Source of the DNA: Bedellia somnulentella
Lineage: Eukaryota > Arthropoda > Insecta > Lepidoptera > Bedelliidae
Length of the DNA stretch: 64,000 nt
Assembly (NCBI GenBank): GCA_963576735.1
Contig: OY755175.1
Coordinates: 1,938,401 to 2,002,400, forward strand
Direction of reading: 5' to 3'
The notes beneath the pieces are model-generated. The model searched no databases, had not been told where the DNA came from, and worked only from the letters and a program-made list of their open reading frames with translations. Made by a program: the position numbers and the translations under genes. Position 1 is the stretch's first letter, and the number at the start of each line of letters is the position of its first letter. This document shows, in pieces, positions 1-64,000 of the stretch.

Positions 1-43
1 GAAGATATGGGGTAGTGCTATTCTAAGCCGACACTACATAGCT
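1..43 (-). mobile_element. SINE-A 5' end, cut by window edge
   Basis: GGGGTAGTGCTATTCTAAGC and CGACACTACATAG, the reversed head of the family. Confidence 0.7.
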
Positions 44-493
44 AGTATTTTCTATTTAAGACAAACCAAATATTATTTATAAATTATACAGAATAAGGTT
101 TTGAGGTTAGAAATGTCGAATTTGATAATATCGCAAAGTTTTGGCGCGAAGTCTTTTGTTCTAGTAAGAGAAAGTTTCACTCTTGTTGGATCCTCATCAT
201 TATGAGCAATCAGTTTTTATTATTAGCGCAGTGATATTATTTGTGTAGGTTTAACTTTGGTTTAACTTGGTTAGATTTTGAATGGAAATTTCTTTGTTTC
301 ATTATTTAAGTTTGACAGCTGTCAGGGCACATTATGGTAATGTTTTTTAAAAGTATTGAGCAATTGTTTGGGATTTAATGTACTTTTTCTTCCGATTTTT
401 TTTAATAAATACAATTCTGCGTTTCTATAACAACTTATCGTATATCCCGTAAATTATTACAAATTACAATAAATTTATAATAATTAAATTACT
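43..493. other. No gene seen
   Basis: AT-rich sequence between two SINE-A copies; no ORF or repeat match inside the window. Confidence 0.5.
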
Positions 494-732
494 GTGTAGT
501 GCCGGCTTAGAATGTCGCTACCCCTTTCTGCCCACGGGTGTCGTAAGAAGCGACTAAGGGTATCGGGGCTTTATATTGGATTTTTGGGCGATGCGGTTGG
601 AGACCCATCACTAAAAACCTTTATTTTTACCATATTTTCCCCACTCAACTTCCAAAAGTGGCTGAGGAATTTCTAATTCCTTAGCTCTGGCTACCCCTTC
701 TAGGGAAATATAGCCGTGAGTGTATGTATGTA
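494..732 (+). mobile_element. SINE-A, full length
   Basis: Runs from GTGTAGTGCCGGCTTAG through GCGATGCGGTTGGAGACCC and GGCTACCCCTTCTAGGG to GCCGTGAGTGTATGTATG. Reference copy for the family: about 240 bp with a TATG-type tail. Confidence 0.85.
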
Positions 733-1164
733 CAATAATTGTATTTTTAGAAATTATTCTGCTTTGCTATGTCAAGGCTATTGAAATCAATAAAAGATTT
801 AAAAGACTACCTACCATTAAGCCAAAAACAGATAAAGAAACAAATAAAAAAACAAATCATATCTGTAGGACACAAAACATTAATTGATAAAAAAACAAGC
901 GAAAATTATTCTATGGAAACAATTAGTCTAACAGTTGGATGACGATAATGACTTGTGGGATAGGCTCAACTACTACTTAGTACTAGCTTGCAACACATAA
1001 AGCTATATTTAATACCATTCATCTTATAAATGTTGTCCTTAGTGGGTATCAATCCCACAACCTTCGAATCCAGAAAATAAACTTCCACCAAAAAGATGCC
1101 GGAAAATTCAATATAAATAAAACATATTGTATGTAGCATAACTCATAGTCTTGATTAGTTCAGA
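733..1164. other. No gene seen
   Basis: Short A-rich stretch (AAAAAACAAATAAAAAAAC-like), no coding signal. Confidence 0.5.
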
Positions 1165-1407
1165 CATACATATACTCACGGCTATATATCCCTAGAAGGG
1201 GTAGCCAGAGCTAAGGAATTACAAATTCCTCAGCCACTTTTGGAATGTTGTGTGGGAAAAGATGGTAAAATAAATAAAGGTTGTTCGTGATGGGTCTCCA
1301 ACCGCATTGCTCAAAAATCCCTTAAAGCCCCAATACCGTTAGTCGCCTCTTACGTACACCCACCGGAAGAAATGGGGTAGTGCTATTCAAAGCCGTCACT
1401 ACACAGC
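1165..1407 (-). mobile_element. SINE-A, full length
   Basis: Reverse copy with the tail ACATACATATACTCACGG at its left. Confidence 0.85.
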
Positions 1408-2742
1408 AGATTATTATGTCTTGATTAGTATGCCCCTTATTCAAATATTTTAATCCCATCAACAACCCATTAATACGAATTATTGCTATTTTCAGCCTTA
1501 CAGCCTTGACAAAAAGGTTTATGCAATAAAATACCTTAAAAGTAGTGTATTGAAATGCAAATACGACAGAACACAACAATGTGCCGCAGACTTTCCATTT
1601 CACGCGCAAATGGACGATTCGGGTTGTCAGTGGTACAGTAAAATAAGTAAATTTTGGTACACTTGCTTAAAGCTCAATTTGTACCAACTATATCGTATGT
1701 TATTTCTGGCTGTTTTACATACATTGTCACTACTCAAGACCAAGAAAAATTATTAAACTGAGCTTGTTACTTAAACCTTTCGAAAATAGAACTTAATTAC
1801 TATTTACGTAAGATATTGACACTATGGACGAGTTATTTTAAAAATTTAACTGCCTCCGGTGTCTTGCAGTAAACTCTTCAACTCAGCTCAGACAACAAAT
1901 ATGACTTTTAGCACAAGTTCAGTTATTGCGATCGAAAGCTACATGGTCTTGACTACGAAATTGGCTACGCCGCCGGCGTGAACGTCTACGCAACACATCG
2001 TAGCTGTGCATAATGATTTCATCACACCGCTGCAGCGGTCGACATACATACTAGTTACATATTTCTCAAATAAACATTAGGTTGCTTTTCTTTAAGATAA
2101 TGTAACTACTAGCTATTATTGTTGCGATTAAAATAAATGTCACTAAAATGAATCGGTGAATGATGAAATGAACGATTGGTTTTTAAAATCAGTATCACCT
2201 AAAATTAAAACAAAACACTAATTTTTGTCCTAAGCATTTTATAACTCAAAATCATTTTTTTCATTAATTTCAGAATAATTATTTAAGTTTAAGTGTAACA
2301 CTAAGATAATATGTAAAGCATAATAAATTTACTTGCCGATAAAATTCATACTTAATTTAATTTTAAATTCTATAAAAAAACTACTTGAAAACCTTAAAAT
2401 ACTTTATCTCCATAAAACTACCCAAAAATATCCACATAAAAATATGAAAGTTTTCTTACTGCACCATTCGATATACCTATCGGTTGAAACAAGTGGGCCG
2501 GTACAATTTATGCGGCTCCGCTGACATGATTTAGTCCATTCTATTCAATAAATTACTCTATGGACTCTGTTCGTATGCTGTGCTCACTGAATTTCAAATA
2601 AAGACATTCGGAGCCAAAGCAGCGTTTAAGAATTAGGAGACCTAACTCGCATATTCTCTCAAGTTGTTACGGTCTTAAGTTGGCTGAAAAACATACGAAA
2701 CTGGTTTTACTGATTTCAATATACAATAAATGTACTCACGGC
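1408..2742. other. No gene recognised
   Basis: Only short open frames without a family match; a GC-richer patch near 1960-2040 contains CGCCGCCGGCGTG. Could hold an unrecognised exon. Confidence 0.4.
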
Positions 2743-2940
2743 CTAGTATTGCCGGCTTAGAATGACCCTACCCCTATCTACCCGCGGGTGTTGTAAAAGG
2801 CGACTAAGGGTGATTAAGAGACCCATCACCAACGATACTTTATTTCTACCATCTTCTCACATACCTATCAGCTTCCAAATGTGGCTGAGGAGTTTCTATA
2901 TCTGAAGCTCTGGCTACCCCTTTTTGAGGTTTATGACCAT
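2743..2940 (+). mobile_element. SINE-A with internal loss and no tail
   Basis: TTGCCGGCTTAGAATGACCC to GGCTACCCCTTTTTGAGG; the central GGTATTGGGGC block is deleted. Confidence 0.7.
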
Positions 2941-4130
2941 TATTATAAAAAAAAAGATTTTATTTGTCTTTTTACACATACCTACAACAAAAAATATATA
3001 TAATAAAACAGTGAAAAGAAGTTAAAAAAGAAGAACTAATTAAATAACAATAACAAAAAAGACAAAATGGTTACGAGCTCGGTTTTCAGCTCTAACCAAT
3101 ACTTTATATGTATGTACGTATACTTACGGCACAATTTTAACATGCACACTTATACAAATACCAAAAGAAAAGTCAGAGCTTATGTTTGCATATGTTCAGC
3201 TGCATAAAAAATTAAGCGGGAAGTAATAAAATATAAAGGTCACACGAATGTTTTATGATAAAAAAAAACCGTTTCCTTGCACACTTATGACTATATTTGA
3301 CCTAGGATATATATCAATGACCTCTGGTATCAAGTACTTTATGCTTAGAAAAATAAAAAGTGTAGTCAATATTGAACATAAAACAAACGCTTCAAAATTC
3401 TCTCAATGTCAAGTTGGAGGTGTCGAAAGATGTTTCGAGAGTTTTAAAGCGAGACCTCGCGTTCGATGGTACTCAGTACCCTTGTTAGTAGTCGAGTGTA
3501 TTCGAGAAGTAAGTGTTTCGGTTCGCGCGCTTTTCACGTTTTTACTTTTACTGGCAACAAGATAGGATTGGTAGGATTTTGGCCAGAGGCAGTTTATTTA
3601 CTTTGTGTGAGCTAATTATCTTAGAGTTGAGTGGGATATTTAGTAAGAGTAGTAGAGTAAGTAGTAGGTAAGAAACTATTTATGCGTTAAAAAGTGTTGA
3701 TTTGCTGTTTCTTCAAAGCAGGGAGTCAATATTTAATTTTATTTTAAAAACATTTTAATCTGCATTGCACGGGGAAACCGAACCGGCCACGCGACGAAGA
3801 AAATACACATGTAATTTTATGATACCAATCGGAATTCTTAGTCACAGGTATTATTTTAGTCCAAGTAGTATAGTGTCGAAAATAAAAGAAAGACAATGAA
3901 TTTTAACATGTTTATTACAAAATAAATCAATTTAACAAATGCTCAAAATGTGTCCGATGCTGTTGAATACAAAGTCGGACTCTTGTGATTATTTCACGCC
4001 CCGTTGATTTTTTGATCTTGTTGATGATATATTTACTATTGAATATTACATACTTACATGTCACATCTGATTTACGTATTATAGAATAGAAAAGAATAAC
4101 TCTTTTTAATTTAAATCTTTTTGTTCATGT
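2941..4130. other. Unassigned region, possible 5' exon
   Basis: GC rises at 3420-3545. A 105-codon frame (3248-3565) has no family signature. AGTAGTAG|GTAAGAAAC near 3667 would be an acceptable donor. Nothing firm. Confidence 0.3.
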
Positions 4131-5414
4131 AAACCTCATGTGGGGATTATTACTAATAAATAAAGAATAACTCTTTATTGCACATCAAACACAAATTAAC
4201 AAAATAAATTATCATACAGTTTACAGTGAGGTACAATTGGCGGTCTTATCGTTAATATTATAATGGCACGACGGAGTAATATAGGCTCTTACTATACTAG
4301 AACACATGTAAAATATATTTATATCCTTGTTAGTATGTACAGACAATATGTTTTATTGATTATATTTATATCCATACTTTTCAAATAAAATTTTATGTTA
4401 CTTACAATTAATTCATTTTTATATAACTTAATTGTAAGATACAATTATAAATTAAGCAAATTTATGAACTGAGATACAAGATTGTGAATGTCAAATCATA
4501 TTGCTAGTATCTGCCTACCCTAATGGAAAATAATTTTATGTACGAAAATACCATTTATACTGTTTTATTTTTTAATTATTATATTTAACGTCACTATTTT
4601 TATAATCTGTGTAGTGTCGGCTTAGAATAGCACTACCCCATTTCTTCCGGTGGGTGTACGTAAGAGGTGACTAACGGTATTGGGGCTTTTAAGGGATTTT
4701 TGGGCGATGCGGTTGGAGACCCATCACCAACAACCTTTACTTTACCATCTTTTCCCCACACAACTTCCAAAAGTGGTTGAGGAATTTCTAATTCCTTAGC
4801 TCTGGCTACCCCTTCTAGGGATTTATAGCCGTGAGTATATGTATGTATGTATGTATGTATTTTTATAATCGTAATTAGTTTATCTATGATTAGCAAATTT
4901 TATGTTTATTTAATCAGTTTTCATGGGTCATTTTGTATTTTTTTCTAAAACAATTTTTATATATTTATATATATCGATGTATAATTTTTATATACTTAAA
5001 AAATATTATTAATATTCTTTATGTATTGAGAAAACTAACATCGTGTCATTTCCAATACCAATTTTAAAATTGAATATATTAAGAAATTATCTGTAGCACG
5101 TCTGGTAATGGAATTGCAAACTGGACAGAAACTATATGTTATCTTACAATTTACTTTTGACTTTAACCTGTTAGAGGATAAGATTAGTAGAAAAATAAGC
5201 AATCAGTGAGACAAATTCTCAAACTTTCATTAGTTCAAATGGAATGGATTTCTGCATTTTCGCCGGCGAAAGAACCACGACAGACAACCTGATTATACAA
5301 AGTAAGAACTACAAATATTCAATAATAACGTCGGTATTCCTATATCAATATATTTAGATTACTTGGAATATTTCCATAAATGCTAAAAAGTACAACAGAT
5401 TTCCATTATCACTA
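4130..5414. repeat. 3' flank of locus 1, duplicated at 9640-11155
   Basis: TACTAGAACACA, TTAGTATGTACAGACA and CTACCC/CACCTC-AATGG blocks line up in the same order with 9800-10080. Not coding. Confidence 0.7.
4609..4860 (+). mobile_element. SINE-A, full length
   Basis: Five-unit GTAT tail. It lies at the position corresponding to the copy at 10144, so it predates the locus 1/2 duplication. Confidence 0.85.
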
Positions 5415-5956
5415 GGAGGGAGAAACGGGTGCCCAATGATTAGTTTAATCCTCATTTGTAAAAAATACAGGTGCCCAATTTACATTTTGATCATTCTCAT
5501 TATTCATAATCATAATCACTAGGAATGGGTGCCCAATATTTATTTGGATAATTTTCATAATTATTAGGCACTGGTGCCCAATAAACATTATTTTCATTAA
5601 CCCTAGGCTTGAGCACGGGTGCCCAGAATGTGTCACTTCGTTTAGTTTGATTCCGTCTAGGATAGAAAGCGGCTGATGAATATATACCATCTTGATTGCT
5701 TTTATTATCTCTAGGATCTAACCTAGAGATAAGAGACTGTAGTCGAGCTAACAAATATAGCATATTTCGAGCATTTTCATTGCCGTTGGGATAGGCAGCA
5801 GCGGCCGCTTTAATGTTGGGATTATTTTCAAATACAATGTTTTGTTTGCTTTCATCAGCTCTGGGATATCTTGTGGGTGTGGACTCTCCATATACAGCAT
5901 CTTGATTATTTCCATTATAACCAGAGTAACTCCCAATGTTTTTTTGTCCTAAAATA

Positions 5957-6216
5957 TCCTTACTAATATTATAAATCTGAAAGTGAGTTTGTTTGTTTGT
6001 TTGTTCCACTATCACGCCGTAACTACTAAACCGATTGCTTTGAAAGTTTGCAGACGTATAGTTAGAAGTCCGGATTAAATAATAGGGTACGTTTTATCTC
6101 GGAAATAAATTATATTCCCGAGGGAAATCGTGGGAATGAAAAGTTTTCTTATAGTTGTGCTTTATATCGCAATATAACCGAATTCCACACAGGCGAAGCT
6201 GTGGGCGGAAAGCTAG
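5957..6216 (+). mobile_element. Short nonautonomous Helitron
   Basis: Begins TCCTTACTAATATTATAAA after an A and ends GGGCGGAAAGCTAG before a T, as expected for Helitron insertion between A and T. It also carries the lepidopteran-type inner motif with repeated GTTT and CGAAGCTGTGGGCGG. It interrupts the locus 1 intron next to the acceptor. Confidence 0.75.
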
Positions 6217-6835
6217 TATAGAATAATTAATAATATTATTCCCTTGCACAGATTAACATAATGCTTTTAGGATACCCATAAACACAGATATTTTTAATAA
6301 TTTTGAGCTAAAATATGTTTTTTTTTCTATTATATTGGTACATAAAATATTGCATTATAGTATTCCAATACGTTGTTCCACAGTAGCACACAATAAGGGA
6401 ATCATGTACTGTAGTGACCCGATTCATGTATTTAAAACTTATGGTTTTGTTCTGAAATGACATGTTACTTTTTATGATTATATAAATAGATAAGCAAACA
6501 TCATTATTTACAACAGAAGGAGAATTTATTAAAAAAAACATATCCTAAAATTTTGTAATAGTAACAAAAGTAACATTACAGTTAAATAAAATATGCGTTT
6601 GTCAAATCAAATATTTTCAAGATGCCAGCGTTTTCATAGCAATAAAGATCATAGTATAAAGAGCATAAAAAATTTTGAGCCATTAATTAAAATTTTAATA
6701 AATTATTTATTTCAAGAATTTAATTTTCTATTCTATGCAACAAACAGTTACTTAGTAGAATTAAAAGTTGAAATACGATAATCAATATCATACTCGTTGT
6801 GTCCCTCATTGAAAATCATAAATATACGTATAATT

Positions 6836-7053
6836 TCGGCTGTAAATCCCTAGAAGGGGTAGCCAGATTTTCAGAATTCGATATTCCTGAGCCACATTCG
6901 GAAGTTGAGGAAGATTTTAAAAATAAACCTTGCGATGGCGTCCAACCGCATTGCCCAAAAATCACTTAAGAAGCCCAGATATCCTTAGTTGCCTCCTACG
7001 AACTTCACTGGAAAGATTGGAATAGTGCTATTTTAAACTGCCATAATTCAGCA
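6836..7053 (-). mobile_element. SINE-A, diverged
   Basis: In the locus 1 intron; CTGTAAATCCCTAGAAGG to AAACTGCCATAATTCAGC. Confidence 0.7.
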
Positions 7054-7224
7054 GATACCAAATAAACATTCTGTTGTCAATATTAAATAGCAATCTCAGA
7101 TAAGAAATAGGCTATAGTTTTTCCACTAGCATGCCGCCTTAACAAATGAGTAAGGCACACGTCGGCCAGCGATATAAATAGTAATGCTAATTTTGAGTTA
7201 ATGTTACATAACAATACAATTCCT

Positions 7225-7428
7225 GTGTAGTGCCGGCTTAGAATATAACTACCCTTTCAACCCACGGGTGTCGTATGAGGGGATTAAGGGTATGGGGCTT
7301 TTTTAAGTGATTATAGGGTGATGCAGTTTGGAGACTTTGCGGTTCCAAATGTGGCTGAGGAGTTCCTAGCTCGGAAGTTCTGGCTACCCCTTTTTGGGAT
7401 ATATGGTCGTGAGTATATGTTTGTATGC
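7225..7428 (+). mobile_element. SINE-A with internal deletion
   Basis: Just downstream of the locus 1 donor. The centre from the CACC block to the CTTTATT block is lost. Confidence 0.7.
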
Positions 7429-7557
7429 AACAAATCAAATTTGTTTAACCTGATAAGTTCCCTCTTAGGTCAGCTGCCAACGCTGCTCCAATGATATAAG
7501 ATAACACTAAGAATTCCATTGTTTGTCTTACTCGTATGATGTATTTTCAAAAATTCA

Positions 7558-7738
7558 GAAGTCTTATATACTGTTTAACAATGTACAAACAATGGCAAGA
7601 GTTTACAAAAGCTATTTAGTATCAATAGTAACAATGACATACAAAAAATATATATAAATAATACGTTCTTGAATACTGACCTACAAATTGAAATATGACA
7701 AAAGGAAATGATCCACATTTGAAAAGTTAACCTTGAGG
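7558..7738 (-). promoter_or_regulatory. Locus 1 promoter: TATA and upstream block
   Basis: GTATATAAGACTTC at 7571-7558, about 40 bp before the ATG, and GTTAACCTTGAGG (plus-strand reading) at 7726-7738. Both are shared with the other loci at similar spacing. Confidence 0.6.
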
Positions 7739-7871
7739 TTTATATGAATAAGCTTATTGTTGTTAGTTATAGTAAATACAAATGGTCCAAAGAAATGTGA
7801 AACAATCATGTTTTTTTTTAAATTTTAACTTTAAAATAGGGTTGTACTCGACTGTATGAGTATACAGAGTA

Positions 7872-8064
7872 TACTAACGGTATTGGGGCTTTTTAAGGGA
7901 TTTTTGGGCGATGCAGTTGGAGACCCATCACCAACAACCTTTATTCTACCATCTTTTCCCCACTCAACTTCCAAAAGTGGCTGAGAAATTTCTAATTTCT
8001 CAGCTCTGGCTACCCCTTTTAGGGATTTATAGCCGTGAGTATATGTATGTATATGTATGTATGA
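7872..8064 (+). mobile_element. SINE-A, 5'-truncated
   Basis: Starts at CTAACGGTATTGGGGC; long TATG tail. Confidence 0.78.
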
Positions 8065-8207
8065 GTATACAATACACTAACAAGCAATATAAAAGTCCCA
8101 GTGAGATAGCTACTATTTACCAGCAACTAACTAACCTTAACCAAGAAAATTTGGGCCATTTTACAAACAAAAGCAAATAAGTACACAGTACTAATTGTTG
8201 GTTTGCC

Positions 8208-8395
8208 ATGTAGTGCTGGCTTAGAATATCACTACGTGGTCACTACCCTTTTCTACCCACCGGCGTCGTAAGAGGCGACTAACCGTTGGAGAAAATGGTT
8301 GGAGACCCAAAACCAACGATACTTTATTTTTTTATTATTTCCAGCTCTGAAGCTACCCCTTTTTGGGATTTGTCGCCGTGAGTAAGTGTATGGAC
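8208..8395 (+). mobile_element. SINE-A, diverged
   Basis: TGTAGTGCTGGCTTAGAAT head with a duplicated CACTACGTGGTCACTACC, and an eroded middle. Confidence 0.65.
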
Positions 8396-8399
8396 GTAT

Positions 8400-9640
8400 T
8401 TATTGTACTTAATGTGGCTTTTACGTCTATCATATAGAATACCAGATACCTAGCATATAATATGCTGGGGAGTACTCTGCCATTCTTCAATTAGCACTTA
8501 CGTTAAGTCACGAAGCGTAATTGGAGATGGAACTCTGTTTCTCCCACATCTGTGAAGCTCGTCCCAAGCAAGCTCATTAAGATCCAAATTGGGGTCCTTG
8601 CTGACCACTTACTACTGACCATTATTTTGTGGATTCCTACATCCAGAAGATATGATTTATATTTTGAGCTATTGTTTGCCGTGAAGTGCCGACTTATAAT
8701 GTCACTATGTTAACCCCTTTCTACTTAGGGTTATTTATAGGGTTTAGGTTAGGGTTTAATAAATAGAAGTTTTCATATCGGTCTGCAAGCGTAACTAATT
8801 ACTATCGCCTATGAACCTTAGGGTGGTAAATCAAAATTTTGGCCGACCGTACCTCCACCGTGAGTCATTTTTTCTTTAAAACATGGTCATGCAAAACTTT
8901 TTCCTGCCCGGCTAGTACAGTCGCCATCAGATATATTGGAGCGGCCGAGGTACTCAAATATTTCTCAGCAGCAATAAATTTCAATTAATTCTTTACGGTA
9001 AATAAGGTCAATAAGATCTGAACATCCGATTCGCCACAAATATATGAGCAGTGGTTTTTCAATTAAATCTGAACACCCAAAGAGACAATAATATCTGAAA
9101 GCACAACTCGTCAAAGTTATCTGCTCAGACAGGGTGATCTTGGTCTTCTCACGTTTAATCTAGTCCCCTCAACCTAAGAATCACTCGTCGCACTGTAATA
9201 TAATATAGAACTATCAGCAGCAGCTCCACCACAGAGTAGATTGTAATGAGACAAGATGATATGGAAATAACTATAATTACTTACCTAATTGAGTGGTCTG
9301 TATAAAATGCTCTTATTTTTTATTGCTCCGTGGAATCATACACCATGCAAAGCTTCCCTTAGGAAACTGGATTACTACTCTTCACATTGAGAACAATAAT
9401 ATCATATGAACCTCTTCTTAACCCTGTAAACATTTATTTCTCTCTCGCTCGCACGAAATGAATATTTGGATGTTGTCATAAGGACAATGTCTAGCGACAA
9501 GTAACCAACACGATAGCTATTTCCACACTGATTTATTGTGACCAATGATGAGGCTCGCAGGCGTTCGATACCCTACAACCTACATATATAAAAGTGGTAC
9601 GTGGTAATGAAATGACATGGTAAACTTGTTTTTCAGTTTA
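8400..9640. other. No gene seen
   Basis: Unique-looking sequence with short closed frames; contains a 20-bp AGGGTTTA-like run near 8730-8760. Confidence 0.45.
8679..8731 (+). mobile_element. SINE-A head fragment
   Basis: CCGTGAAGTGCCGACTTATA followed by CCCCTTTCTACTTAGGG only. Confidence 0.5.
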
Positions 9641-10143
9641 TGAAAAATTTTATGAAAGTTCTGTAATAACACTTATTCATTTATTTACACACACTAAACA
9701 TAATATGATTACATTTCCTTTAAAATTTAACAAAAACCAACACAAAAATTAAAAAACTTAACAACTAACAAATATAGCCTTAACAACTAACTTACATATT
9801 ACAATGGCAAGACACATGTGATCATACTACACTAGAACACATAATGAGTATATTTATAACTTTGTTAGTACCTATGTACAGACAGTAGGTTTTATTCATG
9901 ATATTTATATTCTGATATTCTAAAAAAAAATATGTTCCTTAAAATATATTCGTTTTTTATAACTTAATCGTAAATTACAATTATAAATTGAGATAATTTT
10001 TAATCGGAGATACAAGATTATCAATATCAATATATTGATAGTCTCGGTCCACCTCAATGGAAACTAATGAATAAAAGTACCATTTATACCATTTATACCA
10101 TTTATACCGTTTTTATTTTTTAAATTTAACGACACTTTCCTTG

Positions 10144-10390
10144 CCGTGTAGTGCCGTGTAATGTCGCTACCCCTTTCTACCCACGGGTGTCGTAAGAGGC
10201 GATTAAGGGTATTGGGGTTTTTTATTGCATTTTTGAGCGATGCGGTTGGAGACCCATCACCAAAAACCTTTATTTTTACCATCTTTTCCCCACTGAACTT
10301 CCAAAAGTGGCTGAGGAATTTACAATTCCTTAGCTCTGGCTACCCCTTCTAGCCTTCTAGGGAAATATAGTCGTGAGTATATGTATGTAT
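10144..10390 (+). mobile_element. SINE-A, full length
   Basis: Equivalent of the 4609 copy in the locus 2 segment. Confidence 0.82.
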
Positions 10391-10671
10391 CCTTATAATT
10401 ATATCGTTCGTAAATTTTAAATTAATAAAATTGGTTTGCATGGGTCATTAATATATTTCTTGGAACCTTCTTTCGATATATATGTATACAATTTTAATGT
10501 TTGAAAGTTGTATTTTTTTAATTCTTGATGTATTGAGAAAACTGATATTGTATGAAGTGTCATTTTCTAACACAAATTTTAAGTTTGATAATATCATTTG
10601 CACGCCTGTTAATGGAATAGCAAACTAGACAAAACCTGTGTAAATTTTACAATTTACTCTTATTTTTATGC

Positions 10672-10905
10672 TGTGTTATGTCGGCTTAGAATAGCACTAT
10701 TCCATTTCTTCCGGTGGGTGTACGTAAGAGGCGACTAACGGTATTGGGCCTTTTAAGGGAGTTTTGGGCGATGCGGTTGGAGACCCATCACTAACAACCT
10801 TTATTTTACCATCTTTTCCCCACTCAACTTTCCAAAAACGGCTGAGGAATTTCTATTTTCTTAGCTGTGGCTACCCGTGCCCTATGTATATATGTATGTA
10901 TTTAT
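10672..10905 (+). mobile_element. SINE-A
   Basis: Absent from the matching place of the locus 1 segment (near 5160), so it inserted after that duplication. Confidence 0.78.
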
Positions 10906-11155
10906 GTACTCTTAATTTTTACCTGTTGGCGTGTATATACTAAAATTCATACATAAATGAAAAAGGATTCTACAAGCAATCAGTGAAACAAACTCTTAAT
11001 CCTTCATTCGTTTCAAATGAATTGATTTCTACATTGACGACGTGCCGTTGAAAGAAAAACAGACAATCTGATGCAATAATAACGTTAGTTTTCTTATTAA
11101 CATTGCTTGGAATATTTTCATAAATGCTAAGAAGTGGAACAGATTTCGATTACTA

Positions 11156-12837
11156 CTAGGAAGGAGAAACGGGTGCCCAATGATTACTTACATTCTCACT
11201 GGTAAAAGGTACAGGTGCCCAATGGTTAGTTTCATCATCATTTTTAAAAGGTACAGGTGCCCAATATACATTTTGATCATTATTATTATCAACAGGAACG
11301 GGTGCCCAATAAACTTTTTGATTATTTTCATTATCATTAGGCACTGGTGCCCAATAAACATTATTTTCATTAACGCTAGGCTTGGGCACGGGTGCCCAGA
11401 ATGTGTCATTTCGTTTAGTTTGATTCCGTCTAGGATAGAAAGCGGCTGATGAATATATACCATCTTGATTGCTTTTATTATCTCTAGGATCTAACCTAGA
11501 GATAAGAGACTGTAGTCCAGCTAACAAATATATAATATTTCGAGCATTTTCATTGCCGTTGGGATAGGCAGCAGCGGCCGCTTTAATGTTGCGATTATTT
11601 TCAAATCCAATGTTTTGTTTGCTTTCATCAGCTCTGGGATATCTTGTTGGTGTGGACTCTCCATATACAGCATCTTGATTATTTCCATTATAACCAGAGT
11701 AACTCCCAGCCTGTTTTTGGCCTAAAATATAAAACTAATTAATTGTATTTTTCCATTGCACACACTAACATTATGTTTAAAAATACAAATAAAATACAGA
11801 TGTACATTTGATTACGTCATACTTACTAACTTACTTATACTCACGCCCATTATTCCCATTGAGGTAGGCAGAGACTATCGATCGCCACTTAGTACGATCT
11901 TGACAAACGCTTACATTAATTATTCTTCTCATACATGCTCTTTTATTCTTCTCACTTCGGACCCCCGCCTTTATAAGCCGTTTTCTATCCGGCTATTATT
12001 CCTTTTTACCAGTTAGTTTGTTACGGCACACTACGGCAAACGTGAAATTTAGAGACCCGAATAATTTATTTAACAAATATATATATTTATACATAAATAT
12101 GTATGTATATATATAGCGATTTATAGCCGTAAGTATTTATGTATATTAAGTATATATAAATTGCTAGAAAAGGTAGCCAGAGCTTCTCAATTAAAAACTC
12201 TTCAGCCACATTTGGAATTTGATCGGAGAAGATCGCAAAAATAAAGATTGTTGATGACGGGTGTCCAACCGTATTGCCCAAAAATACATAAAAAGCCCCA
12301 ATACTCTTAGTCACTTAAAACTGGAATATCCATTGGAAGGTGAGTGCTATTCTCGCAACGTATCACCAAAGATACATACATACGTATACTCACGGCTATA
12401 AATCCCTTAGCGGGGTAGCCAGAGCTATGGAATGAGAAATTCCTCAGCCACTTTTGGAAGTGGATTGGGGAAAAGATGGTAATAATAAATGTTTTTGGTG
12501 ATGGGTCTCCAACCACATCGCCCAAAAATCACTTAAAAAGCCCCTATACCCTTAGTCGCCTCTTACGATCACCCACGGGTAGAAATGGGGTAGTGTTATT
12601 CTAAGCCGACACTACACACACCAAAGATACTTTATATCTATCATCTTGTCCCTAATCAACTTTCAAATGTAGCTGAATAGTTTCCAAGTCTAAAGCTATG
12701 GCTACCCTTTTTTGGGATTTATGGCCGTGAGTATATGTATGTATGTAAAAATACAAAGTTATTTAAGCTGATAAGTTACCTCTTAGGTCAGCTGCAATCG
12801 CTGCTCCAATGATAAAAAATATGACTAACACTTTCAT
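11156..12837 (-). CDS. Locus 2: secreted Asn-rich protein with six WAPV repeats (two exons)
   Basis: Unrecognised family and the best intact long member. Exon 1 is 12837-12780 (58 bp) and encodes a 19-residue signal peptide starting MKVLVIFF and ending AIAADLR. The donor is AG|GTAACT. Exon 2 is 11721-11156, entered through TTTTAG|GC, so the junction codon is Gly followed by Gln. The joined frame is 624 nt, 207 residues plus stop. The mature protein has an Asn/Tyr/Gly-rich front (SGYNGNNQ), a central stretch with AAAAAYPNGNENARN and LQSLISRLDPRDN, a dibasic PRRNQTKR site, then six units of [FYH]WAPV spaced about 14-15 residues with Asn/Asp-rich linkers. The intron holds SINE-A copies and an RTE fragment. 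A TATA box lies about 45 bp upstream of the ATG. Secretion follows from the signal peptide; an immune, structural or reproductive role would be a guess. Confidence 0.78.
11825..12010 (-). mobile_element. RTE-like LINE 3' end fragment
   Basis: Reverse of the motif GCGATCGATAGTCTCTGCC with an ACTTACTT tail. Lies in the locus 2 intron. Confidence 0.7.
12150..12356 (-). mobile_element. SINE-A, diverged
   Basis: Locus 2 intron; preceded at 12100-12145 by a forward tail fragment (TTTATAGCCGTAAGTATT). Confidence 0.65.
12372..12618 (-). mobile_element. SINE-A, full length
   Basis: Locus 2 intron; tail TACATACGTATACTCACGG to head AAGCCGACACTACAC. Confidence 0.82.
12619..12748 (+). mobile_element. 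SINE-A 3' half
   Basis: Abuts the previous reverse copy and ends 30 bp from the locus 2 donor. Confidence 0.75.
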
Positions 12838-12873
12838 TTTTCTTACTCGTATGATGTATTTCAAATAATTTAG

Positions 12874-13043
12874 AAGTCTTATATACTGTTTAATACTATA
12901 CAAATAATGGAAAGAGTAAAGGCTATTAATAGCAACAATGATGTACAAAAAAACAATGAAAATAATACGTTTTTATAATACTTACCTACAAATTTAATTA
13001 TAACAAAAGAAAATAATTCAAATTTGAAATGGTAACCTTGAGG
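12874..13043 (-). promoter_or_regulatory. Locus 2 promoter: TATA and upstream block
   Basis: GTATATAAGACTTC lies at about 12887-12874, and GGTAACCTTGAGG lies at 13031-13043. The intervening 140 bp still align with locus 1. Confidence 0.62.
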
Positions 13044-13302
13044 TTTGTATGAATTAGGTTATTGTTGTTGTAATATTGTAATTGTAATAAATACTAATGG
13101 TCCAAAGAAATGGTAACAATCATGTCTTTTTTATTATAACTTAACAATATGGATTGTAAAGATTCCAGTGACATAGTACCAAATTATTCTTTAAGAAATA
13201 ATTTCGGCCATTTTGCACACGTCTGCCCAGCTCGACCCAAGGATGCTCAATAGAATTCACTTTGGGGCTCCTTGATGACCACTTCATTTTTTTTTCGATT
13301 CC

Positions 13303-13793
13303 TACATACATACATATACTCACGGCTATAAATCCCATACATACGTATACTCACGGCTATAAATCCCTAGTAGGGGTAGCCATAGCATAGCCATAGCCGG
13401 CGATAGGCCTGCCCCCTATCACGTGAGTACACTGTCTAAGCAAAACGTGGGTACCTTCTCTGGAAACTAGATGGCGCTAGCCATGTGAGTTCAGAAGTAT
13501 TGGTACCTCTGCCAACCCCTTCGGGGATAAACGGCGTGAACGTTTATGTTATGTTATGTTATGTTATGTAGGGGTAGCCAGAGCTCAGGAATTCGTAATT
13601 CTTCAGCCACGTTTGGAAAGTTGACTGGGGAAAAGATGGATAATATGAGTACTGTAATTAAAGGTTGTTGGTGCTGGGTCTCCAAACGCATTGCCCAAAA
13701 TTCCCTTAAAAGCCCCAATACCGTTAGTCGCCTCTTACGTACACTTACAGGAAGAAATGGGGTAGTACTATGCTATGCCGACACTATACAGCA
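13303..13793 (-). mobile_element. SINE-A split by a SINE-B
   Basis: Left part 13303-13382 (with a doubled tail segment) and right part 13569-13793 are one reverse copy interrupted at AGGGGTAGCCA. Confidence 0.8.
13383..13568 (+). mobile_element. SINE-B 3' half nested in a SINE-A
   Basis: Bounded by a 12-bp duplication TAGGGGTAGCCA (13371-13382 and 13569-13580) that is part of the interrupted SINE-A. Confidence 0.8.
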
Positions 13794-14414
13794 AAGTTTC
13801 GTACATCCTGAAGGTAACCATTTATATTTTGAGTAATTGTGTGCCGTGCATTAGCCGGCTTGCAGGTACCTGGTTTTCTCACGTTTTCAACCTGCTCAAC
13901 TATTAAATCACTCGTATTACAAAATTATATTTAGTCAGTCAGACAAATTGGAATGACAAAAAATCCACTAAACACAAAAATTGTTCGGCCTTGAGTACGA
14001 ACGCGAGAGCATTATGCATGCGTTTCAGAGCGAGTGAGACGTCCATTCACATTCTGTTTCAGTCTACTGTGTATGTGCGCGCAATAATAATTCTGCAACT
14101 TCCGAAAAACCAAAAAATGCAAAAGAAAAAAATGCATCTAGTATCAGTGAAAATACATCAGTACCATCGACATCAACTCTACCAATTAATCTCATTGTTA
14201 ATAATTATTAATGACACATATACACCAAGTGCTTTAAGGCAACAAACTACTGTTACAGCATCAAACTCAAGTCCAGGTAGTACTGTACCTGAACCTGTTG
14301 TAATAATACCGGAGCCAGCAGTTGAATTAGTATCAATTGAACCAGTATTATCTTTTTGTGAAAAATCTCCTGTAGTGTTTGAATGTACCGTTGATTCTAC
14401 TCCTCATAACATTT

Positions 14415-14640
14415 CATTTGAAAGTGATGTAAATACTGACGACAACCAAGCATGTAATATTGTGGCCAAAAAACTAAATGACAGAAATTACAAAGATTAC
14501 CACTGCATGCGTGTGATAAAACAGTTTAAAGTGATGTAAATACTGACGACAACCAAGCATGTATATATGTGGCCAAAAAACTAAATGACAGAAATTAAAA
14601 AGATTACCACTGCATGCGTGTGATAAAAACAGTTTGTTAA
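14415..14640 (+). repeat. 108-bp tandem duplication inside the inverted-repeat element
   Basis: AAAGTGATGTAAATACTGAC begins both units. The first keeps an open frame; the second has lost bases. Confidence 0.8.
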
Positions 14641-14664
14641 AGAAATTGAATGAAGAACAGGAAG

Positions 14665-14965
14665 ACATTTATTTATTATTTATTTATTTATTCCAAAAAA
14701 CATAATCATTACAGGCATAAACCTAATGCGATAACATTTTAAATTAAATTTTAACATATTAAATTTATGGTACTCTCTTACTTATTGTAACATAGATATT
14801 TCAAGGCAACGATTGTGAAGTCACCCAGATGACATGCAAAAACATCCACATCTTCTGCAATTTCCCGCAAAGCCACTAGTGCTCTGACCAGAGGGCACTG
14901 CTGCAATAAATTAAATTGACATAGCGGAGTTGATTGAAAAAGTACAAGATATCACTGATTCAAAA
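14665..14965 (-). mobile_element. LINE 3' fragment
   Basis: A TTTA-rich microsatellite followed by TTCCAAAAAACATAATCATT looks like the 3' tail of a minus-strand non-LTR element. No coding motif can be read. Confidence 0.4.
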
Positions 14966-15739
14966 ATATATTATCATAGTAAATGTCAATTGGAGTATTC
15001 TTATAAGTTGTCATCAAAGATTAATAACTAACTAATGAACTATAATAATAACTAACCGAACTATACTAATCTATATTATACATTGCGCGCACATACACAG
15101 TAGACTGAAACAGAATGTGAGTTAAAGAAGGAGAACCGGGTTACTATAGACGTCTCACTCGCTCTGAAACGCATGCATAATGCTCTCGCGTTCGTACTCA
15201 CGGCTGAATAATTTTTGTGTTTAGTGGATTTTTCGTCATTCCAATTTGTCTGACTGACTAAATATAATTTTGTAATAGTTATTTTGATAACATATTAAAA
15301 AATCAGACATTATAAAATAAGTAAAGTTCATTTATTTTTGGTGGAGCTTTAAAGCGTCTGACAAAAGTTTTGGTTCATGAAAAGTGTCTGATACTTGCGA
15401 TACTATTTGAGAATGATATTCTATAAAATATATCTAAAAATCAGCCATCTAAATTGAAGTAAAGTAACTCTTATTTTTAGTCACCTTTCTCACCTGGTAC
15501 CTGCCCAGGTGTCACTGGGCAAACTTCACAAACACGCAGGTATACAAAGTACATAAGACACTACTGAGAACTTAAAGTTTTATCTTTTAGAAAATAAGTT
15601 ATGTCTTATCGCTCTGGGATCTTACTCTACATTATGTTATTTTAAGTTATTCGCTGTTGATGTCACAAATAAAATTTAAAAAGAATGAGATGGAATAGTT
15701 AATTAAAGATGACGATATAATTAAGATTAGGTTTGAACG

Positions 15740-16105
15740 TCAATTAAGGTTATGGGAAGAAGCGAAGAATTGAAAACGTTCTGTTATATAGAAGGGGATG
15801 GCAGGATTGAACAAGATAGAGTAAAGGAGAGACAAAGTATGTGCATTTCGGCATTTCGGCGGAAGCGAATAGGAAATCTATGATGTATGTAGTACGATAA
15901 ACAGACACGTGATCATATTTACGCAATCTAAAAACAAACCTGATGCATAAGTTTTGAAGACGCTCTAGTTTATTTAGTTGTTCTTCCGTTAAATCAAGAT
16001 AACAGGTATCAGCGTAATCCAACATTGAAATGAGTAGAGATTGAGCTAACGCAGTTTTGGTAGCAGTAGGTAGAAAATTACACAGTATTCTGAGGGATAT
16101 ATCCA
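15740..16105 (-). pseudogene. RT C-terminal fragment of a non-LTR retrotransposon
   Basis: The frame 16025-15750 reads LDYADTCYLDLTEEQLNKLE and LQNLCIRFVFRLRKYDHVS, the region after the RT palm of Jockey/CR1-like LINEs, followed by frame decay. Only the distal part of the polymerase is left. Confidence 0.7.
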
Positions 16106-16330
16106 GAGGTCAATAATTAATGTACGTATGTCTTTGTATGCCTATTATCGTTCTCGATGTGAAGAGACATTCCATTATGAATTTTGTTTGTCATTCAAAT
16201 ATATATTCTACATATCGTTTGCGGTTTGAAGAGTAGACCTCCTGCGCTTTACATAAAGACTCGTAAAAAAATACTCGAAAATCATAGAAAAATATTTAAG
16301 GAACATTGAAATTAAAATATTTTACAGAAA

Positions 16331-16577
16331 TACATACAATCATATACTCACGGCTATAAATCCCTAAAAGGGGTAGCCAGAGCTGAGAAATTAGAAATTT
16401 CTCAGCCACTTTTGGAAGTTGAGTGGGGAAAAGATGGTAGAATAAAGGTTGTTTGTGATGGGTCTCCAACCGCATCGCCCAAAAATCCCTTAAAAAGCCC
16501 CAATACCGTTAGTCGCCTCTTACGTACACCCACCGGAAGAAATGGGGTAGTGCTATTCTAAGCCGACACTACACAGC
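16331..16577 (-). mobile_element. SINE-A, full length
   Basis: Good copy: ATACTCACGGCTATAAATCC to AAGCCGACACTACACAGC. Confidence 0.85.
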
Positions 16578-16781
16578 TACAGAAATAATAAATTTTAATA
16601 CTCACTTTCTTACTTACTTATACTCACGCCCATCCTAACAGATCCCTCTTAATTTTCTCACATTTATTATTCACTTTCGCCTTTGTAAGAACAGTTTTAA
16701 TTTGGTTTTCAGTCGAAGCACCATAATTATTAATTTGTATATAATACTAGTTCATTATGAAAACTTATAAAATACACTTAT

Positions 16782-17262
16782 TGTTAAGCCGCACTATCAT
16801 AACATAGTGCTGCGCCTTTCCCAAAGGGTTGGTTAAGAATATAATTAAAAGGACTGTATTTTATAGGTGGCGACATCTGGTGTAAAAGTATGTACATTAA
16901 AACCATCAGAGGCATATTGATATTGATATGTTAAGTTAGATTTACTATTGCTCAACAGATGTCGCTAGTAAATTACGTAATAAAGAATAGTCTCGATCAA
17001 TGTAAAACAACCGTTAGGAACATTAGAACTTTCTGTTTCTTCCAGAAACATTTGAATTAATAAAGTACCGTTTTAACGGTCGATTGCTATGTATTCTAGA
17101 AGCTCCGCTATTGTTATACAGAGGGCACCTGTAACGCCCAATTATTTAAATGAACACAACTAATACAGAATTTGAAGAGATAACAAGCTAGTTTCACTAT
17201 TCCCGGACACGGAGCCCCCCAGACAGAGGACGTTGGCGCATTTCCACCTCTACGAGTAACCA
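16782..17262 (+). repeat. Left LTR, 481 bp
   Basis: About eight to ten differences from the right LTR, mostly clustered near the 3' end, so the insertion is fairly young. Confidence 0.85.
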
Positions 17263-17613
17263 CTTGGCGCCCAACGTAAAAAGGAAGAAAAGTAAATACC
17301 TGAGAGAAAATAGCTGGAATCCTGCTGAGGCTGCGTCGTTTTGGGTCAGAAAAACCACCGAAGGAGAAGATTGAGAAGCTACCAGGATTGTGAGAGGGCT
17401 AAGTATCGGCCTGAAATCGTGAGTTGGTTGTTTTTTCCTATCTTTCCTCATTCCTTTAGGGTTAACTCTGTCTGGGAGGTTATGTTGTATTTGTAATTGA
17501 ATTCCTCTTTATGTCGTTAAAATCTCGTTTAGACCGCTTATGTTTATCGTTGTGTCCATGTAAACCGTGTTAATTGTCAATTTATTGTTATACCGTTCCA
17601 TATATATCGATAA

Positions 17614-17975
17614 TCTACCCACGAATAACGTGTCTTAGCTTAAAAAGAGGAAGGCGTCGTAAACGCCTTTCGATCAGATATACTAAATATCTATCCACGA
17701 ATAACGTGTCTTAGTAGCCTAAAAAGAGGAAGGCGTCGTAAACGCTTTTCGGTCAGATATAATTACTCGATATATACCTATATCGATAGTCTACCCACGA
17801 ATAACGTGTCTTAGTAGCTTAAAAAGAGGAAGGCGTCTTAAATGCCTTTCGGTAGATATAATTACTCGATATATACCTATATCGATAGTCTACCCACAAA
17901 TAACGTGTCTTAGTAGCTTAAAAAGAGGGAGGCGTCTTAAACGCCTTTCGGTCAGATAGAAATACTCGATATCTA
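17614..17975 (+). repeat. Four tandem repeats of about 77-100 bp within the BEL/Pao element
   Basis: Each unit has CTACCCACGAATAACG, a GAGGAAGGCGTC segment with its near-palindromic AACGCCTTTCGG, then GATATA-rich sequence. They start near 17614, 17691, 17791 and 17890. Confidence 0.8.
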
Positions 17976-18153
17976 TTAATCTAAAAATTAACAAAACCGT
18001 ACCAATAACTAATTAACAAAAATTAATTAAACCGTACCAATAAATAAACAGACCTTTATACCTATTAACCAAATAACACCCATATTAATAACCAATCCAT
18101 TCCTTTATTTAACCAAACCCATACCCAATTCCAATTCTAACAGTTTCCCAACC

Positions 18154-18474
18154 GTAACACCAGCTCACGTCTTATTGGGCCGATCACTGACAGCCCTCCC
18201 AGACCACGACCTGACTGATGTACCAGAATGTTTTGTCAACTCCAACAGATATACAAGAGCTTCTGACGGCGGTGGTCCAGCTTTGGGACCTGGGAGCATC
18301 GTGCTGATCAAGGACAGCAGGACACCCCCGTGTCAGTGGCGCCTGGGGAAGATCGAGCAAGCTCACCTCGGGGCGGATGACGTCGGTCGAGTGGCTACAA
18401 TTAAAACAGCCAACGGACTTATAAAGCGGGCATTCAACAATATATGTCCGTTACCACTACCATCACAAATGTAA
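18154..18474 (+). pseudogene. BEL/Pao Pol C-terminal (DUF5641-type) fragment
   Basis: Reads TPAHVLLGRSLTALPDHDL, then GSIVLIKDSRTPPCQWRLGK, VATIKTANGLIKRAFNNICP and PLP before the stop. This is the conserved domain behind the integrase core in BEL/Pao polyproteins. There is no start of its own; it is the remnant of a much longer polyprotein. It is richer in GC than its surroundings. Confidence 0.85.
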
Positions 18475-18956
18475 ATTTGGGAAGTTGAATGCAGACGTCC
18501 AGGGTTCGGGAGATCAGAAAGGGCAATCCAAAGAACACCACACTATTTGAGCCCTTACACCGAGACCATACTTGAATTAAATTACTGAACTCAATTAGCG
18601 GAAACTAGCAGTAAATTATGACCGAAGATTACTAAGTAATACTGAAGTTTAAGAAGCCAAAAAATTACCAGAATATATAACATTAAAGATTTATCCGTTC
18701 CAAGCTGATCATTAGACACAACGCCGACGAAGAAATCCCAAGGCCGGAAGTCCAGATGAAGAAAGAAAACATTTAGAATTAGTTAGATATAAGTTATGTT
18801 CCGTTTTTAATCAATTTATGTTTACCAATAAATCTTTATTATTCCTGTGTTTTAATTCAAAGTTAGATTAGTAAGTATAGGCTTGTCAGTTAGGTAGGCC
18901 AGGGTCATATATGTTACTTCACCATACCAAAAATACACTGCCTTTTGTGGGGAACA

Positions 18957-19437
18957 TGTTAAGCCGCACTATCATAACATAGTGCTGCGCCTTTCCCAAA
19001 GGGTTGGTTAAGAATATAATTGAAAGGACTGTATTTTATAGGTGGCGACATCTGGTGTAAAAGTATGTACATTAAAACCATCAGAGGCATATTGATATTG
19101 ATATGTTAAGTTAGATTTACTATTGCTCAACAGATGTCGCTAGTAAATTACGTAATAAAGAATAGTCTCGATCAATGTAAAACAACCGTTAGGAACATTA
19201 GAACTTTCTGTTTCTTCCAGAAACATTTGAATTAATAAAGTACCGTTTTAACGGTCGATTGCTATGTATTCTAGAAGCTCCGCTATTGTTATACAGAGGG
19301 CACCTGTAACGCCCAATTATTTAAATGAACACAACTAATACAGAATTTGAAGAGATAACAAGCTAGTTTCATTATTCCTGGATACTGAACCTCCCAGACA
19401 GAGGACGTCGGCGCATTTCCACCTCTACGAGTAATCA
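18957..19437 (+). repeat. Right LTR, 481 bp
   Basis: Same length as the left LTR. The clustered changes TTCCTGGATACTGAACC against TTCCCGGACACGGAGCC set it apart. Confidence 0.85.
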
Positions 19438-19741
19438 CTTATTCTTATTAATCATGTTAAGTTGTCATTAAGGCCAGAAAGCGAACCGTCTCTAAATATG
19501 GGAAACCGTTTAAAAAAAATCTGTCCATGCCTTTTAACTTTAAAATAGTTTCATCACCAATAAACCCTAAACCTCGACCTTTTCTTGAACATGAACGAAA
19601 AATCATAGAATTAAAACAAACTTAGAATTCATTTTTGTGAATAAAGCAGGCCGCAGTCCTTTGCCAGGAAAAGTCCAAGGTACTCGTAAAAAAGATTCAA
19701 CACTAAGCAATAGATTAAACATTATCTTATACCGTTCTTCA

Positions 19742-19965
19742 CCATCGTGATAGCTCAGTAGGTAAATCACCGCTGATCATGCAGACGATGTGATTGGGGG
19801 TCGGGCCTTCAGCAATTTGTCTTTTCTAGTTATGTTTTAACGGTAATCATGGTTGTTAACGGTGAGGGAAAACATGGTGAGAAAACCCACATAGCCAAAG
19901 TTGTACTCAAGTAGTTATTCATACAAAACAGCGATAGGCCTGCCCCCTATCACGTACTCATGCCA
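19742..19965 (+). mobile_element. SINE-B copy fused to the Jockey-like LINE
   Basis: tRNA-like head with GATAGCTCAGTAGGT, then the SINE-B middle up to GCGATAGGCCTGCCCCCTATC, where it passes directly into LINE coding sequence. The LINE frame opens inside it. Confidence 0.75.
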
Positions 19966-22042
19966 ATCAAAGTACCTGCACCAAGGCACCTGTCAAAATA
20001 CTCAGGGGTTTTCTTGTAAAGAATTAGAAATTGAATTGTTTTTAGAAAGATATAAAATTGATTGTTTCTGTGTCTCAGAACACTGGCTTAAGAATTGCGA
20101 GCTCATATTTGGTTTTCAAAATTACTATTTAGCTAGTAGCTACTGCCACAATTCTAAAGCCTGTGGTGGCTCCGCTATATTTATAAAAAATAGTATTAAA
20201 TGTAAAAATCGTGAGGATATTGTAAAACTGAGCGTTGAGCAAGTCGTGGAGATATCCTGCATAGAGTTACTAAACTGCTTTATAGTAAGCGTATATCGAG
20301 CCCCCTATAGTCAAAATTATGAAAGATTTGAAAGTGTAATGGAAGATGTATTAACTAAAATTTTCAAGAGTAAAAAACAATTAATTATTTGTGGTGACTT
20401 TAATATAGATATCTTAAAAGATAGTATACTATATACTATATTTAATTTAAAAGTTGTCAGTCCCGAAGATATCATTAAAGTGTTTAAATCACTGAAGTTG
20501 AAAAATTCTGAGGATATCTGGGGTATGTCAGTAAAAGTATGCCATAATTTTATTGTAATAATAGCTCCTTATTTAGCGAAAATATTTAATGAATGTATAA
20601 GTAATGGTATCTTCCCAGATCTCATGAAACATAGTAAAATTGTACCTTTACTAAAATCTGGAGGTGATAAAAATAATCCTGAAGGTTATAGGCCTATATC
20701 TATACTACCAGTTATGAGTAAAATATTTGAAAAACTTATGCTTAATCAACTGCTCTTGCATTTTAGTTCCAACAATTTGTTTCACCCTAAACAATTTGGT
20801 TTCACGAAAGGCCGCTCTACCACTGACGCAGGCGTTGCCCTAATTAAACATATTTTTGGTTCGTGGGAACTTAAGAATGATGCAATCGGTTTCTTCTGCG
20901 ATCTTACAAAAGCGTTTGATTGTGCAGATCATAATATTTTATTCATAAAATTGGGACATTATGGCATCGAAGGTGATGCACTTAAATTAAAAAAGTCCTA
21001 CTTCTCAGATCGAATACAAAAAGTGCAAATCGATAAAATAAAATCATCTGGAACTCATGTAAAAATGGGTGTTCCACAGGGATCTATATTAGGCCCATTT
21101 TTGTTTCTAGTATATATTAATGATTTGCCGTTCATGGTCGAGAAAAGGTCTGAAATAGTATTATTTGCTGATGATACTTCTTTAATTTTTGACGTTAAAA
21201 GGAATTCGGAAAATATTGACGATGTAAATAATGCAGTTTCCCAAATTCAAACATGGTTTGCTTCAAATAATCTTGTACTAAATGCCAAAAAAACCAAATG
21301 TATTAAATTTGCATTACCAAATGTTAAAAGTGTTGATAATGAAATTACATTAAATAATGAAAAATTACCATTTACGGACAGCGCAGTTTTCTTAGGGATA
21401 CATCTATACTCAAAGCTCCAATGGGGACCCCACATTAGCGCGCTAGCTGGCAGGCTAAGCAGTGCTGCCTATGCCGTTAGAAAAATAAGACATTTAACTG
21501 ATGTACAGACAGCTCGTTTAGTTTACTATAGTTATTTTCATAGCATCATGTCTTATGGCATTTTACTCTGGGGCAGAGCTGCTGATGTTGGGTCCATATT
21601 CATTTTACAGAAAAGAGCAATAAGAGCTATTTATAATTTAGGTTCACGAGATTCCCTGAGAGAATTGTTTAAAACCATAAATATAATGACACTGCCATGT
21701 CAATATATTTATGAAAACATCATGTATGTGAGAAAAAAATTGAAAGCATTTTCCAAAAACTGTGACAGACATACTAGAAGTCTTAGAGATAATAATAAAA
21801 TTTCAATTCAAAAGTACAGATTGTCAAAAATAAATACATCTTTTATGGGGTTATGTGTAAAATTTTATAATAAAATACCTGATGGCATTTTGAATCTAAC
21901 AGAAAAGAAATTCAAAGTAATTATAAAACGCAGTCTTCATTTAAAAGCTTATTACAGTTTAAATGATTATATGATAGATGAAACTGCTTGGTGTCACCAG
22001 GGCTCTATTCAGGATATTTCCAGACATACACCAATATTGTAA
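19901..22042 (+). CDS. Jockey-like LINE endonuclease-reverse transcriptase, internally deleted
   Basis: 713-codon frame whose first 25-30 residues come from a SINE. Next is part of an APE-type endonuclease (FCVSEHW, CGGSAIFIK, YRAP, IICGDFNID), ending around 20445. The catalytic SDH region and the linker are missing; a minus-strand relative at 54863-55165 still has them (LKSDHSGL). RT follows: YRPISILPVMSKIFEK, FCDLTKAFDCADHNIL with the first catalytic Asp, GVPQGSILGPFLFLVYINDL, and LFADDTSL with the paired Asp, then the thumb region up to the stop. RT looks intact but the endonuclease does not, so the copy should be inactive. The 3' UTR runs to about 22215 and ends in TATCTTTT-type repeats. 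The clade call (Jockey superfamily) is inferred from motif style. Confidence 0.85.
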   Translation: MYSSSYSYKTAIGLPPITYSCQSKYLHQGTCQNTQGFSCKELEIELFLERYKIDCFCVSEHWLKNCELIFGFQNYYLASSYCHNSKACGGSAIFIKNSIKCKNREDIVKLSVEQVVEISCIELLNCFIVSVYRAPYSQNYERFESVMEDVLTKIFKSKKQLIICGDFNIDILKDSILYTIFNLKVVSPEDIIKVFKSLKLKNSEDIWGMSVKVCHNFIVIIAPYLAKIFNECISNGIFPDLMKHSKIVPLLKSGGDKNNPEGYRPISILPVMSKIFEKLMLNQLLLHFSSNNLFHPKQFGFTKGRSTTDAGVALIKHIFGSWELKNDAIGFFCDLTKAFDCADHNILFIKLGHYGIEGDALKLKKSYFSDRIQKVQIDKIKSSGTHVKMGVPQGSILGPFLFLVYINDLPFMVEKRSEIVLFADDTSLIFDVKRNSENIDDVNNAVSQIQTWFASNNLVLNAKKTKCIKFALPNVKSVDNEITLNNEKLPFTDSAVFLGIHLYSKLQWGPHISALAGRLSSAAYAVRKIRHLTDVQTARLVYYSYFHSIMSYGILLWGRAADVGSIFILQKRAIRAIYNLGSRDSLRELFKTINIMTLPCQYIYENIMYVRKKLKAFSKNCDRHTRSLRDNNKISIQKYRLSKINTSFMGLCVKFYNKIPDGILNLTEKKFKVIIKRSLHLKAYYSLNDYMIDETAWCHQGSIQDISRHTPIL

Positions 22043-22225
22043 TATGACTAAGAAAAGATGTGTGTTGCTGAGTTTCTTACGGGTTCTTCTCGCAACAATA
22101 CACCTTCCGAATCCGAAGTAGAGTCAGTAGAGTAAGATTTAACTTATACGTAAGTTTGTGACGTTCAAAAAATAGAGAACAATTCTTTTTATTTTGAAAT
22201 AAATATTTTTTATCTTTTAGTCTAA

Positions 22226-22763
22226 GATCCCGCTATAAGACGACCTTCACCGGGCTGGTTAATGGATGAAAGATATTTTTTATTAAATAAAATATGTCAA
22301 TAAATATATTGCGAATGGGTTGTCTGAAAAATTTCAGTCCAGAGTATGATTAATTAATAATTAAAAAATCATATTTTTTTTTCAATCACACTGGCTTGGT
22401 TAATGAACAAATTCTATTCCAATCGAAAATATGAAACCTATAGAATATAAAAACGTTAGGTTGTCTATTTATTTCCCGTCGCATTTCTTGGGTTGGCAGG
22501 TATAAACAGGTAAATCGATACTAGTAACTTGCACCGGTCCGGTTAATGAATGAAACTAAAATAAAAATAAAGATAATTTTATTACGAACACGGTGGTATA
22601 GGGTTGTCTGCAGAAAATCAGTCCTGAATTGCGGTTGTCGAATTTTAAAAAGTAAAATATTGCTGCGAGTGAGTACGTGCGACAGCGAGGTCCCAGCAAA
22701 CTATCCCATGCGGTAGAAGAGGACACAGCATTGCAGCTGTGTATAGTTTGTGGGTTGAATGAA
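22226..22763 (+). repeat. Left 538-bp terminal inverted repeat
   Basis: Contains successive GGTTAATG-AA motifs and ends in TGGGTTGAATGAA. Confidence 0.85.
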
Positions 22764-22932
22764 CAAGAGAGCGCGCATGCTATTTGTCGGTGAAAACGAA
22801 AAAGATAGCGATAGACTAGTAAATGCTACGCGTCATTTTGGAGTAGCTTAATATTAAAATATAGAAGAAAGTTTTGTTAAATGTTTCTTTTTATAAATGA
22901 ATTACATATGTGTGTATATATTTTATATAATG

Positions 22933-23311
22933 CTACCGTGATAGCCCAGTGGGTAGAACACTTGGTTATCGTGCAAGCGACTAGTGTTCGAATCCTGGGT
23001 CGGGCCTACACCAATTTGTCTTTTCTAAAGACATATGTGTGGTTAATTTATCATGGTTGTTAACGGTGAGGGAAAACATCGTGAGGAAACCCACATGGCT
23101 GAGTTGTACTTAGTCATGTGACAGTGTATTCGTACAAAACGGCGATAGGCCTGCCCCCTATCACGTGAGTAAACGGTCCATGCAAAACGTGGGTACTCTG
23201 AACACCAGGTGACAAAGTCACGTGATGTTCAGAAGTATTAGTACCTCTGCCAACCCCTTCGGGGATATTCGGCGTGAACGTTTATGTTATGTTATGTTTA
23301 TGTTATGTTAT
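22933..23311 (+). mobile_element. SINE-B, full length
   Basis: tRNA-like head (GTGATAGCCCAGTGGGTAG as A box, GTTCGAATCC as B box), a central ACACCAATTTGTCTTTTC, then CGATAGGCCTGCCCCCTATC, CCAACCCCTTCGGGGA and a GTTAT-type tail. Inserted inside the long-TIR element. Confidence 0.85.
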
Positions 23312-23462
23312 ATTTTATGTGATATTAAAGTATATACATCTTTAGTAAATAAAAAGGTAAATAAAAGTTATCAGCAGACGAAAAAAAAACAAAAATAAAA
23401 AAAAAAAATCTTTTTATTGTAACAAAATACAAATAGGTACTAAAGTTTTAAAAATTTTCAAA

Positions 23463-24203
23463 TTATTCAGGATCCGAGTCATCAGACATGTAATTGTGAT
23501 CTTCAATATCAGAAAATTCTTTATCATCGTTTTCTGTTTCAGTCGTTTCGACAATATCTTCTATTCTTAAAGGCGTATGATCCCCAATTAATCCTACTGG
23601 TTTTAAATATCCATCGAAGAACCAACCGCAGTTTTCACGTTGAAGTTTTACGCATACTGGATCCGCTGCATTAAGCCACATGGAATTTACGAAAATAGTT
23701 CTTAAAAATTTCTGAATCAATGATATCCAGCATGGTGGTATAGAGTTGGAGTCGAAGCCTTTTATTTTTTTTAAAAACTGCTCGCTGTCTTCTTTGTCAG
23801 AATATTTCTTCAGAAAAATGCGATATATCGCATCATTCACTTTGATGCAGTTCTTGACGCCATACATATTGGCAGTAAATTCTTGAACGGTGTTCATTTT
23901 TTCGTTAATGAAAATGTCAGCTTCATCTGTTAGTGACGCAAAAACTGTTTGATATTTTTCATTACCCGAAAGCAGCTTAAAAGGTTTTACTTTTCCTTTA
24001 TTGTGAAATGCAGCCGTGTAATCGCAACCTGTGAACGCATGGAAGGCGGGAAGACTTTGGCACAATTTGAGTCCTAACTTCAATGCTAGATCGGTGCAAT
24101 TAATGCAATCAACAGGTTGATTACTAGTCTTTTTTGTTGCTGAAGTGGCAAGCCAAATTTCTGATTCTGAAATTTTGTGCATATTTCCTAACAAAATAAT
24201 CAA
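23463..24203 (-). CDS. XPG/FEN-like nuclease-type ORF of the long-TIR element
   Basis: 246 residues. HAFTGCDYTAAFHNKGKVKP near residue 55 matches the GCDY-x-GKxK signature of XPG/FEN-type nucleases and of a widespread family of transposon-associated proteins with AFTGCDT-type motifs. The N-terminal acidic residues of a full nuclease are absent, so this is a C-terminal part. The rest (CWISLIQKFLRT, CGWFFDGYLKP) fits that family, and the C-terminus is strongly acidic (DDSDPE). No transposase DDE domain is present. Academ-type DNA transposons are known to carry an XPG-like domain, hence the inferred affiliation. The frame is open, but the element lacks other machinery. Confidence 0.55.
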   Translation of the reverse strand: MIILLGNMHKISESEIWLATSATKKTSNQPVDCINCTDLALKLGLKLCQSLPAFHAFTGCDYTAAFHNKGKVKPFKLLSGNEKYQTVFASLTDEADIFINEKMNTVQEFTANMYGVKNCIKVNDAIYRIFLKKYSDKEDSEQFLKKIKGFDSNSIPPCWISLIQKFLRTIFVNSMWLNAADPVCVKLQRENCGWFFDGYLKPVGLIGDHTPLRIEDIVETTETENDDKEFSDIEDHNYMSDDSDPE

Positions 24204-24226
24204 AACATCATTTTACAATTACATCA

Positions 24227-24764
24227 TTCATTCAACCCACAAACTATACACAGCTGCAATGCTGTGTCCTCTTCTATCGCATGGGATAGTTTGCTGGGAC
24301 CTCGCTGTCGCACGTACTCACTCGCAGCAATATTTTACTTTTTAAAATTCGACAACCGCAATTCAGGACTGATTTTCTGCAGACAACCCTATACCACCGT
24401 GTTCGTAATAAAATTATCTTTATTTTTAATTTAGTTTAATTCATTAACCGGATCGGTGCAAGTTACTAGTATCGATTTACCTGTGTATACCTGCCAACCC
24501 AAGAGTTGTGACGGGAAATAAATAGACAACCTAACGTTTATATATTCTATAGGTTTCATATTTTCGATTGGAATAGAATTTGTTCATTAACCAAGCCAGT
24601 GTGATTGAAAAAAAAATATGATTTTTTAATTATTAATTAATCATACTCTGGACTGAAATTTTTCAGACAACCCATTCGCAATATATTTATTGACATATTT
24701 TATTTATTAGAAAATATCTTTCATCCATTAACCAGCCCGGTGAAGGTCGTCTTATAGCGGGATC
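24227..24764 (-). repeat. Right 538-bp terminal inverted repeat
   Basis: Mirror of the left arm, beginning TTCATTCAACCCACAAAC and ending CTTATAGCGGGATC. Confidence 0.85.
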
Positions 24765-25128
24765 CTATACTATTATCTTTTATCTTCATCTTTTACCCCA
24801 TCGTGAAGGTTTTAGGTGAGATTAATTTTGCATTGCGTTCATCAATAAGTAATGGTCGTTTCATAAAATATAATAATATGCGATACTGCATAATTTTTAT
24901 TTTCATATTTTTTCATATTACCCCTATTTTCACACACATTTGGTGGGGACCAAAGGTGTCGAGCCAACTAAATATCTTGATCTGAACATTTGTTAATTGT
25001 AAAGCATTAGAACATTGTGAGAAACACACATAGCATACGTTTTTTAAACTCTCGCGGTTTGTAGACATTATATATAACAATAATCGGGATTAAGCAAGGA
25101 ATATTTTTAAATCACTTACGTCAGTATA

Positions 25129-25312
25129 AACATAACATAACATAAACGTTCACGCCGTTTATCCCAAAGGGTTGGCAGAGGTACCAAGAACTCACATGGC
25201 AGCGCCATCTAGTGTCCAGAGAAGGTACCCACGTTTTGCTTAGACAGTGTACTCACGTGATAGGGGGCAGGCCTATCGCCGTTTTGTACGAATACACTGT
25301 CACATGACTAAG
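25129..25312 (-). mobile_element. SINE-B 3' half in the A segment
   Basis: Begins with reversed ATAACATAAACGTTCACGCC. The paralogous sites in B (about 31931) and C lack it. Confidence 0.8.
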
Positions 25313-25471
25313 TATAGTAACTTCATAATTTACCAACGATTAACCAACGAATATTTTTAAACCCGATTATACTTATATATAATACACATCGTAAATGATA
25401 AAGTTACTAGCTAAGTTACGGGATGCGATTTTAGACCTACTTCGAAAGTTGAGTAGTAGTACTAGTAGCAG

Positions 25472-25677
25472 GCCGTGTAATGCCGGCTTTGAATGTCACT
25501 ACCCCTTTCTACCCATGGGTGTCGTAAGAGACTAGGGTATGGGGTTTTTAAGTGGGTTTTGGGCGATGCGGTTGGAGAACCAACACCAACGGTACTTTAT
25601 TTATTCCATCTTTTTCTAGCTTTGAAGTGCTGGCTACCCCTTTTTGCGATTTATGGCCGTGATTACATGCATGGATG
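25472..25677 (+). mobile_element. SINE-A in segment A
   Basis: Diverged subtype with GGCCGTGATTACATGCATG as tail, present in A, B and C. Confidence 0.75.
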
Positions 25678-26041
25678 TTCAGAAGTCTCTCAATTTATAG
25701 TTATAGAATAAGATAGAAAATTCTTTATCGTTAATAACATTTTTTTATTCACTTATTTTGAGAGTTATTTGACTAGTCGCACAAATATTGTATATTTAAG
25801 TCTAATAATTTAACATCGGTACAAATGTCACTTATTGAAGCTACATCTTTTAGTCAATTAGTATGAATACACCGTAGTCCTAATCTAAACTTACACTTAT
25901 AGCTAGTTAACATACAACAAGAATATATAATGTGATGTCTCAGGTAGGCAATGACAGTTTCCAGTTTGCACCACTTTGTCTCCTTCCGGTCTTTTACAAT
26001 TTAAATATTGATTCTTCCTTCAGTTAGAATTTAAATTTTGA

Positions 26042-26564
26042 TTACTCGTGTTTACTCCAATCTAACAAGGAGAGGTGTCCAAATTTTATGCGAAACATAT
26101 TGCGAGGATATCCATTATTGCTATTGTAACTGTTAGTGGATTCTTGACCTGGAATATAAAATCACTTAAAATGTTTCGCTGGCACACAAAAACTTTATAG
26201 ATTTACGCCCGATTTCTGAATTGAGTATTCAAGCTGAGAACAACTTAAGTATCGTTTTGTCTCATTCAGTTGTTAAGATTTCAATGCGACAGTACAATAC
26301 TTAAGTTGTTCTCAGCTGGAATACTCAATTCAGAATTCGGGCGTTATTTAAAACTCTTGTTCGAAACTTATCCTATATTTAACTTTCAAAGATGGCTAAG
26401 GTATTTTAATGCTGAAGCCCTGGTTATCCTTAGTTAGCTTGTAAAAAAATATATTTTTTAATTATTGTTAGTATTATTTATTTTGTAGAAACTAAATAGT
26501 AACCTCTTATATCAGCTACAAATGCTGCTCCTATGATAAACAATATCAGTAAAAGGATCTTCAT
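26042..26564 (-). CDS. Locus A: short Asn-rich secreted peptide (two exons)
   Basis: Exon 1 is 26564-26504 (61 bp), a 20-residue signal peptide starting MKILLLIL and ending AFVADIR. Exon 2 is 26148-26042, entered through TTCCAG|GT, giving Gly-Gln-Glu-Ser-Thr at the join. The total is 168 nt, 55 residues plus stop. The mature part (about 36 residues) begins with an Asn/Ser/Tyr segment (NSYNSNNGYPRN) and ends with LLDWSKHE. It has no cysteines and no YWxP repeat. YPRN and the start after the splice resemble locus 2, so it is a shortened paralog. The 355-bp intron contains a 138-bp hairpin MITE. A TATA box is at 26619-26634 and an AATAAA signal (minus strand) at 25744-25749, which predicts a transcript of about 0.85 kb before splicing. 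Function unknown. Confidence 0.75.
26206..26343. mobile_element. 138-bp hairpin MITE in locus A intron
   Basis: Terminal inverted repeats of about 50 bp (CGCCCGATTTCTGAATTGAG at the tip) flanked by TTA on both sides. The 3-bp duplication suggests the PIF/Harbinger group. It lies 57 bp upstream of exon 2 in the transcript. Confidence 0.7.
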
Positions 26565-26618
26565 TTTTCTTCTGTCCGATCTCTTAACCTAGTATGGTAT
26601 TGTGTTTAATAATAATTC

Positions 26619-26793
26619 CGAAGTCTTATATACTATTTTCAATGTACTTATGATATTTAAAAAAATTTTTTTATTAAGTATCAATGGTAACCATTGTATA
26701 CAAAAATATAATGTAAATATTATAGTATTACAATACTGCTTTATAAATTCATACAAAAAGAGAATTGAACTATTTAGACAGTTAACCTCGAGG
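26619..26793 (-). promoter_or_regulatory. Locus A promoter: TATA and upstream block
   Basis: TATATAAGACTTC lies at about 26634-26619, and GTTAACCTCGAGG at 26781-26793. Between them the region is AT-rich and shared with B and C. Confidence 0.62.
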
Positions 26794-26839
26794 CATTGTA
26801 GAATCTGTTTTGGCAACTAATATAATGGACCATGTAGTT

Positions 26840-26935
26840 ACATACATACATATACTCACGCCATTAGTTCCCATCGGGGTAGGCAGAGACTATCTATCGC
26901 CACTTCGTACGATCCTGACAAACCTCTCTAGCTTC
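26840..26935 (-). mobile_element. RTE-like LINE 3' tip
   Basis: Tail TACATACATATACTCACGCC, then the last about 25 codons before the stop. Shared with B at 34435-34540. Confidence 0.68.
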
Positions 26936-27088
26936 GTTTACATTACATTACATTAAATTTACCATGTAGTTAATACAAATATTACAAAACATACATATTT
27001 ACATCTAAATATCCCTAGAAGGGGTAGCCAGAGCTTTAGAGCTGGAAACTCTTCAGCCACATTTGGAAATTGATGGGGGAGAAGATGG

Positions 27089-28683
27089 TGGAAAATATTA
27101 TTATTATTATTTATTTATGCAATCAGACAACAAGGGTCCATAGAGTTAGTAACATTACTAGGTTGGCATGGGACCGTCGGATGCCAATAAAAGGAGCGAA
27201 TACTGCGCGCGGCCTAAAGGGGCCTATCGAACAATAAGGGGTATCCTAGCGTATGGCTGAATACCGACAAATATACTAAATTTGCCATCGTTACGAAGAG
27301 CCCTTCGCTGCATCCACTTGCCAGAATTGTGACAATATTTACCAAATGCAAGGAGAAACAACAAACAAATACACAACCAATGAAAGATTTTATGAAATAC
27401 TTCAACTACTTCAATACGATTTTCGGCATAATGAGTACAATCAGAACAAATTAATACAAATAGAGACGCAGAAACTGTCATTAGTCATTACTGACTGGAA
27501 TAGATATAAGTCATGAATTCGAACAAACGTGTTCTAAGTTCCTGCTTGCGTAATTGCTAGGCTTATTGTAGTTTGGAAGTCTGCACTACAATTTGGTGAT
27601 GCACTACAGCGGATACAAAAGTGGCAAAAACAATATTATCGAGGAACGTCAACGACTGAAGGAGTAAGAGAATTTCGTTAAGGAGTATGGTAGACTCAAT
27701 CGAAACCTCCTTGTCCTTTGCGAAACGATTGAAAAACATTATGAAACGGAACGTTTATGTCATCGGGTGACAGTCAATATGGCGACTAAGATTTGTTTGT
27801 CAGCAATCAGCACCATTAAAATTTAGCAAAGTACTCGACAATCCGAATTTTGCGGATAGATGTTGTCGACTCAAAATCATTATTTTTTTATGTATTATTA
27901 TTCAGGTAAGGTTTCGATCGAGTCTACCGTACCCCGTGACGAAATTATTAATATAGATTCTATTTTCACGCGCTGGCATTGTTTACGTAATTTTTCCATA
28001 TACTAACATTATAATTTTTTAATGGTGATTATTCGTCCGATTTTTATCAAAATTGACATAAACCATCTAGACATAATCCTTGACAACCATGCAAAATTTC
28101 AGGGTTCTGAGTTGAGCCGTTTGGGAGGAGTACGATCACAACGAAATGCAAAAGTCGGGGGTAAATGAAGCTTCGCTCCAATTATCTTAGCTTATGTTAG
28201 TATACAGTATTATCTATTTATTATTTAATCAGTCAATTAGCACCCGCGCAAGGTGCTGCATTATTGGGGAATCGTAGCGCCCTGCTATGGTCCTCAGGAT
28301 AGAGTTAAGGCTGCACCGTACCCTGCAGAGCAATGAAGCGGCTTTTTTGCGCATAATGGTATAAAAGTCGTCTGTACGGTTCTGCGCAAACATGCCCGAA
28401 GCACTACAGAAGCGAGGCAGCCCAAACAACATTCTGAAACCATTATTGTATTGGACTCGCAGAGCAGTGATGGCCCGCTGCGTATATCTGGTCCATAGGG
28501 TGCACGTATAAAAATACCTGACAGTAGGCTTTAAATAGACTTATTTTGACCTCTTTGCTACACCGAGCAAATCTACGAATCAGCATATTACAGCGGACTT
28601 CTTATTATATCCTCTTGGTCTTTGAGGTCGTCGGTAACAATATGCCCCAGATATTTAAATTAATTAAATTAATAATTAATAAA
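27089..28683 (-). mobile_element. LINE-derived insertion in a SINE-A
   Basis: Absent from the homologous B segment. An ATT-rich end near 27090, no confident coding sequence from 27220 to 28180, and an RT end fragment at 28229-28640. A 20-bp inverted pair (GGTAGACTCAATCGAAACC and complement near 27918-27937) may mark a further small element. Confidence 0.5.
28229..28640 (-). pseudogene. RT C-terminal fragment of a LINE
   Basis: Reads LFGLPRFCSASGMFAQNRTD and MRKKAASLLCRVRCSLNSIL, the tail typical of lepidopteran non-LTR RT proteins. No catalytic motifs remain. Confidence 0.65.
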
Positions 28684-28784
28684 AATAAAGTATTGTTGGT
28701 GATGAGTCTCCAACCGCATCGCCCAAAAACCATTTAAAAAAGCCCCACACCCTTAGTCACCTCTTACGACACCCGTGAGTAGAA

Positions 28785-30402
28785 TAATAATAATAATAAT
28801 AATAAAGCCATTTATTTCTCACTTAAATTTTTTACATTTCAACTTAAAAATACAAATTATTATTAATTATGCACTTAAAATATAACATTCATTACATAAC
28901 AATAAATTTTTACCATCAGATGTAATTAATATAAATTAAAATTTTAAAATCAAAATTATAAATTAAAATTATAAATTAAAATTAAAATTATTTACAAATA
29001 TAATATATACAGCATTACATCATTTGTTTAAAAATATTTATCATTTAACGTTTAACTGCATTTAATTTATTTTTAGTGTTATAATTTATTCTTATTTATA
29101 CATTTTATTCTTTTATGTGAGACACCCATTTTTGGGCGTAGGCCTCCTCCAACCCCTTCCATTTGCCTCTCTGCTTGGCTGTGCGGGTCCACGTAGCGCC
29201 AGCCAACTGCACGATGTCGTCCGCCCAGCGCCGCCGTGGTCTGCCGCGTGGCCTCGTCGCTTCTCTGGGATACCAGTGAAGGAGTCTCTCACTCCACCGG
29301 TTGTCAGTTGTTCTCGTGACGTGACCTGCCCATCTCCACTTGAGTCTGCATGCTAGCTCTACGGCGTCTGTCACCTTGGTCATATTTCTGAGTGATGTGT
29401 TTCGTACCCTGTGTTTTAGCTTGATGTTTAGCATGCTCCGTTCAGCTGCTCTCTGAAACACATTAAGTTTTTGAACGATATTTTTAGTAAGGGTCCAAGT
29501 TTGACACCCGTAGAGTAGGGTGGGAAGAACAATCGTGTCCATCGCTTTCTTTTTAAGATGTGTCGGAAGCTTGGACTTGAATACATCCTTGAGACTCCAG
29601 TATTTGCCCCACGCTTTTTTTATTCTTCGTTCTACTTCTCTAGATGTTTGATCAGCGAATGTAATATTTTGTCCTAAGTAAATGTACTCTTCTACGTAAT
29701 CTATGGTGTGTTCTGCTATTTTGATAGGGATTTTTTGATAGTTTGTCATGGCAAACGTTTTTTGCTTGTTCATCTGAAGCCCACAGTTTTTACTCTGTTG
29801 GTCAAGCGTTTCTATCATGTGGACTAGGGTCTCGTGGCTTTCTGCAATGAGAACAATATCGTCAGCGAATCTAAGATTGTTAAGGACTTCTCCATTAATA
29901 TTCACACCGATTTCATCCCAACTTAGTTGTCTAAAAATTTGTTCTAATAATGCTGTGAACAGGTTGGGCGAAACCGGGTCGCCTTGTTTTACTCCTCGTT
30001 GTATGTTGAATGGTTCTCCTTTTCTCTCTAGTTTAACGATTCCCTTACTATTTTTGTAGATTTCTTTTAGTATATCAATGTAGGCTGTCTCTACGCCTTG
30101 CTCTACCAAAGCCTGCCATAGGGGTTCGTGCTTAATAGAGTCAAAAGCTTTGCAATAATCTATAAAGGCAATATAGAGCTTTTTATTATACTCTGTGCAT
30201 TTTTCAATTAGTTGTGTGATTGTGAATATATGGTCTGTGGTAGAGTAGTTCTTTCGGAATCCAGCTTGTTCTCTAGGTTGGTTACTGTCCAGCATTTTAG
30301 ATATCCTTTTTAAAAGTAGAGTTGCGAATACTTTGTAAATTGTTTGTTGTAAGCTTATTGGCCTGTAGTTGTCTAGGCTCATAGGATCTCCTTTTTTGTA
30401 GA
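28785..30402 (-). mobile_element. 5'-truncated RTE-like LINE
   Basis: Its 3' end is an ATT microsatellite at 28785-28803. The 3' UTR is about 300 bp. Coding sequence runs from 30402 down to the stop at 29105. It sits at the AGTAG point of a SINE-A. Confidence 0.75.
29105..30402 (-). CDS. RTE-clade-like reverse transcriptase, N-terminally truncated
   Basis: About 430 codons of LINE sequence; an open frame of 528 codons continues further upstream into unrelated repeat sequence. RT motifs in order: NYRPISLQQTIYKVFATLLL, AGFRKNYSTTDH, IAFIDYCKAFDSI (first catalytic Asp), RGVKQGDPVSPNLFTALLEQ, LRFADDIVLIAES (paired Asp), MNKQKT, then LLYGCQTWTL and the C-terminal GHVTRTTDNRWSERLLHW and RPRGRPRRRWADD, ending AYAQKWVSH. 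The whole C-terminus is intact, while the endonuclease and first RT segments are missing. RTE affiliation is by motif style, especially FADDIVLIAES and GRPRRRWADD. No frame damage inside, so it is relatively recent. Confidence 0.85.
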
Positions 30403-30660
30403 GATATATAGAGCCAATGTGGAAGGTAATGTTAGTAGAGGACGACCTCGGAGGACACATTTGGATCAAATAGAAAATGTGCTCAAAAAGGCAGGTGTCC
30501 GCAGTATGAAGAATAAAAGAGCATGTATGAAAAGATTGATGGATGTAAACTAAGCCAGAGAGGTGTGCCAGGATCGTACAAAGTGGCGATCGATAGTCTC
30601 TGCCTACCCCAATGGGAACTAACGGCGTGAGCATCTGTATGTATGTATGTATGTATGTAT
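30403..30660 (+). pseudogene. RTE-like LINE 3' end, second family
   Basis: EIYRANVEGNVSRGRPRRT, then KKAGVRSMKNKRACMKRLMD, with a stop at TAA in place of NEA, followed by REVCQDRTKWRSIVSAYPNG. Tail GGCGTGAGCATCTGTATG plus GTAT repeats. Confidence 0.75.
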
Positions 30661-30681
30661 GTATATCATTTAAGATTCTTA

Positions 30682-31312
30682 CCTCTCCCATGGCCGAAAA
30701 AATGATTGCAAATTACGTAAACAAAAAAAAGATGAAAAAGTTTTATAGCAGATATACATATGCTCACGCCATCACTTCCCATTGTGGTAGACAGATAAGT
30801 TTAATTACATACATACATATATGAACTCCCGCCATTATTACCCATCGGACTTATATATTCATACACATACTGACGCCATCACTTCCCATAGGGGAAGGCA
30901 GATATGTATAATTATATTCATACTTACATACATATACTCACGCTATCATTTCCGATTGGGGTAGGTAAATACGTTTTATCACATACATGCAAGTAATATT
31001 ATATTATAAATATTCACGCTTTAACTTCCCATCGGAGTAAGCAGATACGTTTAATTACATACATACACACATATAATCACGCCATTACCTCCGATTGTGG
31101 TAAGCAGATAATTTTAATTACATTCATACATATGTAAACTCCCGCCATTATTTCCTTTTGGAGTCGGCAGATACGTATTGTTTCAAATATGCATACATAT
31201 ACTCACGCCATCACTTCTTATTTGGGTAGGCAAATATTGCGTTAGTATATGCATACATATACGTACTCTCCCATTTAAAATTCTAATTTTCTGTTTCGGC
31301 CATGGGAGAGGC
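30682..31312. mobile_element. Inverted-repeat-bounded element with minisatellite core, copy X1
   Basis: CCTCTCCCATGGCCGAAA at 30682-30699 and its complement at 31294-31312. Between them are about eight units of 62-72 bp (30745-31265), each like the RTE 3' tip: ACTCACGCCAT, TTCCCAT, GGGGTAGGCAGATA, then ATACATACATA. Confidence 0.65.
30745..31265 (-). repeat. Minisatellite of RTE 3' tips, X1
   Basis: Unit starts near 30760, 30824, 30870, 30938, 31009, 31076, 31137 and 31201; mutated but aligned. Confidence 0.75.
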
Positions 31313-32095
31313 GAGAAACTAAAAGTATTCCCAAAATAATCATTTATTTCGGAAATTAAAACATTCCATATACAGGTGAGACAACACAAAAAGAAATTAA
31401 AATAAAATTCACGACATTATTAAAAATCTTACACATCTACAGATAGACATAAAATAAAATCAGGCTGTGTTAATTAAAATTAAAATCATATTAAATTAGC
31501 ATACAAAAAAAAATAGAATTAAAAAATAATCAATACAAACAAATTATAAAATAGCAATAAAAATAATTTCTGAAGACATTTAATATAATTGAAAGTAATT
31601 GTGTGGGGCTACGTGTACGGACATCCAATGTTTTATCATTGAAGTGTAGTGCCGGCAGTACAATACACTGAAGTGTAGTACCGGCTTAGAATGTACGAAC
31701 GATACTGCATAAATTTCATTCATTTTATCCCATTTTCTTTTACACATATATGTCCCCACCAAAGGTGTCGAGCCAACTAAATATCTTGATCTGGACATTT
31801 GTTAATTAGGTAAAGCTTTAGAACATTGCGCGAAACTCACGTCGTATACGCTTTTTAAACTCTCGCGGTTTGTAGACATTATACATAACAATAATCGGGA
31901 TTAAGCAAGGAATATTTTTAAATCACTTACGTAAGTGTAGTAACTTCATAATTTACCAACGATTAACCAACGAATATTTTTAAACCCGATTATACTTGTG
32001 TATAATACACAGCGTAAATGATAAAGTTACTAGCTAAGTTACGGGATGCGATTTTAGACCTACTTCGAAAGTCGAGTAGTAGTACTAGTAGCAGG

Positions 32096-32336
32096 CCGTG
32101 TAATGCCGGCTTAGAATGTCACTACCCCTACCCATGGGTGTCATGAGAGACAACTAAGATTAAAGTAAGGTTTTTAAAGTGGGTTTTAGGCGATGCGGTT
32201 GGAGACCCTACACCAACGGTACTTTATTTATTCCATCTTGTCCCCTATAAACGTTCAGATGTGGCTGAGGAGTTTCTAGCTCTGAAGCGCTGGCTACCCC
32301 TTTTTGCGATTTATGGCCGTGATTACATGCATATAT
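32096..32336 (+). mobile_element. SINE-A in segment B
   Basis: Same subtype as 25472. The LINE domain of 32336-33270 begins directly in its tail. Confidence 0.75.
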
Positions 32337-33270
32337 GCATTGCTTGGTCCAGATTCGAGTGTTCCGACAAACATGGCTTCTCAGAGGTCTTGGGATGACA
32401 TTCTGTGCGGGCGGATTCAATTAAACCTCTTGAACTCTGCTTCCGATCCTGCACAGCGTGCTCGTCTCATGGCCTCTATGGAGCCTGAGTCGGGATACTG
32501 GTTGAATGCATTACCTTCTGAGGCGATTGGTACGTTACTGGACAGGTCGACTTTTTGTTTGGGAGTATGTTTGAGAGTTGGTGCCAAAATCAATGAAATT
32601 CATCGTTGTCGTTGTGGAGTACAGGTTGACCAATGGGGCCACCACGGACTTTCATGCCCCCGCAGTGCAGGTCGCCTATCACGACATGCTGCCTTAAATG
32701 ATATCATCCGTCGGGCTCTTGTCAGCGCCCACGTGCCAGCGACCTTGGAACCTCCTGGATTAATACGGGACGATGGCAGGAGACCTGATGGTATGACTTT
32801 GTTGCCTTGGAGAAATGGCAGGGCGCTGATATGGGATGCAACCTGTGTCGACACTCTTGCGCCTTGCCATTTATCCGGGTCGGCGGCGCGTGCAGGTACT
32901 GCTGCTGCCAACGCCGAGAGTTTCAAACGGCGTAAATACTCAGTATTAATAAATGACTATCATTTCATACCTTTCGCCGTTGAAACTCTCGGCCCGTGGG
33001 GCAACGAGGCGCGGCTGTTCTTTAAAGAACTGTCCGTTCGCCTTGTGGAAGTGTGTGGTGATCCCAGAGCTGGCAGCTACCTCGGCCAACGCATTAGCTT
33101 GGCCATCCAAAGAGGAAATGCTGCTAGCATTTTGGGCACGTTACCCTACACCGACAACGATGAATTTCACGAAATTTTTGTTTGTAATATATATATATAT
33201 TTAGTTTTAATTGATTTTTTATACCATGATTGTAAATATTTGTAATTTGTTATTTGAATAAACCTCCTTG
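32336..33270 (+). pseudogene. C-terminal endonuclease-type domain of a LINE, GC-rich insertion
   Basis: The frame continues from SINE sequence (start 32304) to a stop at 33243; LINE homology is roughly residues 15-285. A zinc-knuckle-like CRCGVQVDQWGHHGLSC, then GRLSRHAALNDIIRRAL, RPDGMTLLPWRNGRALIWD with PD...D spacing as in restriction-like endonucleases, SAARAGTAAANAESFKRRKY, FAVETLGPWGNEARLF and SYLGQRISLAIQRGNAASIL. Such a domain follows the RT in some non-LTR elements; which clade is uncertain. RT itself is absent, so this is a 5'-truncated copy. The 3' end is AATAAACCTCCTTG with no poly(A). Segments A and C lack it. It is clearly more GC-rich than its surroundings. Confidence 0.62.
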
Positions 33271-33638
33271 TTCAGAAGTCTCTCAATTTATATTTATAGA
33301 ATAAGATAGAAAACTCTTTATTGGTAATCACATTTTTTATTTACTTATTTTAAAAGTTTTCTGACTAGTCGCACAAATATTGTACATTTAAATCTAATAA
33401 TTGAACATCAGTACAAAAGGCGCTTATTGAAGCTACATCTTTCAGACAATTGGGTTAGTATGAATACACCGTAGTACTAATCTAAACTTACACTTTTATC
33501 TAGTTAACATACAACAAGAATATATAATGTGATGTCTCAGGTAGGCAATGACAGTTTCCAGTTGGTACCACTTTGTCTCCTTCCGTTCCTTTACAATTTA
33601 AATATTGATTCTTCGTTCAGTTAGAATTTAAATATTGA

Positions 33639-34161
33639 TTACATGTGTTTACTCCAATCTAACAAGGAGAGGTGTCCAAATTTTATGCGAAACATATAAC
33701 GAGGATATCCATTATCGCTATTGTAACTTTTAGTGGATTCTTGACCTGGAATATAAAATCACTTAAAATGTTTCGCTGGCACACAAAAACTTTATAGATT
33801 TACGCCCGATTTCTGAATTGAGTATTCAAGCTGAGAACAACTTAAGTATCGTTTTGTCTCATTCAGTTGTTAAGATTTCAATGCGACAGTACGATACTTA
33901 AGTTGTTCTCAGCTGGAATACTCAATTCAGAGTTCGGGTGTTAGTTAAATCTCTTGTTGGAAACTTATCCTATATTTAACTTTCAAAGATGGCTAAGGTA
34001 TTTTAATGCTGAAGCCCTGGTTATTCTTTGTTAGATTGTAAAAAAAAATATTTTTTAATTATTGTTAGTACTATTTATTTTGTAGAAACTAAATAGTAAC
34101 CTCTTATATCAGCTACAAATGCTGCTCCTATGATAAACAATATCAGTAAAAGGATCTTCAT
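33639..34161 (-). CDS. Locus B: short Asn-rich secreted peptide, near-copy of locus A
   Basis: Exon 1 is 34161-34101 and exon 2 is 33745-33639. Splice phase, exon lengths and protein length (55 residues) match locus A. Exon 1 is unchanged at protein level. Exon 2 differs from A by a few substitutions: STKS for STNS, SDNG for SNNG, PRYM for PRNM, and the final Met for Glu. Both copies are open and correctly spliced on paper, so both may be functional. The intron holds the same hairpin MITE, and an AATAAA signal is at 33336-33341. A GC-richer LINE fragment has inserted just beyond the 3' end (about 32336-33270), which A lacks. Confidence 0.74.
33803..33940. mobile_element. Hairpin MITE in locus B intron
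   Basis: Same element as in locus A, same TTA flanks and same position in the intron, so it was inserted before the A/B duplication. Confidence 0.7.
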
Positions 34162-34215
34162 TTTTCTTCTGTCTGATCTCTTAACCTAGTATGGTATTGT
34201 GTTTAATAATAATTC

Positions 34216-34388
34216 CGAAGTCTTATATACTATTTTCAATGTACTTATGATATTTAAAAAAAAAAATATTAAGTATCAATGGTAACCATTGTATACAAAA
34301 ATATAATGTAAATATTATAGTATTACAATACTGCTTTATAAATTCATACAAAAAGAGAATTGAACTATTTAGACAGTTAACCTCGAGG
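34216..34388 (-). promoter_or_regulatory. Locus B promoter: TATA and upstream block
   Basis: TATATAAGACTTC is at about 34232-34216 and GTTAACCTCGAGG at about 34376-34388, nearly identical to A. Confidence 0.62.
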
Positions 34389-34434
34389 CATTGTAGAATC
34401 AGTTTTGGCAACTAATATAATGGACCATGTAGTT

Positions 34435-34540
34435 ACATACATACATATACTCACGCCATTAGTTCCCATCGGGGTAGGCAGAGACTATCTATCGCCACTT
34501 CGTACGATCCTGACAAACCTCTCTAGCTTCGTTTACATTA
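34435..34540 (-). mobile_element. RTE-like LINE 3' tip upstream of locus B
   Basis: Identical placement to 26840 in A. Confidence 0.68.
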
Positions 34541-34583
34541 CATTACATTAAATTTACCATACAGTTAATACAAATATTGCAAA

Positions 34584-34814
34584 ACATACATACTTACATC
34601 TAAATATCCCTAGAAGCCAGAGCTTTAGAGCTGGAAATTCTTCAGCCACATTTGGAAATTGATGGGGGAGAAGATGGTTGAAATAAAGTATTGTTGGGGA
34701 TGAGTCTCCAACCGCATCGCCCAAAAACCATTTAAAAAAGCCCCACACCCTTAGTCACCTCTTACGACACCCGTGAGTAGTGGGGTAGTGACATTCTAAG
34801 CCGGCACTACACGG
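34584..34814 (-). mobile_element. SINE-A upstream of locus B
   Basis: CTAAATATCCCTAGAAGCC to AAGCCGGCACTACACGGC. Confidence 0.78.
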
Positions 34815-35084
34815 CAGTATATTGTAACTTTAGTATTTGCATTGTACTAACAAAGCTTAAATTTGTTTTTCTGATATGCGTATAAATCAATTAGTCATCA
34901 TAGCCTGAAAATTTCGAAGCGTCGACAGCTTCTTCACCAAATTTTAAAGTTTTCTAGTTTCAAGGGTATGTATGGATATTATTAAGGCTTAGTTCAGGAC
35001 TGTATGGAGTATGGTCTTAAAATAGGAGATTTCTCAATTGAGAATTTAGGAGCTTTTGCTGTCCTAGTGGCGCTTTGAAATTTT

Positions 35085-35365
35085 ACATACATACATACAT
35101 ACATCTACTCACGCCGTTAGTTCCCATTGGGGTAGGCAGAGACTATCGATCGCCACTTTGTACGATCCTGGCACACCTCTCTGGCTTCGTTTAAATCCAT
35201 CAATCTTTTCATACATGCTCTTTTATTCTTCATACTGCGGACACCTGCCTTTTTGAGCACATTTTCTATTTGATCCAAATGTGTCCTCCGAGGTCGTCCT
35301 CTACTAACATTACCTTCCACATTGGCTCTATATATCTCTTTCACCGTCAATTTTATTTCTACTAA
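35085..35365 (-). pseudogene. RTE-like LINE C-terminal fragment
   Basis: Open from EIYRANVEGN to VSAYPNGN and stop, with a CATACATACAT tail at 35085. Same family as 30403 and its undamaged version of the stretch. Confidence 0.78.
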
Positions 35366-35382
35366 ATCATTTAAGATTCTTA

Positions 35383-36012
35383 CCTCTCCCATGGCCGAAA
35401 AAATGATTGCAAATTACGTAAACAAAAAAAAGATGAAAAAGTTTTATAGCAGATATACATATGCTCACGCCATCACTTCCCATTGTGGTAGACAGATAAG
35501 TTTAATTGCATACATACATACATGAACTCCCGCCATTATTACCCATCGGACATATATATGCATACACATACTAACGCCATCACTTCCCATAGGGGAAGGC
35601 AGATATGTATGATTATAATCATACTTACATACATATACTCACGCTATCATTTCCGATTGGGGTAGGTAAATACGTTTTATCACATACATGCAAGTAATAT
35701 TATATTATAAATATTCACGCTTTAACTTCCCATCGGAGTAAGCAGATACGTTTAATTACATACATACACACATATAATCACGCCATTACCTCCGATTGTG
35801 GTAAGCAGATAATTTTAATTACATTCATACATATGTAAACTCCCGCCATTATTTCCTTTTGGAGTCGGCAGATACGTATTGTTTCAAATATGCATACATA
35901 TACTCACGCCATCACTTCCCATTTGGGTAGGCAAATATTGCGTTAGTATATGCATACATATACGTACTCTCCCATTTAAAATTCTAATTTTCTGTTTCGG
36001 CCATGGGAGAGG
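35383..36012. mobile_element. Inverted-repeat-bounded element with minisatellite core, copy X2
   Basis: Near-identical to X1 at a constant offset of 4701 bp, as part of a longer duplicated segment (30664-31850 against 35367-36550). Confidence 0.65.
35452..35966 (-). repeat. Minisatellite of RTE 3' tips, X2
   Basis: Same order of unit variants as X1, so copied as a block. Confidence 0.75.
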
Positions 36013-36569
36013 CGAGAAACTAAAAGTATTCCCAAAATAATCATTTATTTCGGAAATTAAAACATTCCATATACAGGTGAGACAACACAAAAAGAAATTA
36101 AAATAAAATTCACGACATTATTAAAAATCTTACACATCTACAGATAGACATAAAATAAAATCAGGCTGTGTTAATTAAAATTAAAATCATATTAAATTAG
36201 CATTAAAATAAAAATAGAATTAAAAAATAATCAATACAAACAAATTATAAAATAGCAATAAAAATAATTTCTGAAGACATTTAATATAATTGAAAATAAT
36301 TGTTTGGGGCTACGTGTACGGACATCCAATGTTTTATCATTGAAGTGTAGTGCCGGCAGAACAATACACTGAAGTGTAGTGCCGGCTTAGAATGTACGAA
36401 CGATACTGCATAAATTTCATTCATTTTATCCCATTTTCTTTTACATATATATGTCCCCACCAAAGGTGTCGAGCCAACTAAATATCTTGATCTGGATATT
36501 TGTTAATTAGGTAAAGCTTTAGAACATTGCGCGAAACTCACGTCGTATACTAGTGTTGCCCAAACGCAA

Positions 36570-36700
36570 GAACAAGACGAGACTTAGCCAGTCTTGGTCT
36601 TGGTCTTGCGCCAATACACCTGGTCTTGGTCTTGGTCTTGGTCTTGCGCTCCCAGTCTTGGTCTTGGTCTTGGTCTTGCAGCAAGAGTCTTGCAAGTCTT
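36570..36700 (+). repeat. GTCTTG hexamer array, left end of hAT
   Basis: Runs of TCTTGG broken by GCGCCAATACACC and GCGCTCCCA, many copies in direct order. Confidence 0.85.
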
Positions 36701-37999
36701 GCAATTACCTATTACTATTAAGTCTAATACGACTAATACGTCTATTACTATTTATTAAAGTTTACTTTAAATCTTAGAAAAACGTATTAGAATTGGAACA
36801 TTGTGAGCTTGAATGAATATAGCAATAGTAAAGATCAAGCAGATTAATAAATAACTGAAGATTTGATAAGAAATTCGAAAAATCAACTGACCTATATTAG
36901 ACGGGTGGTCAGTACATAAATAAAACTTCGATATCCTTTCACTTATCTCGATTATATTGCTCGTTACACACTTATTCACAATATTTTCTAATTCCACATA
37001 CAAAAACTACGCGTCCTCCTCTCTTTTCTATCCAATCCTCCACCAAACCGGATATCCGCTTAAGATACCGTTTTAAACAACATCCGTTCCAGCTAGCAAC
37101 TGGTTTATATTATAAAATATAATGTCAAAACGGTTATCTACTCAAAAATACAATCAAATCAATATTTAACCAAATTGATAACCGATAAAATAATTAAATA
37201 CACTTCCATTTAAGTTAGCGTCTGTCTTAGTTATTAAAAAAAAGACATTTGTCAAGTTTACTTTTCATAAAATATTAAATTGACTTCCGATCAAGTTAAA
37301 CTATCAAACTTTACTATTACATGACTGATATTGATTACGATATTGATATTGACTGACATGATAATTACATGAATACCTAAAATGGCTTGACACTAAGCTT
37401 ATTATCCTAACACCTATATGTCGTTTTCCATGGAAGTAACTGGAATTAAAATAATTCCTTTATTTATAGTACGTTTCCTTGCTTTCTACCGCGCCGCCTC
37501 GCCACGTACCGGCTCTATGATAAGGATGCCGCCGCAAATCAAACAATAATATAAAGCGTGTAAAAAAAATCGAAATTATTTTGCATGAGTATACCTACGC
37601 TACGCCCTATGGCGTCATATATATGGCAATCAAATAGTGTCAAATGTTATGATTTCAGCGTGGCGGCAACGATTGTTTTAGATTTCAAAAGAAGCCGCCG
37701 GCGCGTGTATCATAACCATGTACTTCCGAAAAGCGGCAAATTTCTTTGAGAAGTAAGTACAAAACCTTTGATGCCGCATTATCAAAGTGCCGATGGTTAA
37801 AACATAACTATGCATGCACTCAGTTTGATTTTAATAATATTTTTATTCGCTATGTTTATGGTATTAGTCGTAATGCGCATAGGTCCAGTTTTTCATATTC
37901 GTTGATACAGTTTTTTGCGTCTCATAGAATTCCTAAGCGTACCTACCTATCCACCGAACTGTTACACCTAACTACTCAGTGAAATAGCGCTAAGTCCTA

Positions 38000-38150
38000 A
38001 CTGCAAGACGCAAGAGTCTTGCAGGCTATGTCTTGTTCTTGCTCAAGTCTTGCACGGTCAGTCTTGGTCTTGGTCTTGCTAAAAATACGCGGTCTTGTTC
38101 TTGGTCTTGGTCTTGCAAAAACGCAAGAACAAGACCAAGACTGCAAGACC
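38000..38150. repeat. GTCTTG/CAAGAC hexamer array, right end of hAT
   Basis: Contains both orientations, with an internal palindrome around CTTGCAAAAACGCAAG. Confidence 0.85.
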
Positions 38151-38426
38151 AAGACTGAATTTGGGCAACACTATCGTATACGCTTTTTAAACTCTCGCGG
38201 TTTGTAGACATTATACATAACAATAATCGGGATTAAGCAAGGAATATTTTTAAATCACTTACGTAAGTGTAGTAACTTCATAATTTACCTACGATTAACC
38301 AACGAATATTTTTAAACCCGATTATACTTATATATAATACACATCGTAAATGATAAAGTTACCAGCTAAGTTACGGGATGCGATTTTAGACCATCTTCGA
38401 AATTCGAGTTGTAGTACTAGTAGCAG

Positions 38427-38663
38427 GCCGCGTAATGCCGGCTTAGAATGTCACTACCCCTACCCATGGGTGTCATGAGAGACTACTAAGGTTAAAGTAA
38501 GGTTTTTTAAGTGGGTTTTGGGCGATGCGGTTGCAGTCCCATCACAAATAATACTTTATTTCCAACGTCGTCTCCCTCGTCAATTTCCTGGCTGAGGAAA
38601 TTCTAGTTCTAAAGCTCTGGCTTCCCCTTTTTGGGATCTATGGCCGTGAGTATTTGTATGTAT
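38427..38663 (+). mobile_element. SINE-A next to the hAT element
   Basis: Second half of the repeated 31850-32200 segment, with its own 3' end (CCGTGAGTATTTGTATG). Confidence 0.75.
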
Positions 38664-38767
38664 ACACGACGTTACAATATAATATCTTGTTACCTTTGTA
38701 CTTTTTTTTAATTTTTGTATTTACTACATGGTCCATTATGTTTGTTGCCATACAGATTCTACAATGC

Positions 38768-38937
38768 CTCGAGGTTAACTTTCTGAATAGTTTCATTCTA
38801 TTTTTGTATCGATTATAAGGCAGTATTGTAATAGTATATTTACTTTATATTTTTGTGTACAATGGTTATCATTGATACTTAATAAATAGTTTTTTCCCAA
38901 GTATCATAAGTACATTAAAAACAGTATATAAGACTTC
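38768..38937 (+). promoter_or_regulatory. Locus C promoter: upstream block and TATA
   Basis: CCTCGAGGTTAAC at 38768-38780 and CAGTATATAAGACTTC at 38922-38937, in mirror order to A and B because the copy is inverted. Confidence 0.62.
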
Positions 38938-38992
38938 GGAATTATTATAAAATACAATACCATACTAGGTTAAGAGATCGGACAGAAGAAAA

Positions 38993-39924
38993 ATGAAGAT
39001 CCTTTTACTGATATTGTTTATCATAGGAGCAGCATTTGTAGCTGATATAAGAGGTTACTATTTAGTTTCTACAAAATAAATAATACTAACATACATACAT
39101 TCATATTCTCACGCCGTTAGTTCCCATTGGGGTAGGCAGAGACTATCGATCGCCACTTTGTACGATCCTGGCAAACCTCTCTAGCTTCATTCACATCCAT
39201 CAGTCTTTTCATACATGCTCTTTTATTCTTCGTACTACGGACACCTGCCTTTTTGAGTAAATTTTCTATTTGATCCAAATGTGTCCTCCGAGGTCGTCCT
39301 CTACTAACATTACCTTCCACATTGGCTCTATAGATCTCTTTTACCAATTTACTGTCATCCATCCTCTCTATATGCCCAAATCATCTCAACATTCCTTTCT
39401 CTATCTTTCTTACAATATCATCTTTCACACCACATCTTTCACGAATCACGTCATTCCTTACACGATCACATAACCTCACATTACAAACTTTTCTGAGGGA
39501 CCTCATTTCTATACTAACAATAATTAAAAAATATTTTTTTTACAAGCTAACTAAGGATCACCAGGGCTTAAACATTAAATTACCTTAGCCATCTTTGAAA
39601 GTTAAATATAGGATAAGTTTCGAACAAGAGTTTTAAATAACGCCCGAGTTCTGAATTGAGTATTCCAGCTGAGAACAACTTAAGTATCGTTCTGTCGCAT
39701 TGAAATCTTAACAACTGGATAAGACAAAACGATACTTAAGTCGATCTCAGCTTAAATACTCAATTCAGAAATCGGGCGTAAATCTATTAAGTTTTTGTGT
39801 GCCAGCGAAACATTTTAAGTGATTTTATATTCCAGGTCAAGAATCCACTAACAGTTACAATAGCGATAATGGATATCATCGTCATATATGGATAGTCTTG
39901 TTAGATTGGAGTAAACACAAGTAA
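38993..39924 (+). CDS. Locus C: short Asn-rich secreted peptide, inverted copy
   Basis: Exon 1 is 38993-39053 with the same signal peptide as A and B. Exon 2 is 39836-39924, for 150 nt, 49 residues plus stop. Relative to A an 18-bp in-frame loss has replaced the middle of the mature peptide (YPRNMFRIKF becomes YHRHIWIV), while the ends (GQESTNSYNS and LLDWSKHK) are kept. The orientation is opposite to A and B. The intron is enlarged by a 419-bp RTE fragment with a 9-bp target duplication, placed 38 bp behind the donor. The TATA box is at 38922-38937 and AATAAA at 40231-40236. The frame survives despite the deletion, which argues for retained function but does not prove it. Confidence 0.7.
39092..39510 (-). 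mobile_element. RTE-like LINE 3' fragment in locus C intron
   Basis: A 9-bp duplication ATACTAACA flanks it (39083-39091 and 39511-39519). The intron of A shows the empty site. Coding frame 39362-39117 ends VSAYPNGN. Confidence 0.85.
39641..39779. mobile_element. Hairpin MITE in locus C intron
   Basis: Inverted copy of the A/B element with TAA flanks. It shares the homologous intron position. Confidence 0.7.
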
Positions 39925-40301
39925 TCAATATTTAAATTCTAGCGGAAGGAAGAATTAATATTTAAATTGTAAAGGAACGGAAGGAGACAAAGTGGTGCAA
40001 ACTGGAAACTGTCCTTGCCTACCTGAGACATCACATTATATATTCTTGTAGCTTTATTTGAATGTTAACTAGATATAAGTGTAAGTTTAGATTAGTAATA
40101 CGGTGTATTCATACTAAACTAATTGTCTGAAAGATGTAGCTTCAATAAGCGCCATTTGTAATGATGTTCAATTATTAGATTTAAATGTACAATATTTGTG
40201 CGACTAGTCTAAAAACTTTTAAAATAAGTGAATAAAAAATGTGATTCGCAATAAAGAGTTTTCTATCTTATTCTATAACTATAAATTAAGTGACTTCTGG
40301 A

Positions 40302-40549
40302 CATACATGCATGTAATCACGGCCATAAATCGCAAAAAAGAGTAGCCAGCGCTTCAGAGCTAAAAACTCCTCAGCCACATCTGAACGTTTATAGGACAAG
40401 ATGGAATAAATAAAGTACCGTTGGTGTAGGGTCTCCAACCGCATCGCCTAAAACCCACCTTAAAAACTTTAACTTTACTTTAACCTTAGTTGTCTCTCAT
40501 GACACCCATGGGTAGGGGTAGTGACATTCTAAGCCGGCATTACACGGCC
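40302..40549 (-). mobile_element. SINE-A in segment C
   Basis: Inverted counterpart of 25472 and 32096. Confidence 0.75.
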
Positions 40550-40899
40550 TGCTACTAGTACTACTACTAGACTTTCGAAGTAGGTCTAAAATTGCGTCCC
40601 GTAACTTAGCTAGTAACTTTATCATTTACGATGTGTATTATATATAAGTATAATCGGGTTTAAAAATATTCGTTGGGTAATCGTTGGTAAATTATGAAGT
40701 TACTACCATTACGTAAGTGATTTAAAAATATTCCTTGCTTAATCCCGATTATTGTTATATATAATGTCTACAAATCGCGAGAGTTTAAAAAGCGTATACT
40801 ATGTGAGTTTCGCGCAGTGTTCTAAAGCTTTACCTAATTAACCAATGTCCAGATCAAGATATTTAGTTGGCTCGACACCTTTGGTGGGGACATACATGT

Positions 40900-41500
40900 G
40901 TAAAAACAGGGGTAATATGAAAAAATATGAAAATAAAATAATAAAAATTATGCAGTATCGCATATTATTATATTTTATGAAACGACCATTACTCATTGAT
41001 GAACGCAGTGAAAAATTAATATCAACTAAAACTTTCACAAAGGGGTTGGTGCAGGTACTTTGATTGGCATGAGTACGTGATAGGGGGCAGGCCTATCGCT
41101 GTTTTGTATGAATAACTACTTGAGTACAACTTTGGCTATGTGGGTTTTCTCACCATGTTTTCCCTCACCGTTAACAACCATGATAACCGTTAAAACATAA
41201 CTAGAAAAGACAAATTGCTGATGGCCCGACCCCGAATCACATCGTCTGCATGATCAGCGGTGTTTTACCTACTGAGCTATCACGGTGGTGGCGAACGGTA
41301 TAAGATAATGTTTAATCTATTGCTTAGTGTTGATTCTTTTTTACGAGTACCTTAGACTTTTCTTTGCAAAGGACTGCGGCCTGCTTTATTCACAAAAATA
41401 TATTCTAAGTTTGTTTTAATTTTATATTTTTTCGTTGAGTAAAGGGTCGAGGTTTAGGGTTTATTGGTGATGAAATTACTTTAAATTTTAAAGTTGTGCC
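40900..41500. other. Inverted copy of 19540-19990 plus 24800-24980
   Basis: Contains the SINE-B fragment and GTTTAGGGTTTATTGGTGATG, which reads in reverse at 19550. Leads directly into the truncated LINE at 41500. Confidence 0.65.
41050..41292 (-). mobile_element. SINE-B fragment, reverse copy of the one at 19742
   Basis: Shares the otherwise unusual boundary TACTCATGCCAATCAAAG with the LINE-fused copy, so both derive from one rearranged unit. Confidence 0.75.
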
Positions 41501-43220
41501 GTTTTTGGTCGAGAAAAGGTCTGAAATAGTATTATTTGTTGATGATACTTCTTTAATTTCTGACGTTTAAAGAAATTCATAAAATATTGACGATGTAAAT
41601 AATGCAGTTTCCCAAATTCAAACATGGTTTGCTTCAAAGAATCTTGTACTAAATGCCAATAAAACAAATGTATTAAATTTGCATTACCAAATGTTAAAAG
41701 TGTTGATAGTGAAATTACATTAAATAATGAAAAAAATACCATTTACGGATAGCGCAGTTTTCTTAGGGATACATCTGGACTCAAAGCTCCAATGGGGACC
41801 CCACATTAGCGCGCTAGCTGGCAGGCTAAGCAGTGCTGCCTATGTCGTTAGAAAAATAAGACATTTAACTGATGTACAGACCGCTCGTTTAGTTTACTAT
41901 AGTTATTTTCATAGCATCATGTCTAATGGCATTTTACTCTGGGGCAGAGCTGCTGATGTTGGGTCCATATTCATTCTACAGAAAAGAGCAATAAGAGCTA
42001 TTTATAATTTAGGTTCACGAGATTCCCTTAGAGAATTGTTTAAAACCATAAATATAATGACACTGCCATGTCAATATATTTATGAAAACATCATGTATGT
42101 AAGAATAAATTTGAAAGCATTTTCCAAAAACTGTGACAGACATGCTAGAAGTCTTAGACATACTTACTTACTTATACTCACGCCACGGGTAGGCAGAGAC
42201 TATCGATCGCCACTTAGTACGATCTTGATAAACCTCTCATGCTTCCCTTACATTCATTATCCTTCTCATACATGCTCTTTTATTCTTCTCACTTCGGACC
42301 CGCGCCTTTATAAGAACGTTTTCTATCTGGTCAAGAAACGTTTTACGAGGCCGTCCTCTACTAACATTCCCATCCACATTGGCTCTATATATTTTTTTCG
42401 CTACTTTATTTCCATCCATCCTCTCTATGTGCCCAAACCACCTCAACATTCCTTTTTCTATCTTGCATACTACGTCATCTTTCAAACCTACTCGTTCACG
42501 GATCACAGTATCTCACTCTATCACACAGCCTTACATTACATATACTTCTGAGGGATCTCATTTCCACTGCATTAACTCTACTTTCATGCTTTTTCTGCCA
42601 TGCCCAACATTCACTACCATACATCAGCGTGGGAATCAGAACAGCATTATGCACAGCCATTCGAACCTTTTCTGACAACGACTGGCTCAACATCAGATTG
42701 TTCATGGCTCCATTCACGGCGTTTCCCTTTTTAACTTTCCTTTCAATATCTTCCTCTTCTTCTTTCCTTCTTCCTCCTCTTCTTCTTCTTAGACATAATA
42801 ATAAAATTTTAATTCAAAAGTACAGATTGTCAAAACTAAATACATATTTTATGGGGTTATGTGTAAAATTTTATAATTAAATACCTGATGACATATTGAA
42901 TCTAACAGAAAATAATTCAAACAATTATAAAACGCAGTCTTCATTTAAAAGCTTATTAAAGTTTAAATGATTATATGATAGATGAAACTGCTTGGTGTTA
43001 CCAGGGCTCTATTCAGGATATTTCCAGACATATAGACCAATATTGTAATATGACTAAGAAAAATGTGAGTGCTGAGTTTCTTACGGGTTCTTCTCGCAAC
43101 AATACACCTTCCGAATCCGAAGTAGAGTCAGTAGAGTAAGATTTAACTTATATGTAAGTTTGTGACGTTCAAAAAATAGAGAACAATTCTTTTTATTTTG
43201 AAATAAATATGTTTTATCTT
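41500..43220 (+). pseudogene. Second Jockey-like LINE copy, 5'-truncated and interrupted
   Basis: Starts at the equivalent of 21130 in the first copy. The catalytic FADD is FVDD followed by a frame-ending TAA, then the thumb region is open from 41727 (FTDSAVFLGIHLDSKLQWGP). An RTE fragment interrupts it at 42163-42786. After it, coding resumes with several frame losses to the 3' UTR with GTTCTTCTCGCAACAATAC and a TATCTTTT tail. Confidence 0.8.
42163..42786 (-). mobile_element. RTE-like LINE fragment nested in the Jockey-like LINE
   Basis: The 11-bp duplication TCTTAGACATA (42152-42162 and 42787-42797) defines 624 bp. Coding, on the minus strand: LIPTLMYGSECWAWQKKHES, then MLRWFGHIERMDGNKVAKKI and GRPRKTFLDQIENVL. 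Tail AAGTAAGTAAGT; the 5' end is a purine-rich AAGAAG tract. Confidence 0.85.
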
Positions 43221-43236
43221 TTTTATCTTTTTATTG

Positions 43237-43343
43237 TAAAATGAATGTTTTTGGTGACGGGTCTCCCATCACTCTTAGCCGCTTCTAACGAACACTTACT
43301 TTAGCAAATGGGATAGTGCTTTTCTAAGCCAACACTACACAGC
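43237..43343 (-). mobile_element. SINE-A 5' half
   Basis: GAATGTTTTTGGTGACGGG to AAGCCAACACTACACAGCC, placed in the 3' tail of the second LINE. Confidence 0.65.
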
Positions 43344-44334
43344 CTCATCAGCATAGGATCAAAGATAATCAGAGGTATTATATAACTCTCTGTGCATTCC
43401 CAAATTATAATGTGTTTTTTTATACTGGTTCTATTGTTGAAAACTTAACACCACAAATCTCTAAATCTAATGTTTATTTATTGCTAAAAATCAGGTTATT
43501 GATTTTACGGCCACAATAACTCTTAAAATAACTGTAATTAAATAATAATATACAAGGTGGAACTTTAATATGTTAAGAATTTTTGAGACTCATTGTTCAT
43601 TAGTTAAGGGCCTCCCCGAATTTTGCAGCTATTGCGCTCACTCTTACGTCAAATTTACTGAGAGTGACAGGGACGGAAAAATCGCGCGCGCAGGATAAAT
43701 GTAGTTTATTTAGTTTTATTGAATAACTACAATGTTTAAATGAAAAGTTAAACATCAAAGTTACAGATCTTAAAGCTACGCGTATATAGACACATAATAC
43801 GGTTTTTATGAAAACAAAGCATGTTCCAGTTCAATTTTTTTCATCATATTTTTCAACAAATTATTATAATGTTAAACATCAAATTTTAACACCATGAACT
43901 ACACAACACCAACATTTATTTTATTCATGTCATATCAATATCATCAAATCAGACTTTATAGAATTTCCAAACAATCAATATCAACCTATTTTTCCGGGGA
44001 TGCCCTTAAGTATTTCATTATGCTAAATAGACAGACAATACATTTCACGAAAGATCAAAACAATACTTTGTGATTGAATAATCGTATTATTACAAAGGCA
44101 CATTCTTTTCTAAAACATGTTGATAAATTGATGAATACTTTCAATATCAAAAAGAGATGTAAAAAGTATCACGCACGTTTTTTTTTTTTGTGGACAAACC
44201 TATTCCATTCGCTTACAATGATAACACCTTATGTATTTTCACAGAATATAGCCTAAAAATATTTTGTATCAATTAAAATTTACGTTGTTATTATTCAAAA
44301 ACTTCCCGCAATGTTACTTACAAGTAGTAATAAA
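43344..44334. repeat. Outer part of left arm of inverted duplication
   Basis: Non-coding. AATGTTTATTTATTGCTAAAA reads in reverse near 58690, and AAACTTCCCGCAATGTTAC has its mirror at 58270. Confidence 0.65.
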
Positions 44335-44697
44335 AACATAAACATAAACGTTCACGCCGAATATCTCCGAAGGGGTTGGCAGAGGCACTAATACTTCTGA
44401 ACATCACGTGACTTTGTCACCTGGTGTTCAGAGTACCCACGTTTTGCATGGACAGTGTACTCACGTGATAGGGGGCAGGCCTATCGCCGTTTTGTACGAA
44501 TACACTGTCACATTACTAAGTACAACTCAGCCATGTGGGTTTCCTCACGATGTTTTCCCTCACCGTTAACAACCATGACAAATTAATCACACATATGTCT
44601 TTAGAAAAGACAAATTGCCGTAGGCCCGACCCAGGATTTGAACACTAGTCGTTTGCACGATAACCAAGTGTTCTACCCACTGGGCTATCACGGCTAC
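44335..44697 (-). mobile_element. SINE-B, full length
   Basis: Complete from the tail ACATAAACGTTCACGCC to the head TGGGCTATCACGG. Paired with 57975-58270 across the inverted duplication. Confidence 0.82.
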
Positions 44698-45029
44698 TAG
44701 TAGTGCAGTAACACTAAAATCTTCAAATATAATGTAAACTAATACTTCAATGCAAATTGTGATTAAAACTTATTGAGCTGAGTGAGTTAGGTAAGATTTT
44801 TTCGTTGATCATTCCTCAATGGTAGGTTCGATCATGACATGCGACTATTACGACACTAAACTATGTACACTCCATCACTGTGCCAAACTTGGTTAAAATC
44901 GGTCGAGCCCTCGAGCCGTTTCCGAAGAGTTTGATCACAATGAAGTCACCTACCCTCCTATAAGATCACACAGCATAGCACAAAGACAAATTATTCCCAA
45001 CACAGTAATTACTTGTGGTATGGGTGATT

Positions 45030-45372
45030 CAATGATACCGCGACAACTCAGTGGATTGAACTCGGCTTGTCGTACAGGAGGCGCAAGTATAAATCTATAT
45101 TCGGGCCTACATCAATATGTCTTTCCTTAAGCCAATTTCATCAAATTTATAAACAGTGAGGGAAAACATAGTCAGGATCCCGCATGGCTGCACCTTACTT
45201 ACTAATATGACAATGTAATGGTACAAAACGGCGATAGGTTTCCCCCTCACTTCAATGCACTGTATAAGGAAACATGGGTTCCCAAAAACAAGGTGACGAA
45301 ATTGTCATGTGATGTTCAACTTCTATAATCCCTTCAGGGATATATGGCATGTACGTTGTTTTTGAGTTAGGG
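45030..45372 (+). mobile_element. SINE-B, degenerate
   Basis: CAACTCAGTGGATTG, GGGCCTACATCAATATGTC and GCGATAGGTTTCCCCC are recognisable but eroded. Confidence 0.6.
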
Positions 45373-45394
45373 TTTTTTTATGTACCTTGTGATT

Positions 45395-45785
45395 CAGTGT
45401 CCCACTGCTGGGCAAAGGCCTCCCCCTGTTGAGTCCACACGTCCCGGCTCTGTGACATCTCCGGCCACCCCGTCAAAAACTAGTCGATATCATCCCGCCA
45501 TCTTTACCGCGGCCTGCCCTTACGCCGGTAACCGTCTTGTAGCGATCTTCGCCCATCTGTCTGGGTGCATACGACCAATGTGACTGGCCCAGTTCCACTT
45601 TAGCTTGGTGGTTTGTGCACCCACATCAGCGATGCCAGTAAAGGAGCTCAGTGTGTTGTTCCATCCTCGATGGGTCCTGCAAACACTGAAAATACTGCGC
45701 TGCACTGCTCACTGGCAAACCTTGAGTTTGGACTTTTGAAGTTCTGTCAGTGACGCCAAACGCCTGGGTAAAATAAGTGACTTTT
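45395..45785 (-). pseudogene. RTE-like LINE C-terminal fragment, left arm
   Basis: SIFSVCRTHRGWNNTLSSFT and KLKWNWASHIGRMHPDRWAK, ending QQWDTE-like. Mirror of 57400-57748. Confidence 0.72.
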
Positions 45786-45796
45786 TATGTTGACTC

Positions 45797-45900
45797 ACGG
45801 TCTAACCATACATATAACGATCTATACCCCTAGAAGGGGTAGTCAGAGCTTCGAAGTAAGTAATTCCTCAGCCTATATTGGGAGTTAAGTAAGAAAAATA
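45797..45900 (-). mobile_element. SINE-A 3' half, diverged
   Basis: CCCCTAGAAGGGGTAGTCAG; a still smaller mirror copy lies near 57330 on the other arm. Confidence 0.6.
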
Positions 45901-45975
45901 TGTTATTAAAATAGAGTGTATATAATTTGATATACTTGCGGACCTTTATTCAGTTACCATATAAATTAAACAATA

Positions 45976-46147
45976 CCACAAGGTTAACTTTTTAAATGAT
46001 TTTATCTGTTAAATTTGTTGTTTTAAACTATTGTTTTTATATTTAATAAAGTATGTTATAAAATGCTATTGTTGCCATTGAAAAAAAAAACCTTTTTGCT
46101 ATTTATAATTATTACCAATTCATTGTGAAGTAGTATTTAAGACTTCC
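45976..46147 (+). promoter_or_regulatory. Locus D promoter: upstream block and TATA-like box
   Basis: CCACAAGGTTAAC at 45976-45988, and the weaker TATA variant AGTATTTAAGACTTCC at about 46132-46147. The spacing is the same as in the other subfamilies although the rest of the promoter has diverged. Confidence 0.58.
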
Positions 46148-46207
46148 GACTGGTTTGAAAAGACATTATAAAAATAAAAACTGAAGAAGACACAAGTAAG
46201 AAGAACA

Positions 46208-49018
46208 ATGAAGGTCTTTATATTATTATCGTTTATCGTTGGAGTCGCGTTTGTAGCTGACATAACAGGTTACTATATACTTTAACTAACCTCTATTTAT
46301 TATGACAAATATTGAGTTGTTCATGCTGTTTTTAAAATTAAGATGATTACGTGCTTCGGAGGGCACATTAAACCATCGGTCCCGGCTACTATTAAGGTAG
46401 TTAGTCGTAGTTAGTCGTAGTTAGTCTGCCAACCTGCAATTGGCCAGCGTGGTGGACTATGGCCAAATCCATACTAATATTATAAATGGGAAAGTGAGTT
46501 TGTTTGTTTGTTTGTTCCGCTTTCACGCCGTAAATACTGAACCGATTGCTTTGAAATTTTTCAGACGTGTAGTTAGAAGTCTAAATTAAATAATAGGGTA
46601 CTTTTTATCCCGGAAAAATATGTTCCCATGGGAAATCAAAAATATTGTTTGCTTACTAAATGCATTGGAGATGGCGCTGTGCATCGTTTAAAACAACGTA
46701 AAATATTGTAAACTAATATAAAAATCAAAATTTAGAAGCTTAATGGTACGGTAATGGATCCCCGAAAATAAGGAACTCCCAAAGGGATGATGTACTATTT
46801 TTTTATCGTATACAATTTTTTTTACATCTACTTATATTGCAAACGAATATTAACATGTAAATTTAGAAGCTAAATGAAACGACGACGATTCCTTGAAACT
46901 AAGGAATCCGCAAGAGTTCTCATAGGAACATCAAAAAACCTTAACTCATATATGGCTCAAAATATTGCAGCGATTATTTTTATCATCGATGGAATTCACA
47001 TCAGACACTTTGTTAATGTTCATTTTGGAAAGATGAAGGGGTTTCATCAATTTAAATGACAAATTTGTTTATCAATAGTAAGACTAATATGAAATAAAGC
47101 GTAATAAAAATTTGACACCGCCCCGGTAACATCTCCGTGGCGTAGCGGTATAACTAACTACTATGAATATTTAATTAGAACTATTATGAATCAATCGTCC
47201 CGGGTTCATATCTCAGGTAATTCAAGCTTTTTGTAAAAAAATGTTTGCTAGCTTAAAATAACACTATATATAATAATAACAAGCACCATCCCTTCAATTT
47301 AGCGATTATTTTGGAAGGAGATCCACCACTAATCATCCCTATATTGCCGAGCAATCGCTGCAAGCTCTCCCACTATCACCAACGGTCAGTGTAGGGGGCA
47401 GCACCGGGCCGTCGCCGCAGCGCCAAACTACTATCCGTATCTGTACTTACTAAAGATATTCTCATTTCTGAACATAAAAACTTGGTATATTTGTTTCATG
47501 ATTCTTATGAACAATTAAAAAGGAATTTTTGGAACTCAACCCCTAACGGGTTGATATAGCAAATGAAAGTTAATATAGAGTTTTTTTACATTTTATAATA
47601 AAACTTGGTGCGATTGAATTTATGAAATCCATCTATCAATCATTCATGAATATATGCTAACAACCATAAATTCCATAAAAGGGTAGCCATAGCTTTGGAG
47701 ATTCTTCATCCAATTTTGGAAATATATTGATAAAAGATAGGTTAATAAAGGTTGTTAGTGATGGGTCACAAACTGCATCGCCCAACAATCACTTAAAAAG
47801 CCTCAATGTCCTTTATGTCATTTACAATGCCCGCGGGATTATAAATATAAAAAACAGAAGTTGAGATAGTGTTTCGGTATTTTGGTATTATGTAAACTGG
47901 ATGCAAAAAATGAAGTCCACGCGGACGAAGTCGCGGGGCAAAAAGCTAGTTTTATAATAAAACTTGGTGCGATTGAATTTATGAAATCCATCTATCAATC
48001 ATTCATGAATATATGCTAACAACCATAAATTCCATAAAAGGGTAGCCATAGCTTTGGAGATTCTTCATCCAATTTTGGAAATATATTGATAAAAGATAGG
48101 TTAATAAAGGTTGTTAGTGATGGGTCACAAACTGCATCGCCCAACAATCACTTAAAAAGCCTCAATGTCCTTTATGTCATTTACAATGCCCGCGGGATTA
48201 TAAATATAAAAAACAGAAGTTGAGATAGTGTTTCGGTATTTTGGTATTATGTAAACTGGATGCAAAAAATGAAGTCCACGCGGACGAAGTCGCGGGGCAA
48301 AAAGCTAGTACCCTATATAGGGTAGGTTCGAGCCCCTTGGCGGGGACTATATATGTATATATATGGGCTGTGAGGATTGAGGATGCTACCTCTCTGTTCT
48401 ACGCTAATCCATCCTCCATTGATTGATAACGGCAGCACAGTACCGGTCGTTGTAGAAATCTTTGGCTATATCTAGCAGTCCATGGCTTTTAGCTGATGAT
48501 GATGACGATGCTATCTTAACCCTTATACTTTGTTATTCGAAATATCTTAGATACTTTAGTATTTATATCATAAAATATGGAAAAACAAAAAAGGAAATTT
48601 GACTGCCTATTGGTTTACAGCCAAATCATCCATCAATCACTTAGCGTACTACCCTATACAACACCCTCGAAACGATTTTAGTATAATGATTTATGATGAA
48701 TATTTTAATATTTCAGGACAAAATTCCACTTCTACTTCATCCAACTCAACCAATACTCGAAATTCTACACACTTTCTGCCTCCTTCTAGAAATAAAACAA
48801 ATTCAACTCCTGTATATTGGAGACCTCCTCGCCCATCTAAGAATAACAAGAACTCGACTCATATATATTGGAAACCTCCTCCTCACCAAAACGGGACAAA
48901 TGGAAGTAATCCATATTGGAATCCTACGGGTAGCAGAAAAAGCCGTAGTGCAGGATACTGGATACCAATTTCTTCTTTCGTATTCTTCGAAAATCCACAC
49001 AATTCCACCGATTCATAA
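46208..49018 (+). CDS. Locus D: sequon-rich YWxP-repeat secreted protein, exon 1 with exon 2a
   Basis: Exon 1 is 46208-46268 (61 bp), a signal peptide starting MKVFILLS and ending AFVADIT. Exon 2a is 48717-49018, entered through TTTCAG|GA to give Gly-Gln-Asn-Ser-Thr. The total is 363 nt, 120 residues plus stop. The mature region is crowded with N-x-S/T sequons (NST, NKT, NGT), then four units YWRPP, YWKPP, YWNPT and YWIPI at about 15-17 residue spacing, with a basic RKSR site before the last. The tail SFVFFENPHNSTDS is specific to 2a and 2b. AATAAA overlaps the stop codon (49017-49022). The intron carries a Helitron that the E paralog lacks. Two more exon-2 copies follow, each with an acceptor of the same phase. 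Function unknown; probably secreted and glycosylated. Confidence 0.75.
46468..48308 (+). mobile_element. 1.84-kb nonautonomous Helitron with duplicated 3' end in locus D intron
   Basis: Starts TCCATACTAATATTATAAA after A (46467) and ends GCGGGGCAAAAAGCTAG before T. A first complete 3' end is at 47949 and a second at 48308. The last 359 bp occur twice in tandem (47591-47949 and 47950-48308), each including a degenerate SINE-A. A tRNA-like segment (GTGGCGTAGCGGT and GGTTCATATCTC) lies at 47132-47210. The right arm of the inverted duplication (about 56763-56790) shows the unoccupied site, GGCCAAA joined directly to TTACCCTATA. No Rep/helicase ORF. Confidence 0.78.
47591..48308 (+). repeat. Two tandem 359-bp copies of a Helitron 3' end
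   Basis: The copies start TTTTATAATAAAACTTGG and end in CTAG; they look near-identical over their full length, so the duplication is recent. Confidence 0.85.
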
Positions 49019-50243
49019 TAAAAACAATAACAAATATTCACCGCCCCTTTCTATTATTATCACAATACTCAAAATTTATACAAAATTAATTACAATACAA
49101 AAATCCGCCATCAGACCTCAAAGGTCAAGTCAAGAGTTCTTTTTATCTATCAATCACTCACAGAGTCAATCACAGAATATCATATATAGAATATGCTAAA
49201 GCCAATTAAATATGGAAAATCAAAAAAGGAAATTTGACTACCTATTGGTTTACAGCCATATCATCCATCAATCACTCAGCGTACTACCCTATACAACACC
49301 CTCGAAACGATTTTAGTATAATAATTTATGATGAATATTTTAATATTTCAGGACAAAATTCCACTTCTACTTCATCCAACTCAACCAATACTGGAAATTC
49401 TACACATTTTCTGCCTCCTTCTAGAAATAAAACAAATTCAACTCCTGTATATTGGAGACCTCCTCGCCCATCTAAGAATAACAAGAACTCGACTCATATA
49501 TATTGGAAACCTCCTCCTCACCAAAACGGGACAAATGGAAGTAATCCATATTGGAATCCTACGGGTAGCAGAAAAAGCCGTAGTGCAGGATACTGGATAC
49601 CAATTTCTTCTTTCGTATTCTTCGAAAATCCACACAATTCCACCGATTCATAATAAAAACAATAACAAATATTCACCGCCCCTTTCTATTATTATCACAA
49701 TACTCAAAATTTATACAAAATTAATTACAATACAAAAATCCGCCATCAGACCTCAAAGGTCAAGTCAAGAGTTCTTTTTATCTATCAATCACTCACAGAG
49801 TCAATCACAGAATATCATATATAGAATATGCTAAAGCCAATTAAATATGGGAAATCAAAAAAGGAAATTTGACTACCTATTGGTTTACAGCCATATCATC
49901 CATCAATCACTCAGCGTACTACCCTATACAACACCCTCGAAACGATTTTAGTATAATAATTTATGATGAATATTTTAATATTTCAGGACAAAATTCCACT
50001 TCTACTTCATCCAACTCAACCAATACTGGAAATTCTACACACTTTCTGCCTCCTTCTAGAAATAAAACAAATTCAACTCCTGTATATTGGAGACCTCCTC
50101 GCCCATCTAAGAATAACAAGAACTCGACTCATATATATTGAAAACCTCCTCCTCACCAAAACGGGACAAACAGAAGTAATCCATATTGGAATCCTACGGG
50201 TAGCAGAAGAAACCGTAGTGCAGAATACTGGAAACCAATTTCA
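48575..50243 (+). repeat. Tandem array of 635-bp units carrying exon 2
   Basis: Units start near 48575, 49210 and 49845. The first two are near-identical over full length; the third leaves the shared sequence after CCAATTTC at 50243 and continues with the ancestral 3' end. Confidence 0.88.
49352..49653 (+). CDS. Locus D alternative terminal exon 2b
   Basis: Almost base-for-base copy of exon 2a in the second 635-bp tandem unit, with the same TTTCAG|GA acceptor and reading frame, the same SFVFFENPHNSTDS tail and an AATAAA overlapping the stop (about 49652-49657). No exon 1 or TATA box precedes it inside the repeat unit, so it can be expressed only by splicing from the exon 1 at 46208. The main coding difference from 2a is NTGNST for NTRNST. 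A mutually exclusive terminal exon is the natural reading; an unused duplicate is the alternative. Confidence 0.6.
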
Positions 50244-50255
50244 CTAACTTACTGA
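49987..50255 (+). pseudogene. Locus D exon 2c, premature stop in the second YW repeat
   Basis: Third exon-2 copy with the same phase-1 acceptor. Its 3' end (PISLTY then stop at 50253-50255) is the ancestral one shared with locus E, not the tail of 2a/2b. The Trp codon of HIYWKPPP is TGA at 50139-50141, so a product would stop after one YWRPP unit. Sequence beyond the stop remains in frame and well conserved, suggesting recent inactivation or use as a short isoform. Confidence 0.65.
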
Positions 50256-50299
50256 AGCTAGCAAGCGTTTTTCTATTTATCAATAATTTTAATATATAT

Positions 50300-50400
50300 G
50301 CAAGAAAGATTTGCCTGCATCGTACAAAGTGGCGATCAATAGTCTCTGCCTACCTTAATGGGAACAACGGGCGTGAGTATAAGTAAGTTATATAGTATAT
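50300..50400 (+). mobile_element. RTE-like LINE 3' tip
   Basis: AAAGTGGCGATCAATAGTC and GGGCGTGAGTATAAGTAAG, directly behind exon 2c. Mirror at 56010-56095. Confidence 0.65.
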
Positions 50401-50463
50401 TTTGTTTCAATATACAGAGTACTCTACATTGAAAGCATTTTGTAGCAAGTTTGAATGAAATAT

Positions 50464-50706
50464 GCTGTGTAGTGTCGGCTTAGAATAGCACTACCCCATT
50501 TCTTGCGGTGGGTGTACGTGACTAACGGTATTGGGGCTTTTAAGGGATTTTTGGGCGATGCGGTTGGAGACCCATCACCAACAACCTTTATTTAACCATC
50601 TTTACCCCACTCAATTTTCCAAAAGTGGCTGAGTAATTTTTAATTTCTTATCTCTGGCTACCCCTTCTAGGGATTTATAGACGTGAGTATATGTATGTAT
50701 GTATGT
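50464..50706 (+). mobile_element. SINE-A, full length
   Basis: Mirror partner of 55686-55936, so it was inserted before the inverted duplication. Confidence 0.85.
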
Positions 50707-51004
50707 TTGAATGAAAGCAGGATATACGAGAACGATTACCATTAATGTAGTTTTGCGTAGTAGTATATGAAATTACCACGTGTGTTAAGGCCCAGAACAC
50801 ACGATTTAATGTGATAATTAAATATAATTAATATTAAATCAATTGTTTAGTTTGATTTATTTTTTATTTTTTGGCAAATATTTGCAATCTAGGAAAACTG
50901 TTTTTAAATCTCAGCAGGATTTCAAACAACAAAAAAGCTATATTCTTATAGAATAAAGGCTTTTTAGAAAAAAAGTGGTTAAGAGTACTACTGCAAAGGG
51001 ACGG

Positions 51005-51300
51005 GGACTCAAACGTTCATGCTTTCCCCCTAAAAGGTGGCAATGGTACTTATGCTACTGAACATCACGTGACATTATCACCTGGTGTTCAAAGTTCCCA
51101 CATTTTGCTTAGACAGTGTACTCACGAGATAGGGGGCAGGCCTATCGCCGTTTTGTACGAAAATACTTCTTTTTACAAAATACCTCACCATGTTTTCCCT
51201 CGTCGTTAAAAACGATTATAAAATAACCATAAACTTAAAAAAGGACAAATCAGTATAGGCCCTTCCCGAGATTTGAACCCACGTCTGTCAGCATGCTAGG
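51005..51300 (-). mobile_element. SINE-B, partial
   Basis: GATAGGGGGCAGGCCTATCG core with a degraded 3' end. Its counterpart on the other arm is the split copy around 55165-55385. Confidence 0.65.
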
Positions 51301-51375
51301 CAGTAGTAGTAATAGGAGTGGTACACCTATAAGGTGTTAAGAAGCAAGGAAAGACAAATTTCGCATCAGTGGTTA

Positions 51376-51527
51376 CTTGGCACCATAGCTCAGTGGCAAA
51401 GCGATCGTGGTGTATATTCGGATGTCGTGGGTTCGATTCCCGCTCGTGTCAATAATGGAGTTTCAAGCTCTAGAGCTCTGGCTAACCCTTTTTGGGATTT
51501 ATTGCCGTAAGTATATATCCGTATGTA
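51376..51527 (+). mobile_element. tRNA-headed SINE with SINE-A tail
   Basis: A tRNA-like start (CATAGCTCAGTGGCAAAGC as A box, GGGTTCGATTCCC as B box) joined after about 75 bp to CTCTGGCTAACCCTTTTTGG and the GCCGTAAGTATAT tail. Confidence 0.7.
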
Positions 51528-51634
51528 ATCGCCACCTTTAGCTTTCTTAGTATATTTGTTTGGAAACGATAAAGTTAAGCTATCGAATAATCCAATACCG
51601 ATTATTAGAACAATCCAACAAATGCAAATTACAT

Positions 51635-51800
51635 GAGGGTGTTGAAGGCTGTTTAAGTGATTTTGGGGCGATGCTGTTGAAGACCCATTGCTAAGCACCT
51701 TGATTTTACAAACTCAACTTCTAAAATTAGCTGAAGAATTATTATTGCGAAGCTCTGACTATCCCTTTTGTGGATTTATAGACGTGAGTATATGTATTAT
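51635..51800 (+). mobile_element. SINE-A, 5'-truncated and diverged
   Basis: GGCGATGCTGTTGAAGACCC to TATAGACGTGAGTATATG. Confidence 0.65.
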
Positions 51801-52261
51801 GCAAGTATATGCAAATTACATACAATTACTAGTACCATGGATTGGGATGACTTAATATGCAAAATAAACAACAATAAATATAAAAAAAATATATCATTAG
51901 TTTTTGTTATTTTAATAAATAAAGAAATAAAATCTTATGTTTTTTATTTATATTTGTATGAAAAGGGGAAAAAAATCATAGCGCGCAGTTTTATTACTCG
52001 TAATTTAGCATAGAGCATTATGTTTTTTTTACGTTAACGCAGTGTCAGATTTACACATTGACCGCAAGTAGGAAAAATTTCAATACGCTAATATATAACG
52101 GTCATAAGGCTTTTAAACTACGAATAATCTACGATCTATCGATCAAAAGAGCTATGATCATTTAATGCTCACGTAATTTCTATTTAGCAATGTAACAAAC
52201 CTTTTTTGTCAAATTTATTTAAATTTTACGATTACATACAGTATAATCTTAAAATGTAATC
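51801..52261. other. No gene seen
   Basis: AT-rich spacer in the centre of the inverted duplication. Confidence 0.5.
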
Positions 52262-52402
52262 AGAAAGACAGCAGCCTATCATGCAGAAAGGTGTGAGTTC
52301 AAAAGCTGAGTCGGACCTACACCACTATATCTTGTCTTAAGTCATTTGTGTGGTTAATTTACCATCGTTGTTAACGGTGAGGAATGTATAAGAAAACCTT
52401 AA
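52262..52402 (+). mobile_element. SINE-B 5' fragment
   Basis: Degenerate B-box area (GTGAGTTCAAAAGC), then GGACCTACACCACTAT and GTTGTTAACGGTGAGG. It lies directly against the minus-strand LINE. Confidence 0.5.
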
Positions 52403-52424
52403 GGCTAGGCTTCTTTTGGAGAAT

Positions 52425-55165
52425 AATTATGGAAGCAACATCAGCTGCTCTGCCCCAGACTAAAATACCGTAAGACATTACACTATGAAAATAGCTGTAA
52501 TAAACTAATCGAGCTGTCTGTAAATCGGTTAAATGTCTTATTTTTCTATCAGCATATGCCTCTATCTACTTAGCCTGCCAGCTAGTGAGCTAATGTGGGG
52601 TCCCCATTGGAGCTTGGAGTCCAGAATTATCCCTAAAAAAACTGTGTCATCCGAATATACTATTTTTTCATTATTTACAATTATTTCTTCAACAACGCTG
52701 TTAACATTGGGTAATACAAATTTAATGCATTTAGTTTTTCTGCCATTTAGCACAAGATTATTGGAAGCAAACCATGTTTAAATCTGTGAAACTGAGTTAT
52801 TCACCTCGTAAATATTCTCATTATTTCTTTTAACGTCAAATACTCAGGAAGTATCATCAGCTAATAACAATATCTCGGACCTTTTCTCGACCATAAACGG
52901 CAAATCATTAATATAAACAAAAAATAAAAATGGGCCCAGAATAGAAACCTGCGGAACACCCAATTTCACATGAGTTCCAGGGGATATTGTATTATGATTT
53001 GCACTTTCTGTATCCGATCCGAAAAGTGAAACTTTATTTATTTAAGTGCGTCACCTTGTATGCCATAATGTTCTTATTTAATAAAAAGGATTTCATGATC
53101 TGCATAATCAAATGCCTTCGTAAGATCGCAAAACAAACCAATAGTATCATTTTTACGTTCCCACGAATAAAAAATGTGTTTCATTAAGGCAACGCCTGCA
53201 TCGGTGGTAGAGCGGCCCTTTTGTAAAGCCAAATTGTTTTGGATGAAACTATTTGTTAGTAGCGACATTTGATTGAACATTAGTTTTTCAAATATTTTAC
53301 TTAAAACTGGCAGAACAGATATGGGTAACCATCAAAACTAATTTTATCTCCTCCGGATTTAAGAAGAGGTTCAATTTTACTATGTTTCATGAGATTTGGA
53401 AAGATTTTATTTATTATACATTCATTAATTATGTCTGCTAAATATGAAGACAAAGTTACAATAAAATTATAGCAAACTTTCACTGACATACCCCAAATGT
53501 CTTCAGAACTTTTCAATTTAAATGATTTAAAACATTTTGTGATATCTGTAGGGCTAACATCTTTAAATAAAACAAAGTTTCGCAACTATCAACGTTTTGT
53601 TGTAACATTATTATTACTACAAGCTTTTTGATCATATGCATCGAAGAGATTTTCTCTTGATCTATAAATACTTGGAGTTACCCACTTACAAAACTTAAAT
53701 TTACTGGTAATAGTCACATTTGTTACATTAAAAACTTTATTAAAACACTAGTGGATCGTCCCAGCTTCGCACGGGTAGCGTTGTTTTTTTAAATATCTGA
53801 GGTTTCTTTCTTCAGTCCCTGCTTAAGCATTGTGAAATTCAGTGCAATGTTTTCAATTTATTTAATTTATAGCACTCCCTAAACAGAGTAGTTTGGTGAT
53901 TTTGAATGCGCTTTAATGAACGGTTCAGTATTTCCATTAAAAAGCAAATTTTGGAATAAAACGCTGTGAAGTATTTATAACAATCTGAAAAATAAATCAT
54001 TACGTGATGTAGGATGCAACTACTGGCGCCATCTAGTATGTTATATATAAATTAGTAAAGACTTGGTTTTGGTCACGGGCGCGCTGGCTTATTTTATGTA
54101 TAATTTCGGTGTTTGTCTACCGATTTCTATGATTCTTTTTTTATTGAATAGGTAATAATGTTACCTTTTTTAAATAAGGGATGAGTTAGAGGTTTACAAA
54201 CGTAAGAGTAAACAAATACAATCAGAATGTTCCGAACTGCTAAGCTATCAGGAATTACACGTGTTATTGTGAGTCAACCGTAAAAGATAGACATAAACTG
54301 TTGAGGATTTTTTTTTAAATAATTTTATGACGAATATTTCCGTCATACATGATTTCTATGTAAGTTTAACCATTAAGGCTGCACACGCGACGGAAGCTTA
54401 AAAAATGTAGTAACTTCTCCCGTTTTCCCAAAATTTCCCAAAATTCCCCTTTACTACTCTGCTGGAAAGTATACAAAAACCTGCCCAGGAGTATGGAGAA
54501 TAATTGTACCAAGTTTCGTTAAAATCCGTCGAGTAGTTTTTGTTTCCATATGGAACATACAAACCGACAGACAGACAGACAGACAAAAGTTTTACTGATT
54601 GCATTTTTGGCATCAGTATCGATCCCTAATCATCACCTGATAGTTATTTTGAAAATATATTTCATGTACAGAATTGACCTCTCTACAGATTTATTATAAG
54701 TATAGATAGATTTATCAGAACATTGTAAAAAATATCATAGCTAGTATTTGGGTTTTTATTAATTGTACATGTAGGGAACTTAGAGCTTATTATAATAATT
54801 ATATAAAATAATATAAAATAAATATATAATTATATAAAATATAATTATATTTATATATTTTTCTACTTTACTAGCTGTAATATACCTTTTTTAATAGCAA
54901 TTTCTGGTTCTGGTATCTCTAGAGGAAAGCTAACAATAAGGCCGCTGTGATCAGACTTTAGTTTATTTATAACCCTTTTACTTGAAAAATCTGCATTAGT
55001 AAATACATTATCTAAACATGTTTTGGTTCTAGTCGGTTCCGAGAATACATTTTCTAAATTGAACAACGATTGGAAAAAACTCATCAATCGTGTTTTAAGA
55101 TAACTGTCTTGTAGGAGATCGACATTGAAGTCTCCAAATATTATTATATTACTATGTATGGTTAT
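52425..55165 (-). pseudogene. Third Jockey-like LINE copy, fragmented
   Basis: Endonuclease C-terminal part at 55165-54863 (IIIFGDFNVDLLQDS, then LDNVFTNADFSS and LKSDHSGL with the catalytic Asp-His). A Helitron follows, then RT from 53660: KSSEDIWGMSVKVCYNF at 53500, KGRSTTDAGVAL and LFCDLTKAFDYADHEIL around 53130-53220, a broken GVPQ/FADD region, and KTKCIKFVLPNV to LQWGPHISSLAGRL near 52580-52740. Frameshifts throughout; the 3' end is cut at 52425. It supplies the endonuclease portion missing from the first copy. Confidence 0.8.
53748..54710 (-). mobile_element. Nonautonomous Helitron inside a Jockey-like LINE
   Basis: On the minus strand it starts TCTATCTATACTTATAATAAA after A (54711) and ends with CCACTAG before T. 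The subterminal GCTACCCGTGCGAAGCTGGG is the usual lepidopteran Helitron end. It contains a short GACA microsatellite (about 54569-54592) and separates the endonuclease and RT parts of the minus-strand LINE. Confidence 0.72.
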
Positions 55166-55385
55166 TTTATAATAGTTTTTAACGACGAGAGAAAACATGG
55201 TGAGGTACATACATACATACATACATATACTCACGGCTATAAATCCCTAGAAGGGGTAGCCAGAGCTAAGGGATTAGAAATCCCCCGGCCACTTTTAGAA
55301 AGTTAAGTGGGGAAAAGATGGCAAAAATAAAGGCGATAGGCCTGGCCTGCCCCCTATCACGTGAGTACACTGTCTAAACAAAATG
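55165..55385 (+). mobile_element. SINE-B interrupted by a SINE-A
   Basis: ACGACGAGAGAAAACATGG before, and CGATAGGCCTGGCCTGCCCC after, the SINE-A at 55207-55333. Confidence 0.6.
55207..55333 (-). mobile_element. SINE-A 3' half inside a SINE-B
   Basis: Four ACAT tail units, then CGGCTATAAATCCCTAG to GATGGCAAAAATAAAGG. Confidence 0.75.
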
Positions 55386-55685
55386 TGGCTCTGACATTAG
55401 CAGTAGTACTCTTAACCACTTTTTTTCGAAAAAGCCTTTATTCAATAAGAATATAGCTTTTATGTTGTTTGAAATCCTGCTAAGATTTAAAAACAGTTTT
55501 CCTAGATTGCAAATATTTGCCAAAAAATAAAAAATAAATCAAACTAAACAATTGATTTAATATTAATTATATTTAATTATCACATTAAATAGTGTGTTGG
55601 GCCTTAACACACTTGGTAATTTCATATACTACTACGCAAAACTACATTAATGGCAATCGTTCTCGAATATCCTGCTTTCATTCAA

Positions 55686-55936
55686 ACATACATACATACA
55701 TATACTCACGTCTGTAAATCCCTAGAAGGGGTAGCCAGAGCTAAGAAATTAAAAATTACTCAGCCACTTTTGGAAAATTGAGTGGGGTAAAGATGGTTAA
55801 ATAAAGGTTGTTGGTGATGGGTCTCCAACCGCATCGCCCAAAAATCCCTTAAAAGCCCCAATACCGTAAGTCGCCTCTTACGTACACCCACCGCAAGAAA
55901 TGGGGTAGTGCTATTCTAAGCCGACACTACACAGCA
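55686..55936 (-). mobile_element. SINE-A, full length
   Basis: Mirror of 50464-50706. Confidence 0.85.
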
Positions 55937-56009
55937 TATTTCATTCAAATTGCTACAAAAGTCTTTCAATGTAGAGTACTCTGTATATTGAAACAAAATA
56001 TACTATATA

Positions 56010-56095
56010 ACTTACTTATACTCACGCCCGTTGTTCCCATTAAGGTAGGCAGAGACTATCAATCGCCACTTTGTACGATGCAGGCAAATCTTTCT
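56010..56095 (-). mobile_element. RTE-like LINE 3' tip, right arm
   Basis: ACTTACTTATACTCACGCCC to TGTACGATGCAGGC. Confidence 0.65.
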
Positions 56096-56143
56096 TGCAT
56101 ACTATATTAAAATTATTAATATATAGAAAAACGCTTGCTAGCT

Positions 56144-57018
56144 TCAGTAAGTTAGTGAAATTGGTTTCCAGTGTTCTGCACTACGGCTTCTTCTGCTACC
56201 CGTAGAATTCCAATATGGATTACTTCCGTTTGTCCCGTTTTGGTGAGGAGGAGGTTTCCAATATATATGAGTCGAGTTCGTCTTTTTCTTAGATGGGCGA
56301 GGAGGTCTCCAATACACATGAGTTGAATGTGTTTTATTTCTAGAAGGAGGCAGAGAGTGTGTAGAATTTCCAGTATTGGTTGAGTTGGATGAAGTAAAAG
56401 TAGAATTTTGTCCTGAAATATTAAAATATTCATCATGAATCATTATACTAAAATCGTTTCGAGGGTGTTGTACAGGGAAACGCTGAGCGATTGATAGATG
56501 ATTTAGCTGTAAACCAATAGTTAGTCAAATTTCTTTTTTTGGTTTTCCATATTTTCTGATATAACTAAAGTAATTTCTAATAACCAAGTACAAGGATTAA
56601 GATAGCATCATCATCATCATCAGCTAATAGTCGTCCACTCCTAGATAATGCCAAAGATCTCCACAACAACCGGTCCTGTGCTGCCCTCATCCATCGATGG
56701 ATGATGAATTAACGAAGCACAGAAAGATAGCATCCTCCACCAAAGGGCTTGAGTCTACCCTATATAGGGTAATTTGGCCATAGTCCACCTAGCTGGCCAA
56801 TTGCGGGTTGGCAGATTTACGACTACTACCGTGATAGTAGCCGGGAACGACGGCTTAATGTGACCTCCGAAGCACGTAATCATCTTAATTTTAAAGACAG
56901 CATGAACAACTCAATATTTGTTATAATAAATAGAGGTTAGTTAAAGAATATAGTAACCTGTTATGTCAGCTACAAACGCGACTCCAACGATAAACGATAA
57001 TAATATAAGGACCTTCAT
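56144..57018 (-). CDS. Locus E: sequon-rich YWxP-repeat secreted protein (two exons)
   Basis: Inverted partner of locus D. Exon 1 is 57018-56958, a signal peptide starting MKVLILLS and ending AFVADIT. Exon 2 is 56412-56144, for 330 nt, 109 residues plus stop. The mature protein starts GQNSTFTSS, has repeated NST sequons, then YWRPP, YWKPP, YWNST and HWKPI units with basic SRRSR between the last two, and ends ISLTY. The short (545 bp) intron has no Helitron and gives the empty-site sequence for the insertion in D. The TATA-like box is GTATTTAAG-like (AGTATTTAAGACTTCC) at 57079-57091. This is the cleanest single-copy representative of the D/E subfamily. Confidence 0.78.
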
Positions 57019-57078
57019 TGTTCTTCTTACTTGTGTCTTCTTAAGTTTTTTCTTATAATGTCTTTTCGAACCAGTCGG

Positions 57079-57247
57079 AAGTCTTAAATACTATTTCACG
57101 ATGAATTGATAATAATTATAAATAGCAAAAGGTTTTGTTTTTCAATGGCAACAATAGCATTTTATAACATACTTTATTAAATATAAAGACAATGGATTTA
57201 AAACAACAAATTTAACAGATAAAACCTTTTAAAAAGTTAACCTTGTG
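57079..57247 (-). promoter_or_regulatory. Locus E promoter: TATA-like box and upstream block
   Basis: AGTATTTAAGACTTCC (minus strand) lies around 57091-57079 and GTTAACCTTGTGG at 57235-57247; closest to D. Confidence 0.58.
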
Positions 57248-57399
57248 GTATTGTTAAATTTATATGGTAACTTAATAGAGGACCGCGAGTATATCAAATT
57301 ATTAATTTTAACATTATCAGACTACCCCTTCTAGGGATATAGATCGTTATATGTATGTTTGGACCGTGAGTCAACAGAAAATGTCACTTATTTTACCCA

Positions 57400-57748
57400 A
57401 GCGTTTGGCGTCACTGACAGAACTTCAGAAGTCCAAACTCAAGGTTTGCCAGTGAGCAGTGCAGCGCAGTATTTTCAGTGTTTGCAGGACCCATCGAGGA
57501 TGGAACAACACACTGAGCTCCTTCACTGGCATCGCTGATGTGGGTGCACAAACCACCAAGCTAAAGTGGAACTGGGCCAGTCACATTTGTCGTATGCACC
57601 CAGACAGATGGGCGAAGATCGCTACAAACTGGGTGCTACAAGACGGTTACCGGCGTAAGGGCAGGCCGCGGTTAAGATGGCGGGATGATATCGACTAGTT
57701 TTTGCCGGGTTGGCCGGAGATGTCACAGAGCCGGGACGTCTGGACTCG
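57400..57748 (+). pseudogene. RTE-like LINE C-terminal fragment, right arm
   Basis: As in the left arm but running on to YRRKGRPRLRWRDDID, then a stop, and cut at 57748 where exon-2 sequence begins. Confidence 0.72.
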
Positions 57749-57860
57749 GGAGGTCTCCAATACACATGAGTTGAATGTGTTTTATTTCTAGAAGGAGGCA
57801 GAGAGTGTGTAGAATTTTGAGTATTGGTTGAGTTGGATGAAGTAGAAGTGGAATTTTGTC
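57749..57860 (-). pseudogene. Orphan 5' fragment of a D/E-type exon 2
   Basis: Starts at the same TTTCAG|GA acceptor (57860) with GQNSTSTSS and runs to VYWRPP, where it is cut and joined to an RTE-like LINE fragment. Upstream intron-like sequence continues to about 57972. No exon 1 belongs to it. It marks a breakpoint of the inverted duplication and shows that at least one more exon-2 copy once existed on this arm. Confidence 0.7.
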
Positions 57861-57974
57861 CTGAAATATTAAAACATTCATCATAAATCATTATACTAAA
57901 ATCGATTCGAGCGTGTTGTACAGGGAACGCTGAGCGATTGATGGATGATTTGGCTGTAAACCAATAGGTAGTCA

Positions 57975-58270
57975 ATAAGGTAGAACACCGGTTATCGTGC
58001 AAGCGACTAGTGTTCAAATCCCGGGTCGGGCCTACACCAATTTGTGTATGTGTGGTTAATGTATCATGGTTGTTAACGGTGAGGTAAAACATCGTGAGGA
58101 AACCCATATGGCTGAGTTATACTTAGTCATGTAACAGTGTATTCATACAAAACGGCAATAGGCCTGCCCCCTATTACGTGAGTACACTGTCCACTGTCAC
58201 TTGATGTTCAGAAGTATTAGTGCCTCTACCGATAATCATTTCTTCGGCGTGAACGTTTATGTTTATGTGT
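57975..58270 (+). mobile_element. SINE-B, 5'-truncated
   Basis: Starts within the tRNA-like head (GGTTATCGTGCAAGCGAC) and ends GGCGTGAACGTTTATG. Confidence 0.75.
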
Positions 58271-58740
58271 TGCGGGAAGTTTTGGATTAATAACAACGTG
58301 AATCTTAATTGATACAAAGTATTTTTAGGCCACATTCTTTGAAAATACATTAAGCGTTGTTACTATAAGGGAATGAAATAGGTTTTTTGAAAAAAACTAT
58401 TATGGAATTCTTGTACATGACTTATTGACATTGAAAGTATTCAAAAACATGTATTAGATATAAAAGCATTGTTAAAATGTGTCTTTGTAATAATTCAATA
58501 CACAAAGTATCATTTTGATCTTTTGTGAAATAATTGTCTGTAATTAGGATGATGAAGTACCTAATTAATGAACAATCAGTCTCAAAAAGTTTTCAAATAT
58601 TTAGTTTTACACTAAATATATTGCCATTTATTTACAGGTATTTTTAGAGTATGATTACCTTAAAACCATTAGCTAGATTTTTAGCAATAAATAAACATTA
58701 GAGTTTATATGATGTTAGGTTTTCAGCAACAGAACCAAAA
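58271..58740. repeat. Outer part of right arm of inverted duplication
   Basis: Mirror of 43400-44330 with internal length changes. Confidence 0.65.
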
Positions 58741-58784
58741 TTTAACCTAAAAATATATTACATACTAATTTTGGCATGTTCATG

Positions 58785-59403
58785 TATATGTCGTGGCCAT
58801 ATCGTAAATTTGAACACATCATGAAATGATCGATCATTTCATGAAATAGTTGTATTTCATGATATGTTCAATTGTTTATTGGCCACATCGTGATGTGGTT
58901 TGGGCAGATCAATGATAAGAAATCGATTCTCGATATGGCCAACAAAACGCGCGGTCACTTCATGAAATGGTTATGATTATTTGGTCATATCGTAAAATAG
59001 TTACATTAATTACCAGTAGAGGCGCTGAAAACGCTTTATTTATGTGTGAAGATGGCAGCCGCTGTCAAAAGTGTTATTTCTCTTAGTAAAAAAGTTGATA
59101 ATTCGCTATTAAGCTAAGACGAAAGTGATAACAAAAGAGTTTTTGACGAAAAGGTTCTCGAGTACTTTGCAAATTACGAAAAAACTGAGCAATATGTTAA
59201 AAAACCGTAGAGTTTGGATTGCATTTCATAGGTCACCCTATTTCTACGATCTGGCCAAGCGTGGATGACAAAATCGTGAAACGATGACGATTTTATGATC
59301 TGGTCAGATTAAGTTGGCCACATCATGAAATGAGACCATTTCATGAAATGATCGATCATTTCACGATGTGTTCAAATCTACGATATGGCCACGACATATA
59401 TAA
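58785..59403. mobile_element. Palindrome-rich MITE, about 620 bp
   Basis: TATATGTCGTGGCCATATCG at the left and its complement at the right, each followed by GAACACATC and TGAAATGATCGATCATTTCA. Further TTTCATGAAATG copies lie inside. The middle has a short reading start MAAAVKSVISLSKK that soon stops. TA flanks are likely. Confidence 0.7.
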
Positions 59404-59559
59404 TGTGAAATTGATCTGTCTTGTAACAGTTTAAACTCTTTTGTAACTAAATTAAGATATTCGTTTTTAACTTAATTTCATTTATCTCTTTTGTTTGTTC
59501 ATATGTTATGTAAATGTTTATAAAAGTTTCATGTTATTTCTCTAAACCAATTTTCTACG

Positions 59560-59755
59560 TAGGTTAATTGTACTTGATAAACCCTGATGTATAAAAATAA
59601 AAACAATACTGATGTATCTACCTGCCGCACACAAAAGTGTAAAATATTAATTTATGGAGCTGTAGGTCTAATTGTTTCTTTTATAACTGTGTACATTTGT
59701 AATGTAAACGACTGTTTGTTTCCTAAATAAATGAAAATAAAATAAATAAATGGCT
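59560..59755 (+). mobile_element. LINE 3' end fragment
   Basis: TTTGTTTCCTAAATAAATG with an AAATAAAATAAATAAAT tail, of the same style as other lepidopteran LINE ends. Confidence 0.4.
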
Positions 59756-60159
59756 CTACATATCTTTCCAAAATAATATAGATGTAAATGTATAGATATC
59801 AACAATTGAGAATCAATATGGGCAATTATTATTGTTCTGTTATTACAGTCATTAATTAATTTGTGTCACTTGGCAATTATTACTGACTATTCATCACACA
59901 ATAATGATGCGATTAATATTAATTTGACTTGTCTTGTGACTGACTGTACTATTAATGTCATAACATAAATAAGATCTGATGGTAGTGTAGAATGACCCAA
60001 AAGGCCGCAGTCGTCTGAAGTGTGAAGAATAAGGTCATGTATGAAAAGATTTACTACTTATTACGTAATGTTTATTAAGTTCGAGAGATATGTCAATTGA
60101 TTGTTTCTGCCCATCTCAATAGAAATTCATGGCAGCACTAGTAGCATGAGTCTAATAGT

Positions 60160-60255
60160 GAGAGAGATTACGTCATATGAAAAGTGAGAAACTGACAGGT
60201 TCTTCATACAAAGTCTGTCAGTATTTCACTTCTTACTTGATGTATTCTCTCTCAT
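60160..60255. repeat. Imperfect inverted repeat
   Basis: GAGAGAGATTACGTCATATG pairs with CTTGATGTATTCTCTCTC, and AAGTGAGAAACTGACAG with CTGTCAGTATTTCACTT. MITE-like; no target duplication checked. Confidence 0.5.
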
Positions 60256-60517
60256 ACGCCTTATGCTTGGGGACAGGAGTATATTTTTTTATGTTATTTG
60301 AATACCATAACCACGGAGATATTAAGAATAAAGTACATTTATACTAATTTTTTTTATACTATTTTAATTTTTGTTCTTAAATGCGCTAACTGAATGAAAT
60401 ACTGGTCAAAAGTCACAATAACGTATTGATAGCCCATTTGCCGAAAAAAACTGCAGGCCATAATTATTATACTAAATTTATTTATTTACTTACTGCCAAT
60501 GTGAATCCCGGGTGGAT

Positions 60518-60562
60518 TGCTAGTCAAGGACCTTAGTTGTAGACTAAGGTCTTTGACCAGCA
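60518..60562. repeat. Short hairpin
   Basis: CTAGTCAAGGACCTTAG and CTAAGGTCTTTGACCAG form a 16-17-bp stem with a loop of about 8. Confidence 0.5.
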
Positions 60563-61087
60563 TCATCTATGTTGTATCTTAATATTTAAACTTCAGGGTC
60601 AGGTAGCAATGATTGGACCTTTATCATAATTTTGTAAAGATTTATAAAGCATTGTGTTTTTAATTGAAATATTTAAAAATTTTAATTTTCTTACAATGAA
60701 CGCCTGTAAAAGTCCTGCCGAAATTTTCCCTTTTCGCTGGATAATAAAATAAAGCAATTAATCTCCGATAACAAAAAGCCAAACACTTGGCAAACCTGCC
60801 GGGAATCTACAGGCTGTTACAATAATTAATACATTATTTCTCCTAACGCCGTTTTATTTGCGTTGCCGAGGCGAGGTGAAATAGCTTTTTTACGGGTTAT
60901 TACATTCTGAACATCCTGTGTAAATGATTTGTATTAGTAGAATAAGTCGTTTGGGGATTTATACAATATCTGATTTTATAGATTAGGAGATTTAGAAGCT
61001 TTGAGATAAATTTATTGAGATGGATCCGTTGATTATCACTGATTAAATATGATTAGAATTTGATCATGGTTATGACAGTCTTCCTTC

Positions 61088-61340
61088 TTATCATGGTTGT
61101 TAACGGTGAGGGAAAACATCGTGAGGAAACCCACATGGCTGAGTTGTACTTAGTCATGTGACAGTGTATTCGTACAAAACGGCGATAGGCCTGCCCCCTA
61201 TCACGTGAGTACACTGTCCATGCAAAACGTGGGTACTCTGAACACCAGGTGACAAAGTCACGTGATGTTCAGAAGCATTAGTACCTCTGCCAACCCCTTC
61301 GGGGATATTCGGCGTGAACGTTTATGTTTATGTTATGTAA
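61088..61340 (+). mobile_element. SINE-B, 5'-truncated
   Basis: From CTTATCATGGTTGTTAACGG to the tail; the head is missing. Core nearly identical to the 22933 copy. Confidence 0.8.
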
Positions 61341-61611
61341 TATTTTTAAATGATGAGAAGTATAATTGGGTCTGATCCTTTAGAGCAGTCTCTTTCAAGC
61401 AATTAATGCATGGTAAGTCAGTAAATGAATAATAATAAGAAGATTACATAATTTAATGAAAGTAGTGACTATTTTACGCTTTAATATTAATTATTGTTTT
61501 TTTACATTTGTATTGTACTTTTATAAACATATTTATTAATCTCCTGAAAATGGAACTAATGCTTTTAAGTAGTTATACAAAATGTATCTGTATATAGTTT
61601 GACCTACTTGG

Positions 61612-61767
61612 CGGCCTCGGCTTAGAACAGCACTACCCCATTTCTTCCCGTGGGTGTTCGTAAGAGGCAGCTAAACTCTAAAGGTATTTAGGAGATCTTT
61701 TTCCGAAGCTCTGTCTGCCCCTTCATGAATTTATAGCCATGAGTATATACATGTATGTATGTATGTA
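61612..61767 (+). mobile_element. SINE-A with large internal deletion
   Basis: Head CTCGGCTTAGAACAGCAC and tail TAGCCATGAGTATATACATG flank a lost middle. Confidence 0.65.
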
Positions 61768-61950
61768 CAAATGTTTATGAATGATTTTAATTTAAAAATC
61801 ACAAACCATCATTCTTCAACAGTTCCAGACAGCTCTGGAATTACCAACATGGAATGGAACGATAGCAGAGCTAACGGGATTAAGCTATACTTGGTAGAAC
61901 ATAGACTAAGCTACAGCATTATATTACCAATATCAAACGTAACAATTTCA

Positions 61951-62199
61951 CATACATACATACATATACTCACGGCTATAAATCCCTAGATGGGGTAGTC
62001 AGAGCTAAGGAATCAGAAATTCCTCAGCGACTTTTGGAAAGTTGTGTGGGGGAAGATGTTAAAATAAAGGTTGTTGGTGATGGGTCTCCAACCGCATCGC
62101 TCAAAAATCCCTTTAAAGCCCCAATACCGTTAGTCGCCTCTTACGTACACCCACCGGAAGAAATGGGGTAGTGTTATTCTATGCCGACACTACACAGCA
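61951..62199 (-). mobile_element. SINE-A inserted into another SINE-A tail
   Basis: AATTTCACATACATAC occurs on both sides, the target being the tail of the next copy. Confidence 0.8.
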
Positions 62200-62206
62200 A
62201 TTTCAC

Positions 62207-62335
62207 ATACATACATATATATTTATGGCCATAAATCCCAAAAAGGGGTAGCCAGAGCTTTAGAGTTAAAAACTCCTCAGCCACATATGGAAGTTGATAG
62301 GGGAGAAGATGGTAGAAATGAAGTATTGTAGTACT
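62207..62335 (-). mobile_element. SINE-A 3' half
   Basis: CCATAAATCCCAAAAAGGGG to GAAGATGGTAGAAATGAAG. Confidence 0.72.
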
Positions 62336-62589
62336 CGCTTGTTAAATACGGTAATGCGATATTTTTCCTTACCGTACAAACATTCATAAATATAGGAAAA
62401 AAACCAACTCAGAAATAAATTCCTAAATTTACCTGTTTATATCATCTACCGATCTGTTTAGTCTATGACTTAAATTTGGAGAGTTTTGCTTCATTGTAAC
62501 AAGATTTGCGTGAAATAAAAAGGTCGCGCAGTCCGTCTGTCTTATAAATCACTTTACATCTCTCCGCTCGCAAACTTTTCAATTACAAG

Positions 62590-63789
62590 CAGCGAGTGCA
62601 GTCGTTCACAAACGAAGATGTTGGATTCTTGGATATGGTAATGATTAAAATATATTCATGTGACATACATTTTATTTGTTTAAAAAGTTAATATGGTCCC
62701 ATCAGCCGCAACATTATAAGATCAGGACACTGTTGCCCACCCACCGGACTACTGCTTTTCGAGGTAGTTTTAGACTTGCGGCATCCAAGTGCTGGAACGA
62801 CCTCCCCCTACCAATAAAATTTGCAGCAGGTAGCTTGTCTTTTAAGACTATGCTTAGGAGACATTTATTGACGCTGCAGAAAACTTTTTTCAATACAATA
62901 AGTAATTTTATGTAACGGTTGTGTTAATCATAAAATTTTATGTAGTGTAAAATATATTCTGATTTATTTGATCGTTTTATCGTTCGTCAAAGTATTATCT
63001 CTAATCGTTAGTTTTATATATTTATATTTTGTAATAATATATTTTAAGGTTATACTATGTAAAATATATTTAAGTATTATTAATAGTTAAGCGACATGAT
63101 AGTCCAGTGGGTAAGAACACCCGCCCAAAAAACAGAAGGGCGTGAGTTCCAATCCTGGGACGGGCCTACACCAATTTGTCTTTTCTAAAGTCATATGTGT
63201 GGTTAATTCATCATGGTTGCTAACGGTGAGGGAAAACATCGTGAGGAAACCCACATGGCTAAGTTGTACTTAGTCATGTGACAGTGTATTCGTACAAAAC
63301 GGCGATAGGCCTGCCCCCTATCACGTGAGTACACTGTCTAAGCAAAACGTGGGTACCTTCTCTGGAAACTAGATGGCGCTTGCCATGTGAGTTCAGGAGT
63401 ATTGGTACCTCTGCCAACCCCTTCGGGGATAAAACGGCGTGAACGTTTATGTTATGTTATGTTATATGTTATGTTATGTTATGTTATGTAATAGTTAAAG
63501 TAGTATTATGATTTTTTATTTAAAGATATACTTTGTACTCATGTCCGTGACGTGACACAACGGTTCTGACTGAAAATCAGTTATAAAGGCTATGTCTTTA
63601 AAAAATACTGAATCAGCAACCTTTTCTTAGCCTTTGAGGTAACTTTCATGTATGTGTATGTCTCTAAATGTTTTATTAATTATATGATTTTGATTTGTTC
63701 TTTCATAAAATTGTGTGTGTTCTTTGTACCAATTGTAATGTTTTATTGTTCCCTAAGGCAATGAATAAATTATTTCTTTTCTTTTCTTT
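62590..63789 (+). pseudogene. LINE RT end and 3' UTR split by a SINE-B
   Basis: From about 62690: GSFRLAASKCWNDLPLPIKF and SFKTMLRRHLLTLQKTFFNT, then a stop at 62913, the common end of CR1/Jockey-like RT proteins. The 3' UTR continues to the AATAAATTATTTCTTTTC repeats near 63789, interrupted by the SINE at 63091-63488. Confidence 0.65.
63091..63488 (+). mobile_element. SINE-B, full length with target duplication
   Basis: The 10-bp flanks TAATAGTTAA at 63081-63090 and 63489-63498 define a 398-bp insertion with head, core and a TTATG tail. It splits a LINE 3' UTR. Confidence 0.88.
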
Positions 63790-64000
63790 TTCTTTGATTT
63801 GATCAAGCATAGTCAGGTTAGTACTATTACTAATTTGAAAAAAAAACATGGTGAACAACTTATTTTGGCAGTTAGTTTTAATCAGATTTTATTTAGCAAT
63901 TTTTATACTAGACTACGTTTGGTTTCCTATTTATCCAAGGTCTCTATGGTTTATTATTTTATTGTTGTATTTTCTAATAATCAATTCAGTTCCGTCTGAA

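Follow-up and report, generated by a model that had tools for sequence, protein, structure and literature searches.

Do the short two-exon genes gathered in one region of the Bedellia somnulentella genome form a single family, and what might their secreted products do? The region was analysed as a window of 64,000 nt, the whole stretch of DNA considered here (GCA_963576735.1, contig OY755175.1, positions 1,938,401-2,002,400 of the forward strand); all coordinates below are positions within it. An initial annotation had described seven loci plus one exon fragment, with mature exons of three types, designated here W, N and Y.

Gene structure and promoter of the cluster

The seven loci were found as claimed, as was the fragment (57860, minus strand). 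Signal exons start at 7519 (-), 12837 (-), 26564 (-), 34161 (-), 38993 (+), 46208 (+) and 57018 (-), and the window holds ten copies of exon 2, one of them an orphan fragment. The signal exon measures 58 nt (W) or 61 nt (N, Y), equivalent to 19 or 20 codons and one further base. Each exon 2 lies on the same strand as its own signal exon, and the two are joined by a predicted phase-1 intron whose removal would restore Gly-Gln, a count that includes W1 treated as joined in the W2 manner. This two-exon plan had been proposed previously and could be read directly, with canonical donors at six of the seven loci and GG at W1. Precursors range from 49 to 207 residues across the family, and none of the mature chains (W1, W2, Y1, Y2, N1-N3) contains cysteine. 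Duplication has copied whole segments, each with promoter, exon 1, intron and exon 2.

A promoter layout common to all loci, likewise proposed earlier, was confirmed in the form of a 15-base element, AGTATWTAAGACTTC. Pattern search of the window and genome located exactly seven occurrences in the window, one per locus, each starting 50-76 bases upstream of the ATG. The elements lie at 7558..7572 (-) in W1, where it is AGTATATAAGACTTC, 12873..12887 (-) in W2, 26620..26634 (-) in N1, 34217..34231 (-) in N2 and 38923..38937 (+) in N3; Y1 and Y2 carry AGTATTTAAGACTTC at 46132..46146 (+) and 57078..57092 (-), respectively. Only eight copies are present in the 549-Mb genome, seven of them at the cluster loci, and the eighth has no ATG within the next 150 bases. 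A rule-based scan of 264 kb on both strands (TATA box, ATG, hydrophobic core and phase-1 GT donor) returned only the seven known signal exons; the rules were modelled on the family itself, and the result shows specificity and not independent discovery. We are highly confident that a secreted-protein family with this gene structure is real.

The W, N and Y loci

Exons were placed by sequence reading. The intact W2 gene comprises a signal exon at 12780..12837 (-) and exon 2 at 11156..11721 (-), which encodes six aromatic-Trp-Ala-Pro units with Trp spacings of 15, 15, 15, 14 and 14 and a tandem period of 45 bp, a multiple of three. The W chain opens with an N-terminal SYxxxNG stretch followed by the Trp-x-Pro repeats. 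The W2 repeat region is acidic (charge -7, pI 4.2), and a basic cleavage-like site, TKR, is visible in the W2 sequence. AlphaFold gave a mean pLDDT of 43 for W2 exon 2; with single-sequence input, such a value may reflect either disorder or a shortage of data. Damage is evident at the W1 locus (5.5-7.5 kb). Its signal exon, 58 nt if joined in the W2 fashion (7462..7519, -), ends at the GG donor, while an alternative GT donor lies 12 nt further (exon end 7450, CAG/GTTAAA) and would preserve phase. A dispersed repeat starts at most about 10 bases upstream of W1 exon 2, at the acceptor, and the open frame of this exon (5500..5948, -) stops early, with three Trp-x-Pro units versus six in W2.

Repeats are absent from the N type, whose exon 2 gives just 28-34 residues past the Gly, with near-neutral chains (charge 0 to +2). 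N1 (exon 1 26504..26564, exon 2 26042..26148) and N2 (exon 1 34101..34161, exon 2 33639..33745) lie on the minus strand and each specify a precursor of 55 aa. N3 lies on the plus strand (exon 1 38993..39053, exon 2 39836..39924; precursor 49 aa), and its exon 2 is 18 nt (6 codons) shorter than in N1 and N2, with the frame intact. Its intron has been enlarged by repeat sequence to 782 nt, versus 355 nt in N1 and N2.

At Y1, a single signal exon (46208..46268, +) stands ahead of three tandem copies of exon 2: copy a (48717..49018, +; precursor 120 aa), copy b (49352..49653, +), which follows with a period of 635 bp, and copy c (49987..50255, +), which has a TGA inside the frame. Y2 (exon 1 56958..57018, -) has one intact exon 2 (56144..56412, -) and a precursor of 109 aa with 8 sequons, as compared to 2.8 in shuffles (4 of 5000 reach that number). 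Trp spacing is 17, 16 and 14 in both Y1 and Y2. The Y chains are cationic (+9 to +11), and the mature chain of Y2 (+11, pI 11.1) includes the segments YWRPPRP and YWKPPP and a basic cleavage-like site, RRSR. The orphan fragment of a Y exon 2, which retains an acceptor, occupies 57752..57860 (-; low end approximate) and is truncated by a repeat at 57317-57747.

Relationship among the three mature types

The mature exons had been described as three very different types. This description was not borne out: the three types look like one family, in which the long W exon appears to bridge N, through its start, and Y, through its Trp-x-Pro repeats. Local alignment of W with Y scored 111, compared with a mean of 35 for shuffles, and none of 2000 shuffles reached it; when shuffles kept the W-x-P units, 6 of 2000 (random spacing) and 33 of 2000 (real spacing) did so. 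A genome search with W2 exon 2 recovered three Y exons (E 9.9e-4, 0.0024 and 0.115), and the reverse search with Y2 recovered W exons only weakly (E 0.06, 0.16 and 0.86).

With respect to the putative link between W and N, it is the anchored test that carries it. The anchored start scored 28 versus -7.3 (0 of 10,000 shuffles) over 12 residues, a length picked after the alignment was seen, and the first 40 exon bases shared 25 (W2) or 26 (W1) identical positions with N (0 of 5000 shuffles each). Free local alignments with N were not significant, the observed score being reached by 463 of 2000 shuffles for W2-N1, 441 for W2-N3 and 264 for Y2-N1. Protein-level starts were likewise not significant for Y-N (800 of 10,000) or Y-W (1061 of 10,000).

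Restriction to a single locus

Genome searches with exon 2 of all three types placed every strong match in the window; across these searches and one with the N1 promoter and exon 1, a single match fell outside the cluster, at E 0.8. In the 100 kb on either side, protein matches were weak only (best E 0.17) and the promoter element was absent. A transposon origin, which the initial annotation had named among the findings that would refute it, was rejected: exon 2 is not found in dispersed copies genome-wide, and the duplicated units carry whole gene segments. A captured viral gene was also rejected after viral contigs were scanned with W2 and Y2 exon 2 with no confirmed relative; eight stretches fitted a Y2 pattern and none of the eight was a relative. 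The Rfam scan reported a single tRNA and nothing else. Among the neighbours, the 5 of 32 flanking open frames of at least 110 aa that were run against Pfam gave no match at E 0.1.

The family had been called unrecognised, and this assessment stands. Searches of 5.8 billion proteins with W2 and Y2 recovered no relative, whereas a retrotransposon query run as control returned 1,341, many of them lepidopteran. Pfam gave no match above cut-off for W2, Y2 or N1. No published account of the family was found in the literature by topic or by peptide motif, including YWAPV. The cluster is apparently lineage-restricted and of single origin.

Sequence evolution and alternative explanations

Comparison of exons among the loci agreed with the earlier view of a constant signal exon joined to a faster-changing mature exon. 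Exon-2 dN/dS was 0.7-2.9 in four pairs, none significantly different from 1, which fits either diversification or relaxed constraint. One alternative is that the cluster is in decay and few of its genes still work, the open frames persisting through recent duplication. Loss of the W1 donor and the broken state of Y1 copy c and the 57860 fragment point this way, as do the three N pairs, where identity is 94, 87 and 88% in exon 2 versus 98, 96 and 94% in adjoining intron, and Y1-Y2, at 90% in both. Between N1 and N3, changes number 12/89 in exon 2 versus 33/486 in the flanks (p 0.0498). Against decay, however, all seven loci retain promoter element and exon 1, N1-N3 exon 1 has 0/61 changes versus 13/149 in the promoter stretch (p 0.012), and identity between Y1 copy c and Y2 is 95% in exon 2 versus 79% in adjoining intron. 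W1 and W2 align over 145 codons of exon 2 without a gap (93% DNA and 88% amino-acid identity), versus 77% identity with many gaps just downstream, and the shortening of N3 preserves its frame. We consider such decay very unlikely.

A role as proline-rich immune peptides, in which the cationic Y chains, bearing PRP and KPPP segments, would target microbes and the conserved signal exon would drive secretion into the haemolymph, draws on the charge and proline segments of Y2 and on the basic cleavage-like sites of Y2 and W2. It also draws on the signal exon being conserved while the mature exon changes faster, a pattern that fits defence families. The acidic W2 repeats and near-neutral N chains argue against it, and W2, Y2 and N1 matched no Pfam antimicrobial family at E 1. 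A kappaB-like site, searched for with two consensus forms, was absent from the 400 bp upstream of all seven loci, although such sites are rare by chance anyway. An immune role is rather unlikely in our judgement. Reproductive secretions, for example seminal-fluid or egg-coat peptides, appear quite unlikely: the cluster combines apparent lineage restriction with variation in copy number and a dN/dS close to or above 1, all common among reproductive-secretion genes, but promoter and sequence gave no tissue clue.

Proposed origin and function

We propose that an ancestral two-exon gene, in plan nearest to W2, gave rise to direct and inverted copies within about 50 kb, W being put forward as the ancestral form. 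Each copy has a compact TATA promoter, the signal exon, the phase-1 intron and one exon for the remaining secreted chain, the N type corresponding to the W start only and the Y type to the W repeats only. A secretory gland would make the precursors in bulk, and after removal of the signal the cysteine-free, probably unfolded chains may serve as an adhesive or coating. The aromatic-Trp units, one every 14-17 residues, would act as cohesive spots, separated by hydrophilic and presumably partly N-glycosylated spacers.

A glue or coat function, such as a gland adhesive or silk coat, is the most likely of the roles considered, though still short of probable. The N type, short and repeat-free, is a poor fit for a bulk adhesive, and no significant amino-acid constraint was seen in any of the four exon-2 pairs. 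The whole account, single-origin cluster together with adhesive or coating function, we hold tentatively, at a little under even likelihood. A more specific version is a long shot: acidic W (-7) and cationic, sequon-rich Y (+9 to +11) might be oppositely charged partners of one lineage-specific bioadhesive that, sharing the aromatic-Trp-x-Pro unit at similar spacing, would condense together after secretion, the short N peptides being end-capping or signalling parts.

The cluster offers a compact natural case of a secreted family apparently born at one locus, with intermediates and damaged copies still in place. The long W2 form connects two shortened forms of unrelated appearance, and promoter and signal exon are retained while the mature part is trimmed or rebuilt. 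Should the product prove to be an adhesive or coat, the Trp-x-Pro repeat would represent a new building unit. Automatic annotation may well miss short two-exon genes of this kind, and comparable clusters may be common yet have gone unnoticed.

Comparison with known systems

Insect proline-rich antimicrobial peptides such as apidaecin and lebocin have Pro/Arg-rich segments. A likeness to these is confined to the Y type, W and N not being cationic proline-rich chains. In Pfam, the first 50 residues of Y2 gave a sub-threshold match to New_glue (PF21827; 16.4 bits, cut-off 31, E 0.0079), to which W2 and N1 had no match at E 1, and Y2 scored 14.1 bits (cut-off 20.8) with Extensin_2. The Drosophila new glue (ng) genes resemble the cluster in encoding small signal-peptide chains near rearranging loci, but are intronless with threonine runs, whereas the cluster genes have two exons by predicted splice sites.

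In Yponomeuta cagnagella, the fibroin heavy chain gene has a very short signal-coding exon 1 and one large exon 2 (PMC9684489). The cluster shares the tiny exon 1 with signal-peptide residues and the single second exon; the fibroin, however, has 5,763 residues with Gly/Ala-rich repeats, in contrast to the cluster precursors of 49-207 residues, some with Trp-x-Pro repeats and others without any.

The Drosophila glue genes Sgs1, Sgs3, Sgs7 and Sgs8, a family defined in part by expression in the larval salivary gland, have two coding exons, with a phase-1 intron in the part that encodes the signal. They also resemble the cluster in having some repeat chains, a small local cluster, inversions and duplications, and rapid change (PMC6352337, PMC10835880). 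In Sgs the phase-1 intron falls at signal residue 10, whereas in the cluster it follows residue 19 in W and residue 20 in N and Y. A C-terminal IRXC[L/V]C motif marks the Sgs proteins, while the mature chains of the cluster lack cysteine. Although the cluster departs from the defining Sgs features in intron position and C-terminal motif, we favour, by analogy, the view that the cluster proteins may work in an Sgs-like manner.

Gene Structure and Copy Inventory

Searching the window (C6:1938401-2002400, 64 kb of a 549-Mb genome) at the protein and DNA levels identified seven signal exons and recovered the same seven loci and one fragment as the initial annotation, whose anatomy of the family was right. 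When exon 1, the signal exon, was joined to exon 2, the mature-chain exon, precursors of 168 and 207 residues were obtained for the W type, 49-55 for N and 109-120 for Y, and the phase-1 join rebuilt Gly-Gln, with W1 treated as joined like W2. A GT donor was present at six of the seven signal exons, the exception being W1. Ten copies of exon 2 were counted (2 W, 3 N and 5 Y), and the five Y copies comprised three in tandem at Y1, one at Y2 and one orphan fragment at 57860, which adjoins a repeat also present upstream of Y1. At Y1 a single signal exon is followed by the three copies (Y1, Y1b and Y1c) with a 635-bp period (window 48570-50139), the third of which contains an internal TGA; these could be alternative last exons. 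Upstream of this array lies a perfect 359-bp tandem duplication (47591-48309; two copies, 100% match), which would reflect either change in the very recent past or an artefact of assembly. A tRNA-Tyr (GTA) gene is found between Y1 and Y2 at 51378-51452.

At W1 the donor position reads GG, not GT. An alternative GT 12 nt downstream would keep the phase and is the donor picked by a rule-based scan requiring GT. W1 exon 2 has a frame break and an early end, and a dispersed repeat begins about 10 bases or less upstream of it. This repeat, abutting the acceptor (about 270 bp, window about 5950-6233), gave 40 further genome rows on many contigs, unlike the single-locus exon-2 queries. We take W1 to be a damaged locus, though it may not be dead. 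Elsewhere in the window, an inverted repeat at 22218-24772 (546-bp arms, 98%) flanks an open frame at 23463-24212, for which no Pfam match was found, and looks like a recent mobile element. Tandem arrays at 17613-17972 and 14421-14635 repeat at intervals of roughly 79-99 bp and 107 bp.

Promoter Elements and Distribution

The element AGTATWTAAGACTTC occurs seven times in the window, once ahead of every signal exon, and eight times genome-wide versus five for the reversed control pattern; the eighth site, on contig C19, has no ATG within the next 150 bases. Six of the seven loci have AGGTTAAC between -214 and -227, while W2, the locus without it there, carries AGGTTACC at -201. A 264-kb scan of both strands, which called for a TATA box, an ATG, a hydrophobic core and a phase-1 donor under rules modelled on the seven members themselves, returned these loci and no others. 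Against the genome, Y2 exon 2 produced nine rows, eight in the cluster and one on contig C18 at E 0.8; all rows for W2 exon 2 (6/6) and N1 exon 2 (3/3) fell in the cluster, and the three obtained with N1 promoter plus exon 1 were the N loci. Extra copies were not found in the 100-kb flanks on either side, which gave just weak rows with E of at least 0.17. Open frames in the flanks at C6:2014956-2015372 and C6:1913006-1913338 resemble host coding exons, with no Pfam match found for either.

When 5.8 billion proteins were searched by a method that needs shared words, in which short two-exon genes may be without gene models, Y2 had 2 and W2 had 174 word-sharing candidates, none reaching E 10. A control query, the retrotransposon reverse transcriptase at 29105-30712, gave 1,341 matches, those listed including proteins from Plutella, Helicoverpa, Euphydryas and further moths or butterflies. 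Within the best 120 of the 1,341, the nearest named relatives were from Plutella xylostella (60-62% identity), the remaining named rows being moth and butterfly proteins (47-54%) and a single cockroach protein (46%); this retrotransposon marks the window as lepidopteran. As the control finds lepidopteran proteins, the absence of W2 and Y2 relatives says something. Pfam searches with W2, Y2 and N1 gave no match above a cut-off. That the cluster is a single-locus, apparently lineage-restricted secreted family is well supported.

Relationship of the W, Y and N Types

The initial annotation had described three very different mature types; that they are unrelated is probably wrong, as W links to Y and, more weakly, to N. 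Alignment of the W2 and Y2 mature chains scored 111, versus 35 +/- 7 for shuffles (0/2000 as high). Since both contain Trp-x-Pro units, shuffles preserving these units were used; they reached the score in 6/2000 (random spacing) and 33/2000 (real spacing), so the motif explains the signal only in part. In genome searches W2 hit Y exons with E values of 9.9e-4, 0.0024 and 0.115, and Y2 hit W exons with values of 0.06 to 0.86. The exon-2 starts of N1 and W2, aligned without gaps over 12 residues, a length picked after the alignment was seen, scored 28 versus -7.3 (0/10,000), with DNA identity of 25/40 (0/5000), and 26/40 for N1-W1. Because of that post hoc length, and because W2 and N1, when aligned locally without an anchor, gave no significant score (463/2000 shuffles), the W-N link is weaker than W-Y. 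The last 20 intron bases match at 14-15 positions among N1, W2 and Y2 (0 to 5 of 5000), partly reflecting a common acceptor shape; N1-W1 matched at 10/20 (449/5000), where the repeat intrudes at W1.

Exon-2 starts compared as protein were not significant for Y-N (800/10,000) or Y-W (1061/10,000), and were weakly similar as DNA (16/40 in each; 360/5000 and 125/5000, respectively). As W matches both Y and N, and the Y-N start is not significant, W is the bridge. This position might also be reached in the reverse direction, with W having arisen as a fusion; our reading of these alignments is that a W-like gene was probably ancestral, N and Y being shortened forms.

Sequence Evolution

Between types, exon 1 dN/dS was 0.28 for N1-Y2 (p 0.058) and N1-W2 (p 0.053) and 0.55 for W2-Y2 (p 0.486); it was 1.66 for W1-W2. 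All p values in this section, those for dN/dS included, are uncorrected for the number of tests. N1-N3 had 0/61 changes in exon 1 versus 13/149 in the promoter stretch (p 0.012), Y1-Y2 had 1/61 in exon 1 versus 27/269 in exon 2 (p 0.039), and N1-N3 exon 2 was more changed than its flanks (12/89 versus 33/486, p 0.0498). Exon 2 dN/dS was computed for seven pairs, four of which were tested: W1-W2 gave 2.93 (p 0.090), the three N pairs 1.07, 1.02 and 2.11 (N2-N3 p 0.681; N1-N3 p 1.0), and comparisons against Y2 0.86 for Y1 (p 0.629), 0.69 for Y1b and 1.67 for Y1c, those of Y1 and Y1b taking in a small number of tail codons unlikely to be homologous. W exon 2 was the best conserved, being 93% identical as DNA and free of gaps across 145 codons; the sequence immediately downstream is 77% identical and heavily gapped, and the promoter stretch is 85% identical. 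The adjoining intron end, at 49%, is an unfair yardstick owing to the repeat at W1.

Mature Chains and Comparison with Known Systems

Tryptophan recurs every 14-15 residues in W2 and every 14-17 in Y, and cysteine is absent from the mature chains. Sequons were in excess in Y2 (8 versus 2.8; 4/5000) and Y1 (9 versus 3.8; 6/5000), with no excess in W2 (4 versus 2.9; 1580/5000). The W2 repeats carry a charge of -7 and its N-terminal half +5, and the Y chains carry +9 and +11. An immune role for the cluster peptides would have the Y type as its sole support. The chains may be secreted in bulk, would be N-glycosylated, and could cohere via their aromatic units. The Drosophila glue genes Sgs1/3/7/8 (PMC6352337, PMC10835880) have a layout similar to that of the cluster loci, which nevertheless differ from them in two defining features, the intron position and the C-terminal IRXC[L/V]C.
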